DNA of 64,000 nucleotides from Comamonas sp. (GTDB taxonomy: Bacteria > Pseudomonadota > Gammaproteobacteria > Burkholderiales > Burkholderiaceae_C): contig JAQVCA010000010.1 of NCBI GenBank assembly GCA_028690035.1, positions 1 through 64,000 of the forward strand, given 5' to 3'. Below, one piece after another: positions 1 to 64,000 of the stretch. Below the pieces are notes generated by a model that worked only from the letters and a program-made list of their open reading frames with translations, did not search any database and had not been told where the DNA came from. Positions within the stretch are counted from its first letter, which is position 1; every line of letters starts with the position of its first letter. The position numbers and the translations under genes were made by a program.

Positions 1-552
1 CAGTTCACCTACGAGGCTGGGGGTAATTCCACCGCAGGCATTGATCAGCCAGACCTCGGTTATGCGCAATTTGTGCAAAGCATCCTGGGCGTCAGCGTGC
101 CCACCTCAGGCGCTGTGACCTCGGGGCTGGTGACGATCGGCAGCAGTGTGTCCCCAGCCTCAGCCACCCCCGCAGGCCCACAGGAAGACTTCATCGTTTT
201 GCAGGCCAGCAGCCCTGGCACAGTGGGCGCCGGTGTGGGTAACGATGTCTATTTGCTCTCGGGCAGCATGATTCCCGCAGGCAAAGCCATCACGCTGAGC
301 GACGCGCAGGGCACCAACAGCATCCAGCTTGCCAGCGGTCTGCAAATTAGCTCGGCTCAGGTGGCAGCAAATGCCTTGAAACTCAACCTGGCCAACGGGT
401 CCAGCATCACCGTCCTGGGTGCCAGCCAGTTCACCTACGAGGCTGGGGGTAATTCCACCGCAGGCATTGATCAGCCAGACCTCGGTTATGCGCAATTTGT
501 GCAAAGCATCCTGGGCGTCAGCGTGCCCACCTCAGGCGCTGTGACCTCGGGG
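1..552 (+). repeat. 426-bp tandem coding repeat (end of one unit plus one full unit)
   Basis: Bases 1-126 and 427-552 are almost identical, differing at single positions such as ggctggtgacgatcgg versus ggccggtgacgattgg. The unit length is 426 bp (142 codons), so the frame is kept. Such high identity at DNA level points to recent duplication or gene conversion; more units may lie to the left of the window. Confidence 0.85.
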
Positions 553-930
553 CCGGTGACGATTGGCAGCACTGCGTCTTCAGCCACCCCGGTGAGTGGA
601 AATCAGACCGTGGTGGCAACCGCACAAGCGGATGTGTTCAGCTTCGATGTGGCCGCTGCCTTGGCGGATACGGCGGGAACCAACACCCAAGCGGGCATCA
701 GCGGCTTCTCTGCGTCCAGCGATAAGTTGCAAATCGATTTGCCAGTTGCCAACGCCAGCCTGACCACCTTGGCACAGCTCAACGGCGTGCAAGGGGTTGC
801 AGTGCAGGACGATCCGTTTGCGGGGGACACATTGATCGACTTTGGCAACGACGCCAACGGTGGGCAAAGTGTCGTGCTAAGGCTTATCGGCATTACCGAT
901 CCTGCGATGGTTCAGATTCAGGTGGTCTGA
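1..930 (+). CDS. C-terminal part of a large repetitive, probably secreted protein (5' truncated by the window edge)
   Basis: The reading frame is open from base 1, so only the last 309 residues are visible. A module of about 142 residues is repeated: residues 1-42 (QFTYEAGGNSTAGIDQPDLG...) recur nearly unchanged from residue 143, and at DNA level bases 1-126 match 427-552 almost exactly. Each module carries GNDVYLL and ANALKLNLANGSSITVLGAS segments, like the repeats of large type I secreted or surface proteins. The last 110 residues are a different domain (DVFSFDV...GISGFSASSDKLQIDL...LIDFGNDA) of the kind that ends such proteins and may carry the export signal. There are no cysteines, as is usual for exported repeat proteins. 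Function beyond a probable extracellular role is unknown, and neither the N terminus nor a secretion apparatus is in the window. Confidence 0.6.
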   Translation, partial: QFTYEAGGNSTAGIDQPDLGYAQFVQSILGVSVPTSGAVTSGLVTIGSSVSPASATPAGPQEDFIVLQASSPGTVGAGVGNDVYLLSGSMIPAGKAITLSDAQGTNSIQLASGLQISSAQVAANALKLNLANGSSITVLGASQFTYEAGGNSTAGIDQPDLGYAQFVQSILGVSVPTSGAVTSGPVTIGSTASSATPVSGNQTVVATAQADVFSFDVAAALADTAGTNTQAGISGFSASSDKLQIDLPVANASLTTLAQLNGVQGVAVQDDPFAGDTLIDFGNDANGGQSVVLRLIGITDPAMVQIQVV

Positions 931-1017
931 GCACCCACCCCCTCAAGGTAGTGCACCCGAACCTGAGCACGGCCCTTCATCGGTTCATCGGGAGGGGTGC
1001 CGCTCACACCGCCCCGA

Positions 1018-1683
1018 TCAGCCCCCCAGCAGCGCGGGCAGTTCGGCCATATCGCGCAGCACGCGCTGGGCGCCGGCGGCCAACAGCGCTTCGGGCGTGG
1101 TGTGGCCGCCCTCGCGCGGGCAATAGCCCCAGACGGTGGCGCCCGCAGCCAGGCCCGCTTGCAGACCGGGCAAGGCATCTTCAATCACCAGGCAACGGCG
1201 CGCATCGAGCTGCAGCGAGGCGGCAGCGGCCAGGTACACGTCCGGGAAGGGTTTGGTGCGCGGCAGGTCGTGGCCGCTGAAGATGTGCGGATCGAACAGC
1301 TCCCAGAGGCCCACTTTGTTCAATTGCATGAGCACCTTGGCCTTGTCCGCGCCGCTGGCCACGGCGATCTTGCCGCCCAGCAGCGCATGGCATTGCTGCA
1401 CGGTGGCCACGGCGCCGGGGATGGCTTGCAGGTGCGCGTGCAGGCCTTCGTCGCGCAGGGCGTAAAAGCGCGCCATCCAATCGTCGGTGAGGGGCTGACC
1501 GGTTTCGCGCTCAATGCGTGCGGTTTCGCTGCGCACGGTTTTGCCGATAAAAATCTGCAGGCATTCGGCCTCGGAAATCGCCCAACCCGAGGCATTGAGC
1601 ATGGCGTGCAGGGCGCGGTTGGTGATGTGTTCGCTGTCAACGAGCACGCCGTCGCAGTCGAACAAGATGCCTTCAAATTGCAT
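1018..1683 (-). CDS. HAD superfamily (subfamily IA) hydrolase, phosphoglycolate phosphatase/beta-phosphoglucomutase type
   Basis: A 221-residue HAD phosphatase. Motif I is DCDGVLVDSE near residue 8, motif II is the Ser of AVASGADK, the motif III Lys lies in RTKPFPDVYL, and motif IV is VIEDALPGLQAG. An alpha-helical cap domain separates motifs I and II (residues about 17-85), as in subfamily IA. The start at 1683 (MQFEGILFDCDG) is chosen because motif I then lies at the usual distance from the N terminus; upstream in-frame starts only add residues without homology. The substrate cannot be read from the sequence; a small phosphorylated metabolite is likely. The next gene on this strand, the YchJ-like one, lies 52 bp upstream, and a degenerate hairpin repeat fills the gap. 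Confidence 0.85.
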   Translation of the reverse strand: MQFEGILFDCDGVLVDSEHITNRALHAMLNASGWAISEAECLQIFIGKTVRSETARIERETGQPLTDDWMARFYALRDEGLHAHLQAIPGAVATVQQCHALLGGKIAVASGADKAKVLMQLNKVGLWELFDPHIFSGHDLPRTKPFPDVYLAAAASLQLDARRCLVIEDALPGLQAGLAAGATVWGYCPREGGHTTPEALLAAGAQRVLRDMAELPALLGG

Positions 1684-1732
1684 AGCTGATGGCGCTTTCT
1701 GGATAAGGGCTAAAGCCTGATTTTGCTTGTAT
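1682..1732. repeat. Degenerate copy of the intergenic hairpin family
   Basis: The stretch ATAGCTGATGGCGCTTTCTG followed by GATAAGGGCTAAAGCC resembles one arm and the loop of the AGCTG-AGCGCTTG elements found elsewhere in the window (for example 6459-6534), but its arms do not pair well. It lies between the YchJ-like gene and the HAD gene. Assignment rests on similarity by eye only. Confidence 0.4.
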
Positions 1733-1735
1733 TTT

Positions 1736-2182
1736 TTAGTCAAACAAGTCGCCATCGACGTAGTACCAGCGCGCCAGTCCATCGGGGGCATCGGCCACTT
1801 CGCGCACAAAGCGGCTGCGCTCATGCAGGCGCACAGCGCGGCCTTGCACGCGAAAGCGGGCGGCAAATTCCACTTCGGCATGGTCGGGGCCGGTGGCTTT
1901 GAACGCTTTAACTTGTAAGCCCAGCCATTTGGCACCGGGCTCAAAGTCCAAGGTGGCCGGGCGGGTGCTGGGATGCCAGGTGGCTTGCAGGTAGGCGGCG
2001 TTTTCGCGCACAAAAGCGCTGTAGCGCGAGCGCATCAGGTGTTCGGCATCGGGGGCCGCATGGCTAGCGTAGTGGTCAATGAAGCGGCCACAGCAGGCGC
2101 TGTACGCCATGGGTTGCTGTTGGGCGTGGGCACGGCCACAGGGGCAGGGCAGGGGCTTCAGGGCGGAGCGGGGGGCAGACAT
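1736..2182 (-). CDS. YchJ family protein (SEC-C motif, UPF0225)
   Basis: A 148-residue protein with a Cys-rich N terminus: CPCGRA near residue 13 and a later CCGRF, the zinc-binding SEC-C-like motif of YchJ proteins. It is followed by the conserved [10 protein letters not shown] and [12 protein letters not shown] segments and a C-terminal domain ending [10 protein letters not shown]. The family is widespread in proteobacteria, but its biochemical role is not established. The ATG at 2182 is chosen because the family starts just ahead of the first Cys pair; in-frame upstream codons would run into the operator-containing gap before the MerR gene. It is divergent from the LiuR-type gene with 94 bp between them. 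Confidence 0.85.
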
Positions 2183-2249
2183 GGGGCGATTTTTGCAGAC
2201 CCCGGGCGCACGCTGGGGAAAATCCCTGACGTTGTTTGTGTTCTGGACG

Positions 2250-2265
2250 TTGACGTTAACGTCAA
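2250..2265. promoter_or_regulatory. Perfect 16-bp palindrome, probable LiuR operator 1 (autoregulatory)
   Basis: TTGACGTTAACGTCAA is its own reverse complement and lies 11 bp ahead of the start of the MerR-family gene. A close relative (2718-2733) lies directly downstream of that gene. Palindromes of this TTGACGT/ACGTCAA type are the known kind of LiuR site in proteobacteria. A candidate -10 hexamer, AATAAT, at 2264-2269 overlaps its right edge, so binding would block the regulator's own transcription. Confidence 0.75.
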
Positions 2266-2276
2266 TAATCTGTGCT

Positions 2277-2717
2277 ATGCACCACGATCCTTCAGCCCCT
2301 GACGCCTCCAGCGGCGCGGCCCCCGAGTACACGATCAGCGATCTGGCCAAAGAGTTTGACCTGACCACGCGCGCCATCCGTTTCTATGAAGACATGGGCC
2401 TGCTGCAACCCCGGCGCGAGGGCTCGGGCGGGCGCACGCGCATCTACAGCGCACGCGATCGAGCGCGCCTCAAGCTGACGTTGCGCGCCAAGCGCTTGGG
2501 CCTGTCGCTCAACGAGGCCAAAGAGATCATCGAGGTGTACGACAGCCCGCGCGATACCGGCGTGCAACTGGAAAAGTTTTTGCAGATCCTGGCCCAGCAT
2601 CGCATGCAGCTGGAAGAGCGCATGCAGGATTTGCAGATCACGCTGGATGAGGTGCGTGCCCAGGAGAAAGAAGCCCAGGCCCTGCTGCGCAAGCTGCAGG
2701 CACGTAAGGCTACTTAA
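2277..2717 (+). CDS. liuR: MerR family transcriptional regulator, LiuR type (branched-chain amino acid degradation)
   Basis: A 146-residue MerR regulator. The winged helix-turn-helix is [20 protein letters not shown] followed by [12 protein letters not shown] and the wing residues [16 protein letters not shown] long coiled coil fills residues about 90-140 ([17 protein letters not shown]...). There is no metal-binding Cys set, which fits LiuR rather than MerR/CueR. It stands directly before a thioesterase and isovaleryl-CoA dehydrogenase, with palindromic operators on both sides, so it most likely controls leucine/isovalerate catabolism and itself, probably responding to an acyl-CoA. No Shine-Dalgarno sequence precedes the ATG, and a possible -10 (2264-2269) would place transcription start at or next to the ATG, so a leaderless mRNA is possible. 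Confidence 0.88.
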
Positions 2718-2746
2718 TTGACGTTTACGTAAAGTGCGCGTAGAAA
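2718..2746 (+). promoter_or_regulatory. Promoter of the thioesterase/liuA operon with overlapping LiuR operator 2
   Basis: TTGACGTTTACGTAAA (2718-2733) is a 16-bp imperfect palindrome of the same type as the one at 2250. Its first six bases (TTGACG) form a good -35 element, followed after 17 bp by TAGAAA (2741-2746) as -10. The operator covers the -35 and half the spacer, which fits repression by steric exclusion. The 17-bp spacing differs from the 19-20 bp seen at classical MerR-activated promoters. The palindrome begins one base after the regulator's stop codon. Confidence 0.7.
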
Positions 2747-2768
2747 CGCGTTGCAGCAAGGAGATCGT

Positions 2769-3218
2769 ATGACGATGTTGGACAGTGCGGCCGAGCAGCG
2801 CCTGCGCGAGAGTTTTGCCCTACAGGGGGCCATGGCCACGCTGGGCGCGCAGCTTGCGCATGTGGCGCACGGTCGGGTGCATATCTGCTTCGACTGGGCC
2901 CCGGGCCTGTCGCAGCAGCACGGCTTTATCCACGCTGGGATGATGGCCACGGCGCTGGATTCGGCCTGTGGCTACGCCGGTTTGTCGGTGATACCGCTGG
3001 ATGCTGGGGTGCTGTCCATCGAGTTCAAGATCAATCTGCTGGCCCCCGCCAAGGGGCAAAGCTTTCGCTGCGAGGGCGAAGTGCTCAAACCCGGACGCAC
3101 GATTGTGGTGACCGAAGGGCGTGCCTACGCCCTGGACAACGGCCAGGAGAAGCTGGTCGCCACCATGCAGTGCACGCTAATGGCGCTGCAAGGCCGCCCA
3201 GGCATTGCAGCGGTCTGA
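2769..3218 (+). CDS. PaaI family thioesterase (hotdog fold)
   Basis: A 149-residue hotdog-fold protein. The PaaI/DUF4442-type core is HVAHGRVHICFDW, QQHGFIHAGMMATALDSACGYA (the HGFIHAG stretch is the active-site loop) and SIEFKINLLAPAKG. Such enzymes hydrolyse acyl-CoA thioesters and may relieve build-up of CoA intermediates during isovalerate breakdown. The ATG at 2769 is preceded by AAGGAG with a 5-base gap. An in-frame start further upstream at 2751 would lie ahead of that site. It is the first gene behind LiuR operator 2 and precedes liuA by 67 bp. The exact substrate is not known. Confidence 0.85.
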   Translation: MTMLDSAAEQRLRESFALQGAMATLGAQLAHVAHGRVHICFDWAPGLSQQHGFIHAGMMATALDSACGYAGLSVIPLDAGVLSIEFKINLLAPAKGQSFRCEGEVLKPGRTIVVTEGRAYALDNGQEKLVATMQCTLMALQGRPGIAAV

Positions 3219-3285
3219 GGCACCATGCCAGCGACTTGGCGGTATTTTTAATTTCTAGACAAACCTTTTCCAAGGAGACATCCCC

Positions 3286-4467
3286 ATGACCAATCTGCCC
3301 GGCCTGAACTTCCAGCTTGGTGAAGATATTGATGCGCTGCGCGATGCCGTGCGCGACTTTGCCCAGGCAGAAATCGCCCCGCGTGCCGCCGAGATCGACA
3401 AGAGCGACCAGTTCCCCATGGACTTGTGGCAAAAATTTGGCGAACTGGGCGTGCTGGGCATCACCGTGGGCGAGGAATACGGCGGTGCCAACATGGGCTA
3501 CCTGGCGCACATGGTGGCCATGGAAGAAATCTCGCGCGCCAGCGCCTCGGTGGGCCTCTCTTATGGCGCGCATTCCAACCTGTGCGTGAACCAGATCAAC
3601 CGCAACGGCAACGCCGCGCAAAAAGCCAAGTACCTGCCCAAGCTGATTTCCGGCGAGCACGTGGGCGCGCTGGCCATGAGCGAGCCGGGTGCGGGCTCGG
3701 ACGTGATCAGCATGAAGCTCAAAGCCGAAGACAAGGGCGGCTACTACCTGCTCAACGGCAACAAGATGTGGATCACCAACGGCCCCGACGCCGACACCCT
3801 GGTGGTCTATGCCAAGACCGAGCCTGAGCTGGGTGCGCGCGGCGTCACGGCCTTTTTGATCGAAAAAGGCATGAAGGGCTTTTCCATTGCGCAAAAGCTC
3901 GACAAGCTGGGGATGCGCGGCAGCCACACCGGCGAGCTGGTGTTCCAGGACGTGGAAGTGCCCGCTGAAAACGTGCTGGGCAACGTCAACGGCGGCGCCA
4001 AGGTGTTGATGAGCGGGCTCGATTACGAGCGCGCCGTGCTCACCGGCGGCCCGCTGGGCATCATGCAGGCGGTGATGGACAACGTGGTGCCCTACATCCA
4101 CGACCGCAAGCAGTTTGGCCAAAGCATTGGCGAGTTCCAGCTCATCCAGGGCAAGGTGGCCGACATGTACACCGTGCTGCAAGCGGGCCGCAGCTTTGCT
4201 TACACCGTGGCCAAAAACCTGGACATGCTGGGTACGGATCACGTGCGCCAGGTGCGCAAAGACTGCGCCAGTGTGATTTTGTGGACCGCCGAAAAAGCCA
4301 CCTGGATGGCGGGCGAGGGCATCCAAATCCACGGCGGCAATGGTTATATCAACGAGTACCCCCTGGGCCGCTTGTGGCGCGATGCGAAACTCTACGAAAT
4401 CGGCGCAGGCACCAGCGAAATCCGCCGCATGCTGATTGGCCGGGAGCTGTTCGCCGAGACTTGTTGA
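3286..4467 (+). CDS. liuA: Isovaleryl-CoA dehydrogenase
   Basis: A 393-residue FAD acyl-CoA dehydrogenase that oxidises isovaleryl-CoA to 3-methylcrotonyl-CoA in leucine breakdown. The family signatures [13 protein letters not shown] (residues 128-140) and the C-terminal [11 protein letters not shown] are present. The catalytic base marks the subtype: isovaleryl-CoA dehydrogenases carry it in the G-helix, and here Glu248 sits in [15 protein letters not shown], while the position used by other family members (YEGTS) reads EIGAGTS without Glu. A strong AAGGAG lies 8 bases before the ATG. It is probably co-transcribed from the LiuR-controlled promoter at 2718. Confidence 0.95.
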
Positions 4468-4498
4468 TTTAACCCACGAAACCTCTTAAAGGAGCCCT

Positions 4499-5161
4499 AT
4501 GCCCACGACGACCATCGACGACCTCTTAGCCAATAACCGTGAGTGGGCCCAGCGCGTCGAATGCGAGCGTCCCGGCTTTTTCACCAAACTGACCGAGCAA
4601 CAAAACCCCAAATACATGTGGATTGGTTGCTCGGACAGCCGGGTGCCCGCCAACCAGATCAGCGGACTGGAGCCCGGCGAGGTGTTTGTCCACCGCAACG
4701 TGGCCAACGTCGTCGTGCCCAGCGACTTGAACTGCCTCTCGACCATTCAATACGCCATTGACCAGCTCAAGGTCGAGCACTTGATGGTCGTGGGCCACTA
4801 CGGCTGCGGCGGCGTGCTGGCGGCCCTGGAAGAATTGCGCGTGGGCCTGGCCGACAACTGGATTCGCCACGTCAAAGACGTGCGCGTCAAGCACTACCAC
4901 CTGATCAAAAACACCGCCGTGCAGCACCGCCACGATGTGCTGTGCGAGCTGAACGTGATTGAGCAGGTGATGAACGTCGCGCAAAGCACCGTCATGCAAG
5001 ATGCCTGGGCCCGTGGCCAAAAAGTCACCCTGCACGGCTGGTGCTACAGCCTGAAAAACGGCTTGATCACCAACCTGGAAATCACCCTGCCCGGCGTGGG
5101 CGGCCTGTACGACGTGCATGAACGGGCCGTGGAACTGGTCGCTACCCGCGAGCGCAGCTAA
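4499..5161 (+). CDS. can: Beta-class carbonic anhydrase
   Basis: A 220-residue cytoplasmic carbonic anhydrase interconverting CO2 and bicarbonate. Zinc ligands and the catalytic dyad are clear: Cys44, Asp46 and Arg48 in CSDSRVP, and His100 and Cys103 in HYGCGG. It follows liuA by 31 bp with AAGGAG before the ATG, so it is very likely in the same operon. In leucine degradation, bicarbonate is the co-substrate of methylcrotonyl-CoA carboxylase, which explains the linkage, although the carboxylase genes are not seen here. It is followed by an intrinsic terminator. Confidence 0.95.
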   Translation: MPTTTIDDLLANNREWAQRVECERPGFFTKLTEQQNPKYMWIGCSDSRVPANQISGLEPGEVFVHRNVANVVVPSDLNCLSTIQYAIDQLKVEHLMVVGHYGCGGVLAALEELRVGLADNWIRHVKDVRVKHYHLIKNTAVQHRHDVLCELNVIEQVMNVAQSTVMQDAWARGQKVTLHGWCYSLKNGLITNLEITLPGVGGLYDVHERAVELVATRERS

Positions 5162-5181
5162 CCCCCTGAATTTCCCCCCTC

Positions 5182-5207
5182 AACCAGCGCCCCGGCGCTG
5201 GTTTTTC
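5182..5207 (+). terminator. Intrinsic terminator after can
   Basis: AACCAGCGC (5182-5190), a 4-base loop, then GCGCTGGTT (5195-5203) form a perfect 9-bp stem followed by a short T run (TTTTT ending at 5206). It separates the liuA-can unit from the thiolase gene. Confidence 0.75.
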
Positions 5208-5227
5208 TACACCCAGGAGAACACAAC

Positions 5228-6418
5228 ATGTCCCACCAGCAAGACCCCGTCGTCATCGTCAGCGCCGTGCGCACCCCCATGGGCGCCTTCCAGGGCGGTT
5301 TTTCCGACCTGGCCGCGCACGACCTGGGCGGCGCTGCGATCAAGGCCGCCGTCGCGCGCGCCGGCATCGCCCCGGAAAAAGTCGAAGAAGTGCTGTTTGG
5401 CAACTGCCTGATGGCCGGCCAGGGCCAAGCCCCCGCCCGCCAAGCCGGTTTCAAAGGCGGCCTGCCGCAAAGCACCGGTGCCGTCACCCTGTCGAAAATG
5501 TGCGGTGCGGGCATGGAAGCGACCATTCTGGCGCACGACCAGATCGTGGCCGGCAGCCGCGAGGTCATGGTTGCGGGCGGCATGGAGAGCATGACCAACG
5601 CCCCGTATTTGCTGAAAAAAGGCCGGGGCGGCTACCGCATGGGCCACGACAAGGTGTTTGACCACATGATGCTCGACGGCCTGGAAGACGCTTACGAAGC
5701 GGGCCGCAGCATGGGCACCTTTGGCGAAGACTGCGCCGCCAAATACCAATTCACCCGCGAGCAACAGGATGCCTTTGCCATCGCCAGCGTGACGCGGGCC
5801 CAGCAAGCGATTGAATCGGGCGCGTTCAAGGCCGAAATCACCCCCGTGACCTTCCAGACGCGCAAGGGCGAAGTGACCATCGACCAAGACGAAGGCCCCT
5901 TGAAAATCCGCACCGACAAAATCCCCACACTGCGCCCTGCGTTCAAAAAGGACGGCACCATCACCGCCGCCGCCAGCTCCAGCATCAACGATGGCGCTGC
6001 CGCCCTGGTGCTGATGCGCCAATCGACCGCGCAGCAGCTGGGCTGCACGCCGCTGGCCAAAATCGTCGCCCACGCCACCCACGCGCAAGCGCCGGAATGG
6101 TTCACCACCGCCCCGGTGGGGGCCACCGAAAAGGCACTGAAAAAAGCCGGCTGGAAGGTCGAAGATGTCGATCTGTGGGAAATCAACGAAGCCTTTGCCG
6201 TGGTGCCCATGGCGCTGATGGCCGATCTGGGCGTGCCGCACGAGAAGGTGAACGTCAACGGCGGCGCGTGCGCCTTGGGCCACCCCATCGGCGCCAGCGG
6301 CGCGCGCATCATGGTCACGCTGATCCACGCCTTGAAGGCCCGTGGCCTCAAGCGCGGCCTGGCCACGCTGTGCATCGGCGGTGGTGAAGGTACCGCACTG
6401 GCGCTGGAGCTGGTCTGA
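5228..6418 (+). CDS. atoB: Acetyl-CoA acetyltransferase (thiolase)
   Basis: A 396-residue biosynthetic/degradative thiolase condensing or cleaving acetoacetyl-CoA. The acylated nucleophile is Cys92 in SKMCGAGMEA, followed by GGMESMTNAPYLL. The second catalytic pair is His in NGGACALGHPIGASGAR and Cys in LCIGGGEG near the C terminus. A good GGAG precedes the ATG. In this context it would finish leucine breakdown at acetoacetyl-CoA; related enzymes in this group also feed polyhydroxybutyrate synthesis. The substrate range (C4 versus longer acyl-CoA) cannot be decided from sequence, so the symbol is by similarity. Confidence 0.9.
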   Translation: MSHQQDPVVIVSAVRTPMGAFQGGFSDLAAHDLGGAAIKAAVARAGIAPEKVEEVLFGNCLMAGQGQAPARQAGFKGGLPQSTGAVTLSKMCGAGMEATILAHDQIVAGSREVMVAGGMESMTNAPYLLKKGRGGYRMGHDKVFDHMMLDGLEDAYEAGRSMGTFGEDCAAKYQFTREQQDAFAIASVTRAQQAIESGAFKAEITPVTFQTRKGEVTIDQDEGPLKIRTDKIPTLRPAFKKDGTITAAASSSINDGAAALVLMRQSTAQQLGCTPLAKIVAHATHAQAPEWFTTAPVGATEKALKKAGWKVEDVDLWEINEAFAVVPMALMADLGVPHEKVNVNGGACALGHPIGASGARIMVTLIHALKARGLKRGLATLCIGGGEGTALALELV

Positions 6419-6458
6419 TCGGTACACCGCTGAACGGTAGGTAAAACTATAAAAAATG

Positions 6459-6534
6459 AGCTGCCAGCGCTTGCTGGGTGTGGTTTTTAAGATGTTTTAA
6501 TCCTAAAAACCAATCCTATAGAGCGCTGGCAGCT
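6459..6534. repeat. Long-form intergenic hairpin element
   Basis: The outer arms are a perfect 13-bp inverted repeat: AGCTGCCAGCGCT at 6459-6471 and AGCGCTGGCAGCT at 6522-6534. Nested inside is a second perfect 8-bp stem, TGGTTTTT (6481-6488) with AAAAACCA (6505-6512). It lies between the thiolase and the acyl-CoA dehydrogenase gene, about 40 bp after the thiolase stop. It is the clearest example of a family with further copies at 18548, 28294, 34100, 37239, 43455 and 52887. Confidence 0.9.
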
Positions 6535-6573
6535 ATCAAATTAAAGAAATTCAAAAATTCCAAGGAGACACCC

Positions 6574-7704
6574 ATGCTGCTGACCCAAGACCAGACCATG
6601 GTGCGCGACGCTGTGCGCGACTTTGTGACCGAGCAAATCACCCCCCACGCCGCGCGCTGGGACAAAGAGCACCACTTCCCGCGCGACGTACACCAGGGCT
6701 TGGCGGCCTTGGGGGCCTACGGCATTTGCGTCCCCGAGGAGTACGGCGGTGCCGGGCTGGACTACGTCACGCTGGCGCTGGTGCTGGAAGAAATTGCCGC
6801 TGGCGATGGTGGCACCAGCACGGCCATCAGCGTGACCAACTGCCCGGTCAATGCCATTCTCATGCGCTATGGCAGCGAAGCGCAAAAGCAGCAGTGGCTG
6901 GCGCCGCTGGCGCGCGGCGAGATGCTGGGGGCGTTTTGTCTGACCGAGCCGCATGTGGGCTCCGACGCTTCGGCGCTGCGCACCACGGCGGTGAAAGAGG
7001 GCAACGAATATGTGCTCAACGGGGTGAAGCAGTTCATCACCAGCGGCAAGAACGGCCAGGTGGCCATCGTCATCGCCGTGACCGACAAGGCGGCGGGCAA
7101 AAAAGGCATGAGCGCCTTCATCGTGCCTACCAGCGCCCCAGGTTATGTGGTGGCGCGCCTGGAAGACAAGCTGGGCCAGCACAGCAGCGACACCGCACAA
7201 ATCAATTTTGACAACTGCCGCATTCCCGCCGAGAACCTGATTGGCCAGGAAGGCGAGGGCTACAAAATTGCCCTGGGCGGTCTGGAGGGCGGGCGCATTG
7301 GCATTGCTGCGCAAAGCGTGGGCATGGCGCGCGCGGCCTTTGAGGCGGCGCTGCAGTACAGCAAAGAGCGCGAGAGCTTTGGCAAGCCCATCTTCAACCA
7401 CCAGGCCGTGGGCTTTCGCCTGGCCGAATGCGCCACGCAGATCGAGGCGGCGCGCCAGCTGATTTGGCACGCGGCCAGCCTGCGCGATGCTGGTCAGCCC
7501 TGCCTGAAAGAGGCCGCCATGGCCAAGCTGTTTGCCAGCGAGATGGCCGAGCGCGTGTGCAGCGCCGCCATCCAAACGCTGGGCGGCTACGGCGTGGTGA
7601 ACGACTTCCCGGTCGAGCGCATTTACCGCGACGTGCGCGTGTGCCAAATCTACGAAGGCACCAGCGACGTACAAAAAATCCTCATCCAGCGCGCGCTGGC
7701 CTGA
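6574..7704 (+). CDS. Acyl-CoA dehydrogenase (short-chain type)
   Basis: A 376-residue acyl-CoA dehydrogenase starting MLLTQDQTMVRDAVRDFV, with AAGGAG 6 bases before the ATG. Signatures are AFCLTEPHVGSDA for flavin/substrate binding and, near the C terminus, IYEGTSDVQKI, where Glu361 is the general-base position of short- and medium-chain enzymes. This distinguishes it from the upstream isovaleryl-CoA dehydrogenase. It probably acts on short-chain or methyl-branched acyl-CoA. A hairpin element separates it from the thiolase gene, so it may have its own promoter. Confidence 0.9.
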   Translation: MLLTQDQTMVRDAVRDFVTEQITPHAARWDKEHHFPRDVHQGLAALGAYGICVPEEYGGAGLDYVTLALVLEEIAAGDGGTSTAISVTNCPVNAILMRYGSEAQKQQWLAPLARGEMLGAFCLTEPHVGSDASALRTTAVKEGNEYVLNGVKQFITSGKNGQVAIVIAVTDKAAGKKGMSAFIVPTSAPGYVVARLEDKLGQHSSDTAQINFDNCRIPAENLIGQEGEGYKIALGGLEGGRIGIAAQSVGMARAAFEAALQYSKERESFGKPIFNHQAVGFRLAECATQIEAARQLIWHAASLRDAGQPCLKEAAMAKLFASEMAERVCSAAIQTLGGYGVVNDFPVERIYRDVRVCQIYEGTSDVQKILIQRALA

Positions 7705-7725
7705 GGTCTTGCTGGGTCACCTCGT

Positions 7726-7740
7726 GCCCTGTTACAGGGC
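7726..7740. promoter_or_regulatory. 15-bp palindrome ahead of the diguanylate cyclase gene
   Basis: GCCCTGTTACAGGGC is a perfect 7-bp inverted repeat with one central base. It is followed by TAAAAT (7747-7752), a good -10 hexamer, 36 bp before the GGDEF gene start. It could be an operator overlapping the promoter, or the stem of a weak terminator for the preceding gene, though there is no T run. No known regulator motif is recognised. Confidence 0.4.
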
Positions 7741-7787
7741 GGCGCCTAAAATGACAGGCTCATTTCTTGATGCATATGGCCTGATTC

Positions 7788-9140
7788 ATGGTTGGAAAAA
7801 CGCCGGCGGCGATTGCCCGCGAAACCCTCAAACTGCTCTCTGCACGGCAGTTGGCGCCCACGCCAGAAAATTACCAAGCCGTGTACCAGGAGGTGGCGGG
7901 GCTGGACGCGGACAAAGGGGCGGGTGCGCCAACGCTGCCTACCGAGCTGGCCGAGCAGATGGCGCGCGTCATCGAGCTGGCCCGCCCGGCTTTTGGTGGC
8001 GACGATGTGCGCCTGCGCGAGATGGCCGACCAGCTGCAGCAGTTCTTGCGCCAGCCTGCGCCCGCAGTGGATACCTTGCTGCTGCTGTTGCAGAACTTTG
8101 GCTATCGGCTGTCGTTTGTGGCGCAGGATCAGGCGCAGATCCGTGCCAGTTTGCTGCAGCTGCTGGGCTTGGTGCTGGAAAACCTGTCGGTCTTGTGCCT
8201 GGACGATCAATGGCTGCAGGGTCAGCTGGAGCGCTTGCAGCGCACCACCGCGCCACCCCTGAGCCTGGAGCAGTTGCAAGCTGCGCAAGTGAGTCTGAGC
8301 GAGGTGATCGGCCAGCAGGCCCAGGCCAAGGACCGCCTGGCGCAGGCGCAGCAGGATTTGCGTGCCCTGATGTCCACCTTCATCGGTCGCCTGAGCAGCA
8401 TTGGTGACCACAATGCGGCGTACCACGAGCAGCTGGAGGGGTGTGCCCAGCGCCTGAGTCAGGTGTCGCAGCTGCACGAGCTGGCCCCGCTGCTGAGCGA
8501 GGTCATGGCCGCCACGCGCAGCATGACCGAACACTGTGACCGCGCTCGCACGGAGCTGCAAATTTTGCGTGAGCGTAGTGAGTCTGGGTATGCTGAAATC
8601 GATCAACTGCGTCAGGCGTTGGAGCAGACCAGCGCCCTGGCACGCCAGGATGCACAGACGGGTGTCTTGAACCGCCGTGGTTTGGAAGAGGCTGTGGCAT
8701 TGGAGTTGACACGCACACGTCGCAGCGGCCAGCCGATGTGCGTGGCGCTGCTGGATCTGGATGACTTCAAGGCCATCAACGACCGCTTGGGCCACGATAC
8801 CGGCGACCGTGCGCTGGTGTATCTGGTGGATATCGCACGCCAGGTGCTGCGTACGCAGGACCATTTGGGCCGTTACGGCGGGGAAGAATTTGTCTTTTTG
8901 CTGCCTGGCACGACCCTGGAGCAGGGGGCCGAGATCATGAAGCGTCTGCAGCGCGCCTTGACCACCCAGTATTTTTTGCAGGGTAGCGATCGCATTCTGA
9001 TCACCTTTAGCGCAGGGGTGGCGCAGATCGGTGCCGATGAGGGGTATGCCCATGCCCTGGTGCGCGCCGATCAGGCGATGTACCGCGCCAAGCGTGCGGG
9101 CAAGAATCAGGTGGCCATGGCCCCTCCTGGCGCGCCCTGA
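7788..9140 (+). CDS. GGDEF-domain protein, probable diguanylate cyclase
   Basis: A 450-residue cytoplasmic protein that should make cyclic di-GMP from two GTP. The C-terminal GGDEF domain (about residues 285-445) begins DAQTGVLNRRGLEE and carries an intact active-site loop, RYGGEEF. An inhibitory I-site, RTQD, lies five residues upstream of GGEEF, so product feedback is expected. The N-terminal 280 residues are mostly helical with a Leu/Gln-rich, coiled-coil-like stretch and no membrane segment or recognised sensor domain. No EAL or HD-GYP domain is present. It lies downstream of the acyl-CoA dehydrogenase on the same strand with 83 bp between them and a likely own promoter. Confidence 0.9.
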   Translation: MVGKTPAAIARETLKLLSARQLAPTPENYQAVYQEVAGLDADKGAGAPTLPTELAEQMARVIELARPAFGGDDVRLREMADQLQQFLRQPAPAVDTLLLLLQNFGYRLSFVAQDQAQIRASLLQLLGLVLENLSVLCLDDQWLQGQLERLQRTTAPPLSLEQLQAAQVSLSEVIGQQAQAKDRLAQAQQDLRALMSTFIGRLSSIGDHNAAYHEQLEGCAQRLSQVSQLHELAPLLSEVMAATRSMTEHCDRARTELQILRERSESGYAEIDQLRQALEQTSALARQDAQTGVLNRRGLEEAVALELTRTRRSGQPMCVALLDLDDFKAINDRLGHDTGDRALVYLVDIARQVLRTQDHLGRYGGEEFVFLLPGTTLEQGAEIMKRLQRALTTQYFLQGSDRILITFSAGVAQIGADEGYAHALVRADQAMYRAKRAGKNQVAMAPPGAP

Positions 9141-9144
9141 ACTT

Positions 9145-9666
9145 TCAATCCCAGGTGGCTTCGGGGCGCAGTTGCTGGGCCAGGGTCTTGGGCCAGTGCA
9201 GATCCAGATCGGCCATGCGCTGCTTGATCAGGATGGGCGCCACTTCAAACAGATGCGCCAATTCGTCCAGGGAGTATGCCTGTGCGCTGCCTAGGCCAAA
9301 GCGCAGCACCTGCTCGGGGATGAGCAGACGCAGAGCGAAATCGTTGGCTTCGCTGTCGATGCGTTGTTCTACGTCCACGTGGTAATGGTCGGAGACGACA
9401 ATACGGTGCTGCATGCCGGGGCGCAGGTGGTGCAGTGCCAGATGCCCCAGCGCATGCGCCACGCCGTAACGCTGGCGCTCCAGCGGGTGGCGGCGATCGA
9501 GCAAGACGCGCGCCTTGCGCTGCAGCGAAATCTCCAGCTGCGCGCAGCCGTCGGGCAGTTCACCCAGTGCCACCACCAGGCGCATCGCCTTGGCGATGCG
9601 CGCCAGGTTGACCGGCACCGATTGATCCCAGTGCAGTTTGAGGATGCCCTCGGCCAGCAGGGTCAT
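9145..9666 (-). CDS. ImmA/IrrE-like protein with degenerate metallopeptidase motif
   Basis: A 173-residue protein resembling the ImmA/IrrE (DUF955) family: a helix with the zinc-ligand spacing (VAHALGHLALHHL, residues about 69-81) followed by EANDFALRLLIPEQVL, the typical EAN.FA..LL.P segment. The normal motif is HExxH, but the catalytic Glu is Ala here (HALGH), so peptidase activity is doubtful although both His ligands remain. No helix-turn-helix DNA-binding domain is fused to it. It lies downstream of the lptM-like gene on the minus strand and ends 4 bp from the end of the convergent GGDEF gene. Role unknown. Confidence 0.6.
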   Translation of the reverse strand: MTLLAEGILKLHWDQSVPVNLARIAKAMRLVVALGELPDGCAQLEISLQRKARVLLDRRHPLERQRYGVAHALGHLALHHLRPGMQHRIVVSDHYHVDVEQRIDSEANDFALRLLIPEQVLRFGLGSAQAYSLDELAHLFEVAPILIKQRMADLDLHWPKTLAQQLRPEATWD

Positions 9667-9702
9667 GGGTTTGGGGCTGTCAGGTGAGCGTCCACTTCCT
9701 TG

Positions 9703-9939
9703 TTATGGCTTGACAAAGTCGCGGTCGGCTGTAGGGGCTGTCGCCGCAGGCACGGCTGGAACGACAGGGGCTGCAGTGGTCAGCGGTGCCACCAGGGTGT
9801 CGCCCAGCGTGGCGCGCTCTGGGGTTGCGCTGCTGCTGGGCAGGTACAGGTCGCCGCGCTGGCCGCAGGCGCCCAGGGTCAGGCAGCCAGACAAGGTGGC
9901 CAGCTTCAGCGCGGTCAGGGGGGAGAAGGGCAGAGGCAT
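9703..9939 (-). CDS. lptM: Small LptM/YifL-like lipoprotein
   Basis: A 78-residue lipoprotein. The signal peptide ends in the lipobox LGAC with the acylated Cys at residue 25, followed by GQRGDLYLPS, the conserved CGQxGxLYLP start of LptM (YifL) proteins, which assist maturation of the LptD outer-membrane LPS translocon. The remainder is Pro/Ala/Thr-rich and probably unstructured. It is 15 bp downstream of the PBP1A gene and could be co-transcribed. In many relatives lysA follows; here an ImmA-like gene follows instead. Confidence 0.8.
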   Translation of the reverse strand: MPLPFSPLTALKLATLSGCLTLGACGQRGDLYLPSSSATPERATLGDTLVAPLTTAAPVVPAVPAATAPTADRDFVKP

Positions 9940-9954
9940 AGGGGCTCCAAGGGC

Positions 9955-12381
9955 TTAGTTGCGGAACAGGTCCAGGATGCTGCTGCGCTCTTGCTCATCG
10001 GGCGCTGCTGTGGGTTGCTCGGCAGAGCCTGCCGCGCTCCAATCCACTTCCATGCCCAGGCTGCGCACGCCGCTGCGGTTCAGGTTTTCCTGGTAGAACC
10101 ATTCGCCATCGGCGTTCACCAGCCCGCTGGGCACGCTGTACGACACCACCGGCACATCCTTGAGTGCGTGTTCCATGAACTGAATCCAGATCGGCAGGCT
10201 CAGCCCGCCGCCTGTCTCACGCGAGCCCAGGTTGCGCGGCGTGTCGTAGCCAATCCAGGTGATGGCCGTCAGCCCCGGTTGGAAGCCGGCAAACCAAGCA
10301 TCCACAGCATCGTTGGTGGTACCCGTCTTGCCGTATAGGTCAGGGCGCTTGAGGGTGGCCTGTGCGCGTGCGGCCGTGCCCGAGCGCGCCACAGTCTGCA
10401 GCATGCTGTTCATGATGAAGGCGTTGCGCTCGTCGATCACGCGCTCTTGTGCAGACAGCGGGGGTGGCTCGTACTGCGCCAGCACAGTGCCGCGCTGGTC
10501 GGTGATTTTGGTGATCAGCCAGGGGTTGATCCGGTAGCCAGTGTTGGCAAAGGTGGCAAAGCCAATCGCCATTTGCATGGGGGTGACCGAACCTGCGCCC
10601 AAAGCCATCGTCAGGTAAGGCGGGTGTTTGACCGCATCAAAACCAAAGCGGGTGACCCACTGCTGGGCAAAGGCGGGGGTGATGGTCTCCAGTATGCGCA
10701 CCGAGGGGATGTTGCGCGACTTGGCCAGGGCGACGCGCAGCGTCATCGGGCCTTCAAAGCGGCCATCGTAGTTTTTGGGTTGCCAGGGCTGACCACCGGT
10801 GACGCCAGCACCATAAGTCAAGGGTGCGTCGTTGATGATGGTGGAGGGCGTGATGCCTTTTTCGAGTGCAGCCGAGTAAATGAAGGGTTTGAAGGCAGAG
10901 CCTGGTTGGCGCCACGCCTGGGTGACATGGTTGAATTTGTTCTTGGCAAAGTCAAACCCACCCACCAAAGCGCGGATGGCGCCTGTTTGCGACTCGATCG
11001 CTACAAAAGCGCCTTCCACTTCGGGCAGTTGGGTGGCTGACCAGAGCTTGCCGGTGTGGATGATGCGAATCACCGCACCGGGCACGATCTTAATTTGTGG
11101 CGGTGCCTTGGCACTCAGACCCGACTCGACAGGCTTGAGACCTTCGCCCACGATGTCTAGGCGTTCACCATCGTGGCGCTGCACGACGAGTTTTTTCGGG
11201 CCGACTTCCAGTACCACAGCAGCAAGCACGTTGCCGTTATCAGGGTGCTGGGCCAAGGCATCGTCCACGGCGTCTTCCAATGCCTGGGCTTCGGTGGGCA
11301 GGGTGATAAAGCGCTCTGGCCCGCGGTAGCGCTGGCGTCGTTCGTAGGCCATGATACCTTCACGCAGGGCACGGTAGGCGGCCTTTTGTTCGTCTAGGTG
11401 CAAAGTGGTATAGACGTTTAGGCCGCGCGTGTAGGTGTCTTCACCGTACTGGTTGAACATCAGCTGGCGAGCCATCTCGGCGACAAAGTCGGCATGGGTA
11501 AGGTTCTCTGTCACCCGGGCGCGGCGTAGGCGCAAGGGCTCTTCGCGCGCCTGCTGTGCCTGCGCGGCGGTGATAAAACCGTTCTCTTCCATGCGGTCGA
11601 TGATGTACAGCTGCCGGGTACGCGCACGCTTGGGGTTGCTGATGGGGTTGTACGCCGAAGGGGCCTTGGGCAGACCGGCCAGCATGGCCGCTTCGGCCAC
11701 GGTCAGCTCTTTGAGCTGCTTGCCAAAGTACACCTCGGCAGCGGCAGCAAAACCATAGGCACGGTGTCCCAAGAAGATCTGGTTCATATAGACCTCCAGA
11801 ATCTTTTCCTTGGTCAGCAGATGTTCCAGTTTGAAGGTCAGCAACACCTCGTAAATCTTGCGCGTGTAGGTTTTCTCTGACGACAGGTACACATTGCGTG
11901 CCACTTGCATGGTGATGGTGGATGCTCCCTGGCTCTTGACCTTGCCCAGGTTGGCCAGTGCGGCACGCAGCATGCCTTTGTAATCGACACCGTTGTGTTC
12001 AAAAAAACGCGTGTCTTCGATGGCCAGCACGGCATCGACCATGACTTTGGGGATTTCTTGGATGGGTGTCAGGGTGCGGCGTTCTTCTCCAAATTCGCCA
12101 ATCAAGACCCCTTCAGAGGAATAGACACGCAGCGGTAATTTGGGACGGTAGTCCACGAGAGCCGAGATGTCGGGGAGGTTGGGATAGGCCATAGCCAGCG
12201 CAATTGCCACCAGCAGCGCTGCAGACATGGCCCCCGCCACGGCCAGGCCGAACAGCCACAGCACCGCACGCACAGGCCAGGGCCAGCGTTGGGGGGAAGC
12301 TGGTTTTTGGGGTGGTGTTGCTGGAGGCGTTTCGGAGGGAAGGGCAGCGTGACCGCTGGCTGGGGGCGTGGAGGTAGGCAT
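9955..12381 (-). CDS. mrcA: Penicillin-binding protein 1A (bifunctional peptidoglycan glycosyltransferase/transpeptidase)
   Basis: About 808 residues: one N-terminal transmembrane helix (VLWLFGLAVAGAMSAALLVAIALAM), a glycosyltransferase domain with EDTRFFEHNGVD (catalytic Glu) and GASTITMQVARN, an OB-like linker, and a transpeptidase domain with the Ser in PGSAFKPFIY (SxxK), KSRN (SxN) and GKTGTTND (KTG). It polymerises and cross-links peptidoglycan. The ATG at 12381 is preferred because a TATAAT hexamer at 12407-12412 on this strand overlaps another possible ATG at 12408, which would then lie inside the promoter; neither start has a strong ribosome site. It is divergent from pilM, as in many proteobacteria. 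Confidence 0.92.
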   Translation of the reverse strand: MPTSTPPASGHAALPSETPPATPPQKPASPQRWPWPVRAVLWLFGLAVAGAMSAALLVAIALAMAYPNLPDISALVDYRPKLPLRVYSSEGVLIGEFGEERRTLTPIQEIPKVMVDAVLAIEDTRFFEHNGVDYKGMLRAALANLGKVKSQGASTITMQVARNVYLSSEKTYTRKIYEVLLTFKLEHLLTKEKILEVYMNQIFLGHRAYGFAAAAEVYFGKQLKELTVAEAAMLAGLPKAPSAYNPISNPKRARTRQLYIIDRMEENGFITAAQAQQAREEPLRLRRARVTENLTHADFVAEMARQLMFNQYGEDTYTRGLNVYTTLHLDEQKAAYRALREGIMAYERRQRYRGPERFITLPTEAQALEDAVDDALAQHPDNGNVLAAVVLEVGPKKLVVQRHDGERLDIVGEGLKPVESGLSAKAPPQIKIVPGAVIRIIHTGKLWSATQLPEVEGAFVAIESQTGAIRALVGGFDFAKNKFNHVTQAWRQPGSAFKPFIYSAALEKGITPSTIINDAPLTYGAGVTGGQPWQPKNYDGRFEGPMTLRVALAKSRNIPSVRILETITPAFAQQWVTRFGFDAVKHPPYLTMALGAGSVTPMQMAIGFATFANTGYRINPWLITKITDQRGTVLAQYEPPPLSAQERVIDERNAFIMNSMLQTVARSGTAARAQATLKRPDLYGKTGTTNDAVDAWFAGFQPGLTAITWIGYDTPRNLGSRETGGGLSLPIWIQFMEHALKDVPVVSYSVPSGLVNADGEWFYQENLNRSGVRSLGMEVDWSAAGSAEQPTAAPDEQERSSILDLFRN

Positions 12382-12406
12382 ACGACAGTTGGAGTCAGGG
12401 AGCTGC

Positions 12407-12412
12407 ATTATA
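12407..12412 (-). promoter_or_regulatory. Candidate -10 element of mrcA
   Basis: On the minus strand TATAAT, a perfect consensus -10, lies 26 bp before the preferred start of mrcA. No convincing -35 is visible at 16-18 bp, so this is a partial promoter call. Confidence 0.45.
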
Positions 12413-12642
12413 GAAATCGCGGGTTGTGGCCACTGCCACCTGTGGCAACACCAAGCCTTAGCAGACTTGCCTTATGGATGCGACAAGTTGTCACAAAAAC
12501 CCTGCGTTCGTACGCTTTTGGCAACACTATCGGGCAAATGATCGGCTGCTTTGTCAAAGCGCAGCATTTCTTGCTGCTAGCATCGTTCGCCGTAGCGTAA
12601 ATTTGCCAACCTCTGAGTCCTTCCCACGCGAGAGGAGATGTC

Positions 12643-13731
12643 TTGGTCTCTCTGAATACTATTTTTAAACGCCAGCCAGAGCCTCTGATCGGTGTCGATA
12701 TCAGCGCCACTGCCGTCAAGCTGGTGGAGTTGAGCCGTGACGCTCGGGGTGGCTGGACGCTGGAACGTTGTGCCATGGAGCCCCTTACAGCGGCATACCA
12801 AGAAGAAGGCTCAATGTCTTATTTTGACGATGTTACAGGTGCCTTGCGTCGTTTGCTGAAAAAGAGCGGAACGCGCGCCAAGCAGGTGGCGTTGTCGTTG
12901 CCACCTTCTGCCGTCATCACTAAAAAAGTCGTGCTGCCGGGTACGCTGACCGACCAAGAGCTTGAGATTCAGGTGGAAAGCGAAGCCAGTCAGTACATTC
13001 CCTTTTCGCTGGATGAGGTCAGCTTGGACTTTGCCGTGATGGGGCCTAGCCCGAAAAGTCCGGGAGATATGGACGTGCTCCTAGCAGCCACACGCACCGA
13101 AAAGCTGCAGGAGCGCATTGAAATTGCCGAAGCTGCGGGCTTGAAGCCCGTGGTAATGGACATCGACACCTATGCGGCCCGCTTGGCTGTAGAGCGTTTG
13201 CAAGAAGGGCCACAGGCGGTATTGCATGTGGGTGAGGCCGATTTGTTGGCATTGGTCAAAGTGGGTGGACGTGGCTACACCATGCAAGTTCTGCGTGGTG
13301 AAGAGGTGTTGTACGACACCGAGCAGAGCTTGGGGGGGGCGCAGTTGACGCAAAGCATCGCACGCCACTACAGCATGACCGAAGACGAGGCCGAAAAGAA
13401 AAAGCGTGCCGCCGAGCTGCCTGCAGACTATGCAGCGGAGGTTCTGCTGCCTTTTGTGAAAAGTCTGGCCCAAGATATAGCGCGTGCGCTGCAGTTTTTC
13501 TTTACCAGTACGCCATACCACAGCGTGCAGCATATTTTGTTGTTTGGTGGCTCGGCAGGTCTGGAGGGATTGGCCTCTGCGATACAGGAGAGCACCAATG
13601 TCTCTACCAAAGTGCTCAATCCTTTTGAGGGTATGGAGTTAGGTCCTAATGCCAGCAAATCCCGCGTACGTCGGGATGGTGCGGCCTATCTCACCGCTTG
13701 TGGCTTGGCTTTGCGGAGGTTCTACCAGTGA
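12643..13731 (+). CDS. pilM: Type IV pilus assembly protein PilM
   Basis: A 362-residue actin-like ATPase of the type IV pilus inner-membrane alignment complex; it binds the short cytoplasmic tail of PilN. FtsA-like phosphate-binding segments are visible: LIGVDISATAVKLVEL at the N terminus and ILLFGGSAGLEGL near residue 305. The start is TTG at 12643 (MVSLNTIFKRQPEP), with AGGAG five bases before it; no in-frame ATG lies near the conserved N terminus, so this is a real non-ATG start. It is the first gene of pilMNOPQ. The 260 bp to mrcA hold a weak TTGTCA-17-TACGCT candidate promoter (12488-12516). Confidence 0.93.
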   Translation: MVSLNTIFKRQPEPLIGVDISATAVKLVELSRDARGGWTLERCAMEPLTAAYQEEGSMSYFDDVTGALRRLLKKSGTRAKQVALSLPPSAVITKKVVLPGTLTDQELEIQVESEASQYIPFSLDEVSLDFAVMGPSPKSPGDMDVLLAATRTEKLQERIEIAEAAGLKPVVMDIDTYAARLAVERLQEGPQAVLHVGEADLLALVKVGGRGYTMQVLRGEEVLYDTEQSLGGAQLTQSIARHYSMTEDEAEKKKRAAELPADYAAEVLLPFVKSLAQDIARALQFFFTSTPYHSVQHILLFGGSAGLEGLASAIQESTNVSTKVLNPFEGMELGPNASKSRVRRDGAAYLTACGLALRRFYQ

Positions 13732-14330
13732 TTCTGATTAATCTCTTGCCGCACCGTGAGGCAGCGCGCAAACGACGCAAGGAAGTGTTCCAGATCGCGA
13801 TGTTTGCTGCCTTGCTGGTCGGACTGCTGATCTCGGCAGGTATTTATGCCTGGTTTCAATGGCTCATTGAAACCCAGCAGGCGCGCAATGCCTTCTTGCA
13901 GTCGGAAATCACCGTGCTGAATAGGCAGATCAAGGACGTCGAGGGACTGGAAGGTGAGATTGCTGCCCTGCGCGCGCGTCAAACGGCGGTGGAAGACCTG
14001 CAGTCCGATCGCAATATGCCGGTACATCTGCTCAGCGATTTGACGCAGCTGCTGCCTGAGGGCGTGTATCTGACATCGCTCAAGCAAAACGGTCTGTCGG
14101 TTGAGCTCAAAGGTGCGGCCCAGTCCAATGAGCGGGTGTCCGAGGTTCTGCGCAATCTTTCCAGTAGCTCGCCCTGGATCACCCAGCCCGTGCTCAAGGA
14201 AATCGTCTCTGGATCGGTGGAAGTGGCACCCAAGGATTTGCGCAAGGTGGTGAACTTTTCCATGACGTTTACGCTGGTGCGCTCTGCTCAGGTGGCGCAG
14301 AAGCAGAACACAGAACAGCGGAAGCCCTAA
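13728..14330 (+). CDS. pilN: Type IV pilus assembly protein PilN
   Basis: A 200-residue bitopic membrane protein. The conserved cytoplasmic INLLPHRE motif that docks into PilM is at residues 4-11, followed by a transmembrane helix (FAALLVGLLISAGIYAWF), a coiled coil and a periplasmic ferredoxin-like domain. The start is GTG at 13728, overlapping the pilM stop (GTGA), with GGAGG eight bases upstream. This start puts INLLPHRE right at the N terminus, as in the family. The overlap implies translational coupling with pilM. Confidence 0.92.
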   Translation: MILINLLPHREAARKRRKEVFQIAMFAALLVGLLISAGIYAWFQWLIETQQARNAFLQSEITVLNRQIKDVEGLEGEIAALRARQTAVEDLQSDRNMPVHLLSDLTQLLPEGVYLTSLKQNGLSVELKGAAQSNERVSEVLRNLSSSSPWITQPVLKEIVSGSVEVAPKDLRKVVNFSMTFTLVRSAQVAQKQNTEQRKP

Positions 14331-14333
14331 GCC

Positions 14334-15017
14334 ATGAAGAAATCTAAAAAAACGCCATCGATCGATGTGCAGGCCTGGCTGGCCGACGTGCAGGGACAGT
14401 TCCAAAACCTGGATCCCAAGGACCCTTCACTTTGGCCAGTGGTGCCCAAGTTCCTGCTGTGTCTGGTGATTACCGCTGGCGTGGTGGCCGGTGCTTGGTA
14501 TGGCTACCTCAGCTCCTTGCAAGCCGATCTGGAGGCGGCAAAGAACCAAGAAACCACGCTACGCCAAGAGTATTCCACCAAGCTGGCCAAAGCCGTGGGG
14601 CTGGATGCCCTGAAAGCCCAGCGCGAACTGGTGCAGCAGTACGTGGTGCAACTGGAAAAGCAATTGCCCAGCAAGGCCGAGATGGCCGCACTCCTGTCTG
14701 ATGTGAACCATGCAGGCATGGGGCGTGGCCTGCAATTTGATCTGTTTCGCCCTGGTAGTGAAAGTATCAAGGAGTACTACGCCGAGCTGCCGATCACCGT
14801 GCGCGTATCCGGGCAGTTTCACGATATGGGATCGTTTGTGTCCGATGTGGCCCACCTGTCGCGTATTGTGACCTTGAACAACATCTCCATTGAGGCCAAT
14901 GCCAAAGGGGGAGGATTGGTGTTGGACACGCAGGCCCGCACTTACCGTTACCTCGATCCTGAAGAGACTGCAGCCAGCCGTAGGGCAGAAGCTGCTCAAA
15001 AAGGGAGGAAAAAATGA
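14334..15017 (+). CDS. pilO: Type IV pilus assembly protein PilO
   Basis: A 227-residue inner-membrane protein partnering PilN. It has a cytoplasmic N terminus, a transmembrane helix (FLLCLVITAGVVAGAWYGYL, residues about 38-57), a coiled coil (LEAAKNQETTLRQEYSTKLAKA) and a periplasmic ferredoxin-like domain (residues about 110-205; GLQFDLFRPG, YAELPITVRVSGQFHDMG). It starts 3 bp after the pilN stop and its stop overlaps the pilP start. Confidence 0.92.
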   Translation: MKKSKKTPSIDVQAWLADVQGQFQNLDPKDPSLWPVVPKFLLCLVITAGVVAGAWYGYLSSLQADLEAAKNQETTLRQEYSTKLAKAVGLDALKAQRELVQQYVVQLEKQLPSKAEMAALLSDVNHAGMGRGLQFDLFRPGSESIKEYYAELPITVRVSGQFHDMGSFVSDVAHLSRIVTLNNISIEANAKGGGLVLDTQARTYRYLDPEETAASRRAEAAQKGRKK

Positions 15018-15583
15018 CGGCAGCTCGTATGAACGCACTCGTCGGTCTTAGCCGGGGTGCTGCTGCGGTGTTGGCTGTGCTGGCCTTGGCGGGCTGCGTG
15101 GGCAGCGATCACGATGATTTGCGTGGTTGGGTAGCACAGGAGCGCAAGACGGCCAAGCCACGCATCACCCCTTTGAGTGAACCCAAGGTTTTTGTGCCTC
15201 AGCCATATACCGTGGCCAGTGTGACGGCACCTTTTGATCGGCAGAAGCTGACCTTGGCCCTGCGCCGCGATAGTCAGCAAAACGCGTCGAACCGGGCGCT
15301 TTTGGAGGCTGAGCAAAACCGTCGCAAGCAAGAGCTGGAGAGCTACCCCCTGGATGCCATCACCATGGTCGGCAGCATGCAGCAAAACGGTGGGCAAACC
15401 GCTTTGGTGCGGGTGAATCAGCTGATATATCAAGTCAAACCAGGTGGCTATATGGGGCAAAACTATGGCCGTATTCAAACCATTACCGAAAACAGCATCC
15501 AACTGCGCGAAATCGTGCAAGACCCGGCAGGCGATTGGGTAGAAAAATCCACGGTGCTGGAACTACAGGAAAGGGGCAAGTAA
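15014..15583 (+). CDS. pilP: Type IV pilus assembly lipoprotein PilP
   Basis: A 189-residue inner-membrane lipoprotein linking PilN/PilO to the PilQ secretin. Signal peptide with lipobox LAGC, Cys28. It is followed by a flexible region and the C-terminal beta-sandwich with LESYPLDAITMVGSM and VNQLIYQVKPGGYMGQNYG, both strongly conserved in PilP. The ATG overlaps the pilO stop (ATGA), and GGAGG precedes it. The C-terminal basic residues and short length match the family. Confidence 0.92.
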   Translation: MTAARMNALVGLSRGAAAVLAVLALAGCVGSDHDDLRGWVAQERKTAKPRITPLSEPKVFVPQPYTVASVTAPFDRQKLTLALRRDSQQNASNRALLEAEQNRRKQELESYPLDAITMVGSMQQNGGQTALVRVNQLIYQVKPGGYMGQNYGRIQTITENSIQLREIVQDPAGDWVEKSTVLELQERGK

Positions 15584-17874
15584 TGCTGCGAAGAGGAACA
15601 GGAACAACCATGCAAAAAACGCTGATGAACAACGCCCTGACGGCGGCAGTCATGGCCACCATGCTGCTGCCAAGCTGGGTCTTGGCGGGCAGCATTCAGT
15701 CGGTTACGGGCTCGGTACAGGGTGGAGGCGAGGTCGTGCGGGTCGAGCTGTCCGAGCCGTTGGCGCAGCTGCCCACAGGGTTTGCCATTCAGTCGCCCGC
15801 GCGCATTGCGCTGGACTTTCCGGCCACCACCAATGGCTTACCGCAGTCGTTGGTCGAACTGCAGCAGGGCAATCTCACATCCGCCAACGTGGTGGAGGCC
15901 TCGGGACGCGCACGTCTGGTGTTGAATCTGAAGTCGGCTACGGGTTATCGCACAGAACTGGACGGCAACGCCGTGCTGATTTACCTAGACCCTGTCAAGA
16001 ATGTCTCTGCTGTAGCGCCATTGGCAACCCAGAGCGCGCTGGCCGCGCAGGCGGGAGGCAAGGCCCAGCCAGCACTGACCAGCCGGCCTGAAGCGCTGCG
16101 CGATATCGATTTCCGCCGCTCCAGCGATGGCGCCGGGCGTGTGGTGGTGGCTCTGGGATCTGCTGGTGCCAGTGCCAGCGTGCGCAACGAGGGCAAAGGG
16201 CTGGTGGTCGAGCTGTTGCGCTCGAGCCTGCCCGAGAACCTGATGCGTCGTATGGATGTGGTGGACTTTGGTACCCCGGTGCAACTGATCAGCACCAGCC
16301 AGCAGGGCGATAAGGTGCGCATGAAAATCGACCTCAAGGGCGATTGGGAGCACAGTGCTTACCAAAGCGATGCGCAGTTTGTGCTGGAAGTGCGTGAGAA
16401 AAAAGTGGACCCTACCAAGCTGACGCAAGGCCCTGGGTTCAGTGGTGATCGCTTGTCGCTCAACTTCCAGAACATTGAAGTGCGCGCTTTGCTGCAGGTG
16501 ATTGCCGACTTCACCAACTTCAATATTGTCACTTCTGATACCGTGGGCGGTCAGCTCACCTTGCGTTTGAAGGACGTTCCTTGGGATCAGGCGCTGAACA
16601 TCATCATGGAGGCCAAGGGCTTGGGCATGAAAAAAAACGGCAATGTGCTGTGGGTGGCCCCCCGGGAAGAAATCGATGAACGCACCAAAAAAGACCTGGA
16701 GGCAGCGCGCTCCATCGAAAAACTCGAGCCTCTGGTGACGCAGGGCTTCCAAGTCAACTACGCCAAAGCCGAAGAGCTGGTCAAGAAATTCCGCGAAACC
16801 CAGGGCAGCACAGGCGTCGGCGGTGCAGGTGGTACGCGCTTCCTGTCAGAACGCGGCTCGGCCATTGCCGAAGAGCGCACCAACCAGATTTTTATTACCG
16901 ATACCCCAACCAAGCTGGAAGAAATTGCCCAGTTGCTCAAGAAGCTGGATATTCCGGTGCGCCAAGTGTTGATCGAGGCACGCATTGTCGAGGCACGCGA
17001 CACATTTGGGCGTTCGCTGGGGGTGAAGTTTGGTGGCGGCTATAACCGTTTGGGGCGTGGAAGCATTGGGCCGAGTTTTAATGGCGCCAACAACTCCCAA
17101 GAGCGTGGTGGTCAATGGATTAAAAATGAGGACACCAACCAGTATGAATATCGTGAAAAATGGGCCGATAGCAGAGGGGTGAATAGCGGGGGGGTGAACT
17201 CTACAGATGGGGGCAATAGCTTGGATAGGGGCTGGGAAACCCGGCAGTCCAGCACCATTTCCAACAATCCTTTTGTGAATCTGCCCGCTGCTGCTTTGGC
17301 AGGTTCAGCTCCTGCCACGATGGCGCTGAGCGTGTTTAATTCCAGCATGACGCGCTTTTTGAGCTTGGAACTGTCGGCCATGGAATCTGAGGGTATGGGG
17401 AAAATCGTTTCGAGCCCCCGTTTGATGACCGCCGACAAGTCGGAGGCCGAGATCAAGCAAGGTACGCAGATTCCCTACAAATCTTCCACGGGTTCTGGTG
17501 CCAATGCCATGCCCAAGGTGGAATTCAAGGACGCGGTGTTGCGCCTGAAAGTGGTGCCGCAAATTACCCCGGATGGCGACATCATCATGGACTTGGAAGT
17601 GCACAAGGATTCTGTGGGTGCCCGCACCGATGACGGGCCTGCTATCGATACCAAGAGCATTAAAACCCAAGTGCTGGTTGAAAATGGTGGCACGATTGTG
17701 ATTGGTGGTATCTTTGAAATGGAAGAGGTGAACCAAACCAATAAAGTGCCTGTGTTGGGTGATATTCCTGGTGTAGGTAATTTGTTTAAAAATCGCACCC
17801 GTGAAACTGAAAAGCGCGAAATGCTGGTATTCATCACCCCGCGCATGGTGACCGATGCGTTGGCCAGTCAATAA
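15583..17874 (+). CDS. pilQ: Type IV pilus outer-membrane secretin PilQ
   Basis: About 763 residues: signal peptide, two N-terminal AMIN domains for peptidoglycan binding (about 35-270), an STN/N0 domain (FSGDRLSLNFQNIEVRALLQVIADF), an N1 domain, and the secretin core with VSSPRLMTADK and a C terminus ending VPVLGDIPGVGNLFK...LVFITPRM. It forms the gated outer-membrane channel for the pilus. The ATG at 15583 overlaps the pilP stop (TAATG); an in-frame ATG at 15610 (MQKTLMNN) is an alternative. A Gly/Asn/charged insert of about 75 residues (17041-17265) interrupts the region before the secretin core. A terminator follows the gene. Confidence 0.93.
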   Translation: MLRRGTGTTMQKTLMNNALTAAVMATMLLPSWVLAGSIQSVTGSVQGGGEVVRVELSEPLAQLPTGFAIQSPARIALDFPATTNGLPQSLVELQQGNLTSANVVEASGRARLVLNLKSATGYRTELDGNAVLIYLDPVKNVSAVAPLATQSALAAQAGGKAQPALTSRPEALRDIDFRRSSDGAGRVVVALGSAGASASVRNEGKGLVVELLRSSLPENLMRRMDVVDFGTPVQLISTSQQGDKVRMKIDLKGDWEHSAYQSDAQFVLEVREKKVDPTKLTQGPGFSGDRLSLNFQNIEVRALLQVIADFTNFNIVTSDTVGGQLTLRLKDVPWDQALNIIMEAKGLGMKKNGNVLWVAPREEIDERTKKDLEAARSIEKLEPLVTQGFQVNYAKAEELVKKFRETQGSTGVGGAGGTRFLSERGSAIAEERTNQIFITDTPTKLEEIAQLLKKLDIPVRQVLIEARIVEARDTFGRSLGVKFGGGYNRLGRGSIGPSFNGANNSQERGGQWIKNEDTNQYEYREKWADSRGVNSGGVNSTDGGNSLDRGWETRQSSTISNNPFVNLPAAALAGSAPATMALSVFNSSMTRFLSLELSAMESEGMGKIVSSPRLMTADKSEAEIKQGTQIPYKSSTGSGANAMPKVEFKDAVLRLKVVPQITPDGDIIMDLEVHKDSVGARTDDGPAIDTKSIKTQVLVENGGTIVIGGIFEMEEVNQTNKVPVLGDIPGVGNLFKNRTRETEKREMLVFITPRMVTDALASQ

Positions 17875-17897
17875 GTTGGAAAATTCCTAAACTGCCA

Positions 17898-17927
17898 CAA
17901 GGCCGCATTTGCGGCCTTGTAGTTTTT
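17898..17927 (+). terminator. Intrinsic terminator after pilMNOPQ
   Basis: CAAGGCCGC (17898-17906), loop ATTT, and GCGGCCTTG (17911-17919) form a perfect 9-bp stem followed by TAGTTTTT. It ends the pil operon 24 bp after the pilQ stop and 23 bp before aroK. Confidence 0.8.
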
Positions 17928-17949
17928 CAGACGGAGAGAAAGCGTAGCG

Positions 17950-18540
17950 ATGCATATAGCGTTGGTAGGCCTGCCCGGTTCGGGCAAATCCACCATTGGG
18001 CGGCAGTTGGCGCGCTTGTGTGGGGTGGAGCTGGTGGATGTGGATGCGCAGATCGAGGCGCATTTGGGTTGCAGCATCAAAAATTACTTTGCCAGCCATG
18101 GCGAAGAGGCGTTTCGCGATGTCGAGTCGCAGGTGCTGGCGCGCCTGCTGGGGCGCGTGCAGCCGTGCGTGCTGGCTACGGGGGGCGGTGCGGTTTTGCG
18201 TCCAGAAAACCGCCAGGCACTGCGCGCCTGCAGTACGGTGTTTTACCTGCAAGCGCAGCCCGAGGCCATTGCCCAGCGCCTGCGCGGCGACACCGTGCGC
18301 CCGCTGATGCAAGGCGTGGACGCGCTGCAGCGCCTGCGCGATCTGCTCAAGGTGCGCGGCCCGCTGTATGAGCAGGTGGCGCATTACAGCATCGACACCC
18401 AGCGCCAAAGCACCGCACAAGTGGCGCGCAAAATACGTATGCAAATGGAGATGAGCGGTGGCATGCACCTGGCCCCGGCATCGGAATCCAAACCCGAACC
18501 CGAACCCGAATCTGAACCCGAATCTGAACCCGATTTTTAA
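17950..18540 (+). CDS. aroK: Shikimate kinase with a repetitive acidic C-terminal tail
   Basis: A 196-residue kinase phosphorylating shikimate at the 3-hydroxyl in aromatic amino acid synthesis. P-loop GLPGSGKSTIG at residues 6-16, the Mg/shikimate motif DVDAQIE, GGGAVLRPENR, and the lid-region Arg in RGDTVRPL. The kinase domain ends near residue 170. The last 20 residues are a Glu-Pro/Ser-Glu run encoded by hexanucleotide repeats (18484-18535), unusual for the family and likely free to vary in length. aroB follows after a hairpin element, the usual aroK-aroB pairing. Confidence 0.93.
   Translation: MHIALVGLPGSGKSTIGRQLARLCGVELVDVDAQIEAHLGCSIKNYFASHGEEAFRDVESQVLARLLGRVQPCVLATGGGAVLRPENRQALRACSTVFYLQAQPEAIAQRLRGDTVRPLMQGVDALQRLRDLLKVRGPLYEQVAHYSIDTQRQSTAQVARKIRMQMEMSGGMHLAPASESKPEPEPESEPESEPDF
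18484..18535 (+). repeat. Hexanucleotide microsatellite in the 3' end of aroK
   Basis: Repeats of the unit gaaccc with gaatct variants encode alternating Pro-Glu and Ser-Glu. The unit length is a multiple of three, so slippage would change tail length without a frameshift. Confidence 0.75.
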
Positions 18541-18547
18541 AATACAT

Positions 18548-18623
18548 AGCTGTTAGTGCTTGCCTGTATTGGGTTTTAAGGCTATTTAACCTTGAAATCC
18601 TTGCTGGATAAGCGCAAGCAGCT
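18548..18623. repeat. Long-form intergenic hairpin element
   Basis: The left arm starts AGCTGTTAGTGCTTG (18548) and the right arm is AAGCGCAAGCAGCT (18610-18623). The inner stem pairs GGGTTTTAAGG (18571-18581) with CCTTGAAATCC (18590-18600) over 11 positions, using two G-U type pairs and no mismatch. It lies between aroK and aroB. Confidence 0.85.
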
Positions 18624-18646
18624 ATACATATAGAAAGACCCCTCCC

Positions 18647-19768
18647 ATGGCAGAAGTTCTGCACCGCGTTGGCATCGATCTGGGCGAGCGCTCTTATTCC
18701 ATCGACATCGGCTTGGGTCTGTTGGCCCAGGCTTCCACCTTTGCTGCCTGCCCCAAAGCCGCGCAGGCGCTGATCGTCACCAACACCACCGTGGCGCCGC
18801 TGTACGCCCAGCAGCTGCAGACGGCGCTGGCTGCGCGTTATGCCCAGGTGCGCACCGTGGTATTGCCCGACGGTGAGGCCTACAAAGACTGGCAGACGTT
18901 GAACCTGATTTTTGATGCCCTGCTGCAGCACGGCTGCGACCGCAAGACGGTGCTGTTTGCCCTGGGCGGCGGCGTGGTGGGCGATATGACCGGCTTTGCC
19001 GCTGCCAGCTACATGCGCGGCGTGCCGTTTGTGCAGATTCCGACCACCTTGCTGTCGCAAGTCGATTCCAGCGTGGGCGGCAAAACGGCGATCAACCACC
19101 CGCTGGGCAAAAACATGATTGGCGCTTTCTACCAGCCGCAACTGGTGGTGTGTGATCTGAGCACGCTGGCCACGTTGCCGCAGCGCGAGCTGTCCGCCGG
19201 GCTGGCCGAGGTCATCAAGTACGGGCCGATTGCCGATATGGATTTTCTGGCGTGGCTGGAGCACAACATCGATGCCCTGCGCCAGCAGGACAAGGCCGCG
19301 CTGGCGCATGCCGTCAAGCGCAGCGTGGAGATCAAGGCCTGCGTGGTGGGCCAGGACGAAAAAGAAGCGGGTCTGCGCGCCATCTTGAACTTTGGTCACA
19401 CCTTTGGCCACGCCATTGAGGCCGGTATGGGCTACGGCAACTGGCTGCATGGCGAGGGCGTGGGCGCGGGCATGGTGATGGCGGCGCACCTGTCGCAGCG
19501 CCTGGGGTTGGTGGATGCGGCCTTTGTCGAGCGCCTCACACGCCTGATCGAGCGCGCGGGCTTGCCCGTGCGCGGCCCCATCCTGGATGCGCAGGACAAC
19601 GCGGGCGCTTACCTGGAGCACATGCGCGTGGACAAAAAGGCCGAGGCCGGTGATATCCGCTTTGTGCTCATCGACGGCCCGGGCCAGGCCGTGGTGCGCA
19701 GCGCCCCCGATGCCTTGGTGCGCGAGGTGATCGACGCCTGCTGCGCACCGGCTGTGACGGGCGCCTGA
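18647..19768 (+). CDS. aroB: 3-dehydroquinate synthase
   Basis: A 373-residue NAD- and zinc-dependent enzyme converting DAHP to 3-dehydroquinate, step two of the shikimate pathway. NAD-binding [14 protein letters not shown] near residue 105; metal ligands in LAEVIKYG (Glu), [11 protein letters not shown] (His) and WLHGEGVG (His). The length is typical. It follows aroK. In many relatives dgt follows aroB, but here the dGTPase gene is 25 kb away (45182-46369). The convergent queC gene ends 3 bp downstream. Confidence 0.95.
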
Positions 19769-19771
19769 GCG

Positions 19772-20497
19772 TCAGGTTGGGGCAGCCGCAGCGCCCGCCT
19801 GCTGCCAGCGCTGCCAGCCCTGGGCACGCAGCACGCAGGCCGGGCACTGGCCGCAGCCTGCACCCCAGGCGTGGCGTGACGCGCGCTCGCCCTGGTAGCA
19901 GGTGTGGCTGTCTTGCACGATCAGGTCAATCAGCGTTTGGCCGCCCAGCTCGTAGGCCAGTTGCCAGACGGCGGCCTTGTCGCGCCACATCAGGGGCGTG
20001 CTGATGCGCAGGCGCCGCTCCAGCCCCAGGTTCAGAGCCAGCTGCATGGCCTTCATGGTGTCGTCGCGGCAATCGGGGTAGCCGGAAAAATCCGCTTCGC
20101 TCACGCCGGTGACCAGCACTTCTAGGCCCCGGCGGTAGGCCAGGGCGCCGGCCAGCGTCATAAACAGCAGATTGCGCCCGGGCACAAAGGTGTTGGGCAG
20201 GCCGTCTTGCTGCATGGCAATGGCCATGTCCTCGGTCAGCGCCGAGCCGCCGATTTGGCCGATCACATCGACATTGAGCACATGGTCTTCGCCCAGGCGC
20301 GCCGCCCAGTGCGGGAACTGCTGGCGCAGTTGTGCGAGGACTTGCTCGCGCGCCTGCAGCTCGACGTGGTGGCGCTGGCCGTAGTCAAAGCCCAGGGTTT
20401 CGACATGGGGGTAGTGGGTCAAAGCGTGGGCCAGGCAGGTGGTGGAGTCCTGGCCGCCAGAAAATAAAACCAAAGCGCGGGTATGTGGTGCGTACAT
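19772..20497 (-). CDS. queC: 7-cyano-7-deazaguanine synthase (queuosine/preQ0 synthesis)
   Basis: A 241-residue ATP-dependent enzyme converting carboxydeazaguanine to preQ0. The PP-loop is [12 protein letters not shown] (residues about 11-22). The zinc site is at the C terminus: the Cys of HTCYQGER and three Cys in [12 protein letters not shown]. Both ends match the family. No other queuosine genes are in the window and no preQ1-type leader is visible. The 60-bp gap to the divergent cca gene would hold both promoters. Confidence 0.94.
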
Positions 20498-20557
20498 GGG
20501 GCGCGATTACACCACCACTGCCAGCGCGCGCTCAGGCAGCCCCTACACTCAGCGGCC

Positions 20558-21835
20558 ATGAAGATGTACCAAGTGGGTGGCGCAGTGCGCGACCGTTTAC
20601 TGGGCCTGCCCGTGCACGACCGCGACTGGCTGGTGGTTGGCGCTACGCCCGAGCAGATGCTGCAACAAGGCTTTACCCCCGTGGGGCGCGACTTTCCGGT
20701 GTTTTTGCACCCGCAAACGCACGAGGAATACGCCCTGGCGCGCACCGAGCGCAAGAGCGGGCGCGGCTATCAGGGCTTTACGGTATATGCCAGCCCGGAT
20801 GTGACGCTGGAAGAAGACTTGGCGCGCCGCGATCTGACTATCAATGCCATAGCTGCAGAGGTAGACTGGACGGGAGATACAGCCGTTTTTGATCCCTATG
20901 GTGGCGTGGCCGATTTGCAGGCCAGGGTGCTGCGCCATGTCACCGAGGCCTTCCGTGAAGACCCGGTGCGCATTCTGCGCGTGGCGCGTTTTGCGGCGCG
21001 CTTTGCCGACTTCAGCATCGCCCCCGCAACCATGCGGCTGATGCAAGAGATGGTGGCCGAGGGTGAGGCCGATCATTTGGTGCCAGAGCGTGTGTGGCAG
21101 GAGGTCAGCCGTGGGTTGATGGAAGCACAGCCCGCGCGCATGTTCGAGGTGCTGCGCCAGTGCGGCGCTTTGGGCGTGCTGCTGCCCGAGCTGCAGCGCC
21201 TGTGGGGCGTGCCCCAGCGCGCCGAATACCACCCCGAGGTCGATACCGGCATCCACGTGATGATGGTGCTGGACATGGCCGCGCGCTTGCAGGCACCGCT
21301 GGCCGTGCGCTGGGCCTGTGTGCTGCACGACTTGGGCAAAGGCACCACGCCTGCCGATGTGCTGCCGCGCCATATTGGACACGAGCAGCGCAGCGCCAAG
21401 CTGGTGCAGAAAGTGTGTCAGCGCCTGCGTGTGCCCAGCGAGTGCAAGGAGCTGGCCGAGCTGGTCGCCTACGAGCATGGCAATATCCACCGCAGCCAAG
21501 ATCTGGGTGCAGCAGCATTACTGCGCTTGTTGCAGCGCTGCGATGCCATTCGCAAACCGCAGCGCTTTCGCCAGGCGCTGTTGGCTTGCGAGTGCGATGC
21601 GCGTGGGCGCCTGGGGTTGGAGGACAGCGCCTATCCGCAGCGGCAGCGCCTAGAGCAGGCACTGGACGTGGTGCTGGCCGTGAACACGGCGCACATTTCG
21701 CAAGCGGCCCTGGCCCAGGGGCGCCAGGGCGCCGAGATTGGCAAGGCCGTCGATGGTGCGCGCACCCAGGCCTTGCAGGCGTGGCTAGAACTGCAGAGCC
21801 AGCCAGGCCAGCAGCTTGATCCCGACCAGCAATAG
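20558..21835 (+). CDS. cca: CCA-adding tRNA nucleotidyltransferase (multifunctional)
   Basis: A 425-residue class II enzyme that builds or repairs the 3' CCA end of tRNA. The nucleotidyltransferase head has GGAVRDRLLG and the metal-binding HDRDW (DxD), then RRDLTINA. A C-terminal HD domain (HVMMVLDMAARL, VLHDLGKGTTP) gives the phosphohydrolase type. The ATG at 20558 places GGAVRD at residue 7 as in the family. There is no ribosome-binding site; TACACT (20542-20547) could be a -10 element for a leaderless or very short leader. Its 3' end overlaps the convergent DUF2905 gene by 51 bp. Confidence 0.93.
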   Translation: MKMYQVGGAVRDRLLGLPVHDRDWLVVGATPEQMLQQGFTPVGRDFPVFLHPQTHEEYALARTERKSGRGYQGFTVYASPDVTLEEDLARRDLTINAIAAEVDWTGDTAVFDPYGGVADLQARVLRHVTEAFREDPVRILRVARFAARFADFSIAPATMRLMQEMVAEGEADHLVPERVWQEVSRGLMEAQPARMFEVLRQCGALGVLLPELQRLWGVPQRAEYHPEVDTGIHVMMVLDMAARLQAPLAVRWACVLHDLGKGTTPADVLPRHIGHEQRSAKLVQKVCQRLRVPSECKELAELVAYEHGNIHRSQDLGAAALLRLLQRCDAIRKPQRFRQALLACECDARGRLGLEDSAYPQRQRLEQALDVVLAVNTAHISQAALAQGRQGAEIGKAVDGARTQALQAWLELQSQPGQQLDPDQQ

Positions 21836-21997
21836 GCCCGTCAACACCAACGCACTGGCAAAAGGCAGGCGCAGCGTGCGTTGCCCGATGCGCCAATGCA
21901 CATCGCCGGGCAAGCGCGGCAGCTTGCCCAGGATGCCGGTGGTGCTGTCCAAGAGCAGCAGCACGATAAAGACCACAACGGCCCAGCGCAGCAGCAT
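21785..21997 (-). CDS. DUF2905 family small membrane protein
   Basis: A 70-residue protein with two transmembrane helices (AVVVFIVLLLLDS and ALVLTGLLLVGIKLLAWLAL) around the conserved LGKLPRLPGDV segment, which defines DUF2905. Function unknown. It ends inside the 3' end of cca on the other strand (51-bp antisense overlap). Upstream on the same strand lies the MidA-like methyltransferase gene with 15 bp between them, so the two are probably one transcript. Confidence 0.85.
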   Translation of the reverse strand: MLLRWAVVVFIVLLLLDSTTGILGKLPRLPGDVHWRIGQRTLRLPFASALVLTGLLLVGIKLLAWLALQF

Positions 21998-22012
21998 GGC
22001 TTATTGCCGCCC

Positions 22013-23128
22013 TTAGAGCTTGTGTGTGCGGTCGCCGTGGGCAAAGCCCAAGGCGACCCATGGCTCTACGCCTTTGACCAGGCCCAGCACCTTGAACAGC
22101 TCGCCCATCTCATGCTCCAGCACCAATTTGCCTGCCAAGGGGCGCTGGGCCAGCGGCAGCTGCTCTGCTTTTTGTGCAAAACCGCAGTTGAGTAGAAAGT
22201 GCCCCTGGCTGGTGTAGCCCAGGATGTCCCAGCCCGCGTCCTGCGCTGCCACGGCGCTGCCGGTGAAGTTGACGTGGGCGGTGATGTCCTTGCTGCCTAC
22301 ATCCGTGAGCGGTTGCTCGTCCATCTGGTGCAAGCGGTGGCAGATGAGGGTGCCCATGTGGCGTTGTGGGTGATAGTACTCACTCTCGCCAAAACCGTAG
22401 TCGATAAAGAAGGCCGCGCCGCGCTGCAGGTGCTGGCCCAGGGTACGGAGAAAGGCTTCGCCCTGGGCGTGGATTTCGGTGACGTAGTCGTGCTCGCCCT
22501 CAATGTCCACCGGTGGGCGCAGGTCGGTGGGGCGGTCCTGCCAGACCAAAGCATCGTTGTGCACGGCCACGCCGCGCTCGTGCCAGACGCCATCGATGCG
22601 CGCCAGCAGCTGTACTGGCATGGCATCGAGCACCTCGTTGCCAACGATGACGCCTTGCATCTGCGCGGGCAGTTGGTCCACCCAGCGCACCAGCTCGCCA
22701 AAACGCGCCAGGCGCTCTTGCTGGCGCGCGCGCAGACTGCCGGAGACATCGACGATGGTGTAGCGCTGCAGGGGCGTGTTGTGTTCGCTCAGTGCGGTGA
22801 GGATCTGCTCGGCCAGGGCACCGCTGCCCGCGCCAAATTCCCAGACCTCTTGGGTGTTGGTGTGCTGCAGGGCTTCGGCCACCTGCACGGCCAGCAGTTG
22901 GCCAAAAATGGGCGACATTTCCGGTGCGGTGACAAAGTCGCTGCCGCTGCTGGGCATGCTGCCCAGTTTGACGCTGTCGTTGGCGTAGTAGCCCAGGCCG
23001 GGGGTGTACAGGGCCAGGTGCATGAAGCGGTCAAAGCCCAGCCAGCCGCCCGCTTGGGCGATGTGGTGTTGGATGTGGGTGGTCAGGGCGCTGGTTACAC
23101 TCTGCGCCTTTGTGGTGCTGTCGGTCAT
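22013..23128 (-). CDS. MidA/NDUFAF7 family SAM-dependent methyltransferase
   Basis: A 371-residue protein of the DUF185 family. Conserved N-terminal block FDRFMHLALYTPGLGYY, then SDFVTAPEMSPIFG, the SAM-binding EFGAGSGALAEQIL, GVIVGNEVLDAMPVQL, and FFIDYGFGESEYYHPQR. Mitochondrial members (NDUFAF7/MidA) methylate an Arg of a complex I subunit; the bacterial target is not settled. The ATG at 23128 is only 24 bp from the divergent SDR gene start at 23153, so their promoters must overlap each other's coding starts. No ribosome-binding site is evident. Confidence 0.85.
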   Translation of the reverse strand: MTDSTTKAQSVTSALTTHIQHHIAQAGGWLGFDRFMHLALYTPGLGYYANDSVKLGSMPSSGSDFVTAPEMSPIFGQLLAVQVAEALQHTNTQEVWEFGAGSGALAEQILTALSEHNTPLQRYTIVDVSGSLRARQQERLARFGELVRWVDQLPAQMQGVIVGNEVLDAMPVQLLARIDGVWHERGVAVHNDALVWQDRPTDLRPPVDIEGEHDYVTEIHAQGEAFLRTLGQHLQRGAAFFIDYGFGESEYYHPQRHMGTLICHRLHQMDEQPLTDVGSKDITAHVNFTGSAVAAQDAGWDILGYTSQGHFLLNCGFAQKAEQLPLAQRPLAGKLVLEHEMGELFKVLGLVKGVEPWVALGFAHGDRTHKL

Positions 23129-23152
23129 GGCCGCATTGTCTCTTGCTTGTTT

Positions 23153-23941
23153 ATGAAGTCTGAACATATTCGTTGTGTCTTGGTGACGGGGGCGGGGCGG
23201 CGTCTGGGGCGGCACATTGCCCTGGAGCTGGCGCGCGCAGGCTGGGGCGTGGCGGTGCATTACCACCGCTCGGTGGAGGGCGCAGCGCAAACGCTGGCCG
23301 ATTGCCAGGCGCTGGGCGTGCCCGCGTGCAGCCTGAGCGCCGATCTGGCCGACGAGGCCGCCGCCAGCGCCCTGGTGCCTGCGGCGGTGCAGGCGCTGGG
23401 GCGGCTGGATGCGGTGGTCAATTGCGCCTCGCTGTTTGCCTACGATGGGGCGCAGGATTTCTCGTATGCCCTGATGCAGCGCCACTTGGCCAGCAACACC
23501 GGCGCGCCGATTGTGCTGGCGCGCGATCTGCACCAGCATGTGCTGCAGCGCCGCGCTGCCGGTGGCGCAGGCGCTATGGCCGAAGGCGCTGTGGTCAACC
23601 TGCTCGACCAAAAGCTGTGGAACCAAAATCCTGACTTTATGAGCTACACGCTGTCCAAAGCGGCGCTGGAAGCCGCCACCACCATGCTGGCGCTGGCCTT
23701 GGCGCCCCAGGTGCGCGTGGTGGGCGTGGCGCCCGGTTTGACGTTGACCAGCCATATGCTCAGTCAGGAAAAGTTTGAGCAGCTGCACCGCCTCAGCCCG
23801 CTTGGGCGCAGCTCCAGCCCCGAGGATGTGGCCGCCACGGTGCGCTTTGCCCTGGAAAACCGCTCCATCACCGGCACCAGCTTGTTGGTCGATGGCGGGC
23901 AGCACCTGCAGCGCTTTGAGCGCGATTTTTCTTTGATGTAA
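23153..23941 (+). CDS. SDR family oxidoreductase, pteridine reductase/FolM-like
   Basis: A 262-residue short-chain dehydrogenase. The N-terminal VTGAGRRLGRHIA has the TGxxRRxG form with basic residues typical of NADPH-dependent pteridine reductases, and the active site is SYTLSKAALE (Tyr-x-x-x-Lys). The C terminus ends SITGTSLLVDGGQHL. It is followed 26 bp later by a FolB-like gene, supporting a role in reducing dihydrobiopterin or dihydromonapterin. Start ATG at 23153; no clear ribosome site. A generic SDR of other specificity cannot be excluded. Confidence 0.75.
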   Translation: MKSEHIRCVLVTGAGRRLGRHIALELARAGWGVAVHYHRSVEGAAQTLADCQALGVPACSLSADLADEAAASALVPAAVQALGRLDAVVNCASLFAYDGAQDFSYALMQRHLASNTGAPIVLARDLHQHVLQRRAAGGAGAMAEGAVVNLLDQKLWNQNPDFMSYTLSKAALEAATTMLALALAPQVRVVGVAPGLTLTSHMLSQEKFEQLHRLSPLGRSSSPEDVAATVRFALENRSITGTSLLVDGGQHLQRFERDFSLM

Positions 23942-23967
23942 GCCGCTAGAGCGGCGTCTTTCTTTGT

Positions 23968-24339
23968 ATGTTTCCTTCCACTGGCACCCAAATTCTTGCT
24001 CTGACAGGGCTGCGCTTTTCGGCCAATCTGGGCATCTTGGCGCACGAAAAAACCGCGCCCCAGCCCATTCAGGTCGATGCCGAACTCAACCAGGGGCCGC
24101 AGCCCCTGCGCCCGCAAGACGACGATATCGGCCATGTGCTCGATTACCGCAAGGTGCGCCAAATCATCATCGAAGAGTGCACCGCCGAGCATGTCAACCT
24201 GCTGGAAAGCCTGATCGGCAAACTGGCCCAGCGCCTGATGCAGCTGCCCGGCGTGGTGGGCGTGCGCGTGAAAATTGCCAAGCTGGAAATTTTTGACGAC
24301 TGCGAAGTGGCCATCCGCGTCGAAACCGGCCAGTGGTAG
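23968..24339 (+). CDS. folB: Dihydroneopterin aldolase-like protein
   Basis: A 123-residue FolB-type protein. Conserved features: [14 protein letters not shown] at the N terminus, [12 protein letters not shown], and [16 protein letters not shown], which holds the substrate-binding Glu of dihydroneopterin aldolase. The C-terminal [19 protein letters not shown] provides the Lys position. It should act in folate or pterin metabolism. It is short and diverged from classic FolB, so a related epimerase activity is possible. It lies directly behind the pteridine-reductase-like gene; 148 bp with no feature I recognise separate it from ttcA. Confidence 0.75.
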
Positions 24340-24487
24340 CCGCAGGCACCGAGGGTGCGCTGCACCGGGCACAAAATGTCCAGCCGCAGCAGCCTGCATG
24401 CGAATGCAGGGAAAATCGCGCCCCATTCCTGCCCTGGCTGTGTTGGCTGGGGCGCCGCATTGCACGACGTCTCCACCGTTCCAAGTT

Positions 24488-25507
24488 ATGACCACCCAAG
24501 AATCCCTCTCCACCGCTGCTGCCTGGGGCGCAGACGATGCCTTCACCCCAGAAGATCATGCCGATATGGCCGAGGCAGCCGGTTCCACCGACGCTACGGC
24601 CCAGGCAGGGCAAGCTGCATCCGGTAAATCCAAGGCTGAGCGCGAAGCCATCAAGCTGGAAAAACGCCTGTGCCGCGAAGTGGGCCGCGCGATCATGGAC
24701 TTCAACATGATCGAAGAAGGCGACCGCATCATGGTCTGCATGTCGGGCGGCAAAGACAGCTACACGCTGCTGGACATCTTGCGCAAGCTGCAAAAGCGCG
24801 CGCCCGTGAAGTTTGAGCTGGTGGCCGTGAACCTCGACCAAAAACAGCCCGGTTTCCCCGAGCATGTGCTGCCCGATTACTTCAAAAGCATCGGGGTCGA
24901 ATACCACATTGAAAACCAGGACACCTACAGCGTCGTCAAGCGCGTGGTGCCCGAAGGCAAAACCACCTGCAGCCTGTGCTCGCGCCTGCGCCGCGCCATT
25001 TTGTATTCGGTGGCCGACCGCCTGGGCTGCACCAAACTGGCACTGGGCCACCACCGCGATGACATCGTGCAAACGCTGATGCTCAACATGTTCTACGGCG
25101 GGCGCATGAAAGGCATGCCGCCCAAGCTGGTGAGCGACGATGGCAAGCACGTGGTGATTCGGCCACTGTGCTACGTGCCAGAAAAAGACACCACCCGCTG
25201 GGCCGAATACCAGCAGTTCCCCATCATTCCGTGCAACCTGTGCGGCAGCCAAGACGGCTTGCAGCGCGTGATCGTGGGCGAAATGCTGCGCGACTGGGAC
25301 AAAAAATACCCAGGCCGCATCGAAAGCATGTTCCGCGCCATGGGCCACGTGGTCACCACGCACATGATGGATCCGAAGTTGCACGACTTTGCCAACGCCC
25401 GTGCCACCGGCGTTGCCGATCCCGAGGGCGACACCGCCTTTGACGCCGAGCCCCTACCGATTCCGCAGGTCGTACAGCGCAGCCGCGCCGAGGTGCCGAC
25501 CGCGTAG
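24488..25507 (+). CDS. ttcA: tRNA cytidine(32) 2-sulfurtransferase TtcA
   Basis: A 339-residue enzyme that thiolates cytidine 32 of certain tRNAs, using ATP and an Fe-S cluster. PP-loop [15 protein letters not shown] near residue 80; cluster-ligand CxxC in [11 protein letters not shown] and a further CNLCGSQDG. The Lys/Gln-rich core [13 protein letters not shown] and [17 protein letters not shown] are family hallmarks. The first 45 residues are an Ala/Asp/Glu-rich extension. The ATG at 24488 is the first one in frame that gives a plausible N terminus. Confidence 0.94.
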
Positions 25508-25593
25508 CCGCCGCAGGGCAACGCAGCAGTGCCCGCGCCCGTCCATATCCCCATCAGTCCAACCGGCCCAGGGTGGCCCAGGAGGTGATCGCC

Positions 25594-26382
25594 ATGCACG
25601 CCAACCAACACGCCACACACTGGCTGGGGGCCACCCTTGTGGCTGCAGCCCTGGCTTTGACGGGCTGCGCCACGGGCACAGCCACTCTGACCAGCCAGGT
25701 GCAAAGCTATTCCAGCATGCAAGGCATTGCATTGCCGGCCACCTACCGCATGGAAATCTTGCCCTCGCAAGCGCAGCAGGAGAGTTTTTCCCAGATTGAA
25801 TACGCCGCACAGGCTGCGCTGGAGCGTGTGGGGCTGCACCGCGATGTGCGCCCCGACTTGGCGCGCCTGGTGGTGCAGGTGGGTGCCAGCGCCACACAGG
25901 CCCGCGCCCAGCATCCCACGTTTGACCCGTACTACTACGGCCCGCGTTTTGGCTGGGGTGTGGGCTATGGCGGCGGCTGGCACAGCCACTGGGGCATGAA
26001 CTGGATGATGGCCGACGTCCCGCCGCTGGTGCAGGTGCGTGCCGTCAAACTGGTGCTGCGCGATGCGCAAAGCCAGCGCATCGTGTACGAAACCTCGGCC
26101 CAGTACGACGAAGTGCGCTTGGACGAGGCGCGCATTTGGCAGGTGCTGTTCGATGCAGCACTCACGGGATTCCCCTTCCCCCCAGCGGGGCCACGGCAGG
26201 TGACCGCGCCACGCTACGCGGCCCCAGCAGCCCTGCCGTCGGTGGGCGACAGTACCGCGCCTGCACCGGCCCCGGCAGCGCCTGCAGCACACAGCACGCC
26301 GGACATCACGATCCCCGACGAGGCCGTTGAGGTTACGCCGGTGCCCCTGCCGGTGCAGCTGCAGCCGCAGCCGGTGCGCTGA
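25594..26382 (+). CDS. DUF4136 family lipoprotein
   Basis: A 262-residue putative outer-membrane lipoprotein. Signal peptide with lipobox ALTGC, Cys25. DUF4136-like core: [32 protein letters not shown], an aromatic/Gly/His-rich stretch ([20 protein letters not shown]) and [20 protein letters not shown]. The C-terminal 60 residues are Pro/Ala-rich and low in complexity. The ATG at 25594 has GGAGG 8 bases before it. The last 50 bp overlap the 3' end of the convergent bioB gene. Function unknown. Confidence 0.8.
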
Positions 26383-27352
26383 CGCCAGGGCGCAGCCCCA
26401 GCTTGCGCATCAGGGCTTGGTCGGTCTGTACCTCGGGGTTGCCCGTGACCAGCAGCTGGTCACCATAAAAAATCGAATTCGCCCCAGCCAGAAAGCACAG
26501 CGCTTGCACGGCCTCGCCCAACTGCTGACGTCCGGCCGAGAGGCGAATGCGCGCACGCGGCATGGTGATACGGCAGATGGCAATCACGCGCACAAAGTCC
26601 AGGGGATCGACCGGCGCGCTGCGTGCCAGCACCGTGCCCGGCACCGGCACCAGACTGTTGATGGGTACCGATTCGGGTTGCAGCCGGGCCAGCTCGGCAA
26701 TCAGGCTGGCGCGGTCGGCCTGTTCTTCGCCCAGACCGATGATGCCGCCACAGCACACCTTGATACCGGCTTGGCGCACCGCAGCCAGCGTGTCCAGCCG
26801 GTCTTGGTAGCAGCGCGTGGTGACCACTTGCGTGTAGTGGCTGGCGCTGGTGTCCAGGTTGTGGTTGTAGTAATCCAGCCCGGCTTGCTGCAGCACCTGG
26901 GCTTGTTCCTCGTCCAGCATGCCCAGCGTGGCGCAGGTCTCCAGCCCCAGGGCTTTGACGGCGGCAATGGTCTGCGCCATTTTTTCCAGATCGCGCGCGT
27001 TGGGACTGCGCCAGGCAGCGCCCATGCAAAAGCGCGTGGCCCCGCTCGCCTGGGCCGCGCGCGCGGCCTGTAGCACCTGTTCGGTGGCCATCAGCTTGCT
27101 GGCCTGTACACCGGTGTCAAAACTTTGCGCCTGCGGGCAGTAGCCGCAGTTTTCCGGGCAGCCCCCGGTTTTCACGGACAGCAGCGTGGCCAGCTCCACC
27201 TCGTCGGTGGGCCAGTGCGCGCGGTGTACCTGGGCGGCGCGGTGCATGACATCGATCCAGGGCTGGGTGAACAGCGCCTCAACCTCGGCCACTGTCCAGG
27301 GGGCAGGTGTCGTGCAAACGGGGGTGGTCGCATCAGTGGGGTACATCGACAT
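26333..27352 (-). CDS. bioB: Biotin synthase
   Basis: A 339-residue radical SAM enzyme inserting sulfur into dethiobiotin. The SAM cluster ligands are Cys65, Cys69 and Cys72 in [11 protein letters not shown]; the [2Fe-2S] ligand region with the conserved Arg is in the [11 protein letters not shown] segment. The ATG at 27352 has AAGGAG seven bases upstream; a TTG six bases further upstream is less likely. The C terminus is an Ala/Pro-rich tail encoded within a 50-bp antisense overlap with the DUF4136 gene. No BirA-type operator is seen in the 282-bp gap ahead of it, and no other bio gene is in the window. Confidence 0.95.
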
Positions 27353-27634
27353 GGGCAAACTCCTTGTGGTCGGTCAACATGGCGGCGCATTGTGGACAGG
27401 GCCAACGACTTTGCCCAGGGTGCAGGGTAAAAAAACACGATGGCTTGCTCATGGTGGCAAAAGCCTGCAATTTCGCCCATTTTTGGCGTAAGAAGCGTGC
27501 TTTTGCTGGATAAATGGTGGCGGTAGATTGGAGTACGGGCAATGGAGGTGAAATCGCGTGCAAAAGCCGCTAAAACTCGCCAAACCACGCGATGGCCTGA
27601 GAGAGAATGCGCGCTTTTGCCTAGGAGTGCCCGC
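27353..27634. other. Divergent intergenic region between bioB and the histidine phosphatase gene
   Basis: These 282 bp should hold the bioB promoter and that of the phosphatase gene. I see AT-rich patches but no palindrome, terminator or known operator. Short open frames here lack ribosome sites and conservation features. Confidence 0.5.
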
Positions 27635-28279
27635 ATGCAAGCTGCCCGCATCATTGCTATTCGCCACGGAGAGACCGACTGGAATGTGCTGGGGCGCATT
27701 CAGGGCCACACCGACATTGGCTTGAACCCCCAGGGCCAAGCCCAAGCGCAGCAGGTGGCCCAGGCGCTGGCCGGGGAAACGCTGGATGCCGTCTACAGCA
27801 GCGATCTGTTGCGCGCCTGGCAGACGGCGCAGGCCATTGCCACGGCAGCCCAGGTGCCGCTGCACGCCGAGCCCGGTTTGCGCGAGCGCTGTTTTGGCAG
27901 TTTTGAAGGGGGCAGTTTTGCCCAGGTGACCGAGCAGCACCCCGAGGCCGCCATGCTCTGGCGCAAACGCGATCCAGACTTTGCGCCGCCCGCCGGGGGC
28001 GAATCCCTGCGCCAGATGCAGGCGCGCATTCAGGCTGCGGTGCAGCGTGTGGCGCAGGCGCATCTGGGCGGGCACCTGGTGCTGGTGGCGCATGGCGGTG
28101 TGCTGGACATGCTCTATCGCTTGGCCACACGCCAAGACCTGCAGGCGCCGCGCACCTGGTCGCTGCCCAATGCCGCTATCAACCGCCTGCTGTGGACGCC
28201 CGACAGCGGCCTGGCCCTGGTGGGCTGGGGCGATGTGCAGCACCTGGGTGGTGCGGCACTGCAAGAATCCTTTTCTTGA
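27635..28279 (+). CDS. Histidine phosphatase family protein (phosphoglycerate mutase-like)
   Basis: A 214-residue phosphatase. The catalytic RHGETDWN is at residues 10-17 (phospho-accepting His11); other core residues are GHTDIGLNPQG, AVYSSDLLRAWQTA and VAHGGVLDML with the second catalytic His. GpmB/CobC-like enzymes of this size usually act as phosphatases rather than mutases; the substrate cannot be told. GGAG lies 7 bases before the ATG at 27635. A hairpin element follows, between it and the convergent PEBP-like gene. Confidence 0.88.
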   Translation: MQAARIIAIRHGETDWNVLGRIQGHTDIGLNPQGQAQAQQVAQALAGETLDAVYSSDLLRAWQTAQAIATAAQVPLHAEPGLRERCFGSFEGGSFAQVTEQHPEAAMLWRKRDPDFAPPAGGESLRQMQARIQAAVQRVAQAHLGGHLVLVAHGGVLDMLYRLATRQDLQAPRTWSLPNAAINRLLWTPDSGLALVGWGDVQHLGGAALQESFS

Positions 28280-28293
28280 GAGATTAAAAAAAG

Positions 28294-28371
28294 GAGCTGC
28301 TAGCGCTTGTCTATAAAGGTTTTCAGTATAAAAACCATCTAAAAACCTTATAAATAAGGCGCGAGCAGCTC
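28294..28371. repeat. Long-form intergenic hairpin element
   Basis: Outer arms GAGCTGCT (28294-28301) and AGCAGCTC (28364-28371) pair perfectly and extend imperfectly inward through GCGCTT/AAGGCGC. The inner stem is AAGGTTTT (28316-28323) with AAAACCTT (28342-28349), a perfect 8 bp. It sits between two convergent genes and could terminate both. Confidence 0.85.
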
Positions 28372-28377
28372 TAATTT

Positions 28378-28872
28378 TTAACGACCATACAGCGCGGTAA
28401 AGCTGGCGGTGCCCAGGGCGTGGGCGTTGATCATGAAGCCGGCCAGCGCGGCGCTGGCGTCGTTGGGGATGTCCAGCCTGGGCACCGACAGGGCGTGTAC
28501 GGTGAATACGTAGCGGTGTGGCTTGTCGCCGGGCGGTGGGCACACGCCGCCCCAGGCGTAGCTGCCGTAGTCGTTGCGGATGTGGCGTGCCCCGGCGGGC
28601 AGATCGTGGCCGCCTTCGGCACCGGCGTTGGCTCTGAGCTCGGTGATGCGCGCGGGCAGGTCCACCACCAGCCAGTGCCACCAGCCCGAGCCGCTGGGCG
28701 CATCGGGGTCGTACACGGTGACGGCAAAGCTTTGCGTGCCCTCGGGCGCGCCACTCCAGCGCAGCACGGGCGAGGCGTTGCGCCCGGTGCAGCCAAAGCC
28801 GTTGAACTCAAACTCTTGGGCGATGGTGCCATTGGCGGGGATGTCGGGGCTGGAAAGGACAAATGCGGTCAT
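28378..28872 (-). CDS. YbhB/YbcL family Raf kinase inhibitor-like protein (PEBP fold)
   Basis: A 164-residue PEBP-like protein. Core motifs: NGFGCTGRNASPVLRWSGAPEGTQSFAVTVYDPDAP, WWHWLVVDLPA, and YGSYAWGGVCPPPGDKPHRYVFTVHAL, the anion-binding pocket of the family. No signal peptide. The bacterial function is not established. Start at 28872 (MTAFVLSSPDIP) is chosen from family length; an ATG nine bases upstream at 28881 is equally possible. Confidence 0.88.
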   Translation of the reverse strand: MTAFVLSSPDIPANGTIAQEFEFNGFGCTGRNASPVLRWSGAPEGTQSFAVTVYDPDAPSGSGWWHWLVVDLPARITELRANAGAEGGHDLPAGARHIRNDYGSYAWGGVCPPPGDKPHRYVFTVHALSVPRLDIPNDASAALAGFMINAHALGTASFTALYGR

Positions 28873-28953
28873 GGTCGGCATAGCTCCTGAAAATGGGGAA
28901 AACCCGAAGGGAGAGAGAAGACGCCAAGTATGCCCAAAGCCGCTGTGCTGCGG

Positions 28954-28984
28954 CAAAAAAAGAGCGCCCGCAGGGGGCGCTCTT
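28954..28984 (-). terminator. Intrinsic terminator after ccsB
   Basis: On the minus strand AAGAGCGCCC, a 5-base loop and GGGCGCTCTT form a perfect 10-bp stem followed by a run of seven or more T. It lies 26 bp after the ccsB stop and ends the cytochrome c maturation unit. Confidence 0.9.
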
Positions 28985-29009
28985 GCTGCGATGGCTGCAG
29001 TCCGTCGGC

Positions 29010-30359
29010 TTACAACTCGCCGTAGCTGTGCAGGCCCGACAGGAACATGTTCACGCCCAGGAAGGCAAAGGTGGTCACGGCCAGGCCCACCAAGGCCCAC
29101 CAGGCCGACACCGTGCCGCGCAGCCCCTTCATGAGGCGCATGTGCAGCCATGAGGCGTAGTTGAGCCAGACGATCAGCGCCCAGGTCTCTTTGGGATCCC
29201 AGCTCCAGTAGCCGCCCCAGGCCTCGGCGGCCCACAGCGCGCCCAGCACGGTGGCGATGGTGAAGAAGGCAAAGCCCACGGCGATCGACTTGTACATCAC
29301 GTTGTCCAGCACCTCAAACGAGGGCAGGCGTGCGGCAATGGGTTTGCGTGCGGCCAAGATGGCGCCCACGATCAGCGCTGAAATGCCAAAGTACACAATC
29401 CAGTAGCTGCTGCCCCCGTCTTGCTGGCCCTGGCGGAAGGCCAGTGGCTCAAAACACAGCGCCACGCCCAGCAGCCACAGGGGCGCCAGCTTGTACCACT
29501 GGGTTTCTTGCGCCTGCTGCTTGATGAGGTAGGCAAAGGCCACCATGGCGGCCAGCGCAAAGGTGCCGTAGCCAATGAAGTTGGCGGGCACGTGCAGCTT
29601 CATCCACCAGCTTTGCAGCGCAGGAATCAGCGGCTGGATCTCATGCGCCTCGCGCACCAGCGTGTACCACAGCAAAAAGCCCACGGCAGCGCTGACCACC
29701 AGCATGACAAAGCCACCCAGGGCACGCGTTTGGTACTGCGCTTCGTAGTACAGGTAGAACAGCGCTGTCATCCAGATGAACATGATGAACACCTCGTAGA
29801 GGTTGCTCACCGGGATGTGGCCCACATCGGGGCCGAGCAGATAGCTTTCGTACCAGCGCACCATGGTGCCCACCAGCGCCAAGGTGACGGTGGCCCAGGC
29901 CATGCCGCTGGCAATCGCGCCAAAGCTGCTGCGCTCGTTTTTGGCAAACAGGGCAATCCAGTAGAACACGGTGGACATGAAGCACAGCATGCACATCCAC
30001 AGAATGGCCGACTGGCTGGAGAGGAAGTACTTGAGGCCGAACACAGCCTCGGCACGGTCCAGGTGGGCCACGCCATCGCTGCCGTGGTAGAGCCAGATGG
30101 CCAGCAGTGACAAAGCGGCCACGCCCAGCATCAGCTTTTGCAGCGGACGCCAGAACCAGCCCATGCCCACCAGGGTGGGAATGGTCAGCAGCAGGATGAC
30201 TTTTTCATAGCCATTCATGGCGTGGCTGTACTGCTGCAGGGCAAAGATGCCGCCAGCGGCGATCAGCACGGCAAACAGCCAATCCCACAGCGTGATGCGG
30301 GCAAAGAAACCAGGGTTCAGCGCCACCGTGGTGGTGGAAGGGGGCGTGGCAGTAGTCAT
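29010..30359 (-). CDS. ccsB: Cytochrome c biogenesis protein CcsB/ResC (heme handling, system II)
   Basis: A 449-residue polytopic membrane protein with about eight transmembrane helices. The WWD heme-handling motif reads EAWGGYWSWDPKETWALIVW (residues about 380-400). With ResB it exports heme and attaches it to apocytochromes c in the periplasm. The ATG at 30359 has AGAGG upstream, and it begins one base after the resB stop, so the pair is translationally linked. The N-terminal 20 residues are cytoplasmic and Thr/Pro-rich. Confidence 0.93.
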   Translation of the reverse strand: MTTATPPSTTTVALNPGFFARITLWDWLFAVLIAAGGIFALQQYSHAMNGYEKVILLLTIPTLVGMGWFWRPLQKLMLGVAALSLLAIWLYHGSDGVAHLDRAEAVFGLKYFLSSQSAILWMCMLCFMSTVFYWIALFAKNERSSFGAIASGMAWATVTLALVGTMVRWYESYLLGPDVGHIPVSNLYEVFIMFIWMTALFYLYYEAQYQTRALGGFVMLVVSAAVGFLLWYTLVREAHEIQPLIPALQSWWMKLHVPANFIGYGTFALAAMVAFAYLIKQQAQETQWYKLAPLWLLGVALCFEPLAFRQGQQDGGSSYWIVYFGISALIVGAILAARKPIAARLPSFEVLDNVMYKSIAVGFAFFTIATVLGALWAAEAWGGYWSWDPKETWALIVWLNYASWLHMRLMKGLRGTVSAWWALVGLAVTTFAFLGVNMFLSGLHSYGEL

Positions 30360-30360
30360 A

Positions 30361-32532
30361 TCAAACCTCTTGGGCTGCGGCGCTGGCACCACCGGGGGCG
30401 GTGGGGGGCACGCCAAGGAGTTGCTCACTCAGTTGGGCAAATTCGCGATCAATGTCCAGTAGCTTACGGTTACACGACAAGGCCATGGTGGCGTGGGTGT
30501 TCTGGGGCGCGGCAGCGTTGGGTGCCAGCCAGACCCACAGGCGCTTGTCGCGCACGTACAGCATGGCAAACACGCCCACGATCAGGAAAAAGCAGCCCAG
30601 ATAGACCACGTTTTTGCCGGGCGCGCGTGCCACCTGAAAGACGCTGGCCTGCACCTGCTCAAAATCGTCCAGCATGAAGGCCACCGGCGCGGGGTAGTAC
30701 TGCGCGTCGCTGAGCGCAAACACCGCCTGGGCCATGAAGCGCTGGGTCTCTAGGTTGCCCTCTAGCGCGGGCAGCTGGGCCTGGGTGCGTGTGAGCTGGG
30801 TCATCTCGTAGAGCACGCCATTCAGAATGCGCAGCAGCACCTCGCCAGCGCGGTCGCGCTCGGCTTCGGGCACGCTTTGCTCCATGTATTTGCCAATCGC
30901 TTGCAGGCCACCATCGGGCGCGCTGCCGCTGCCAGCAAACAGCGTCACGATGCGGATGGCCGAATCGGCCAGCGCGGTGCGCAGGTCGGGACGGTCTTCA
31001 GGCGTGACCTGCTGCGCGTAGCGGCGCACAGCGGCTTCGCGCAGCACCGGATCAAGCAGCGCATGGCGCAGGCGCATAAAACTGTCCATCTTGCCCTCGG
31101 GATCGACGGGCACGCGCAGGTAGCGGAAGGGTTCGGACTGGCTGTCGCGCACGCCCAGCAGGTACACGGGCTGCCCAGCTTCCATCTCCACTGGCACCAT
31201 GTAATTCTGGAACTCGCGCGCCTGGCCTGCCGCATCGCGCAGCTTGTAGCCAATGCTGGGGCCGACGTTGCGCAGATTTTTCTCGGTGGCCGTCTTGTGG
31301 CCCGCGCCCAGGCGCGCCTCGATGGCGTTGCGCAGATCGACCTTGCGCACATCCACGGGCTGGTTGGTGGGGTTGCCGTCGGCGGCGGCGCTGAAGTTTT
31401 CCACGTTGATCAGGCGCAGCTCGGTGAATTCGAGCGTCATGTCCTGCCGTGGGTTGCCGCTGTCTTGCGGGCCGATTTGCGTGCTGCCGCCGATTTCGCC
31501 CTGCACGCTGAAGGGCTTGCCGCCCACCGTGAAGGGCACCGCCTTCAAGCGCACTTTGGAGCCGCCGTCGTCAAAGCTGGCCTGGTAAATCTCCACGCCG
31601 CGGTGGCTGGCCGGGTGGTTCACTTCGATGCGCTTGGGAATGCTCTGGCCGCTTTCAAAGTCGTGAATGAGCACTTCGCTGGCAAACAGCTTGGGCATGC
31701 CGGTGTCGTAGTACTCAACGATGAATTTTTTCAGCTCGATGGAGAAGGGCAGGGGCTGCAGCAGGACGCCATCAGACTGGTTCAGCAGTGCCGTGCTCGA
31801 TTGCGTGCCTTCGGCCACGAACACATTGCCCCGAAAGGTGGGGTTGGTGACGGGCAGGCGGTGCTGGTCCGCAATTTCGGAGATGCGTCCGCCGCCCACG
31901 TAAGGGGTCTTGCCGCCCAACCACATCTGTGCGCGCACGATCAGGTCGCCATCGAGCAGGCCGCCCAGGCAGATGAGCACAATGGCCGAGTGCGCGGCGA
32001 TGTAGCCCAGTTTGTTGGCCGCGCCTTTTTTGGCCGCCACCATGTAGCCCTTGGTGCCTTCGGGCTGATCGGGCAAGGTGCGCTCTTGCACCTTGACGCG
32101 CCAGCCCTGCTGTACCAGGCTCTGGCCAATGCGCTGTGCGGCGGTCTGGGGCGTTTCGGCCAGGTCGGACTGGGCCTTGTGGCCAAAGGCCTGCAGGCTT
32201 TTGGCGCGAATGTCTTCCTTGAAAGTGCGCAGGTCTGCCAGATATTTAGGCGTGTGGCGCAGCAGGCACAAGGTGGTGCTGGTGACCAAGAAGGCCAGAA
32301 TCAGCAAAAACCACCAGGCGCTGTACACTGCATTCAGTTTGAGCGCCAGAAACAGCTCCGACCAGAACGGCCCGAACTGGTTGACGTAGTTGTTGACCGG
32401 TTGGTGCTGCTGGATGACGGTGCCGATCACCGAGGCGATGCAGATCACCGTCAGCAAGGCAATGGCAAAGCGCATGGAAGACAGCAGCTCTTTGAACGAG
32501 TGCCAGCGCTGACGCAAAGGGGATTCAGACAT
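30361..32532 (-). CDS. resB: Cytochrome c biogenesis protein ResB/Ccs1
   Basis: A 723-residue membrane protein of the system II cytochrome c synthetase. Helices near the N terminus (FAIALLTVICIASVIGTVIQQ, AWWFLLILAFLVTSTTLCLLRH), another at about residue 175 (YIAAHSAIVLICLGGLLDGDL), a large periplasmic domain, and a final helix (VVYLGCFFLIVGVFAMLYV). QQHQPVNNYVNQFGPFW is the conserved first periplasmic loop. Gene order cytochrome c4, resB, ccsB on one strand is common in betaproteobacteria. Confidence 0.93.
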   Translation of the reverse strand: MSESPLRQRWHSFKELLSSMRFAIALLTVICIASVIGTVIQQHQPVNNYVNQFGPFWSELFLALKLNAVYSAWWFLLILAFLVTSTTLCLLRHTPKYLADLRTFKEDIRAKSLQAFGHKAQSDLAETPQTAAQRIGQSLVQQGWRVKVQERTLPDQPEGTKGYMVAAKKGAANKLGYIAAHSAIVLICLGGLLDGDLIVRAQMWLGGKTPYVGGGRISEIADQHRLPVTNPTFRGNVFVAEGTQSSTALLNQSDGVLLQPLPFSIELKKFIVEYYDTGMPKLFASEVLIHDFESGQSIPKRIEVNHPASHRGVEIYQASFDDGGSKVRLKAVPFTVGGKPFSVQGEIGGSTQIGPQDSGNPRQDMTLEFTELRLINVENFSAAADGNPTNQPVDVRKVDLRNAIEARLGAGHKTATEKNLRNVGPSIGYKLRDAAGQAREFQNYMVPVEMEAGQPVYLLGVRDSQSEPFRYLRVPVDPEGKMDSFMRLRHALLDPVLREAAVRRYAQQVTPEDRPDLRTALADSAIRIVTLFAGSGSAPDGGLQAIGKYMEQSVPEAERDRAGEVLLRILNGVLYEMTQLTRTQAQLPALEGNLETQRFMAQAVFALSDAQYYPAPVAFMLDDFEQVQASVFQVARAPGKNVVYLGCFFLIVGVFAMLYVRDKRLWVWLAPNAAAPQNTHATMALSCNRKLLDIDREFAQLSEQLLGVPPTAPGGASAAAQEV

Positions 32533-32552
32533 GAGAAACGATGGGGGCCCGC

Positions 32553-32611
32553 AAACAAAAAAAGGCGGCGCACCTTAAGAGCATGAAGTTGCTCTCAGAA
32601 GTGGCACCGCC
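32553..32611 (-). terminator. Intrinsic terminator after the cytochrome c4 gene
   Basis: On the minus strand GGCGGTGCC and GGTGCGCCGCC form the base of a stem, with an inner GAGAGC/GCTCT hairpin, followed by TTTTTTTG. It lies between the cytochrome c4 gene and resB, so the two may be transcribed separately. Confidence 0.7.
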
Positions 32612-32674
32612 CGCTTGGGGATGGTTGGGGTCAGCGAAGTTCCCGGCTATGCGGCACTTTGCGGCCCCGCACCA

Positions 32675-33280
32675 TCAGCGCAAGCCTGCAATGTAGTCGG
32701 ATACGGCCTGGATTTCTTTGTCGTTGAGCTTGGCGGCCACATCCATCATCTGCTGGCTGTTGGCGCGCGAGCCGTCACGGAAAGCCTTGAGCTGCGTGAC
32801 CGTGTACTGGGCGTGCTGGCCGCTCAGGCGCGGGTACTGCGCTGGAATGCCCACACCATTGGGGCTGTGGCAGCCGGCGCAGGCGGCGATGTTGCGATCC
32901 TGGATGCCGCCACGGAAGATACGCTCGCCCAAGGCGACCAAATCCTTGTTGGTGGCCATGCCGGGGGTGGCCTTTTGCTGTGCCAGCCACGCCGAGACGT
33001 TGACCATGTCTTCGTCGGTGAGCATGGAGGAGAAGCCCTTCATGATCGCGTTGGCGCGCTTGTCGCTTTTGAACTCTTGCAGCTGCTTGACCAGATATTC
33101 TGGATGCTGCTGTGCCAGCACGGGGTTTTCAGCCAGAACGGATTTGCCCGCTTCGCCATGGCAGGCGACGCAGACACCCTCGTAGGTGGCCTGGCCTTTG
33201 GCCAAATCTGGGGCTGCCAATGCGGGCAGGGCGGGGACTGCCACTGCGGCAGCCGTCAGCAGGGAGGCGAGCAACTTCAT
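32675..33280 (-). CDS. Cytochrome c4 (diheme, periplasmic)
   Basis: A 201-residue exported diheme cytochrome. Signal peptide MKLLASLLTAAAVAVPALPALA, then two class I heme motifs, CVACHG (about residue 36) and CAGCHS (about residue 137), each with a downstream Met ligand segment (NAIMKGFSSML; NSQQMMDVAAKL). It carries electrons from the bc1 complex to terminal oxidases. It stands directly upstream of the cytochrome maturation genes that would mature it. No strong ribosome site is visible. Confidence 0.93.
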   Translation of the reverse strand: MKLLASLLTAAAVAVPALPALAAPDLAKGQATYEGVCVACHGEAGKSVLAENPVLAQQHPEYLVKQLQEFKSDKRANAIMKGFSSMLTDEDMVNVSAWLAQQKATPGMATNKDLVALGERIFRGGIQDRNIAACAGCHSPNGVGIPAQYPRLSGQHAQYTVTQLKAFRDGSRANSQQMMDVAAKLNDKEIQAVSDYIAGLR

Positions 33281-33319
33281 ATCAATGGTCTGGTTATGTC
33301 AGCAAAAACCAGCAGATTC

Positions 33320-33325
33320 TACAAT
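33320..33325 (+). promoter_or_regulatory. Candidate -10 element of engB
   Basis: TACAAT, one mismatch from consensus, lies 27 bp before the preferred engB start. No clear -35 accompanies it. It supports the start at 33353 over an in-frame ATG at 33296. Confidence 0.4.
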
Positions 33326-33352
33326 GACGCTCTTGGATATTCCTATTACCTC

Positions 33353-34081
33353 ATGACAGCCAACCCTTCAGCCCTTGCACCGGGTCAAAGTTTCGTGCCC
33401 ATCGACCCCAAGCTTGCGCTGGGGTGGACGCATACCGCACGCTTTCTGACCACCGCCGCCCAGTTGAACCAACTGCCCCCCATTCAGGTGCCCGAAATCG
33501 CTTTCGTGGGCCGCTCCAACGCGGGCAAGTCCACCTGCATCAACACGCTCACGCAGCAAAAGCAGCTGGCCTTTGCCTCGAAAAAGCCGGGGCGCACGCA
33601 GCACATCAATTTGTTTTCTTTGGGTAAGCAGGGTGTGACCGATGCGGTGCTGGCCGACTTGCCTGGCTATGGCTATGCCGCCGTCTCGCGCACGGACAAA
33701 GAGCGCTGGCAGCGCGTGATGCTCAACTACCTGATGGAGCGCGAAAGCCTGTCGGCCGTGGTGCTGCTGTGCGACCCGCGCCTGGGCCTGACCGAGCTGG
33801 ATGAGGCGTTGCTGGACGCCATTCGCCCGCGCGTTGAAGAGGGGTTGCAGTTTTTGGTGCTGCTCACCAAGGCCGACAAACTCACGCGCGCCGAGCAGGC
33901 CAAGGCGCTGTCCATCATGCGCCTGAACGCGGGTGGGGGTGAGGTGCGCCTGTTCTCGGCGCTGAAAAAGCAAGGCGTGGGCGAAGTGGCCCAGCTGCTG
34001 TGGCACTGGAGCCACCCCGAGCAGCCCACGCAGTCCGATGCGGCCCCTGTGGAGGCAACCACGACGCCTGTCTCTGAGTAA
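33353..34081 (+). CDS. engB: Ribosome biogenesis GTP-binding protein EngB (YihA/YsxC)
   Basis: A 242-residue GTPase needed for late 50S assembly. G1 is GRSNAGKST, G3 is DLPGYGYA and G4 is TKAD; the switch region KKPGRTQHINLF is typical of EngB. The C-terminal 25 residues are an acidic/Thr-rich tail. The ATG at 33353 (MTANPSALAPGQ) is preferred. It is divergent from the cytochrome c4 gene; this engB-next-to-cytochrome-c4 arrangement is common in proteobacteria. It ends in a terminator-like hairpin element. Confidence 0.93.
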   Translation: MTANPSALAPGQSFVPIDPKLALGWTHTARFLTTAAQLNQLPPIQVPEIAFVGRSNAGKSTCINTLTQQKQLAFASKKPGRTQHINLFSLGKQGVTDAVLADLPGYGYAAVSRTDKERWQRVMLNYLMERESLSAVVLLCDPRLGLTELDEALLDAIRPRVEEGLQFLVLLTKADKLTRAEQAKALSIMRLNAGGGEVRLFSALKKQGVGEVAQLLWHWSHPEQPTQSDAAPVEATTTPVSE

Positions 34082-34099
34082 GCAGCATCTTTAAAAGAA

Positions 34100-34186
34100 G
34101 AGCGCTTCGCGCTTGCCTGGCTTGGATTTCAAAGACTTTATGCCTTGAAATCCTTTCAGGGTAAGCGCGAGGCGCTCATTTTTTAT
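34100..34186. repeat. Long-form intergenic hairpin element with changed but compensated arms
   Basis: The arms GAGCGCTTCGCGCTTGCC (34100-34117) and GGTAAGCGCGAGGCGCTC (34160-34177) pair over 18 positions with only two G-U type pairs, although their sequence differs from the common AGCTG(C/T)yAGCGC arm. The inner stem is GGATTTCAA (34124-34132) with TTGAAATCC (34145-34153). A T run follows (34179-34184), so it can act as a terminator for engB; it lies between convergent genes. Confidence 0.88.
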
Positions 34187-35054
34187 AAAAAGATGCCTGC
34201 CCCTCAGGCCGCGTCTTAAAGCGTTTGTGTACCCAGTAGTACTGCGCGGGCATGGTGCGGATGGCTGCTTCAAGCTCGCGGTTCATGCGCGCGGTGTCGG
34301 CCACAGGGTCGTCGGTGGGGAAGTTCTCCCAGGCGGGCGTGAGTTCGGCCACGTAGCCTTCGGGCGTCATGCGGCTGTACAGCGCCACCACTTTGGCCTT
34401 GCCCAGGCGCGCAAAGCGCGACAGCGATGGGATGGTGGCCGCATCGGGCACGGCAAAGAAGGGCACGAACACCGAATCGTGCGGGCCGTAGTCCATATCG
34501 GGCAGCAGGTACAGCAGCCCGCCCTTGCGCAGGCACTGGATGATGGGTTTGACGCCATCGGCGCGGTTGAGCATGCGCACGTTGCCAAAGCGCTGGCGCC
34601 CGCGCATGAACCATTGGTCCAGCACCGGGTTGGGGTTGGTGGCAAAGATCGAGGTGAACTCGCGCGTGGTGTTCAGCGGCAGCGCCAGGCCGCCTGCGTC
34701 CATGCTGTAAAAGTGCGGCGCAAAGACGATGGTGGGGGTGTCACCCTCCAGTTCGTGCGTGGCACCGACCAATTGGACGCGGCGGCGCACCAGAGCCTCG
34801 GAGCCAAACCACAGCCAGCTGCGGTCTAAAAATGTTTGGCAAAACGCCACAAAGGTGGCGCGCGCCCAGGCTCTGCGCTGGGCGGGCGTGGCTTCGGGAA
34901 AGCACAGCTCTAGGTTGCGCAGCGCAATCTTGCGCCGGGGCACGGCCAGCACAAACAGCAGGCGCCCGACCCCCCAGCCCATGCCGCGCAGCAGCGGCAG
35001 GGGCAGCTTGGCCAGCACGTGCATCAGCATCAGGCCCAGTCGGCTCCAGATCAT
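34176..35054 (-). CDS. LpxL/HtrB-type lysophospholipid/lipid A acyltransferase (second of two)
   Basis: A 292-residue membrane-associated acyltransferase of the lauroyl/myristoyl transferase family that adds secondary acyl chains to lipid A. The catalytic HxxxxD is in FAPHFYSMDAGG, followed by the glycerol/acyl segment RFGNVRMLNR and PDMDYGPHDSVFVPFF. The N terminus has one hydrophobic helix. Its start overlaps the stop of the upstream paralogue by 4 bp (ATGA), so the two are co-translated. Which acyl chain and position it serves cannot be told. The 3' end enters the hairpin element by 2 bp. Confidence 0.88.
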   Translation of the reverse strand: MIWSRLGLMLMHVLAKLPLPLLRGMGWGVGRLLFVLAVPRRKIALRNLELCFPEATPAQRRAWARATFVAFCQTFLDRSWLWFGSEALVRRRVQLVGATHELEGDTPTIVFAPHFYSMDAGGLALPLNTTREFTSIFATNPNPVLDQWFMRGRQRFGNVRMLNRADGVKPIIQCLRKGGLLYLLPDMDYGPHDSVFVPFFAVPDAATIPSLSRFARLGKAKVVALYSRMTPEGYVAELTPAWENFPTDDPVADTARMNRELEAAIRTMPAQYYWVHKRFKTRPEGQASFYKK

Positions 35055-35902
35055 GGGGTGGCTCCTGTGGGTGCGGCTTCCTGGCGCGGCTGCTTGTAGC
35101 GGCCATAGCCCCACAGGTACTGCTGTGGGCATTGGCGGATCAGGTGCTCCATGGCCTGGTTGATGTGCAGCAGCGCGCCATCCATGTCGGTAGCCAGCGG
35201 TTGGGGCAGGTCTTCAAAGTGCAGCACAAAGCCGCGCCCCCAGGACAGGCGCTCGCAGCGTGCCAGCACCACTGTGGCGCCGGTTTGCAGCGCCAGGCGT
35301 GCCGCCAGCGTCATGGTGTAGGCAGGCTGGCCAAAAAACGGCACCCATTGGCCTTGGCCGTTGGGCGGTACCTGGTCGGGCAGCAGGCCCACAGCCTGGC
35401 CTTTGCGCAGGGCCTTGATCATCTGGCGCACGCCCGCCAGCGTGGTGGGCACGGCTTCGATGCCGCTGCGGTTGCGCGCCGTGAGCATCATCTGCGCCAG
35501 CCAGGGTTGCTTGGCGGGGCGGTACAAAATGGTGATCGGCCCATGCTGCGCCGACCAGCGCGAGGCCGCGCCCTGCACCGACAGCTCAAAGCAGCCCAGG
35601 TGCGGCGTCAAAAACACAATGCCTTTGCCGCGCGCCCAGGCCGCCTCGACCACCTCGGCGCCGTGGATGGCTTGGACCGCCGTCTCTTTGAGCCACAGGC
35701 GCGGCAGCTCGGTCACCATGCGCCCGGCGTGGCCCACCGCACGGGCGACCTGATCGAAGGTGTAGCCCGCCTGCGCGCTGTTGGCGAGGAAACGGCGTCG
35801 GTAGGTGGGCGAGAGCAGCCAGGCCAGCCAGCCCAGGATGGCACCGATGCCGTGCGCCAGCCACAAAGGCAGTACAGAAAAAAGTCGAAACAGGGTGTGC
35901 AT
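35051..35902 (-). CDS. LpxL/HtrB-type acyltransferase (first of two)
   Basis: A 283-residue acyltransferase. The catalytic motif reads [12 protein letters not shown], that is HxxxxE instead of HxxxxD; Glu occurs at this place in some family members. Other motifs are [35 protein letters not shown] and [13 protein letters not shown]. The N-terminal hydrophobic helix ([23 protein letters not shown]) anchors it to the inner membrane. Start ATG at 35902 ([12 protein letters not shown]). It is divergent from metK; the 127-bp gap holds the metK leader. Confidence 0.88.
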
Positions 35903-35972
35903 TAGAATGTGCGCCGTCGCTGAGTTAATCAGAGCAACTTGCAGGGCGACGTTAAACAAGACTGCTAAAGCG
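35903..35972 (+). promoter_or_regulatory. metK leader: -10 element followed by a SAM-II-like riboswitch candidate
   Basis: TAGAAT (35903-35908) is a good -10 and would start transcription near 35915. From there, CGTCGCT (35915-35921) pairs with GGCGACG (35945-35951) as a P1 helix. The loop contains GAGTTAA and ends ACTTGCA, and the 3' side reads GTTAAACAAGACTGCTAAAG (35951-35970). A P1 helix, a UUAA-containing loop, UUGCA just before the 3' P1 strand, then UAAA and GCUAAA downstream is the layout of SAM-II (and the related SAM-V) aptamers. Placement directly before SAM synthetase is a biologically sensible target. Further down, GGCAA/TTGCC (35995-36009) could form an expression hairpin ahead of the ribosome site AGGAG (36017-36021). 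Not verified by a covariance search. Confidence 0.65.
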
Positions 35973-36029
35973 TTCGCCCGGCTTCCTTGGCCACGGCAAC
36001 GCGATTGCCAAAGCATAGGAGTTTATTCA

Positions 36030-37214
36030 ATGGCGAACGACTTTCTCTTTACCTCGGAATCCGTCTCCGAAGGCCACCCCGACAAAGTAGCCGATCAGAT
36101 CTCGGACAGCATTCTGGATGCCATCCTGGCGCAAGACCCCGTCTCGCGCGTGGCCGCTGAGACGCTGACCAACACCGGCCTGGTCGTGCTGGCCGGTGAA
36201 ATCACCACCAACGCGCATGTGGACTACATCCAGGTGGCGCGCGACACCATCCAGCGCATTGGCTACGACAACACCGAATACGGCATCGACTACAAAGGCT
36301 GCGCGGTGCTGGTGGCGTACGACAAGCAAAGCAACGACATCGCCCAGGGTGTGGACCACGCTTCCGACGACCACCTGAACACCGGCGCCGGTGACCAGGG
36401 CCTGATGTTCGGCTACGCCTGCGACGAAACCGACACCCTGATGCCTGCGCCCATCTACTACGCGCACCGTCTGGTCGAGCGCCAGGCCCAGCTGCGCAAG
36501 GATGGCCGTCTGCCCTTCCTGCGCCCCGATGCCAAGAGCCAGGTGACCATGCGCTATGTGGACGGCAAGCCCCACAGCATCGACACCGTGGTGCTGTCCA
36601 CCCAGCACAGCCCCGACCAGTCGGAAACGGCCACCAAAATGAAGGCCTCGTTCACCGAAGCCATCATTGAAGAAATCATCAAGCCCGTGCTGCCCAAGGA
36701 ATGGCTGCAGGACACCAAGTACCTGATCAACCCCACAGGCCGTTTTGTGGTCGGTGGCCCCCAGGGCGATTGCGGTCTGACCGGTCGCAAAATCATTGTG
36801 GATACCTACGGCGGCGCTTGCCCGCACGGCGGTGGGGCTTTCAGCGGTAAAGACCCCACCAAGGTGGACCGTTCCGCTGCCTACGCCGCGCGCTACGTGG
36901 CCAAGAACGTGGTCGCCGCCGGTCTGGCGCGTCAGTGCCAAGTGCAAGTGGCCTACGCGATTGGCGTGGCGCGCCCCATGAACATCACCGTGTACACCGA
37001 AGGCACCGGCGTCATCCCCGACGAGCAGATCGCCAAGCTGGTGCACGAGCACTTTGACCTGCGCCCACGCGGCATCATCCAGATGCTGGATCTGTTGCGC
37101 CCCATTTACGCCAAGACCGCCGCCTACGGCCACTTTGGCCGCGAAGAACCCGAGTTCACGTGGGAGCGCACCGACAAGGCTGCGGCGCTGCGCGCTGCAG
37201 CTGGTTTGAAGTAA
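36030..37214 (+). CDS. metK: S-adenosylmethionine synthetase
   Basis: A 394-residue enzyme making SAM from methionine and ATP. Signatures: [35 protein letters not shown], and the P-loop-like [18 protein letters not shown]. The length equals the family norm. AGGAG lies 8 bases ahead of the ATG at 36030. A SAM-II-like leader precedes it, implying feedback by its own product. A hairpin element with a long T run follows and should terminate transcription. Confidence 0.97.
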
Positions 37215-37238
37215 TCCCTAGCAAGCTTCTTAAAACAT

Positions 37239-37325
37239 AGCTGCCAGCGCTGGCCTAGAGCGGGTTTCAATATTAAAAATATCTGAAATCCAAGCTGGGT
37301 GAGCGCTGGCAGCTTCTTTTTTTTT
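37239..37325 (+). repeat. Long-form intergenic hairpin element acting as metK terminator
   Basis: Perfect 13-bp outer stem AGCTGCCAGCGCT (37239-37251) with AGCGCTGGCAGCT (37302-37314). The inner stem is GGGTTTCA (37262-37269) with TGAAATCC (37284-37291), one G-U type pair, and inside that ATATT/AATAT. It is followed at once by a run of ten T (37316-37325), which makes it an intrinsic terminator for metK. nadM starts only 16 bp after the T run. Confidence 0.9.
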
Positions 37326-37340
37326 GAATAAGATGTTCCT

Positions 37341-38402
37341 ATGCTGCGTGTCCACACCGCGGTGCTGATTGGCCGCTTTCAACCCTTCCACCATGGCCAC
37401 CGCGCCTTGCTGGAGCACGCGCTGCAGTCGGCGCGCCAGGTGATCGTGGTGCTGGGCAGCGCCCACCAGGCGCGCAGCCCGAAGAATCCGTTTTTCTGGC
37501 AGGAGCGCGAGCAGCTGATCCGCGCCAGCCTGCGTGCAGAGCAGCAAGCGCAACTGCACTTTGTGCCGGTGCGTGATTACTACGACCTGCCGCGCTGGGT
37601 ACAGGCGGTGCAGCAAGGCGTCGATGCGCTGGTGCCGCGCGGTGCCCGTATCGGCTTGGTGGGGCACGACAAGGATGCCAGCAGCCGTTACCTGCGCCAC
37701 TTCCCCGATTGGCAGGCCATCGTCCTGCCGCGCCAGGGCGACATCGACGCCACGCCGCTGCGCGCGCGCTACTGGAATTTGGCCGACCAGCCCAAGGATC
37801 AGGTGCTGGCTGACTTGGCCCCCTCCGTGCCACCCACCACTTTGCAGTGGCTGCACCGGTGGATGGACACCCCCGCTTACGCCGCCATGCGTGCCGAAGC
37901 GCAGGCACTGCACGCCTACCGCCAATCCTGGGCGCAGGCGCCATTTACGCCGATGTTTGTCACGGTGGATGTGCTGGCGCTGTGCGCAGGCCAGGTGCTG
38001 TTGATTCAGCGCGGACACCACCCCGGCAAAGACTTGCTGGCGCTGCCCGGCGGCTTTTTAGAGCCGAGCGACACGCTGGAGCAATCGGCCCAGCGCGAGC
38101 TGCAGGAAGAAACCGGCCTGGTGCTCTCGCCCGACGCGTGGCGCACGGCGCTGCAAGGCGTGGAGGTGTTTGACCACCCCAGCCGCAGCCAGCGCGGGCG
38201 CACCATCACCCATGTGTATGTGCTGCAGTTGCCTGGGCAGACGCCACCGCCCGTGGCTGGTGGTGACGATGCCGCGGCCGCGCACTGGGTGCCGCTGGCT
38301 GACCTTGCCGCGCGCGAAAGCGAATTTTTTGAAGACCACTTCCACGTACTGCGCCGCTGCTTTGCACGCTTTGGCGGTGGGCCGGATGTGGCGCTGGCCT
38401 AA
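37341..38402 (+). CDS. Bifunctional nicotinamide mononucleotide adenylyltransferase/Nudix hydrolase
   Basis: A 353-residue fusion. The N-terminal nucleotidyltransferase (residues 1-180) has the GRFQPFHHGH motif (HxGH) and VGHDKDASSRYL, typical of NadM-type NMN adenylyltransferase making NAD. The C-terminal Nudix domain (about 205-350) has a complete Nudix box, GGFLEPSDTLEQ...RELQEETGL, suited to ADP-ribose or NAD breakdown products. The same fusion is known in cyanobacteria and some proteobacteria. There is no clear ribosome site, and the start is only 16 bp after the T run of the hairpin element, so expression may depend on readthrough or a promoter inside the element. Convergent with alr. 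Confidence 0.9.
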   Translation: MLRVHTAVLIGRFQPFHHGHRALLEHALQSARQVIVVLGSAHQARSPKNPFFWQEREQLIRASLRAEQQAQLHFVPVRDYYDLPRWVQAVQQGVDALVPRGARIGLVGHDKDASSRYLRHFPDWQAIVLPRQGDIDATPLRARYWNLADQPKDQVLADLAPSVPPTTLQWLHRWMDTPAYAAMRAEAQALHAYRQSWAQAPFTPMFVTVDVLALCAGQVLLIQRGHHPGKDLLALPGGFLEPSDTLEQSAQRELQEETGLVLSPDAWRTALQGVEVFDHPSRSQRGRTITHVYVLQLPGQTPPPVAGGDDAAAAHWVPLADLAARESEFFEDHFHVLRRCFARFGGGPDVALA

Positions 38403-38417
38403 GCGCAGCGCAGGCGT

Positions 38418-39485
38418 TTAAGTGCCCAGGTACACGCGCGGTACGCGCTGGATGTGGCACATCAGCTCGTAGGCGATGGTGTGGTTGGCGGCGGCGATGG
38501 TGGCGATGCTTACACGCTGGCCCCACAGCTCCACTTCGGCACCGATGCCGATGTCTTCGGGCAGGTCGGTCAGGTCCACCGTCATCATGTCCATGGACAC
38601 GCGGCCAATGGTGTGCACCAGCTGCCCGGCCACGGCCACGGGCGTGCCGTTGGGGGTGGAGCGCGGGTAGCCGTCGGCATAACCAATGGCTACCAGGCCC
38701 ACGCGCGTGCGCCGCTGGGCGGTGAAGATGGCGCCATAGCCCACGGGCTGGCCCACTTGCAGCCAGCGCTGGGCAAAGATGCGGCTTTTCAGGGCCATCA
38801 CCGGGCGCAGGGGCGTGCTGCTGGCGCATGGGGCCACGCCATAGAGCATCAGGCCAGCGCGCCCCCAGTCGCGGTGCGCTTGGGGCCAGGCGAGGATGGC
38901 GGCGGAGTTGCTCACGCTGCGCCAGCCGGGCAGACCGCGTGTGGCTTGCTCAAAGGCGTGCAGCTGCGCTTGGGTGTGCTCGGGGGCCTGCAGCTCGTCG
39001 GCGCGCGCCAGGTGGGTGAGGGCGCTGATCTGTTGGACCTGCGGGCAAGCCTGCAGACGCGTGTGCCAGAAGGGAATCTCTTGCGGGGCAAAGCCGACGC
39101 GGTGCATGCCGCTATCGACCTTGAGCCAAACGTGCAGCGGCGTGCCCTGGTGCTGCTCCAGCAGCGCCACCTGGCTGGCCTGGTGCACCACCAGCCACAG
39201 CCGGTGCTGGGCGGCGTGCTGCACATCGTCGGCCGCAAAAGCGCCTTCGAGCACCAAGATGGGCGCCTGGATACCGGCTTGGCGCAGCGCCAGGGCTTCT
39301 TCGACAAAGGCCACGGCAAAGCCATCGGCGTGAGCGGCCAAGGCCTGCGCACAGGGCAGGGCGCCGTGCCCGTAGGCGTTGGCTTTGAGCACGGCAAACA
39401 CCCGGCCCCCATGGGTGGTTTTGGCGCTGGCGTAGTTGGCTTGAAGGGCGGAGAGGTCGATTTCGACCCGGGAGGGACGGCTCAT
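38418..39485 (-). CDS. alr: Alanine racemase
   Basis: A 355-residue PLP enzyme making D-alanine for peptidoglycan. The PLP Lys is in FAVLKANAYGHG near residue 35; the catalytic Tyr region is GYGAIFTAQRRTRVGLVAIGYADGYPR. The length and N terminus (SRPSRVEIDLSALQANYA) fit the family. The leader has an 8-bp perfect hairpin 10 bases before the ATG and no Shine-Dalgarno sequence. Divergent from groES. Confidence 0.94.
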   Translation of the reverse strand: MSRPSRVEIDLSALQANYASAKTTHGGRVFAVLKANAYGHGALPCAQALAAHADGFAVAFVEEALALRQAGIQAPILVLEGAFAADDVQHAAQHRLWLVVHQASQVALLEQHQGTPLHVWLKVDSGMHRVGFAPQEIPFWHTRLQACPQVQQISALTHLARADELQAPEHTQAQLHAFEQATRGLPGWRSVSNSAAILAWPQAHRDWGRAGLMLYGVAPCASSTPLRPVMALKSRIFAQRWLQVGQPVGYGAIFTAQRRTRVGLVAIGYADGYPRSTPNGTPVAVAGQLVHTIGRVSMDMMTVDLTDLPEDIGIGAEVELWGQRVSIATIAAANHTIAYELMCHIQRVPRVYLGT

Positions 39486-39494
39486 GCGGCGCAG

Positions 39495-39516
39495 GTGCAG
39501 GCGGTGGGGCCTGCAC
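39495..39516 (-). promoter_or_regulatory. Hairpin in the alr leader next to the start codon
   Basis: GTGCAGGC and GCCTGCAC (39495-39502 and 39509-39516) form a perfect 8-bp stem with a 6-base loop. In the alr mRNA its 3' end lies 9 bases before the ATG, where the ribosome-binding site would be. No AGGAG-like sequence lies between. It could influence alr translation; function is inferred from position only. Confidence 0.5.
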
Positions 39517-39660
39517 GCAATAACGTTGAAGGGGACGGACGGCGCTGGCGACTGTAGCGCGAACCCATGCCGTACTCGGCCAATTGGTCAAGGAAACCAC
39601 GCTGCCTACGTTGTGGCGCAGAGGATGCAACAAATGCCCTAAAAATGGCCCGGCACCGCC

Positions 39661-39689
39661 CTTGAAATCCCGAAAGCTGCCCTTATCAT
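39661..39689 (+). promoter_or_regulatory. groESL promoter with sigma-32 and sigma-70 features
   Basis: CTTGAAA (39661-39667) is the exact sigma-32 -35 consensus, and CCCTTAT (39680-39686) 12 bp later resembles the sigma-32 -10 (CCCCAT-T). The same region reads as sigma-70: TTGAAA, 16 bp, TATCAT (39684-39689). Transcription would start inside the CIRCE element, about 105 bp before groES. Confidence 0.65.
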
Positions 39690-39715
39690 TAGCACTCGTT
39701 GGGGTTGAGTGCTAA
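39689..39715 (+). promoter_or_regulatory. CIRCE element (HrcA operator) of groESL
   Basis: TTAGCACTC (39689-39697), nine bases, GAGTGCTAA (39707-39715): a perfect match to the CIRCE consensus, the operator of the heat-shock repressor HrcA. It lies across the expected transcription start of groES-groEL, so HrcA should repress at normal temperature. hrcA itself is not in the window. Confidence 0.95.
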
Positions 39716-39799
39716 CAATTCATCCCCAGATTGAGCTCAGTCGGCCCCCAAAGCCGATGTTTTTTGTTCCATCTGTCTAAATATTTGAGGAGTTCTCCC

Positions 39800-40090
39800 A
39801 TGAACCTGCGTCCCCTGCACGATCGCGTGATCGTTAAGCGCCTGGAAAACGAAACCAAGACGGCTTCTGGCATTGTGCTTCCTGACAACGCTGCAGAAAA
39901 GCCCGATCAAGGTGAGGTGCTGGCTGTGGGCCCCGGCAAGAAGAACGACCAAGGCGTGGTCTCGCCCCTGAACGTGAAGGTGGGTGACCGCGTGCTGTTT
40001 GGCAAGTACAGCGGCCAGACCGTGAAGATGAACGGTCAAGAGCTGCTGGTCATGAAAGAAGACGACCTGTTCGCCGTGGTCGAGCAGTAA
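39800..40090 (+). CDS. groES: Co-chaperonin GroES
   Basis: A 96-residue GroES, the heptameric lid of GroEL. Starts [18 protein letters not shown]; the mobile loop region [17 protein letters not shown] and the terminal [16 protein letters not shown] are canonical. GAGGAG lies upstream of the ATG at 39800. A short hairpin element lies between it and groEL. Confidence 0.97.
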
Positions 40091-40119
40091 TCGCACGCAT
40101 CCTCTTTTTTTATAGCTGC

Positions 40120-40142
40120 TAGCGCTTGCTGAATAAGCGCTA
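40120..40142. repeat. Short-form hairpin element between groES and groEL
   Basis: TAGCGCTT (40120-40127), loop GCTGAAT, AAGCGCTA (40135-40142): the two arms of the long family joined directly without the inner stem. AGCTGC precedes it. It lies inside the groES-groEL operon, so it probably affects mRNA processing or partial termination rather than ending the operon. Confidence 0.8.
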
Positions 40143-40167
40143 GTCCATGATTTTAAACAGATTTTAG

Positions 40168-41820
<1,653 letters not shown>

Positions 41821-41889
41821 GCCATTGCCCTGTGCGCTGCGCCCCTGGTCTTGGCACTGCCAAGGCCAGCCCCAGCACCAGAACCTCGT

Positions 41890-41919
41890 AACAGGCCGCT
41901 TGATGCGGCCTGTTTTTTT
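41890..41919 (+). terminator. Intrinsic terminator after groESL
   Basis: AACAGGCCGC (41890-41899), loop TTGAT, GCGGCCTGTT (41905-41914) is a perfect 10-bp stem running into a T run. Confidence 0.92.
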
Positions 41920-41991
41920 GTGTACGGGGCTGTCAAAGAGCGCGCGTATGATTTGCCCGCACGCATTGCATATTTTTCAAGGAGAGCATGT

Positions 41992-43449
41992 ATGGGCTTC
42001 AAACCTTTGCCTACCGCCATTGCGGTGGCTCTGGGGCTGGTCATCGGCTTCATCATTCCGGTGCCTGAAGGGGTAACGCCCAATGCCTGGCATTTGCTGG
42101 CGCTGTTTGTGGGCACCATTGCCGCCATCATTGGCAAGGCGCTGCCCATTGGGGCGCTGTCCATCATTGCCATTGCGCTGGTGGCGGTCACGGGTGTGAC
42201 CAACGAGAAGGCCGCGGGCGCCATGAACGACGCCCTGAGCAGCTTCTCCAACTCGCTGATCTGGCTGATCGGCGTGTCGATCATGATCTCGCGCGGCATC
42301 ATCAAGACCGGGCTGGGCGCGCGCATTGGCTATTTGTTCATTGCCGTGTGGGGCAAAAAGACCATCGGCATTGCCTATTCGCTGGCGCTGTCGGAGCTGA
42401 TTCTGGCGCCGATCACGCCCAGCAACACGGCGCGCGGGGGCGGCATCATCCACCCCATCATGCGCGCCATTGCGGGCAGCTACGGCTCCGACCCCGAGCA
42501 GGGCACCCAGGGGCGTATGGGCCGCTATTTGGCGCTGACCAACTACCACGCCAACCCGATCACCTCTGCCATGTTCATCACCGCCACGGCGCCCAATCCG
42601 CTGGTGGTCAAGCTGATTGCCGACGCCACGGGCGCGCAGATCAGCCTGAGCTGGGGCACCTGGGCGCTGGCCATGCTGCTGCCCGGGCTGGTGGCGCTGG
42701 CGCTGATGCCTTACCTGATCTACCTGCTGCACCCCCCAGAGATCAAAAGCACGCCCAACGCCATGCAGTTTGCGCGCGACAAGCTCAAAGAGCTGGGCCC
42801 CATCAGCCGGGGTGAGCTCACCATGTTTGGCGTGTTTGCGGTGCTGCTGGTGCTGTGGGCGGGCATTCCGGCCTTCTTCTTTGGCCCCGGCGCGGCGGTG
42901 GATCCGACCACCACGGCCTTCATCGGCCTGTCGCTGTGCCTGATCACCGGCGTGCTGACCTGGGAAGACGTCATCAAAGAAAAAAGCGCCTGGGACACCA
43001 TCATCTGGTTTGGCGCGCTGGTGATGATGGCCACCTTCCTGAACAAGCTGGGGCTGATTGCCTGGTTTGCGCAGAGCATTGAAGCGGGCATTGGCAGCCT
43101 GGGCCTGGGCTGGATGGGCGCCAGCGCCTTGCTGCTGCTGACCTATCTGTACGCGCACTACATGTTTGCCAGCACCACGGCGCACATCACCGCCATGTTT
43201 GCCGCCTTCTACGGCGCGGGCCTGGCTCTGGGCGCACCGGCGCTGCCTTTTGCGCTGATGATGGCCGCTGCCTCCAACATCATGATGACGCTGACCCACT
43301 ACGCCACCGGCACCTCGCCGGTGATCTTTGGCTCGGGCTACACCACGCTGGGCGAATGGTGGAAAACCGGCTTTTTTATGAGCGTGGTGCTGATCGCCAT
43401 CTGGCTGGTGGTGGGCAGTCTGTGGTGGAAGGTGCTGGGCTATTGGTGA
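41992..43449 (+). CDS. DASS/SLC13 family dicarboxylate or citrate transporter
   Basis: A 485-residue membrane protein with about 11-12 helices. The two substrate/sodium motifs of the family are present as inverted-repeat copies: APITPSNTARGGGIIHPIM and FASTTAHITAMFAAF. It resembles 2-oxoglutarate/malate and citrate:succinate exchangers of the DASS family. The ATG at 41992 follows AAGGAG by seven bases. No two-component or LysR regulator is nearby, so the substrate cannot be narrowed beyond di- or tricarboxylates. Confidence 0.88.
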   Translation: MGFKPLPTAIAVALGLVIGFIIPVPEGVTPNAWHLLALFVGTIAAIIGKALPIGALSIIAIALVAVTGVTNEKAAGAMNDALSSFSNSLIWLIGVSIMISRGIIKTGLGARIGYLFIAVWGKKTIGIAYSLALSELILAPITPSNTARGGGIIHPIMRAIAGSYGSDPEQGTQGRMGRYLALTNYHANPITSAMFITATAPNPLVVKLIADATGAQISLSWGTWALAMLLPGLVALALMPYLIYLLHPPEIKSTPNAMQFARDKLKELGPISRGELTMFGVFAVLLVLWAGIPAFFFGPGAAVDPTTTAFIGLSLCLITGVLTWEDVIKEKSAWDTIIWFGALVMMATFLNKLGLIAWFAQSIEAGIGSLGLGWMGASALLLLTYLYAHYMFASTTAHITAMFAAFYGAGLALGAPALPFALMMAAASNIMMTLTHYATGTSPVIFGSGYTTLGEWWKTGFFMSVVLIAIWLVVGSLWWKVLGYW

Positions 43450-43454
43450 TTTTG

Positions 43455-43534
43455 ATAGCTGCTCGCGCTTGATATAAAAGGGTTTCTGGTGTTTAAGTGC
43501 CCGAAACCCTTATTTAATAAGCGGTAGGCGCTAT
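43455..43534. repeat. Long-form intergenic hairpin element
   Basis: Left arm ATAGCTGCTCGCGCTTG (from 43455), right arm AATAAGCGGTAGGCGCTAT (43516-43534); the outer stem is imperfect. The inner stem AAGGGTTTC (43478-43486) with GAAACCCTT (43503-43511) is perfect over 9 bp. It lies between the convergent transporter and methyltransferase genes. Confidence 0.8.
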
Positions 43535-43537
43535 CTT

Positions 43538-44428
43538 TTATTCACTAGATGGCAGTGCGGGATAGCGGTGCGCCAGCGCCTCTTGCAGGCCAAATTGCTC
43601 CAGCAGCTCGCGCAGGCGCTGGGCGGCGCTGCGTTTTTTCTGGCCGGTGTGGCGCGCGATGATCAGCTCGTTTTTCATGCTGTGCTCCCAGCCGACCAGC
43701 TCGGTCACCGTCACTTGGTAGCCGCTGGCTTCCAGGTACAGGCAGCGCAGCACGTTGGTCAGGTGGCTGCCGATTTCGCGCGTGTGGATGGGGTGGCGCC
43801 ACAGCTCGGCCAGCGGGGTGCGCGCCAGTTGCAGCGCTTTGTTCTGGCGCATGGCAGCGGCCAGTTCGGCCTGGCAGCAGGGCACCAGCACCAGGGCGCG
43901 GGCTTTTTTCTCCAGGCCAAAGGCAATGGCATCGTCGGTGGCGGTGTCGCAGGCGTGCAGGGCGGTGACGATGTCAAAGCGCTCGGGCATGAAGTCGGCC
44001 CGCGTCGATTCGGCCACCGACATGTTCAAAAACTGCATGCGCGCAAAGCCCAGCCGCGCGGCCAGTTGTTGCGACGACTCGACCAGGGCGGCGCGTGTCT
44101 CGATGCCGTAGATCGTGCCCCGGCCCAGGGGCTTGAAAAACAGGTCGTACAGGATGAAGCCCAGGTAAGACTTGCCTGCGCCGTGGTCGGCCAGGGTGAC
44201 GGGGTGGTCGTGGGCGCTGAGTTCTTCCAAGATGGGCGCAATGAACTGGTACAGGTGGTACACCTGCTTGAGCTTGCGCCGCGAGTCTTGGTTGATCTTG
44301 CCCTCGCGCGTGAGGATGTGCAGGGCTTGGAGCAGCTCCAGGCTTTGGCCAGGCTGCAGGTCGAGCTGCGCGGCCACGTCCTGCACGGGGGCAGGGCGCG
44401 GCGCGCGGGGGGGGCGGTGTGGCTTCAT
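43538..44428 (-). CDS. METTL25/RRNAD1-like SAM-dependent methyltransferase
   Basis: A 296-residue protein with a methyltransferase-32-like core: VTLADHGAGKSYLGFILYD (SAM-binding region), TIYGIETRAALVESSQQLA, FDIVTALHACDTATDDAIAFGL and ALVLVPCCQAELA. Eukaryotic relatives are poorly understood RNA or protein methyltransferases; the bacterial target is unknown. The ATG at 44428 lies 15 bases after the stop of the upstream DUF1415 gene, suggesting coupling; a TTG at 44446 overlapping that stop is an alternative. Confidence 0.8.
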   Translation of the reverse strand: MKPHRPPRAPRPAPVQDVAAQLDLQPGQSLELLQALHILTREGKINQDSRRKLKQVYHLYQFIAPILEELSAHDHPVTLADHGAGKSYLGFILYDLFFKPLGRGTIYGIETRAALVESSQQLAARLGFARMQFLNMSVAESTRADFMPERFDIVTALHACDTATDDAIAFGLEKKARALVLVPCCQAELAAAMRQNKALQLARTPLAELWRHPIHTREIGSHLTNVLRCLYLEASGYQVTVTELVGWEHSMKNELIIARHTGQKKRSAAQRLRELLEQFGLQEALAHRYPALPSSE

Positions 44429-44442
44429 GGAGGGTGGGCGGC

Positions 44443-45054
44443 TCAAGAGCGGCCAGTGACCGGGCAGCGCGGGCCGACGTCCAGGTCCAGCCAGGATTCC
44501 AGGCCCATGTCTTCGAGCGTTTGCATGTTGCGCTCGTAGATCATTTCGGCCTCGGGGTAGGCTTCGACGGCTTTGTCGATGCTGTCTTCGCGCAGCAGGT
44601 GCAGCGTGGGGTAGGGCGCGCGGTTGGTGCAGTTGGTCACGTCGTCCACCTCGGTGCCTTCAAACTGAAAGCGCGGGTGGAAAGAGGCCACCTGCAGGAT
44701 GCCGCCCAAGTCCAGCTCGTCGATCATGGCGTCGGCCACTTCCAGAAAATCGTTGAAGTCCAGAAAGTCTTCAAACGCCTGCGGCAGGATGAGCAAGGTG
44801 GTGTCGCGCTGCTCGGGGTTGCTTTCGGCCAGGGCTTCGAGCTCGCGGTGCAACTCGTGCGCCACCTGTTCGGCGTCCTGCGCCTGGCTGACGACGTAGT
44901 GGATCTGGCCTTTGACGTGCACGCCCTTGGCAAAGGGGCACAGGTTCAGGCCGATGACGGCGCGCTCCAGCCAGCGCACGGTGTCGGCGATGACGATGTC
45001 CTCAGGGTAGGCATGCACGGCATCGGTGCTGGTGGGGGCGGTCGGTTCGGTCAT
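44443..45054 (-). CDS. DUF1415 family protein
   Basis: A 203-residue protein of unknown function. Family hallmarks are VRWLERAVIGLNLCPFAKG near the N terminus, ILPQAFEDFLDFNDFLEVADAMI, and LQVASFHPRFQFEGTEVDDVTNCTNRAPYPTLHLLRE. Conserved Cys and His residues suggest an enzyme or metal binder, but none is shown. The downstream gene is the METTL25-like methyltransferase. Ahead of it on this strand, TAAAAT (45117-45122) could be its -10. Confidence 0.85.
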   Translation of the reverse strand: MTEPTAPTSTDAVHAYPEDIVIADTVRWLERAVIGLNLCPFAKGVHVKGQIHYVVSQAQDAEQVAHELHRELEALAESNPEQRDTTLLILPQAFEDFLDFNDFLEVADAMIDELDLGGILQVASFHPRFQFEGTEVDDVTNCTNRAPYPTLHLLREDSIDKAVEAYPEAEMIYERNMQTLEDMGLESWLDLDVGPRCPVTGRS

Positions 45055-45181
45055 AGCAAAGCCTTGTACAAAAGCACAGGGGCCAGCACGCGACCGGCCC
45101 CAGGAAACAGCCGTCCATTTTAGCCAGCGCCCCCGCCATGGGTGCGGCGCAGGGCATGTGTGTGCCCAGCAGCGCGTGCCG

Positions 45182-46369
45182 TCAGGCGGGCAGCAGTTGC
45201 TGGCCCGTCAGCCGGGTGTGTACGCCGATGGCGTAGCGGTCGGTCATGCCGGCGATGAAGTCGGCCACCGCACGGGCGCGCACGGCCTCGTCGGTGGCCT
45301 GGGTGGCGCGCAGGGCAAAGCGCGGCGGCATGTCTTGGGGCTGCTCCAGATGGTGGGCAAACAGTTGGCGCACGATCTGCTGGGCGGCGTCCATGGTCTG
45401 CACCACCTGCGTGTGGCGGTAGAGCTGGTGCAGCAAAAAGGTTTTCAGCGCCTGGCTGCGCTGGTGCATGGCGGGGCTGAAGGCCACCAGGCGCTGGCCG
45501 CACTGGCGCACATCCTCCACGCTGGCCACGCCGGTGCGCGCGATGTTGGCCTGGGTGGTGTCGATTACGTCGTAGACCTGATCGCTGAGCATCAGTCGGA
45601 TGCAGGCGTAGAGCAGGCGCCGTTCAGACTCGGGGGCGCTCAAGTGCGGGTGCTGCTGCAGCGCTTGCTGGTGGTAGTGCGCAAACAGCGGTACTGCTTG
45701 TAGTTGCTCCAGGGTGATGAGGCCCGAGCGCACACCATCGTCCACATCGTGCGCGTTGTAGGCGATGGCATCGGCCAGGTTGGCCAGTTGCGCTTCCAGG
45801 CTGGGCTGCTCACCGCGCAAAAAGCGGGCGGCCACGCCGTTGGGCTCCTGCGCCTCGAGCAGCTGCGCGTGGCGCTGCGAGCAGTGCTTCAAGATGCCTT
45901 CGCGCGTTTCAAAGCTCAGGTTCAGGCCATCGAAGTCGGGGTAGCGCTGCTCCAGCGTATCGACCACGCGCAGGCTTTGCAGGTTGTGCTCAAAGCCGCC
46001 CCAGTCGCGCATGCACTCGTTGAGCGCATCCTGCCCCGCATGGCCAAAGGGCGTGTGGCCCAGGTCGTGCGCCAGGCAAATGGCTTCGACCAGGTCTTCG
46101 TTCAGGCCCAGGCTGCGGCCAATGCTGCGCCCCAGCTGTGCCACTTCCAGCGAGTGCGTCAGGCGCGTGCGAAACAGATCGCCCTCGTGGTTCAGGAACA
46201 CCTGGGTTTTGTAGACCAAGCGACGAAAGGCGCTGCTGTGCACGATGCGGTCGCGGTCGCGCTGGTGGTCGTTGCGTGTGGGGGTGGGGGCCTCGGGGTA
46301 GCGGCGTCCGCGCGATTGGGTGGGGTCGCAGGCCCAGGCAGCCCGTGTGGCGAGGGGAGAATTTTGCAT
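45182..46369 (-). CDS. dgt: Deoxyguanosinetriphosphate triphosphohydrolase-like protein
   Basis: A 395-residue HD-domain dNTP triphosphohydrolase. Metal ligands lie in RLTHSLEVAQ and LAHDLGHTPFGHAGQDAL (HD motif), and HSSAFRRLVYKTQVF is typical. The N terminus carries a DPTQSRGRRYPE segment common to bacterial members. It regulates dNTP pools by releasing triphosphate from deoxynucleotides. It is usually next to aroB in this bacterial group but stands alone here. Confidence 0.92.
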   Translation of the reverse strand: MQNSPLATRAAWACDPTQSRGRRYPEAPTPTRNDHQRDRDRIVHSSAFRRLVYKTQVFLNHEGDLFRTRLTHSLEVAQLGRSIGRSLGLNEDLVEAICLAHDLGHTPFGHAGQDALNECMRDWGGFEHNLQSLRVVDTLEQRYPDFDGLNLSFETREGILKHCSQRHAQLLEAQEPNGVAARFLRGEQPSLEAQLANLADAIAYNAHDVDDGVRSGLITLEQLQAVPLFAHYHQQALQQHPHLSAPESERRLLYACIRLMLSDQVYDVIDTTQANIARTGVASVEDVRQCGQRLVAFSPAMHQRSQALKTFLLHQLYRHTQVVQTMDAAQQIVRQLFAHHLEQPQDMPPRFALRATQATDEAVRARAVADFIAGMTDRYAIGVHTRLTGQQLLPA

Positions 46370-46379
46370 AAATCTGCCT

Positions 46380-46429
46380 TTTGGCCTTGCTGGATCAGCG
46401 GTTCAAGCTATGGTTTTTCAGGCTTTAGC
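46380..46429. repeat. Degenerate relative of the intergenic hairpin family
   Basis: CCTTGCTGGATCAGCGGTTC followed by TCAGGCTTTAGCC shares stretches with the element at 1682-1732 (TCAGGCTTTAGCC) and with CTTGCTGGATAAGCG of the canonical copies, but it does not form a good stem. It occupies the gap between flgN and dgt. Confidence 0.35.
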
Positions 46430-46793
46430 CACTGACGTGGTACAGCCGCGCCACCGAAGCCGCGGCCCCGGGCGGCAGTTTGCTGGCGCCGTAGGTGTGG
46501 GCGCTGCTTTGCTGGGGCATCAGCGCCTGCAGCTGCTGGCTGTTGATGGCGCCCACCTTGGCGATGTGCGCGCGGATTTGCCCCAGGCGCTCGGAGATGC
46601 GTTGCATGTGCGCGACGTTCTCGGGCGTGAAGTCTTGCGCCTCAAAGCGCTGGGCCAGCTGGACAAAGGCGCCCATGCTGTCGCGCAGTTGCTGCATGGC
46701 TTGCTCGATGGCTTCGGGGTGACCTTCGGTGAGCAAGGGGGCGATCAGGTCGAGCAGGCCGTCGATGTGGTCCAGGGCTTGGTGCAGTTGCAT
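46425..46793 (-). CDS. flgN: Flagellar export chaperone FlgN-like protein
   Basis: A 122-residue, mostly helical acidic protein (LHQALDHIDGLLDLIAPLLTEG, ISERLGQIRAHIAKVGAINSQQLQAL). It has weak but position-supported similarity to FlgN, the chaperone that escorts the hook-filament junction proteins FlgK and FlgL to the export gate. The flgA-flgM-flgN order is standard, and flgK and flgL are encoded 10 kb away on the other strand. A long hairpin lies between flgM and this gene. Confidence 0.75.
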   Translation of the reverse strand: MQLHQALDHIDGLLDLIAPLLTEGHPEAIEQAMQQLRDSMGAFVQLAQRFEAQDFTPENVAHMQRISERLGQIRAHIAKVGAINSQQLQALMPQQSSAHTYGASKLPPGAAASVARLYHVSG

Positions 46794-46846
46794 GGCGGTG
46801 GTGGGGTGAGGGGAGGGCTAAGGATGGAGCGAATGGTAAAAGCAAA

Positions 46847-46908
46847 GCCCCGCTGCGTGCGCAAACCAGCCGAAGGTCGGAGAAGGCTGGTGGCGCAGGC
46901 AGCGGGGC
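46847..46908 (-). terminator. Large hairpin (probable terminator or attenuator) between flgM and flgN
   Basis: GCCCCGCTGC (46847-46856) pairs perfectly with GCAGCGGGGC (46899-46908); inside, ACCAGCC (46865-46871) pairs with GGCTGGT (46885-46891). On the minus strand it ends in CTTTGCTTTT. It would reduce readthrough from flgM into flgN. Confidence 0.7.
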
Positions 46909-46928
46909 CTGTCTCGGAAAAGAACGTC

Positions 46929-47258
46929 TTAAGTGCGTGCGGCGCCCAGGAACAGGCTGGCGTCGGACAGCAGCTTGTCGGCAATCGCGCCCGCGTTGAC
47001 GCTGAAAGTGCCGTTGGCAATTGCCTCGCGCATGGCTTTGACTTTGGCCATGTCGATATCGCTGGACGCCTTGGCGTTGTGATCCAAGGTGCGCACAGAG
47101 CTGGATACCGTCACCGGCACCCCCGCCTGGGCGTGGCGACCACTGGCCTGCACCGCTTCTGCTGCGGTACCGGCTTGTTTTTGCAGGGCTTGCTGTGCAG
47201 TGTTTTGCTGCAGTTTGCTGGCAAGCATTTCGACGTTGTTGTTGATTCCGACCTTCAT
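46929..47258 (-). CDS. flgM: Anti-sigma-28 factor FlgM
   Basis: A 109-residue anti-sigma factor that holds FliA until the hook is complete and is then exported. The start MKVGINNN and the C-terminal helices SSDIDMAKVKAMREAIANGTF...IADKLLSDASLFLG are the conserved FliA-binding part. The ATG at 47258 is supported by GGAG upstream. A perfect-spacing sigma-28 promoter lies 45 bp ahead, so FlgM is under the control of the factor it inhibits. Confidence 0.9.
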   Translation of the reverse strand: MKVGINNNVEMLASKLQQNTAQQALQKQAGTAAEAVQASGRHAQAGVPVTVSSSVRTLDHNAKASSDIDMAKVKAMREAIANGTFSVNAGAIADKLLSDASLFLGAART

Positions 47259-47302
47259 GTTTTTTTCTCCGTCTCTTGGGGCATCGCTGCCTGTTGGTAG
47301 TG

Positions 47303-47329
47303 CTATCGGCGTGGGTGGAGGAAACTTAA
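47303..47329 (-). promoter_or_regulatory. Sigma-28 (FliA) promoter of flgM
   Basis: On the minus strand TTAAGTTT (47322-47329), 11 bp, GCCGATAG (47303-47310): against the consensus TAAAGTTT-N11-GCCGATAA there are two mismatches and exact spacing. Transcription would begin near 47296, 38 bp before flgM. The late flagellar class is thus confirmed for flgM. Confidence 0.88.
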
Positions 47330-47363
47330 GCGCTTTATGCATCCTTTGCTGCGGCGCAAAGGA

Positions 47364-48131
47364 CTAAGGCCCTGCCTCTACCTCGCCTTGGGCATTGACC
47401 GTGCCAGAGATCAGCCGCCCATTATCCATGCGAATTTTTATGCTCTGGCCCACGCCAGCGCCCGTTACGGCCTGGCCGGAGGCAGTGACCGCGTAGCCGG
47501 GGCCGCGCACCAATACCTTCACGGTGGCACCCTTCTTGAAGATTTCGGCAGGGCGCACCATCGACTGGCGCAGTGCTTGCCCGGCGCGCAGGTTGCGTGC
47601 GGCGGTCTGCCCTAGCCAATCGTCGGGCAGCACCAGAATGGGCGCGGTCTCGGCCGCCCAATCGACCTCGCCTTGGGTGGCGCTGCTGGTATCCAGCGTC
47701 TCTCCGGTGTTTACGTTGTGCAGCAGCACCCAAGCGGGGCCCCAGGCCCTGACTGTCACCGGTAAAAACACATTCCATGGCTTGGGCCCTTGCACGCAGC
47801 GCAGGCCGATACGCGAACGCCCCCACAGTTTGGAGCCCACGGGCAGGTAGGGCTCGACCTGCTCGCAGGGCGCCAAGTTTAGGCGGGGATCCAGCTTGCC
47901 GACCTGCACTTCCATGCGCAGCGGCAACTGGGCGCCGCCCGGGTTGGCCGCGTCGCTCTGGCCCAGTGCGCCTTGCAGCCATTGCTCACCCAAGATAGAC
48001 AGATCGGCGCTGTTCTGTGCTTGCGCTTGCGCTTGCGCGCCCAAGGCCACTGCCACCAGCAGTGCCCCCGCCAACCGACGGGCCGGACGGGGCAGTGACA
48101 AGGGCAAAACAGAGGCAGGTGCGGCAAACAT
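47364..48131 (-). CDS. flgA: Flagellar basal body P-ring formation chaperone FlgA
   Basis: A 255-residue periplasmic chaperone for FlgI assembly. Signal peptide LAGALLVAVALGAQAQAQ, whose end is encoded by repeats of a six-base unit (near 48022-48040). The C-terminal SAF domain is clear: ARNLRAGQALRQSMVRPAEIFKKGATVKVLVRG and SIKIRMDNGRLISGTVNAQGEVE. The ATG at 48131 is chosen to give a normal signal peptide. It is divergent from flgB. Confidence 0.93.
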   Translation of the reverse strand: MFAAPASVLPLSLPRPARRLAGALLVAVALGAQAQAQAQNSADLSILGEQWLQGALGQSDAANPGGAQLPLRMEVQVGKLDPRLNLAPCEQVEPYLPVGSKLWGRSRIGLRCVQGPKPWNVFLPVTVRAWGPAWVLLHNVNTGETLDTSSATQGEVDWAAETAPILVLPDDWLGQTAARNLRAGQALRQSMVRPAEIFKKGATVKVLVRGPGYAVTASGQAVTGAGVGQSIKIRMDNGRLISGTVNAQGEVEAGP

Positions 48132-48225
48132 GGTAGGCAACTGTAAAGGCCCAGGGGGCTGGCAAAAGCGCAAATAGCGCGGGCAAGGCTGCGTTCTTTG
48201 CGCTTTAGGAAAAGGGGGCAGTTTC

Positions 48226-48260
48226 CATAATCGCCCCACGACCCACAACCCCTTGTGGGT
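48226..48260 (+). promoter_or_regulatory. flgA-flgB divergent region: candidate -10 and leader hairpin of flgB
   Basis: CATAAT (48226-48231) is a good -10 for flgB but has no matching -35, which fits an activator-dependent (class II, FlhDC-type) promoter. Downstream, ACCCACAA (48241-48248), CCCC, TTGTGGGT (48253-48260) forms a perfect 8-bp hairpin in the leader, 53 bp before flgB. No sigma-28 or sigma-54 site is visible in these 182 bp. Confidence 0.45.
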
Positions 48261-48313
48261 GGGTTGACCCCGTTTGTCTTGTCCCCTGGCTTGAAAGTTG
48301 AAAGGAAAGCGCC

Positions 48314-48739
48314 ATGCTCAACAAAATCACCGGCAATCTGGATTTCCAGACCGACGCCTTGGTGCTGCGTGCCGAGCGTCAGCGCCTTCTGTCCAGCAAC
48401 ATCGCCAACGCCGACACCCCAGGCTACGTGGCGCGCGACTTTGATTTTGCCCAGACGCTGAGGGCCGCCACCGAAGGCAGCAGCAGCGTGCAAGAGCAAA
48501 TGCGCACGCTCAGCACCACCCACAACGGCCACATCCCTGTGCCCACGGTCAGCTTTGGCAAAGACCAGGACAAGCGCTTGGGCTACAGCCTGGCGGCCCA
48601 GCCTGCGCTGGACAACAACACCGTCGATATGGATCGCGAACGTGCCAACTTTGTCGACAACGCCGTGCGCTACGAGGCCACGCTGCGCTTTATCAATGGC
48701 TCGACCAAAACCATGACCTCGGCCATCACCGGTCAGTGA
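48314..48739 (+). CDS. flgB: Flagellar proximal rod protein FlgB
   Basis: A 141-residue rod protein. Typical segments are RAERQRLLSSNIANADTPGYVARDFDF and the C-terminal VDMDRERANFVDNAVRYEATLRFINGSTKTM. It is exported by the flagellar type III apparatus and has no cleaved signal. First gene of a long flgBCDEFGHIJKL array on one strand. Confidence 0.95.
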   Translation: MLNKITGNLDFQTDALVLRAERQRLLSSNIANADTPGYVARDFDFAQTLRAATEGSSSVQEQMRTLSTTHNGHIPVPTVSFGKDQDKRLGYSLAAQPALDNNTVDMDRERANFVDNAVRYEATLRFINGSTKTMTSAITGQ

Positions 48740-48786
48740 TGGTCGGCGTGGATCACCGTAGTGCGGATTTTTTGAGGTAGTCCTTT

Positions 48787-49191
48787 ATGTCCATGTTTTC
48801 TATTTTTGGTGTCTCGGGCAGTGCCCTGAGCGCGCAATCGCAGCGCCTGAACGTGGTGGCGTCCAACTTGGCCAACGTCGATGCCGTTGCCGGCCCCGAT
48901 GGCGAAACCTACAAGTCGCGCCAAGTGGTGTTTCAGACCGCCCCGATGGGCGATGAAGGCGCTGCCGGTGTCAAGGTGGTGGGCATCACCGAGGACAACA
49001 CCCCCGGGCGCATGGTGTATGCGCCCGAGCATCCCCTGGCCGACGAGCAGGGCTATGTGAGCCACTCCAACGTGAACGCCGTCGATGAGATGGTGGACAT
49101 GATCTCGGCCTCGCGCTCCTACCAGAACAACGTCGAAGTCATGAACACCGCCAAAACGCTGCTGCTCAAGACTTTGCAACTGGGCCAGTAA
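48787..49191 (+). CDS. flgC: Flagellar proximal rod protein FlgC
   Basis: A 134-residue rod protein with the shared rod/hook N-terminal motif (SALSAQSQRLNVVASNLANVDAV) and C-terminal SNVNAVDEMVDMISASRSYQNNVEVMNTAKTLLLKTLQLGQ, which packs as coiled coil in the rod. It lies 47 bp after flgB. Confidence 0.95.
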   Translation: MSMFSIFGVSGSALSAQSQRLNVVASNLANVDAVAGPDGETYKSRQVVFQTAPMGDEGAAGVKVVGITEDNTPGRMVYAPEHPLADEQGYVSHSNVNAVDEMVDMISASRSYQNNVEVMNTAKTLLLKTLQLGQ

Positions 49192-49239
49192 GCGGCGCCG
49201 CGCGCCTTGGCTGCCCGGCCCCACCACGAAAGTATTCCC

Positions 49240-49950
49240 ATGATCGATACGACCAGCGTCTATACCCGCGGCCTCAACGGCGCCGGCACCACCGACAGCA
49301 GTGCCGCCAGCGGTGCAGGGGCCACCAGCGCAGCCGATATGCAAAACCAGTTCCTGACGCTGCTGGTCGCGCAGCTCAAGAACCAAGATCCCATGAGCCC
49401 GATGGACAACGCGCAGATGACCTCGCAGATGGCGCAGATCAGCACGGTCACCGGCATCGAAAAGCTCAACGACACCGTCAACGGCGTCACCAGCCAGTTT
49501 TCCACCATGCAGATGCTGCAGGGCAGCAACGTGATCGGGCGCACCGTGCTCACCGAAGGCAACCAGCTGGGCATCAGCGCCAGCGAGGGCCAGGACGCCG
49601 ATGGCAACCCCACCACCGTCAAGCAGGGTACGGCGGCTTTTGATTTGGCCGGTATGGCCAGCAACGTGACGGTGCAGATCACCACCGCAGGCGGCCAGTT
49701 GGTCGATACCTTGGAGCTGGGCAGCGCCAACCCCGGGCGCAATTACTTCGCTTGGGATGCCAGCAACTACCAGGGCGACACCAGCGATCTGCGCTTTAAG
49801 GTGGTGGCCACCAACGGCGAAGATGCTGTGCAGGCCACCTCGCTGGCACCCCAGGCGGTGGTGGCTACCAGCGTGGGCGAACAAGGCCTGATGCTGGAGT
49901 TGGCCAACGGCAACCGGGTGGCCTACAACCGCGTGCAAGCGGTGTTCTGA
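49240..49950 (+). CDS. flgD: Flagellar hook assembly protein FlgD (hook cap)
   Basis: A 236-residue hook-capping scaffold. The N-terminal conserved region is MQNQFLTLLVAQLKNQDPMSPMDNAQMTSQMAQ, and the FlgD Tudor/Ig-like part has LGSANPGRNYFAWDASNYQG. The start at 49240 (MIDTTSVYTRG) agrees with the family length. Confidence 0.94.
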   Translation: MIDTTSVYTRGLNGAGTTDSSAASGAGATSAADMQNQFLTLLVAQLKNQDPMSPMDNAQMTSQMAQISTVTGIEKLNDTVNGVTSQFSTMQMLQGSNVIGRTVLTEGNQLGISASEGQDADGNPTTVKQGTAAFDLAGMASNVTVQITTAGGQLVDTLELGSANPGRNYFAWDASNYQGDTSDLRFKVVATNGEDAVQATSLAPQAVVATSVGEQGLMLELANGNRVAYNRVQAVF

Positions 49951-50011
49951 GCGCTCTGGATTTTCGGATTTCTGATCTTTACGTTTTCGCACCTCAACAA
50001 GGAGCAGCACC

Positions 50012-51271
50012 ATGGGTTTTCACCACGCACTTTCAGGTTTGAATGCCGCCAGCAAGAGCCTGGACGTCAGCGGCCACAACATCGCCAACAGCAACACCGT
50101 CGGTTTCAAAAAATCGCGTGCCGAGTTCAATGAGATGGTGGCCGGTGCTATGGGCACGGGGCAGTGTCCCGGCTCGGTAGGTTCGGGCATCGGGGTGAGT
50201 GTGGCGGCCGTCACGCAACAGTTCAGCCAAGGGGTGATTACCCCCACCGCCAACGGTTTGGACATGGCCATCAATGGCGATGGTTTCTTTGTGGTGAACA
50301 CCCCCAAAGGTACTGCCTACACCCGCAACGGCGCTTTTCAGTTGGACAAGAGCGGCCAGCTGGTCACGGCCAATGGTGACAAGGTCATGGGTTACGCCCT
50401 GGATCCGTTGACGGGTACCCGTGCCAGTGCCACGGCCGAGCCGATCACCTTCCCATCGGGCTCGGCCATTCCGGCCAACCCCACCACCAAGGCTGAAATT
50501 CGGCTGAATCTGGACGCGCGTGCGCCGCTGGCAGCAGGCGACCCAGACGCCACCCCACCGGTGCCTGCCACCCCGCGCCAGACCTATGGCACCTCGCTCC
50601 AGGCTTTTGACTCGCTGGGCGTGGCCCATCCAGTCAGTGTGTATTTTGAAAAAACCGGCCCCAACACCTGGGCGGTGTTCGATGGACTGAACACGGTGGA
50701 TGCCGACGGTGAGGTGGTCGAGGCGGTCAATCTGGGCACGCTGACGTTCCGCGAAGACGGCACGCTGAATCTGGAGGAAAGCACCCTCGATCCCATCAGT
50801 CTGGAGCTGGGCAACGGTGCGGCCACCCCGCTGCAGGTCGATATTGACCTGAGCAAGGCCACCCAGTTTGGCAGCGCTTTTGCCGTGGCCAAGATCACCC
50901 AGGACGGTTACGCCTCGGGCGAGCTGACGGGGGTGAGCGTCTCGGGCGATGGCACGCTGATGGCTTCGTACTCCAACGGCATCACCCGCCCTGAGGCGCA
51001 GGTGGCGCTGGCGCGCTTCACCAACCCCCAGGGCCTGGCTTCGGCGGGCAACAACAACTGGGTGGCCACCGCCGATGCGGGCCCGGCGATCGAGGGTACG
51101 GCTGGCAGCGGCAGTTTTGGCTCCATCCAAGGCTGTGCGCTGGAGGAGTCCAACGTGGATTTGACCGCCGAACTGGTGGGCATGATGACCGCGCAGCGCG
51201 CCTACCAGGCCAACGCCCAGACGATCAAGACGCAAGACCAGGTGTTCTCCACCTTGGCCAATCTGCGTTGA
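50012..51271 (+). CDS. flgE: Flagellar hook protein FlgE
   Basis: A 419-residue hook subunit. The N-terminal FHHALSGLNAASKSLDVSGHNIANSNTVGFKKSR and C-terminal SNVDLTAELVGMMTAQRAYQANAQTIKTQDQVFSTLANLR are canonical; the middle, variable domains D1-D2 are Thr/Ala/Asp-rich. AAGGAG lies upstream of the ATG at 50012. Confidence 0.96.
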   Translation: MGFHHALSGLNAASKSLDVSGHNIANSNTVGFKKSRAEFNEMVAGAMGTGQCPGSVGSGIGVSVAAVTQQFSQGVITPTANGLDMAINGDGFFVVNTPKGTAYTRNGAFQLDKSGQLVTANGDKVMGYALDPLTGTRASATAEPITFPSGSAIPANPTTKAEIRLNLDARAPLAAGDPDATPPVPATPRQTYGTSLQAFDSLGVAHPVSVYFEKTGPNTWAVFDGLNTVDADGEVVEAVNLGTLTFREDGTLNLEESTLDPISLELGNGAATPLQVDIDLSKATQFGSAFAVAKITQDGYASGELTGVSVSGDGTLMASYSNGITRPEAQVALARFTNPQGLASAGNNNWVATADAGPAIEGTAGSGSFGSIQGCALEESNVDLTAELVGMMTAQRAYQANAQTIKTQDQVFSTLANLR

Positions 51272-51305
51272 TACCGCGTTGATGCAAGAGAAGGAGTAGC
51301 CCGCA

Positions 51306-52046
51306 ATGGATCGCATGATCTACACCACCATGACGGGGGCCAACGCTGCCATGCAGCGCCAGGCGATTTTGTCCAACAACTTGGCCAATGCCACGACCAC
51401 TGGCTTTCGTGCCGAGCTGACCACTTTCCGCTCGGTGCCGCTGGAAGGCGCAGGCTCCAGCACCCGGGTGTTTGGGCTGGATGCCACCTCGGGCTATTCC
51501 GACCTGCCGGGCACAGCCATCACCACCGGCAAGCCCACCGACATCATGGCGCGTGGCAACGCTTGGTTTGCCGTGCAGGGCATGGATGGCCTAGAGGCCT
51601 ACACGCGCAATGGCGCGCTGGAGGTCAACGAGCAGGGCCAGCTGCTCACGGCCAATGGCCTGGCCGTGCTTTCTGACGGCGGAGCACCCATCGATGTGCC
51701 CCAGAACGCCAAGGTCAGCTTTGGCGCGGATGGCACCATCAGCGCCACCGAACCGGGCCAGCAACCCATCACCATTGGTCGCCTGAAGATGGTCACCCCC
51801 GAAGCTGCTGCGCCCCTGGTGCGCGGTGACGATGGCCTGTTTCGCGCTGCCGACGGCAACCCCCTGCCCAACGATGCCAACGCGCGCTTGGCCGATGGCG
51901 TGCTGGAGGGCTCCAACGTCAACGCCGTCGAAACCATGGTCGGCATGATTGCCGCCTCGCGCCAGTTTGAGTCGCAGATGAAGCTGCTCACCACCGCCGA
52001 GACCAACGACCGCAACGCAGCCAAGCTGCTGGGCCTTAGCGGCTAA
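51306..52046 (+). CDS. flgF: Flagellar distal rod protein FlgF
   Basis: A 246-residue rod protein. MDRMIYTTMTGANAAMQRQAILSNNLANATTTGFRAEL and GSNVNAVETMVGMIAASRQFESQMKLLTTAE mark FlgF. It lies 34 bp after flgE with AAGGAG before the ATG. Confidence 0.95.
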   Translation: MDRMIYTTMTGANAAMQRQAILSNNLANATTTGFRAELTTFRSVPLEGAGSSTRVFGLDATSGYSDLPGTAITTGKPTDIMARGNAWFAVQGMDGLEAYTRNGALEVNEQGQLLTANGLAVLSDGGAPIDVPQNAKVSFGADGTISATEPGQQPITIGRLKMVTPEAAAPLVRGDDGLFRAADGNPLPNDANARLADGVLEGSNVNAVETMVGMIAASRQFESQMKLLTTAETNDRNAAKLLGLSG

Positions 52047-52093
52047 GCGCCTGAGTTGCACAACCGGCCAGAACAAGAGAAGGAAGCCACACT

Positions 52094-52876
52094 ATGATGA
52101 ATTCCCTGTGGATTGCCAAAACCGGCATGAACGCCCAGCAGACCAATATGGACACGGTCTCGCACAACCTGTCCAACGTCTCCACCACGGGCTACAAGCG
52201 CCAGACGGCCATTTTTGAAGACCTGATCTACCAAAACCTGCGCCAAGTCGGTTCGCAGGTCGATGAGCAAAACACCCTGCCCACCGGCATGCACATGGGG
52301 CTGGGCGTGCGCCCGGTGGCCACCACGCGCACCTTCTCGCAGGGCACGCCGCTGGAAACGGGCAAGGCCTACGACGTGGCCATCAATGGCGACGGTTTCT
52401 TCCAGATCCAGATGCCCGATGGCACCACCGCCTATACGCGCGACGGTACGTTTGCCCTCAATGGCGATGGCACGCTGGTGACCTCTGGCGGCTACCCGCT
52501 GCTCGATGGCATCACGGTGCCGCCCGACTCGCGCAGCTTCACCATCAGCAAGAACGGCATCGTCACCGTGCTGGCCCCGGGCGAGACCCAGCCGCAGCAA
52601 ATCGGCCAGCTGAATCTGGCCAGCTTCATCAATCCGGCTGGCCTGGAGCCGGTGGGAGAGAACCTGTACCGTGAAAGCCCGGCCTCGGGCGCGCCGCAGA
52701 CGGGTGCGCCGGGCGAGACCAGCATGGGCAGCGTGCTGCAGTGCTATCTGGAGGCCTCCAACGTCAACGTGGTGCATGAGCTGGTGACCATGATCCAAAC
52801 CCAGCGCGCCTACGAGATGAACTCCAAGGCCATTACCACCAGCGACCAGATGCTCGGTCGTTTGGTGCAGATTTAA
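52094..52876 (+). CDS. flgG: Flagellar distal rod protein FlgG
   Basis: A 260-residue distal rod protein. NSLWIAKTGMNAQQTNMDTVSHNLSNVSTTGYKRQ and the C-terminal SNVNVVHELVTMIQTQRAYEMNSKAITTSDQMLGRLVQI are diagnostic. Two ATG codons in a row (52094, 52097) leave the exact start open by one residue. A hairpin element follows before flgH. Confidence 0.95.
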   Translation: MMNSLWIAKTGMNAQQTNMDTVSHNLSNVSTTGYKRQTAIFEDLIYQNLRQVGSQVDEQNTLPTGMHMGLGVRPVATTRTFSQGTPLETGKAYDVAINGDGFFQIQMPDGTTAYTRDGTFALNGDGTLVTSGGYPLLDGITVPPDSRSFTISKNGIVTVLAPGETQPQQIGQLNLASFINPAGLEPVGENLYRESPASGAPQTGAPGETSMGSVLQCYLEASNVNVVHELVTMIQTQRAYEMNSKAITTSDQMLGRLVQI

Positions 52877-52886
52877 TAAATTTAAT

Positions 52887-52962
52887 AGCTGTTTTCGCTT
52901 GCTTATATTGGTTTTCAGTATATTTTTGTACTGAAACCCTTTAAAAATAAGCGCAAGCAGCT
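52887..52962. repeat. Long-form hairpin element within the flg array (flgG-flgH)
   Basis: Left arm AGCTGTTTTCGCTTGC (from 52887), right arm AAGCGCAAGCAGCT (52949-52962). The inner stem pairs GGTTTTCAGTA (52910-52920) with TACTGAAACC (52929-52938) over 10 bp with one bulge. It is followed by CTCTCTTTTTT, so partial termination within the flagellar operon is possible. Confidence 0.85.
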
Positions 52963-52990
52963 CTCTTTTTTAGCGTTGAAGGTCATAGCC

Positions 52991-53752
52991 ATGTTCCCCT
53001 TTGCCCCCCTTCCTGCTTTGGACGCGTCGCGCGCTGTCGGCGGCCAGCGCCTGGGCCGCACCTCTTGCACGAGTGCGGTGTGGCTGGCAGCGGCAGCGGT
53101 GCTCAGTGGCTGTGCGCTGAACAACCCGCCGCCTGTGGACATGGCCAGCACCGCGCCGGTGACAGCGGTGGCCATCGCCCCGCCCGCGCAGGCGGTGAGC
53201 AACAGCGGCAGTCTGTTTCAGGCCAGCACCTACCGCCCAGCGTTTGAAAACCGGCGCGCGCGCATGGTGGGCGATACGGTGACCATCACCATCAGCGAAA
53301 AAGTGGCCGCCAGCCAAAAGCAAAGCTCCAACGTCAACCGCAGCAATGAGATGAGCGGCAGCGTCAGCCGCTTACCCTTTTTGGCCGGATCGACCAACGA
53401 CCGCATCACGCCGCGCCTGGGCATCGGGCTGGAGAACGATGCCCAGTTTTCTGGCGGCGGTGGCACCACCAGCGCCAACACCTTCAGCGGCTCGATCACC
53501 ACCAGCGTGGTCGAGGTGCTGCCCAATGGCCACCTGGTGGTGGCCGGGGAAAAGCAGATCGGCGTGAACCACAACGTGGATGTGCTGCGCTTTACCGGCA
53601 CCGTCGATCCGTTCTTGCTGCAGCCGGGCAGCGTCATCAGCTCGCAGCAGGTGGCCAATGTGCGTGTGGAGTCGCGCAGCCGCGGCCAGCAGGGCGCAGC
53701 CCAGTCAATTGGCTGGTTAGCATCCTTCTTTTTGAGCGTTCTGCCTTTTTAA
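52991..53752 (+). CDS. flgH: Flagellar L-ring lipoprotein FlgH
   Basis: A 253-residue outer-membrane lipoprotein forming the L ring. Lipobox VLSGC with Cys41; the N-region before the hydrophobic core is longer than usual. Conserved: RPAFENRRARMVGDTVTITISEKVAASQKQ and VVEVLPNGHLVVAGEKQIGVN...VRVESRSRGQQGAAQSIGW. The ATG at 52991 is preferred over a TTG at 52976. It stands 22 bp before flgI. Confidence 0.94.
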   Translation: MFPFAPLPALDASRAVGGQRLGRTSCTSAVWLAAAAVLSGCALNNPPPVDMASTAPVTAVAIAPPAQAVSNSGSLFQASTYRPAFENRRARMVGDTVTITISEKVAASQKQSSNVNRSNEMSGSVSRLPFLAGSTNDRITPRLGIGLENDAQFSGGGGTTSANTFSGSITTSVVEVLPNGHLVVAGEKQIGVNHNVDVLRFTGTVDPFLLQPGSVISSQQVANVRVESRSRGQQGAAQSIGWLASFFLSVLPF

Positions 53753-53773
53753 GAATCTCCAGAATCGGGCAGT

Positions 53774-54934
53774 ATGAAGATACTGTCCATGCCCCCCTCG
53801 CTGCGCGCTGGTCTGTGCGCCAGCGCACGCCGCCTGACCGTGCTGGTCGCACTGGCCGCTGGCCTTGCCTGGCAGCCCGCACAGGCCTTGCGCATCAAGG
53901 AAGTTGCTGCCGTGCAGGGCGTGCGCAGCAACCAGTTGTCCGGCTATGGCCTGGTGGTCGGGCTGGATGGCACCGGCGACCAGACCACGCAGATGCCCTA
54001 CACCACCCAGTCGGTGCAGAACTATCTGCAGCAGATGGGCATCACCTTGCCCGCCAACATCAACGCCCGCAACATCCAGCTCAAGAACGTGGCTGCCGTG
54101 GTCGTCACCGCCGAGCTGCCGCCGTTTGCCCAGCCGGGCCAGCAGATCGATGTGGTGGTCTCCTCCATGGGCAATGCCAAATCGCTCAAGGGCGGCACCC
54201 TGATTACCACCCCGCTGCGCGGCGCCGATGGCGAGATTTACGCCCTGGCCCAGGGCAACATGGTGGTGGGTGGCGCGGGGGCCTCGCAAGGTGGCTCCAA
54301 GGTGCAGATCAACCACCTGAGCGCCGGGCGCATTCCGATGGGCGCGCAGGTCGAGCGTGCCGTGCCCACCCCGCTCAACGACAGCGACACCATCCGTCTG
54401 GGGCTGAACGCCTTCGATTTTCAGACCGCCACCAAGGTGGTGCAGGCCATCAATGGCCGCCACGGTATGGGCACCGCTGCCGCGCTGGATGGGCGCACCG
54501 TAGAGGTGCGCGCCCCCATGGACCCCAGCGCGCGCGTGGGCTTTCTGGCCGACATCGAAGAGCTGCAACTGCCCGGCAGCAAGCCCGCTGCCAAGGTGGT
54601 GATCAACCCCCGCACCGGCTCGATCGTCATGAACCAGGCCGTCACCCTGGGGCCCTGCGCCATTGCCCACGGCAACCTGGCCATCACCATCGATTCCACG
54701 CCGGTCATCAGTCAGCCCAACCCGCTGTCGCAGGGCCAGACCGTGGTGCGCGAGAAGAGCAACATCCAGGTCACCCAGGAGCCGGGCAACGTCATCAATG
54801 TGCCGGCATCGCCCCAGTTGGCCGATGTGGTGCGCTCGCTCAACGCCCTGGGCGCCACACCGCAGGACCTGTTGGCGATCTTGCAAGCCATCAAAGCGGC
54901 AGGTGCTTTGAATGCAGAACTGGAGGTGCTATGA
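53774..54934 (+). CDS. flgI: Flagellar P-ring protein FlgI
   Basis: A 386-residue periplasmic P-ring protein. Signal peptide LTVLVALAAGLAWQPAQA, then LRIKEVAAVQGVRSNQLSGYGLVVGLDGTGDQT, AVVVTAELPPFAQPGQQIDVVVSS and AILQAIKAAGALNAELEVL. The stop overlaps the flgJ start (ATGA). FlgA, encoded divergently, is its assembly chaperone. Confidence 0.96.
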   Translation: MKILSMPPSLRAGLCASARRLTVLVALAAGLAWQPAQALRIKEVAAVQGVRSNQLSGYGLVVGLDGTGDQTTQMPYTTQSVQNYLQQMGITLPANINARNIQLKNVAAVVVTAELPPFAQPGQQIDVVVSSMGNAKSLKGGTLITTPLRGADGEIYALAQGNMVVGGAGASQGGSKVQINHLSAGRIPMGAQVERAVPTPLNDSDTIRLGLNAFDFQTATKVVQAINGRHGMGTAAALDGRTVEVRAPMDPSARVGFLADIEELQLPGSKPAAKVVINPRTGSIVMNQAVTLGPCAIAHGNLAITIDSTPVISQPNPLSQGQTVVREKSNIQVTQEPGNVINVPASPQLADVVRSLNALGATPQDLLAILQAIKAAGALNAELEVL

Positions 54935-55914
54935 GCGCGCAAATTCTGGGCTACAACGCCAGCAATGCACTGGCCACCGATCTCAACTCGCTCAACGGCC
55001 TGAAGAACGAGGCCAACAACAAAAGCCCGCAGGCCGTGCGCGAGGCAGCCAAGCAGCTTGAGTCGCTGTTCATGCGCGAGATGATCAAAAGCATGCGCGA
55101 GGCCACCATGAAAAGCGGCCTCATGGATGAAGAAGGTGGCGGCGATCTGGCGCGCGATATGTACGACCAGCAGCTGTCGGTCACCATGGCTGGGTTGCCC
55201 GGGGGGCTGACGGCCTCGATCACGGCGCAGATTGCGCGCTCCATGGGCATCGACGAAAAAGAAGCCCTGGCAGGGCTGCAACAGCCCGTGGGCGGGGTGG
55301 AGGGCGGTCGGTTTTCTATGCCTTCCACCGTCAGTCTGGCGGGTAAGAGCGGGCGTTTTGAACAATGGGCGGGTAAGTCGGGCCTGTTGGGCACAGCAGC
55401 CAATGCGCAGGTGCTCGACAGCTATGGTGCAGCCCCCAAAGGGCGAGACAACTTTGTGCTTGCGCACAGCGCTGCCGCACAGCGCGTGGCGCAGGAAAGC
55501 GGCATTCCCGCGCACTACATGCTGGGCCAGGCCGGGCACGAAACCGGCTGGGGCAAGAGCGAGATCCGTGGCGCCGGTGGCACCAACTCCTTCAACCTGT
55601 TTGGCATCAAGGCCGGGCCGGGCTGGAAGGGCAAGGTGGCCGAGATCACCACCACCGAATACATCAATGGCCAGGCACAGAAGGTGAAGGCCAAGTTCCG
55701 CGCTTACGACTCGTACGAGGAGTCGTTCCGCGACTACGCGCGCCTGATCAGCCAGAACCCGCGCTACGCCCAGGCCATGCAAAGCACGGCCAGCGCCCAC
55801 GACTACGCCCGAGCCTTGCAAAAGGCGGGCTATGCCACCGACCCGCAGTACGCCAACAAGCTGTCGCGCGCCATCGAAAGCGCACGTGCAGTGCAGCGCG
55901 CCGACCAGGCCTGA
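54931..55914 (+). CDS. flgJ: Flagellar rod assembly protein/muramidase FlgJ
   Basis: A 327-residue dual-domain FlgJ. The N-terminal rod-cap domain has AVREAAKQLESLFMREMIKSMREATMKSGL; the C-terminal glucosaminidase-type domain (about 160-320) has IPAHYMLGQAGHETGWGKSEIRG with the catalytic Glu. It locally opens peptidoglycan for rod passage. Translation is coupled to flgI by a 4-bp overlap. Confidence 0.96.
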   Translation: MSAQILGYNASNALATDLNSLNGLKNEANNKSPQAVREAAKQLESLFMREMIKSMREATMKSGLMDEEGGGDLARDMYDQQLSVTMAGLPGGLTASITAQIARSMGIDEKEALAGLQQPVGGVEGGRFSMPSTVSLAGKSGRFEQWAGKSGLLGTAANAQVLDSYGAAPKGRDNFVLAHSAAAQRVAQESGIPAHYMLGQAGHETGWGKSEIRGAGGTNSFNLFGIKAGPGWKGKVAEITTTEYINGQAQKVKAKFRAYDSYEESFRDYARLISQNPRYAQAMQSTASAHDYARALQKAGYATDPQYANKLSRAIESARAVQRADQA

Positions 55915-55967
55915 GCGCAGGCCGTCGCCCCGACCCCATTCCCCTATTTACAAAGAGATAGCACACC

Positions 55968-57908
55968 ATGAGTCTCATGAACGTCGGCGTCTCCGCCCTG
56001 ACCGCCAATCAGCAGGCCCTGACCACCACCGGGCACAACATTGCCAACGTCAACACCCCCGGTTACTCGCGCCAGACCGTCTATACCAAGGCGCTGGCGG
56101 GGCAATCTGGCTCGTGCGGAACGGGCTTCATCGGCAAGGGTGTGCAGGTGGCCACCGTGATGCGCAACTACAGCGCTTTGCTCAACCGCCAGTCCAACGC
56201 CGCCACCGCCACCCACGCAGCCGACAGCACGCGCCTGCAGGGCCTGATGCAGATGCAGGACGTCTTCAGCGGTGGCGATGGCAGCCTGGGCACCGCCATC
56301 AACAACGTCATGAACGCGTTTGTCGATGTGCAGGCCGCGCCGTCGGACGCCACGGGGCGCAACGTGGTGCTCACGCGCATGAGCGAGCTGGCGGCGCGCT
56401 TTCGCGCGGCCTCGGGCATGCTCGACGAGCAAAAGTATTCCACCGAGCAGCAGCTGGGCAACGATGTGCTGCTGGTCAACGACCTGGCCACCCAGGTGGC
56501 CCAGCTGAACGTGCAGATTGGCCGTGCCCTGGCCTCGGGCCACCAGCCCAATGACCTGCTCGATGCGCGCGACCAGGTCGTGCGTGACATCAATAAATAC
56601 GTGCAAACCAGCCAGGTGGCCACCGAGGATGGCAGCATCAGCCTGTTTGTGGGTGGTACCCAGGCGCTGGTGCTGGGTGCCAGCGTGGGCCAGCTGAGTG
56701 TGGCCGAGCCCCAAGAATACCCCGGCAGCCAGAAGCTGGCGCTGTACTTTAGCCAGCCCAATGGCCAGCGCGTCGAACTGACCGCCGGCATGCTGGGCGG
56801 CGGTGAGGTCGCGGGGCTGCTGCAGTTCAACAACGAAGATCTGGTCGAAGGGCGCAACCTGCTCGGGCGTCTGGTGCTTGCCGTAGGCTATGAACTGAAC
56901 GAGCAAAACAAGCGTGGCCTAGATCTGAATGGCAACCCGGGTAACGAGCTGTTCAGCTTGAGCACCCAGACCCAGGGCTACAGCAGTATTGCGGGCTACG
57001 ACCCGAACGAGGACGGCAGCTTTGCCACGGCAACCCTGGTGAATGCGCGCGATCTGAAACCCTCGGACTACAAAGTCGTCTTCAACGCCGACCAGGAGCC
57101 GAGCCTGATTCGCCTGTCCGACGGCAAGACGTTCGATCTGACGGGGGTAGATTTGGAAGAGGGCTACCAAGCCGATGGGTTGCTGTTTACCGTGCCTGCG
57201 GACATCAGCGACGCGGCCCAGGAGGGGCAAAGCATCCTGTTCCAGCCGTTCAACCGCGCGGCCAGCGAAGTGCAGGCCAAGATGCACAACCCCGACGAGC
57301 TGGCCGTGGCCAGCGCCTTGACGGCCAACATCAACAAAAGTAACGCTGGCACGCTGCAGCTGAGCTTTTTAGGTATCAGCGATCTGGCGGGAGCTATCCC
57401 CGATGAAGGCGATCCGCTGACCTTGACCTTCGATGGTGCGGGTGGCTACAGCTACCCTGGTGGGAGCGGCACCTATACCCCGGGCCAGCCCATCACCATC
57501 GACGGCTGGAGCATCACCCTCACGGGCACGCCAGCGGATGGTGACACCGTGGAAGTGGCCAACGCCAAGGATTTTGGTCAGGCCTACCGCCTCAATGCAG
57601 GCAACGCGGGCGCTTTCCTGGACATGCGCGACCAGACGCTGTTTGACGAGGGTACCTCACTGACCGATGGCTTCTCAGCCGCGATGGCCGTGGTGGGCAC
57701 GCGCACGCAAAGCGCCCAGCTGGCCGAAAAGCTCTCGTCCACCGTGGCGAACAACCTGGAGCTGGACCGCACCGCCATTTCTGGCGTCAACCTGGACGAA
57801 GAGGCCGCGCGCCTGCTGCAGTACCAGCAGGCCTACCAGGCCTCGTCCAAAGTGATTCAAATTGCACAAAGCCTGTTTGACAGCGTGTTGAACGCTGTGG
57901 GCCGCTGA
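55968..57908 (+). CDS. flgK: Flagellar hook-associated protein FlgK (HAP1)
   Basis: A 646-residue hook-filament junction protein. N-terminal MNVGVSALTANQQALTTTGHNIANVNTPGYSRQT and C-terminal SGVNLDEEAARLLQYQQAYQASSKVIQIAQSLFDSVLNAVGR are canonical. The central domain (about 330-540) is variable. No sigma-28 promoter is seen in the 53-bp gap after flgJ, so it may be read from upstream. Confidence 0.96.
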   Translation: MSLMNVGVSALTANQQALTTTGHNIANVNTPGYSRQTVYTKALAGQSGSCGTGFIGKGVQVATVMRNYSALLNRQSNAATATHAADSTRLQGLMQMQDVFSGGDGSLGTAINNVMNAFVDVQAAPSDATGRNVVLTRMSELAARFRAASGMLDEQKYSTEQQLGNDVLLVNDLATQVAQLNVQIGRALASGHQPNDLLDARDQVVRDINKYVQTSQVATEDGSISLFVGGTQALVLGASVGQLSVAEPQEYPGSQKLALYFSQPNGQRVELTAGMLGGGEVAGLLQFNNEDLVEGRNLLGRLVLAVGYELNEQNKRGLDLNGNPGNELFSLSTQTQGYSSIAGYDPNEDGSFATATLVNARDLKPSDYKVVFNADQEPSLIRLSDGKTFDLTGVDLEEGYQADGLLFTVPADISDAAQEGQSILFQPFNRAASEVQAKMHNPDELAVASALTANINKSNAGTLQLSFLGISDLAGAIPDEGDPLTLTFDGAGGYSYPGGSGTYTPGQPITIDGWSITLTGTPADGDTVEVANAKDFGQAYRLNAGNAGAFLDMRDQTLFDEGTSLTDGFSAAMAVVGTRTQSAQLAEKLSSTVANNLELDRTAISGVNLDEEAARLLQYQQAYQASSKVIQIAQSLFDSVLNAVGR

Positions 57909-57936
57909 TGTGTACGTGACGTAAGGAGTCTTTGCC

Positions 57937-59178
57937 ATGACGATCTCCCGCTTGGGTACGGCCAATATGTACGACCGCACCATCCACAACATCAACAAAC
58001 AGCAAAACGAGCTGGCCAGCCAGATGGAGCACACCTCGGCCGGGATGCGCGTGCTGCGCGCCAGCGACGACCCCGTGGCCGCCGCCCAGGCCGAGCGTGC
58101 GCGCAACCGCCTGGAGCGCATTGCCAGCGATCAGCGCGGTCTGGATGCGCAAAAAGCCACCATCGAGTACGGCGAATCCACCCTGGGTGAAATCAACGAT
58201 GCGCTGCAGGCGTTTCGCTCGCTGATGGTGCAGGCCGGCAACGGCGTGTACAACCAAGTGCAGCGCGACACCCTGGTCGAGCAGCTGTCCAGCCTGCGCG
58301 AGCAAATCTCTAAATACGCCAACCGCGTGGACAGCAATGGTCTGCCGCTGTTTCGGGGGCTGGACACGGCCACGGGCCTGCCCTTTCCCAACGACCAGGA
58401 GGGCATCCAGTCGGGCCAGCCCAACAACGGCGAGTTTTTCATTGCCAACGCGCTCAACGGCGTGCAGGCGTTTTTCACCGGCAAAACGGGCAATGGCGTG
58501 CTGGAGATCGAGCCCTTCTTGCGCGACCCTGTCGATGACCCGGAGGGTGATCCCATCCCCAACCAGGGCAAGGCCCATGCCGATGTGGGCGTGATCAAAG
58601 ACCCGGCGGCGGCTGCCGAAGTGACCGATCCCCTCACGATCACCTTCCAGGACAACGCGGGCGTGCTGGAATATTCGGTCGATGACGGTGGCACTTGGCA
58701 GACCTACCAGGCGGGCGAGGCCATTGCGGTGGCCGGTATGGAGGTGACCATCAAGGGCGAGCCCAAAGCCGGTGACGGCTTCACCATCCGGCCCAGCCAG
58801 ACCATTTCCACCTTTGAGGCCCTGGACCGCGCCATTGCCGTCGTGCGCGACAACGGCAACTTCGATGGCAGCACCGCCTACGGCACCTTGGCGCATGGCA
58901 TCACCCAGTCGCTCACCGAGCTGGATACAGCACTGAACCGCGTCTCCACCGTACGCGGGCTGGCGGGCGATTTGCTCAACCAGGCCCAGCGCATGGGCAA
59001 CACCTTGCTGGTGCGCGAAGAGCAGGTGGAAACGCAGCGCGTGGCGGCCGAGCAGTACGACGCCGAAGGCATGGTGCGCGCCATCGCGCAGATGCAGACG
59101 CAGCAGACCTCAGTGTCGGCGGCCTTGCAGTCGTACGCATCGATCCAGAAACTGTCCTTGTTTAATTACATCAATTAA
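57937..59178 (+). CDS. flgL: Flagellar hook-associated protein FlgL (HAP3)
   Basis: A 413-residue junction protein. MTISRLGTANMYDRTIHNINKQQNELASQMEHTSAGMRVLRASDDPVAAA and the C-terminal DAEGMVRAIAQMQTQQTSVSAALQSYASIQKLSLFNYIN belong to the flagellin-like FlgL family. AAGGAG lies upstream. Last flagellar structural gene of the array; a short hairpin element follows. Confidence 0.96.
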   Translation: MTISRLGTANMYDRTIHNINKQQNELASQMEHTSAGMRVLRASDDPVAAAQAERARNRLERIASDQRGLDAQKATIEYGESTLGEINDALQAFRSLMVQAGNGVYNQVQRDTLVEQLSSLREQISKYANRVDSNGLPLFRGLDTATGLPFPNDQEGIQSGQPNNGEFFIANALNGVQAFFTGKTGNGVLEIEPFLRDPVDDPEGDPIPNQGKAHADVGVIKDPAAAAEVTDPLTITFQDNAGVLEYSVDDGGTWQTYQAGEAIAVAGMEVTIKGEPKAGDGFTIRPSQTISTFEALDRAIAVVRDNGNFDGSTAYGTLAHGITQSLTELDTALNRVSTVRGLAGDLLNQAQRMGNTLLVREEQVETQRVAAEQYDAEGMVRAIAQMQTQQTSVSAALQSYASIQKLSLFNYIN

Positions 59179-59185
59179 GCCATTT

Positions 59186-59204
59186 GCGCTTGCTGGGTAA
59201 GCGT
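59186..59204. repeat. Short-form hairpin element after flgL
   Basis: GCGCTT (59186-59191), loop GCTGGGT, AAGCGT (59199-59204), followed by TAGCAGCTAT, the outer end of the usual right arm. It resembles the groES-groEL short form. It lies between flgL and the HDOD gene. Confidence 0.7.
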
Positions 59205-59238
59205 TAGCAGCTATTGAATTTATATTTTTGAGGCCGCT

Positions 59239-60459
59239 GTGCAATATGCTTTGAACGCCTTGGTCATGGGCTACCGACCGTTGTGGAGTGCCGAGCGCCG
59301 TATCTCTGGCGTGCAATTGTTTTTGCACGACAGCCCGGAGGAGTCGGTGGATGTGGCGCACCTGCTGCGCATCTTGCAAGAGACCTGGGCCCCCAGCGCA
59401 CCGCGCCTGCTGCTGTCGCCGCAGTCACCGGCCCTGCTCAAGACCTTGCTGGGCCTTATCCAGCCCTGCCCTTTCTGGGCGCTGGAAGTGCGCGGCGAGT
59501 GGTTGCAGTGGGATCCCGGGTTGCTGGCGCATGTGCAGTATGCTGCCGACAAGGGCGTGCGCCTGATCTGGCGCGGCCCCTACGACCGACTGCCCACGAC
59601 GCAGGAGGCGAACCTGTTTGCCAGTGGTCTGCTTAGCCTGAATCCGCAGGATGTGATCGAATTTCTGCGCAACCCGCAGCCGCTGGAGCAGTGCGCCTTT
59701 TTGGTCGAGCACCAGATGTACGAAGACCTGCACAGCCAGAGCCTGCTGCGCTGCTGTCTGGAGCGTTACCACGCCAGCGCGATTGCTGGTTGGCCTGATG
59801 AAGACGTGCTGCACCACCTGCGCGGTGCCAAGGCGCTGCAGCCCTCGCACGAGCATGTGCTGCGCCTGATGAAGGCCGTGGACGCCGACCAGCCGCTAGA
59901 CAACTTTGAAGATATTCTGAGCGAAGACGCCCTGCTGGCCTATCGCCTGATGCTGTTCGCTAATTCGGCGGCGATGGGCGCGCGCCATCCCATTGATTCG
60001 CTGCGCCGCGCGCTGGTCATGCTGGGTTATGGACCCCTGCAAAAGTGGCTGGGCAACGTGTTGGCGCATGCCTGTGAAGAACCCGACCTGCAGCCCGTGC
60101 GTCAGGCCATGGTGCACCGTGCGCAGTTGACCAGCCTGCTCCTGGATGCGGGCGTGAGCCAAGAGTTGCGCAGCGAGGTGTATCTGTGCGGGTTGTTCTC
60201 GCGCCTGGACGACATCCTGGGGGAGCCACTGGCCGACAGCCTGGCGCGCCTGCCCCTGTCCGAACGCATTGCCGATGCCGCGTTGCGCCAGGAAGGGCCG
60301 TACGCCGCCAGCCTGCAGCTGGCCATTGCGCTGGAAAGCGAAGGCAGTGCCAGCGCTGTGCGCGATTTGTGTGCGCAGTACGAGCTGTCGCTGGAGCATG
60401 TCAACCGCACCCTGCTGCGCCTGATCTGCAGCTGGCACAGCCAGGAACCACGTTGGTAG
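59239..60459 (+). CDS. HDOD-domain protein with a degenerate EAL-like N terminus
   Basis: A 406-residue cytoplasmic protein. The C-terminal half (about 205-400) matches the HDOD domain: FEDILSEDALLAYRLMLFANSAAMG, HPIDSLRRALVMLGYGPLQKWL, and a helical remainder. The N-terminal 190 residues begin YALNALVMGYRPLWSAERRISGVQLFL, as in EAL proteins (RQPI...GYELL-type start), but no EAL or other catalytic metal residues are visible, so it is likely a signalling adaptor in the YuxH/CdgJ class rather than a phosphodiesterase. The start is GTG at 59239 with GAGG five bases upstream. Placement behind flgL suggests a link to motility. Confidence 0.75.
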   Translation: MQYALNALVMGYRPLWSAERRISGVQLFLHDSPEESVDVAHLLRILQETWAPSAPRLLLSPQSPALLKTLLGLIQPCPFWALEVRGEWLQWDPGLLAHVQYAADKGVRLIWRGPYDRLPTTQEANLFASGLLSLNPQDVIEFLRNPQPLEQCAFLVEHQMYEDLHSQSLLRCCLERYHASAIAGWPDEDVLHHLRGAKALQPSHEHVLRLMKAVDADQPLDNFEDILSEDALLAYRLMLFANSAAMGARHPIDSLRRALVMLGYGPLQKWLGNVLAHACEEPDLQPVRQAMVHRAQLTSLLLDAGVSQELRSEVYLCGLFSRLDDILGEPLADSLARLPLSERIADAALRQEGPYAASLQLAIALESEGSASAVRDLCAQYELSLEHVNRTLLRLICSWHSQEPRW

Positions 60460-60479
60460 CTGTCAGGTAGCAGCACGCC

Positions 60480-61232
60480 TTACCACTGCGGCGCAGCGTG
60501 CGCGCGCAGCTCGGCACGCAGCGCCAAGTGGTCGGGGCAGACCTGTGCCACCCAGGCCCAGAAGCGCGGGCTGTGGTTCATCTCGTGCAGGTGCGCCAGC
60601 TCATGCGCCACCACGTAATCGAGCACCGGCAGGCGGTAGTGCAGCAGCTTGGCGTTGAGCATGATGCGCCCATCGCTGTGCGCGCTGCCCCAGCGCGTGC
60701 GCGCGCTGCTCAAGCGTAGGCTGAGCCAACGCACACCCAGCAGGGGCGCGTAGTGCTGCAGGCGTTCACTGAATAGCTGGTGTGCCTGGCGCAGCCACCA
60801 AGCCCAGGCCTGGGCGCGTAAATCGCTGGCGCTGGTGTGGGCGCTGCCGGGCAGGTGTACGGCCCATTGCCCGGGCCCGACGGCCAGCACCGCACCATGG
60901 CATGGTGCCGCCGGATGCAGCTGCAGGCGCAGACGTCCGCCCAGATAAGGCAGGTCGGTGTGCGGCTGTGGCTGCCAGACGATGCGCGGCTGCGCGGCCT
61001 GGCGCTGTTGCATGTGCTGCAGCTTGTCGGCAATCCAGCGTGCTTTGTCGTGCAGCACGCGCTCAATCGCACTGTGGCTGGCGCGCAATGGGGCGCGTAC
61101 CGTCAGACCGTTGCTGCCCACTTCCAAGCCGATCGTACGCCGCTGGCTGCGCACCAGGGTGTAGGTCAGCGTGGCGCTGGCCGTGCTGCCTGGCAGTTGC
61201 ATGTGATGCAGGGCAAGGGCTGTGCTGGCCAT
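60480..61232 (-). CDS. YgjP-like M48-type metal-dependent hydrolase (DUF45)
   Basis: A 250-residue zinc-dependent hydrolase. The motif VVAHELAHLHEMNHSPRFW holds HExxH plus the third ligand region and sits near residue 210. Typical flanking segments are RRTIGLEVGSNGLTVRAPL and RTRWGSAHSDGRIMLNAKLLHY. No transmembrane helix. Substrate unknown. The ATG at 61232 (MASTALALHHM) is chosen from family length. It lies 7 bp after the plsC stop, so co-transcription is likely. Confidence 0.88.
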   Translation of the reverse strand: MASTALALHHMQLPGSTASATLTYTLVRSQRRTIGLEVGSNGLTVRAPLRASHSAIERVLHDKARWIADKLQHMQQRQAAQPRIVWQPQPHTDLPYLGGRLRLQLHPAAPCHGAVLAVGPGQWAVHLPGSAHTSASDLRAQAWAWWLRQAHQLFSERLQHYAPLLGVRWLSLRLSSARTRWGSAHSDGRIMLNAKLLHYRLPVLDYVVAHELAHLHEMNHSPRFWAWVAQVCPDHLALRAELRAHAAPQW

Positions 61233-61239
61233 GCCGGTC

Positions 61240-62019
61240 TCAGGCGCTGACGTCCGGTGTTGGGGCGGGTGCAGCCACTGGTGCTGGGTAGGCTTCAGGG
61301 TCGAGGCGGCGCATTTCGGCCTCAATCCACTGCTGCACTTCAGCGGTGAGCTCTTCGTGCTTGCGCCCGGTGGTGGCAATGGGCGCGCCAATCGAGACCT
61401 CGACCACGCCAGGGCGGCGGACAAAGCCATTGCGCGGCCAGCAGCGTGCGCTGGTCACGGCCACGGGCACCACGGGCACGCCGCACATGATGGCCAGACG
61501 CGCGGCGCCGCTTTTGTACTCGCCCACCTGACCACGGCGCACGCGGGTGCCTTCGGGGAACATGGCCACCCAGGTGCCCTGGCCGAGCAGGCGCTTGCCT
61601 TGCTCCACCACCTTGTGAAAAGCACGAATGCCGTCTTTGCGGTCGATGTGGATCATGTCCAGACTGCCAATCGACCAACCAAAAAACGGGATGCCCAGCA
61701 GCTCTTTTTTGAACACGTAGGCCATGCGGCGCGGCAAGATGTTGGGCAGCAAAAAGGTTTCGTAGGTTGATTGGTGCTTGACCAGCAGCACCACCCCCTG
61801 GTGGGGGTCGGTGGGCAGGTTATCCAGGCCCTGCACGCGGTAGCGCACACCGCAGAACCAGCGTGCGCTGTCCACACTCAGCAGCAGCCAGGCCCGCGCC
61901 ACACGCCAGCGTGCGGCCAGGGGCAGACCCAGTACCCGCGCCAGCAGCACCCCCAGGGTGTAAGGGATCACGGTCAGGGCCATCCACACGGTGTGGAGCA
62001 GGGAACGCAAAAACAGCAT
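61240..62019 (-). CDS. plsC: 1-acyl-sn-glycerol-3-phosphate acyltransferase
   Basis: A 259-residue membrane enzyme making phosphatidic acid from lysophosphatidic acid. Motif I reads KHQSTYETF (HxxxxE, the form common in betaproteobacterial PlsC), motif III is MFPEGTRVRRG, and VPVVPVAVTSA is the fourth block. One N-terminal transmembrane region (LHTVWMALTVIPYTLGVLLARVL). The ATG at 62019 is preferred; no ribosome site is visible. The gmhB-like gene upstream and the YgjP-like gene downstream are on the same strand. Confidence 0.92.
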   Translation of the reverse strand: MLFLRSLLHTVWMALTVIPYTLGVLLARVLGLPLAARWRVARAWLLLSVDSARWFCGVRYRVQGLDNLPTDPHQGVVLLVKHQSTYETFLLPNILPRRMAYVFKKELLGIPFFGWSIGSLDMIHIDRKDGIRAFHKVVEQGKRLLGQGTWVAMFPEGTRVRRGQVGEYKSGAARLAIMCGVPVVPVAVTSARCWPRNGFVRRPGVVEVSIGAPIATTGRKHEELTAEVQQWIEAEMRRLDPEAYPAPVAAPAPTPDVSA

Positions 62020-62101
62020 GGCAAACGCAGACAAGTCAAAAAATCAGAAAGGGGCAGACCACGCGGCCCACACCCTGGGGCGCGGGTCAGCATGGCCGAG
62101 C

Positions 62102-62665
62102 TCAGGCCGAGGGCGGGCTGTACGCATCGGGCGTGGCCGCCAGGGCCTGTGCCAAAGCATGCCAGCTGGCATAGCGTGGCACTTGCGCACCTTCGGTACA
62201 GGCGCTGCAGGAGGGATGGCAATCGGGCAGGTGCACCAAGGCCACATGCGTGCCCAAGGCCTGTCCCGCCTGGATGTGGTGCTTGCACTGACCGATGACC
62301 CACATCTCCTGGGGCTCGGCCCCGTAGCGGGCGGCAATCTGCTCCAGCATGCCCGGGGCAGGCTTGCGGCAGGTACATCCCTCGGTGGGGGTGTGCGGAC
62401 AGAAGAAGAACGCCTCAATGCGTGCCCCGGCGGCATGCAGCACACGCTGAATGCGCTGGTGCAAGGCATTGAGTTCACCGATGTCCAGGCTGCCATGGCC
62501 CAGCCGGGGCTGGTTGGTGGCCTGCACCACATGCCAGCCGCTGTGGTGCAGCTGGGCAATGGCTTCCAAGATGCCGGGCTGGGGCTCCCACAGCCGGGCA
62601 TCCAGAATGGCCCCCATGCTGTCTGGGTCCACATGGCCCAGAAAATCCAGAACTGCCAGTTTCAT
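62102..62665 (-). CDS. GmhB-like HAD protein with degenerate catalytic motifs
   Basis: A 187-residue relative of D-glycero-D-manno-heptose-1,7-bisphosphate 7-phosphatase. The zinc-binding loop is intact (FFCPHTPTEGCTCRKPAPG), and QATNQPRLGHG and ELNALHQRIQRVLHAAGARIEA align well with GmhB. But motif I, normally DRDG, reads DFLG (the nucleophile Asp remains, the general-acid Asp is Leu), and motif IV, normally GDSxxD, reads GQCKHH. Both changes would remove Mg binding and catalysis. It is therefore probably a non-catalytic paralogue or a decaying copy, though the frame is fully open. In relatives the functional gene sits at this place beside plsC. Confidence 0.75.
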   Translation of the reverse strand: MKLAVLDFLGHVDPDSMGAILDARLWEPQPGILEAIAQLHHSGWHVVQATNQPRLGHGSLDIGELNALHQRIQRVLHAAGARIEAFFFCPHTPTEGCTCRKPAPGMLEQIAARYGAEPQEMWVIGQCKHHIQAGQALGTHVALVHLPDCHPSCSACTEGAQVPRYASWHALAQALAATPDAYSPPSA

Positions 62666-62719
62666 GTGCCGGGCCTCTTGCAAGGGGTCAATCGTGGCAA
62701 CGTGCCGTCGGGCGGGGCA

Positions 62720-63943
62720 TCAGGCCCCTGTCCAGCGGCGCAGCACCAAGCTGGCGTTGGTGCCACCAAAGCCAAAGCTGTTGGACAGCACCTGGGTCAA
62801 CTGCGCGTCGCGCGTGGTGGTGACCAGGGGCATCTCTGCCAGCAGCGGGTCGGGCGTTTCCACGTTGGCGGAACCGGCAATAAAGCCCTTGTTCAGCATG
62901 ATTAGGCAGTAAATGGCTTCCTGCACGCCGGTGGCGCCCAGCGAGTGGCCGGTGAGCGATTTGGTGCTGGAAAACGGTGGCACGGCATCGCCAAACACGG
63001 CTTGCATGGCGCGCACTTCCTGCATATCGCCCACCGGCGTGGAGGTGCCGTGGGTGTTGATGTAGTCGATGGGGCCGTCCAGCCCTTCCATGGCCTGGCG
63101 CATGCAGGCCATGGCACCGTCACCCGAGGGGGCCACCATGTCTTCCCCGTCGCTGGTGGCGCCAAAGCCCACCACTTCACCCAAGATGGTGGCGCCGCGT
63201 GCCAGGGCGTGCTCCAGGCTTTCCAGCACCACCGCGCCGCCGCCGCCCGCAATCACAAAGCCGTCGCGGTTCGCGTCGTAGGCGCGCGAGGCCTTCTCGG
63301 GCGTGGCGTTGTATTTGCTGGACATGGCGCCCATGCCGTCAAACAGCAGCGACATGCCCCAAGAGAGTTCTTCGCCACCGCCTGCAAACATCACGTCTTG
63401 CAGGCCGAAGGCGATTTGCTGCGCCGCCGCGCCAATGCAGTGCGCCGAGGTGGAGCAGGCCGAGGTGATGGAGTAGTTGATGCCCTTGACCTTGAAGTTG
63501 GTCGCCAGGCAGGCCGACACCGTGCTGCTCATGCAGCGCGTGACCTGGTAGGGGCCGACGCGGCGAATGCCTTTTTCGCGCAGCGTGTCGGCGGCCTCGA
63601 TTTGGTTGGCGGGCGAGCCGCCGCCCGAGCCCATGATGAGGCCGGTGCGCGGGTGGCTGACCTGTGCGGGCGTGAGGCCCGATTGGGCAATTGCGTCTTC
63701 CAGGGCGATTTGTGCGTAGGCCGCGGCGTCGCCCATAAAGCGCAGTTGCTTGCGGTCAATGCGCGCTTCCAGGTCGATGGTGGGCACGCCGCCCACCTGG
63801 CTGCGCAGGCCCAGCTCGGTGAATTTTTCCACCGCCTGGATGCCGCTGCGGCTCTCACGCAAGGCCACTTCCACGCTGGCCAGATCGTTGCCAATGCAGG
63901 ACACAATGCCTGCGCCTGTAATGACGACGCGCCGTTTGCTCAT
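62720..63943 (-). CDS. fabB: Beta-ketoacyl-ACP synthase I
   Basis: A 407-residue condensing enzyme for fatty acid elongation, needed for the unsaturated branch together with FabA. Active-site Cys in [14 protein letters not shown], His in [11 protein letters not shown], Lys in [14 protein letters not shown] with the second His. It aligns end to end with E. coli FabB rather than FabF ([26 protein letters not shown]). The ATG overlaps the stop of the upstream fabA (ATGA), with GGAGG six bases before it. Confidence 0.93.
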
Positions 63944-64000
63944 GCCTTTCCTCCTGCTGCCTGGTCGCCTTCGCGCAGGAACAGACCTACGCGCAGATCG
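63940..64000 (-). CDS. fabA: 3-hydroxydecanoyl-ACP dehydratase/isomerase, C-terminal end (cut by the window edge)
   Basis: The last 19 codons are visible: [19 protein letters not shown] then stop. The DLRVGLF ending is the conserved FabA C terminus (E. coli ends DLRVGLF followed by a short tail). FabA makes the cis-3-decenoyl intermediate for unsaturated fatty acids, which FabB elongates; the 4-bp overlap with fabB confirms a fabAB operon. Only the tail is in the window. Confidence 0.8.

What the first reader, a model, noticed from the sequence alone, without database searches (positions are those of the whole stretch)
6459..59204. Family of intergenic hairpins in a long (double-stem) and a short form
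At least nine copies lie in the window, all between genes: long forms at 6459, 18548, 28294, 34100, 37239, 43455 and 52887, short forms at 40120 and 59186, plus two degenerate relatives at 1682 and 46380. The long form has outer arms of the AGCTGCyAGCGCTTG type and a separate nested stem (GGTTTCA/TGAAACC type); the short form joins the outer arms directly through a 7-base GCTGnnT loop. None lies inside a coding region. This looks like a dispersed, non-coding repeat family that has been recruited as terminators or mRNA-stabilising structures, and the long form may derive from insertion of a second stem into the short one.
Basis: seen in the sequence. Interest (0 to 1): 0.75.

Follow-up and report, generated by a model that had tools for sequence, protein, structure and literature searches.

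The report
Two-storey hairpin repeats ending genes
About a hundred copies of an 80-letter, two-level hairpin sit just behind genes in this bacterium and in a number of its relatives; they look like an old scattered repeat family that now probably works as a two-way stop sign for gene reading, and a few copies have become part of proteins.

Summary
The seven long forms are one family: 80 nt, two nested stems, folding z -5.7 to -9.6. A model built from them finds 96 places in the genome (capped listing) and the family in 16 of 141 sampled genera. Own copies: 41 between convergent genes, 50 co-directional, 0 divergent, 4 in-frame inside genes, 1 at a stretch edge. Six of seven window copies sit in the orthologous gap of a sister species, again 80 nt. 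In 17 orthologous pairs the stems change by compensation (44 double changes, 11.9 expected). On the sense strand of co-directional copies G-U mismatches exceed A-C (118:73, p 0.0014), while convergent copies show little (86:79), so selection acts at least partly on the transcript. Best reading: an old dispersed repeat family used as bidirectional intrinsic terminators; termination itself is inferred. The short form is an asymmetric element whose core is already published as an unexplained motif (Tong 2017). Derivation of the long from the short form is not supported.

The parts
6457..6536 (.). long form, 80 nt, between co-directional genes (5228-6418+ and the next + gene); A-run before it, no T-run after it
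   Evidence: orthologous 80-nt copy in sister G065:C1:11604
18546..18625 (.). long form, 80 nt, in the aroK-aroB gap, 5 nt after the aroK stop; no T-run after it
   Evidence: 80-nt matches in the aroK-aroB gap also in G065, G005 and G012
28293..28372 (.). long form, 80 nt, between convergent genes; A-run before and T-run after
   Evidence: orthologue G065:C1:36053
34099..34178 (.). long form, 80 nt, between convergent genes; T-run after
   Evidence: orthologue G065:C1:41830 with different arm sequence
37237..37316 (.). long form, 80 nt, between co-directional genes; strong T-run after
   Evidence: orthologue G065:C1:44981
43455..43534 (.). long form, 80 nt, between convergent genes; in the sister only the inner stem survives
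   Evidence: sister remnant L266:11486-11523, model positions 23-60, 26.9 bits
52885..52964 (.). long form, 80 nt, between co-directional genes; T-run after
   Evidence: orthologue G065:C1:60832
40112..40150 (+). short form in the groES-groEL gap, polarity +
   Evidence: neighbours match Cpn10 and Cpn60; conserved in sister
59176..59214 (-). short form between co-directional genes, polarity -
   Evidence: weakly conserved in sister
1682..1725 (+). short-form relative between two - strand genes, polarity +
   Evidence: (2 mismatches); conserved in sister
46372..46420 (-). degenerate short-form relative between two - strand genes
   Evidence: (4 mismatches, weak); partly conserved in sister

Best explanation
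The long form is an old, dispersed palindromic repeat of about 80 bp (somewhat over 90 bp with its flanking A-run and T-run) that spread in the past and is now kept at gene 3' ends as a bidirectional intrinsic transcription terminator. Inferred mechanism: RNA polymerase leaving a gene transcribes the left outer arm, then the inner hairpin (GGnTTTCAG ... CTGAAAnCC) forms and brings the outer arms (AGCTGCTnGCGCT ... AGCGCnAGCAGCT) together; the outer stem closes as the U-run is made and the complex comes apart. Because the DNA is a palindrome with an A-run on the left and a T-run on the right, it works from either side, which suits convergent genes. Shown here: anatomy, copy number (lower bound), 3'-end placement, orthologous retention, covariation, near-invariant arm geometry, sense-strand G-U tolerance. 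Inferred: that it terminates transcription, how it spread, and what holds the spacing fixed. A few copies inside genes are read through in one frame as protein linkers.
For: Placement: own copies 41 convergent, 50 co-directional, 0 divergent of 91 intergenic, against 9 divergent of 30 window gaps over 90 nt (Fisher p 1e-6); four genome sets together 72, 91 and 0 of 163. A run of at least 4 T within 15 nt after the element in 56 of 91 co-directional copies and of at least 4 A before it in 62 of 91; opposite-base controls 9 and 20. Covariation on 83 of the 96 own copies: 206 cells changed on both sides against 118.9 +- 11 in shuffles, score 0.226 against 0.142, at most 0.098 with slid partners. 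In 17 own-sister orthologue pairs: 44 double changes against 11.9 expected if independent, 27 of them still Watson-Crick. RNA level: in 82 co-directional 80-nt copies, leaving out two pairs at index 16-17, sense-strand G-U exceeds A-C (38:23 outer, 80:50 inner; orientation-flip p 0.0014 one-sided); 71 convergent copies show little (26:24, 60:55); unpaired positions show no T/A or G/C skew (p 0.98, 0.67). Length: 17 of 17 orthologues are 80 nt, while 6 of 24 flanking segments kept their length. Four of six in-gene copies lack a T4 run after the element on the sense strand.
Against: No transcript data. The A-run before the element is as common as the T-run after it even between co-directional genes (62 and 56 of 91), and element orientation is indifferent to the genes (25:25), so the symmetry may belong to the element rather than to termination. 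35 of 91 co-directional copies have no T4 run after them, among them window 6457 and 18546. Ordinary compact terminators exist in the same window, e.g. 41890-41914 after groEL. The fixed arm spacing is more than a terminator needs. In the own genome alone the G-U excess is modest (79:53, p 0.03 one-sided), and copies related by descent are not independent. The fixed length is partly ascertained: copies were found with an 80-position model and the sister copies fetched were its best-scoring ones.
Confidence: 0.62

Rival explanations
1. A non-functional mobile palindrome (MITE or REPIN-like) that merely survives where it does least harm, behind genes.
For: Dispersed in 96 places and in 16 of 141 genera. 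Copies inside genes. The sister has one copy the window lacks (68474) and one decayed remnant (51486). The six G083 copies fetched are all 79 nt with a shorter apical loop, suggesting descent from one founder in that lineage. Pneumococcal repeats are read this way in PMC3049150 (passages).
Against: Few similar copies (6 of 4278 pairs above 80 percent, maximum 87.5). Orthologous sites keep the element with compensatory changes. No decayed long copies in the window. Sense-strand G-U bias. Presence of a Y1-type transposase does not track the element: 15 of 20 rich or near-kin genomes and 16 of 20 poor genomes have a match.
Confidence: 0.15
2. An mRNA 3'-end structure for processing or stability (RNase III-type substrate, exonuclease barrier) rather than a terminator.
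For: Two stems with a weakly paired zone of equal length on both arms between them and near-rigid spacing; RNA-level signature. Resemblance to RNase III substrates is recalled, not tested.
Against: A-run/T-run flanks and the excess between convergent genes (41 of 91 against 4 of 30 window gaps) fit termination better.
Confidence: 0.12
3. A DNA binding site for a dimeric or tetrameric protein (roadblock or chromosome-structuring protein).
For: Primary sequence is conserved in both arms and spacing is nearly fixed: the inner TTT block starts 28 nt from both ends in 78 of 96 own copies and 18 of 20 copies of four other genera by a relaxed pattern.
Against: G-U exceeds A-C on the sense strand mainly where there is one sense strand; half-site words such as AGCGCTTG or GGTTTCAG are not enriched outside the elements in the window, though AGCTGCT is.
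Confidence: 0.08

Closest known systems
Spaced motifs GCTTAT(N)5AAGCG (Acidovorax ebreus) and ATAGCT(N)22CAAAAG (Polaromonas naphthalenivorans), Tong, Schliekelman and Mrazek 2017, PMC5217627 (passages seen)
   Same: They match the core of the SHORT form here (reverse complement CGCTT-N5-ATAAGC; own copy C7:38615 fits ATAGCT-N22-CAAAAG), mainly intergenic, often convergent, left unexplained in the passages seen.
   Different: Spacers of 5 and 22 nt cannot describe the 80-nt long form; no structure, covariation or function in the passages seen.
SPRITE of Streptococcus pneumoniae, Croucher 2011, PMC3049150 (passages seen)
   Same: Dispersed, AT-rich terminator-like repeat with AAAA/TTTT ends, close to gene 3' ends, enriched between convergent genes, proposed to be co-opted as terminators.
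   Different: One 18-bp stem followed by a long T-rich tract, 30 copies, mainly pneumococcus and S. mitis. Here two nested stems, near-fixed length, at least 96 copies, 16 genera, orthologous retention with covariation.
BRE of Bordetella and other Betaproteobacteria, Hot 2011, PMC3110155 (passages and section 14 read)
   Same: About 90 bp full and 40-60 bp partial copies, mostly intergenic, reported also from Comamonadaceae.
   Different: GC 69 percent in Bordetella (here mean 42.5 percent), some loci tandem (here nearest copies 1.9 kb apart). Only 4 BRE in P. naphthalenivorans, where Tong reports 125 short-form motifs. The BRE sequence itself was not available.
Rickettsia palindromic elements (MITE review PMC10969869, passages seen)
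   Same: Palindromic repeats read in-frame inside unrelated genes with a shared peptide.
   Different: About 150 bp and often genic; here 80 bp and 4 of 96 genic.
REP/REPIN elements with RAYT transposases (PMC2817692 and PMC3116915 seen in the listing only; the rest recalled)
   Same: Extragenic palindromes near gene 3' ends; the short form lies beside a REP-type transposase gene or fragment on own contigs C18 and C7.
   Different: The long form is one nested hairpin, and Y1 transposase presence does not track it.

Membership tests
Intrinsic (Rho-independent) terminator | stable RNA hairpin | tested here: met
   -31.5 to -51 kcal/mol, z -5.7 to -9.6 for 7 of 7 window copies; covariation
Intrinsic (Rho-independent) terminator | U-run directly after the stem | tested here: inconclusive
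   T4 or longer within 15 nt in 56 of 91 co-directional copies; absent at window 6457 and 18546
Intrinsic (Rho-independent) terminator | placed after genes, not between divergent genes | tested here: met
   0 divergent of 163 intergenic copies in four genome sets
Intrinsic (Rho-independent) terminator | RNA 3' ends at the site | not testable with these tools
   needs Term-seq or a reporter
MITE | terminal inverted repeats | tested here: met
   whole element is an inverted repeat with A-run/T-run ends
MITE | target-site duplication or clean empty site | tested here: inconclusive
   window 60460 against sister 68474 and the UvrA linker show no clean empty site
MITE | parent transposase with matching ends | not tested
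   only the presence of Y1 transposases was examined
REP/REPIN | associated RAYT transposase (long form) | tested here: not met
   Y1 match in 15 of 20 rich or near-kin and 16 of 20 poor genomes; G005 (85 percent complete), G012 and G010 have none at E <= 1e-5
SPRITE | single 18-bp stem with long T-rich tract | tested here: not met
   two nested stems (16 and 13 pairs as drawn), short T-run
BRE | same nucleotide sequence | not testable with these tools
   sequence only in the paper's supplement; no Bordetella genome was searched by name
BRE | GC-rich, some loci tandem | tested here: not met
   mean GC 42.5 percent (29-53), nearest spacing 1914 nt
Paired DNA uptake sequences | single half-sites enriched throughout the genome | tested here: inconclusive
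   window only, elements masked: AGCGCTTG 7 against 6.2, GGTTTCAG 1 against 1.7, but AGCTGCT 36 against 16.2
Any Rfam family | match at the gathering score | tested here: not met
   0 matches in the window; in 12 loci at E <= 0.1 five weak matches, four of them miRNA-precursor hairpin models over the elements, all far below gathering

The most novel reading that the evidence does not exclude
A two-storey hairpin of near-invariant arm geometry (28 nt from each end to the inner TTT block in copies of five genera; the apical loop is where length varies in G083) is read by a dedicated trans-acting factor, not just by RNA polymerase. The family combines three lives: dispersed repeat, bidirectional terminator, and an in-frame linker of about 27 residues in proteins (HrpA, RNase E, UvrA, an E2 acyltransferase).
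Probability: 0.25. Interest if true: 0.75.

Novelty: new variant of a known kind. Interest (0 to 1): 0.52.

Why it matters
If right, a family of about 100 copies per genome supplies gene ends in this genus and occurs in at least 15 further genera of its family. A terminator scan limited to loops of 3-8 nt saw at most fragments of the four long copies in the 20 kb scanned. It gives many matched orthologous sites on which to watch an RNA hairpin evolve by compensation while its spacing stays fixed, and a natural test of whether a repeat can pass from mobile DNA to terminator to protein linker.

Tried and rejected
Paired DNA uptake sequences: most half-site words are not enriched outside the elements in the masked window; AGCTGCT is (36 against 16.2), so this is made unlikely, not excluded.

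RAYT/REPIN origin of the long form: Y1 transposase presence does not separate rich from poor genomes, and the roughly 250-residue Y1 genes have a short-form core (up to 4 mismatches) within the fetched flanks in only 2 of 20 loci.

Recent transposition burst: only 6 of 4278 pairs of own copies exceed 80 percent identity.

Long form made by inserting the inner stem into the short form: no stand-alone inner stem by a strict, insensitive motif, and no long/short exchange at the sites compared.

Mobile replicons: no match of one element in plasmids or of another in phages; blastn is weak at this divergence.

BRE: argued to differ on GC, tandem habit and copy number; not settled by sequence.

Target-site duplication: the candidate empty sites (window 60460, UvrA linker) are not clean. 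In UvrA the copy-bearing linker is only 11-14 residues longer than in relatives without it, less than the element's 27, so replacement, insertion with deletion, or gradual build-up cannot be told apart.

A paper on stem-loop families (PMC2267715, passages) lists Bordetella but the terms Comamonas, Ralstonia and Burkholderia do not occur in it; no use.

Limits: genome searches score a capped number of candidates (150, 114 or 27 per genome), so copy numbers are lower bounds. The model was trained on the seven window copies. Gene calls come from a home-made codon-usage caller, good for stop codons, approximate for starts. Copies dropped before counts: 3 of 96 own copies not 80 nt (for the G-U test); the six 79-nt G083 copies and two 79-nt G050 copies in the G-U test; 13 of 96 own copies in alignment A3 (three not 80 nt, four in genes, the six lowest-scoring). 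The window copy decayed in the sister (43455) is not among the 17 orthologous pairs. In some searches two 79-nt copies (L297, L301) had been taken as 80 nt; one search showed this and repeats the counts correctly (the p value went from 0.0008 to 0.0014). One search failed and was repeated; one search failed and was redone.
Full report
CHECK OF THE OBSERVATION. A covariance model from them (R1: 80 positions, 27 pairs), run without filters over the window, gives exactly these seven at 75-85 bits, all 80 nt, then a clean drop to 20.5 and 17.1 bits, which are the two short forms. The seven fold with z -5.7 to -9.6; the short forms fold weakly and the two 'degenerate' copies no better than shuffles. 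All four match the short-form core with 1, 2, 2 and 4 mismatches; at 4 mismatches that list also holds chance-looking hits. At 40120 and 1682 the short form is clearly conserved in a sister species; at 59186 and 46380 only partly.

HOW MANY AND WHERE. In the own genome (G000, 2.9 Mb, 22 contigs) R1 finds 96 distinct places at E <= 1e-5; only 150 of 1358 first-look candidates were scored, so this is a lower bound. In 388 kb around aroB from 80 other genomes the best score was 16.7 bits. Of the 96, 93 are exactly 80 nt; among these mean pairwise identity is 61.6 percent and 6 of 4278 pairs exceed 80 percent, so there is no sign of a recent burst. Context: 41 convergent, 50 co-directional, 0 divergent, 4 inside a called gene, 1 at a stretch edge; of 30 window gaps over 90 nt, 9 are divergent and 4 convergent. 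Copies from the sister G065 (31), from G005/G012/G047/G050 (24) and from four other genera (20) give the same picture; all 171 together: 91 co-directional, 72 convergent, 0 divergent, 6 in genes, 2 at edges.

ANATOMY. From the outside in: an A-run (left) and T-run (right); an outer stem of 16 pairs, AGCTGCTnGCGCT and its mirror; six weakly paired positions per arm; an inner stem of 13 pairs around GGnTTTCAG/CTGAAAnCC with AA and TT beside it; a loop often with TTTT or AAAA at its centre. The A-run before the element is as frequent as the T-run after it even in co-directional gaps (62 and 56 of 91; opposite-base controls 9 and 20), and element orientation is indifferent to gene direction (25:25). 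By a relaxed pattern the inner TTT block begins 28 nt from both ends in 78 of 96 own copies and in 18 of 20 copies from four other genera; the six 79-nt copies fetched from G083 also keep 28 nt on both arms, so their loop is one base shorter. Two of three copies fetched from G050 are 79 nt as well.

EVOLUTION. The sister G065 (AroK 89 percent identical) is largely collinear with the window. Over 80 kb of it, without filters, R1 finds ten full copies, all 80 nt, and one remnant. Six of seven window copies have an 80-nt counterpart in the same gap; the seventh (43455) keeps only the inner stem there; the sister has one copy (68474) where the window gap is only 20 nt. Of 30 aroK loci searched, four (own, G065, G005, G012) carry an 80-nt match in the aroK-aroB gap. 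Of the 22 best sister copies fetched, 11 have both flanks matching the flanks of an own copy. In 17 orthologous pairs identity averages 66.7 percent (random own pairs 61.6) and falls to 37 percent in the spacer; of 364 Watson-Crick stem pairs, 276 are unchanged, 44 changed on one side (16 to G-U), 44 on both, 27 of the latter still Watson-Crick, against 11.9 double changes expected if independent; with slid partners doubles were 10-19 against 8-14 expected. All 17 are 80 nt, whereas the distance from stop codon to element is unchanged in 6 of 24 segments (Fisher p 7e-7); this contrast is inflated by the use of an 80-position model and of its best hits. On 83 aligned own copies four of five covariation measures exceed all 500 shuffles, the fifth (pairs with a double change, 19) is reached by 10 of 500, and every slid register scores lower; related sequences can exceed shuffles without structure, as the tool warns. 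The spacer pairs slightly more than shuffles (55.8 against 49.4 percent).

RNA OR DNA. If the transcript's fold is selected, G-U mismatches should be better tolerated than A-C mismatches on the sense strand, and mainly where there is a single sense strand. In 82 co-directional 80-nt copies, leaving out index 16-17, G-U against A-C is 38:23 in the outer and 80:50 in the inner stem (excess 45; one-sided p 0.0014 when orientations are flipped at random); in 71 convergent copies it is 26:24 and 60:55; unpaired positions of the co-directional copies show no T/A or G/C skew that would betray a mutational cause (p 0.98, 0.67). Each of the four genome sets leans the same way (99:72, 15:8, 23:13, 23:16, all pairs), the own genome alone giving p 0.03 (all). 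Related copies are not independent, so these p values are optimistic.

COPIES INSIDE GENES. Four own copies lie in open frames with normal coding scores on both sides and low scores inside, all read in the same frame of the element. By family search the hosts are HrpA, the C-terminal part of RNase E, UvrA and a 2-oxoacid dehydrogenase E2 acyltransferase. R1 finds the UvrA copy at 80 nt in G005 (45.5 bits), G065 (45.4), G047 (34.9) and G012 (20.5), and nothing at E <= 1 in ten other genus members, whose linker is different and 11-14 residues shorter. The E2 copy is recognised in G065 (29.6 bits), weakly in G012 (21.6) and not significantly in G047 (12.6). The sister has a second copy in the UvrA-type gene. 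In the six in-gene copies examined, sense-strand G-U against A-C is 2:16 and four of six lack a T4 run after the element. This suits copies that must not terminate, but six copies, two of them orthologous and all under codon constraint, cannot prove it.

SPREAD. Long form: 16 of 25 genus genomes and 0 of 16 genomes from other families; 18 of 170 genomes and 16 of 141 genera in the family at E <= 1e-6. Short-form core with up to 2 mismatches: 106 of 299 family genomes have a match, and by my count of the listing 25 genomes in 13 genera have 20 or more, where the reversed-pattern control finds 0 to 1. Of the 18 long-positive genomes, 17 have at least two short cores.

SHORT FORM. It has polarity (ATAGCTGCT left, TAGAGGCC right of the core); 70 copies examined lie 43 co-directional, 9 convergent, 4 divergent, 6 inside a called gene, 8 at an edge, with no preferred orientation (24:19). 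One subtype flanks a REP-type transposase gene (374 codons; NF047646 at 41.9 bits, below its cut-off of 80) on own contig C18 and a fragment of it on C7; 4 of 40 genomes match its N-terminal fragment. The core matches motifs published without explanation (PMC5217627, passages).

KNOWN KINDS. It works like SPRITE, the pneumococcal terminator-like repeat (PMC3049150, passages), but is not a member: two nested stems instead of one. It differs from BRE (PMC3110155) in GC and tandem habit, though the sequences could not be compared. Rfam has nothing at gathering score in the window. That the long form is not in print rests on searches of the open library only, in which I found no description of it; subscription papers are not covered.

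VERDICT. An old dispersed repeat family, now kept under RNA-structure selection at gene ends, most likely as bidirectional intrinsic terminators (0.62). The unexplained part is the near-rigid spacing between the two stems.

Noticed in passing
own contig C7 (L153:1-20000) and C18 (L132): A cluster of short-form copies (216, 503, 1588, 1866, 2646, 2962 and others) in larger repeated segments, with a broken REP-type transposase fragment on C7 and an open 374-codon one plus a fragment on C18.
   Followed up: partly
window 41890-41914 and 28960-28984: Ordinary compact terminator-like hairpins with long T-runs (after groEL, and between - strand genes) coexist with the long elements.
   Followed up: no
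window 60459-60480: 20-nt convergent gap where the sister carries a full long copy; no clean empty site.
   Followed up: partly
window 13847-13879: A hairpin TGCCTGGTTTCAATG/CATTGAAACCCAGCA resembling the inner stem but without outer arms; z -2.0, possibly chance.
   Followed up: no
L264:151-6096 (sister G065): A roughly 2000-codon UvrA-type frame carries two in-frame long copies.
   Followed up: partly
G083 (genus g32): 18 Y1-type transposase matches, more than in any other of the 40 genomes examined, and 79-nt elements in the six copies fetched.
   Followed up: no
L290:2975-3013 (G012): A 39-nt match to the long-form model at 41 bits, that is a strong short-type palindrome without the inner part, 1.4 kb from a long copy.
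   Followed up: no
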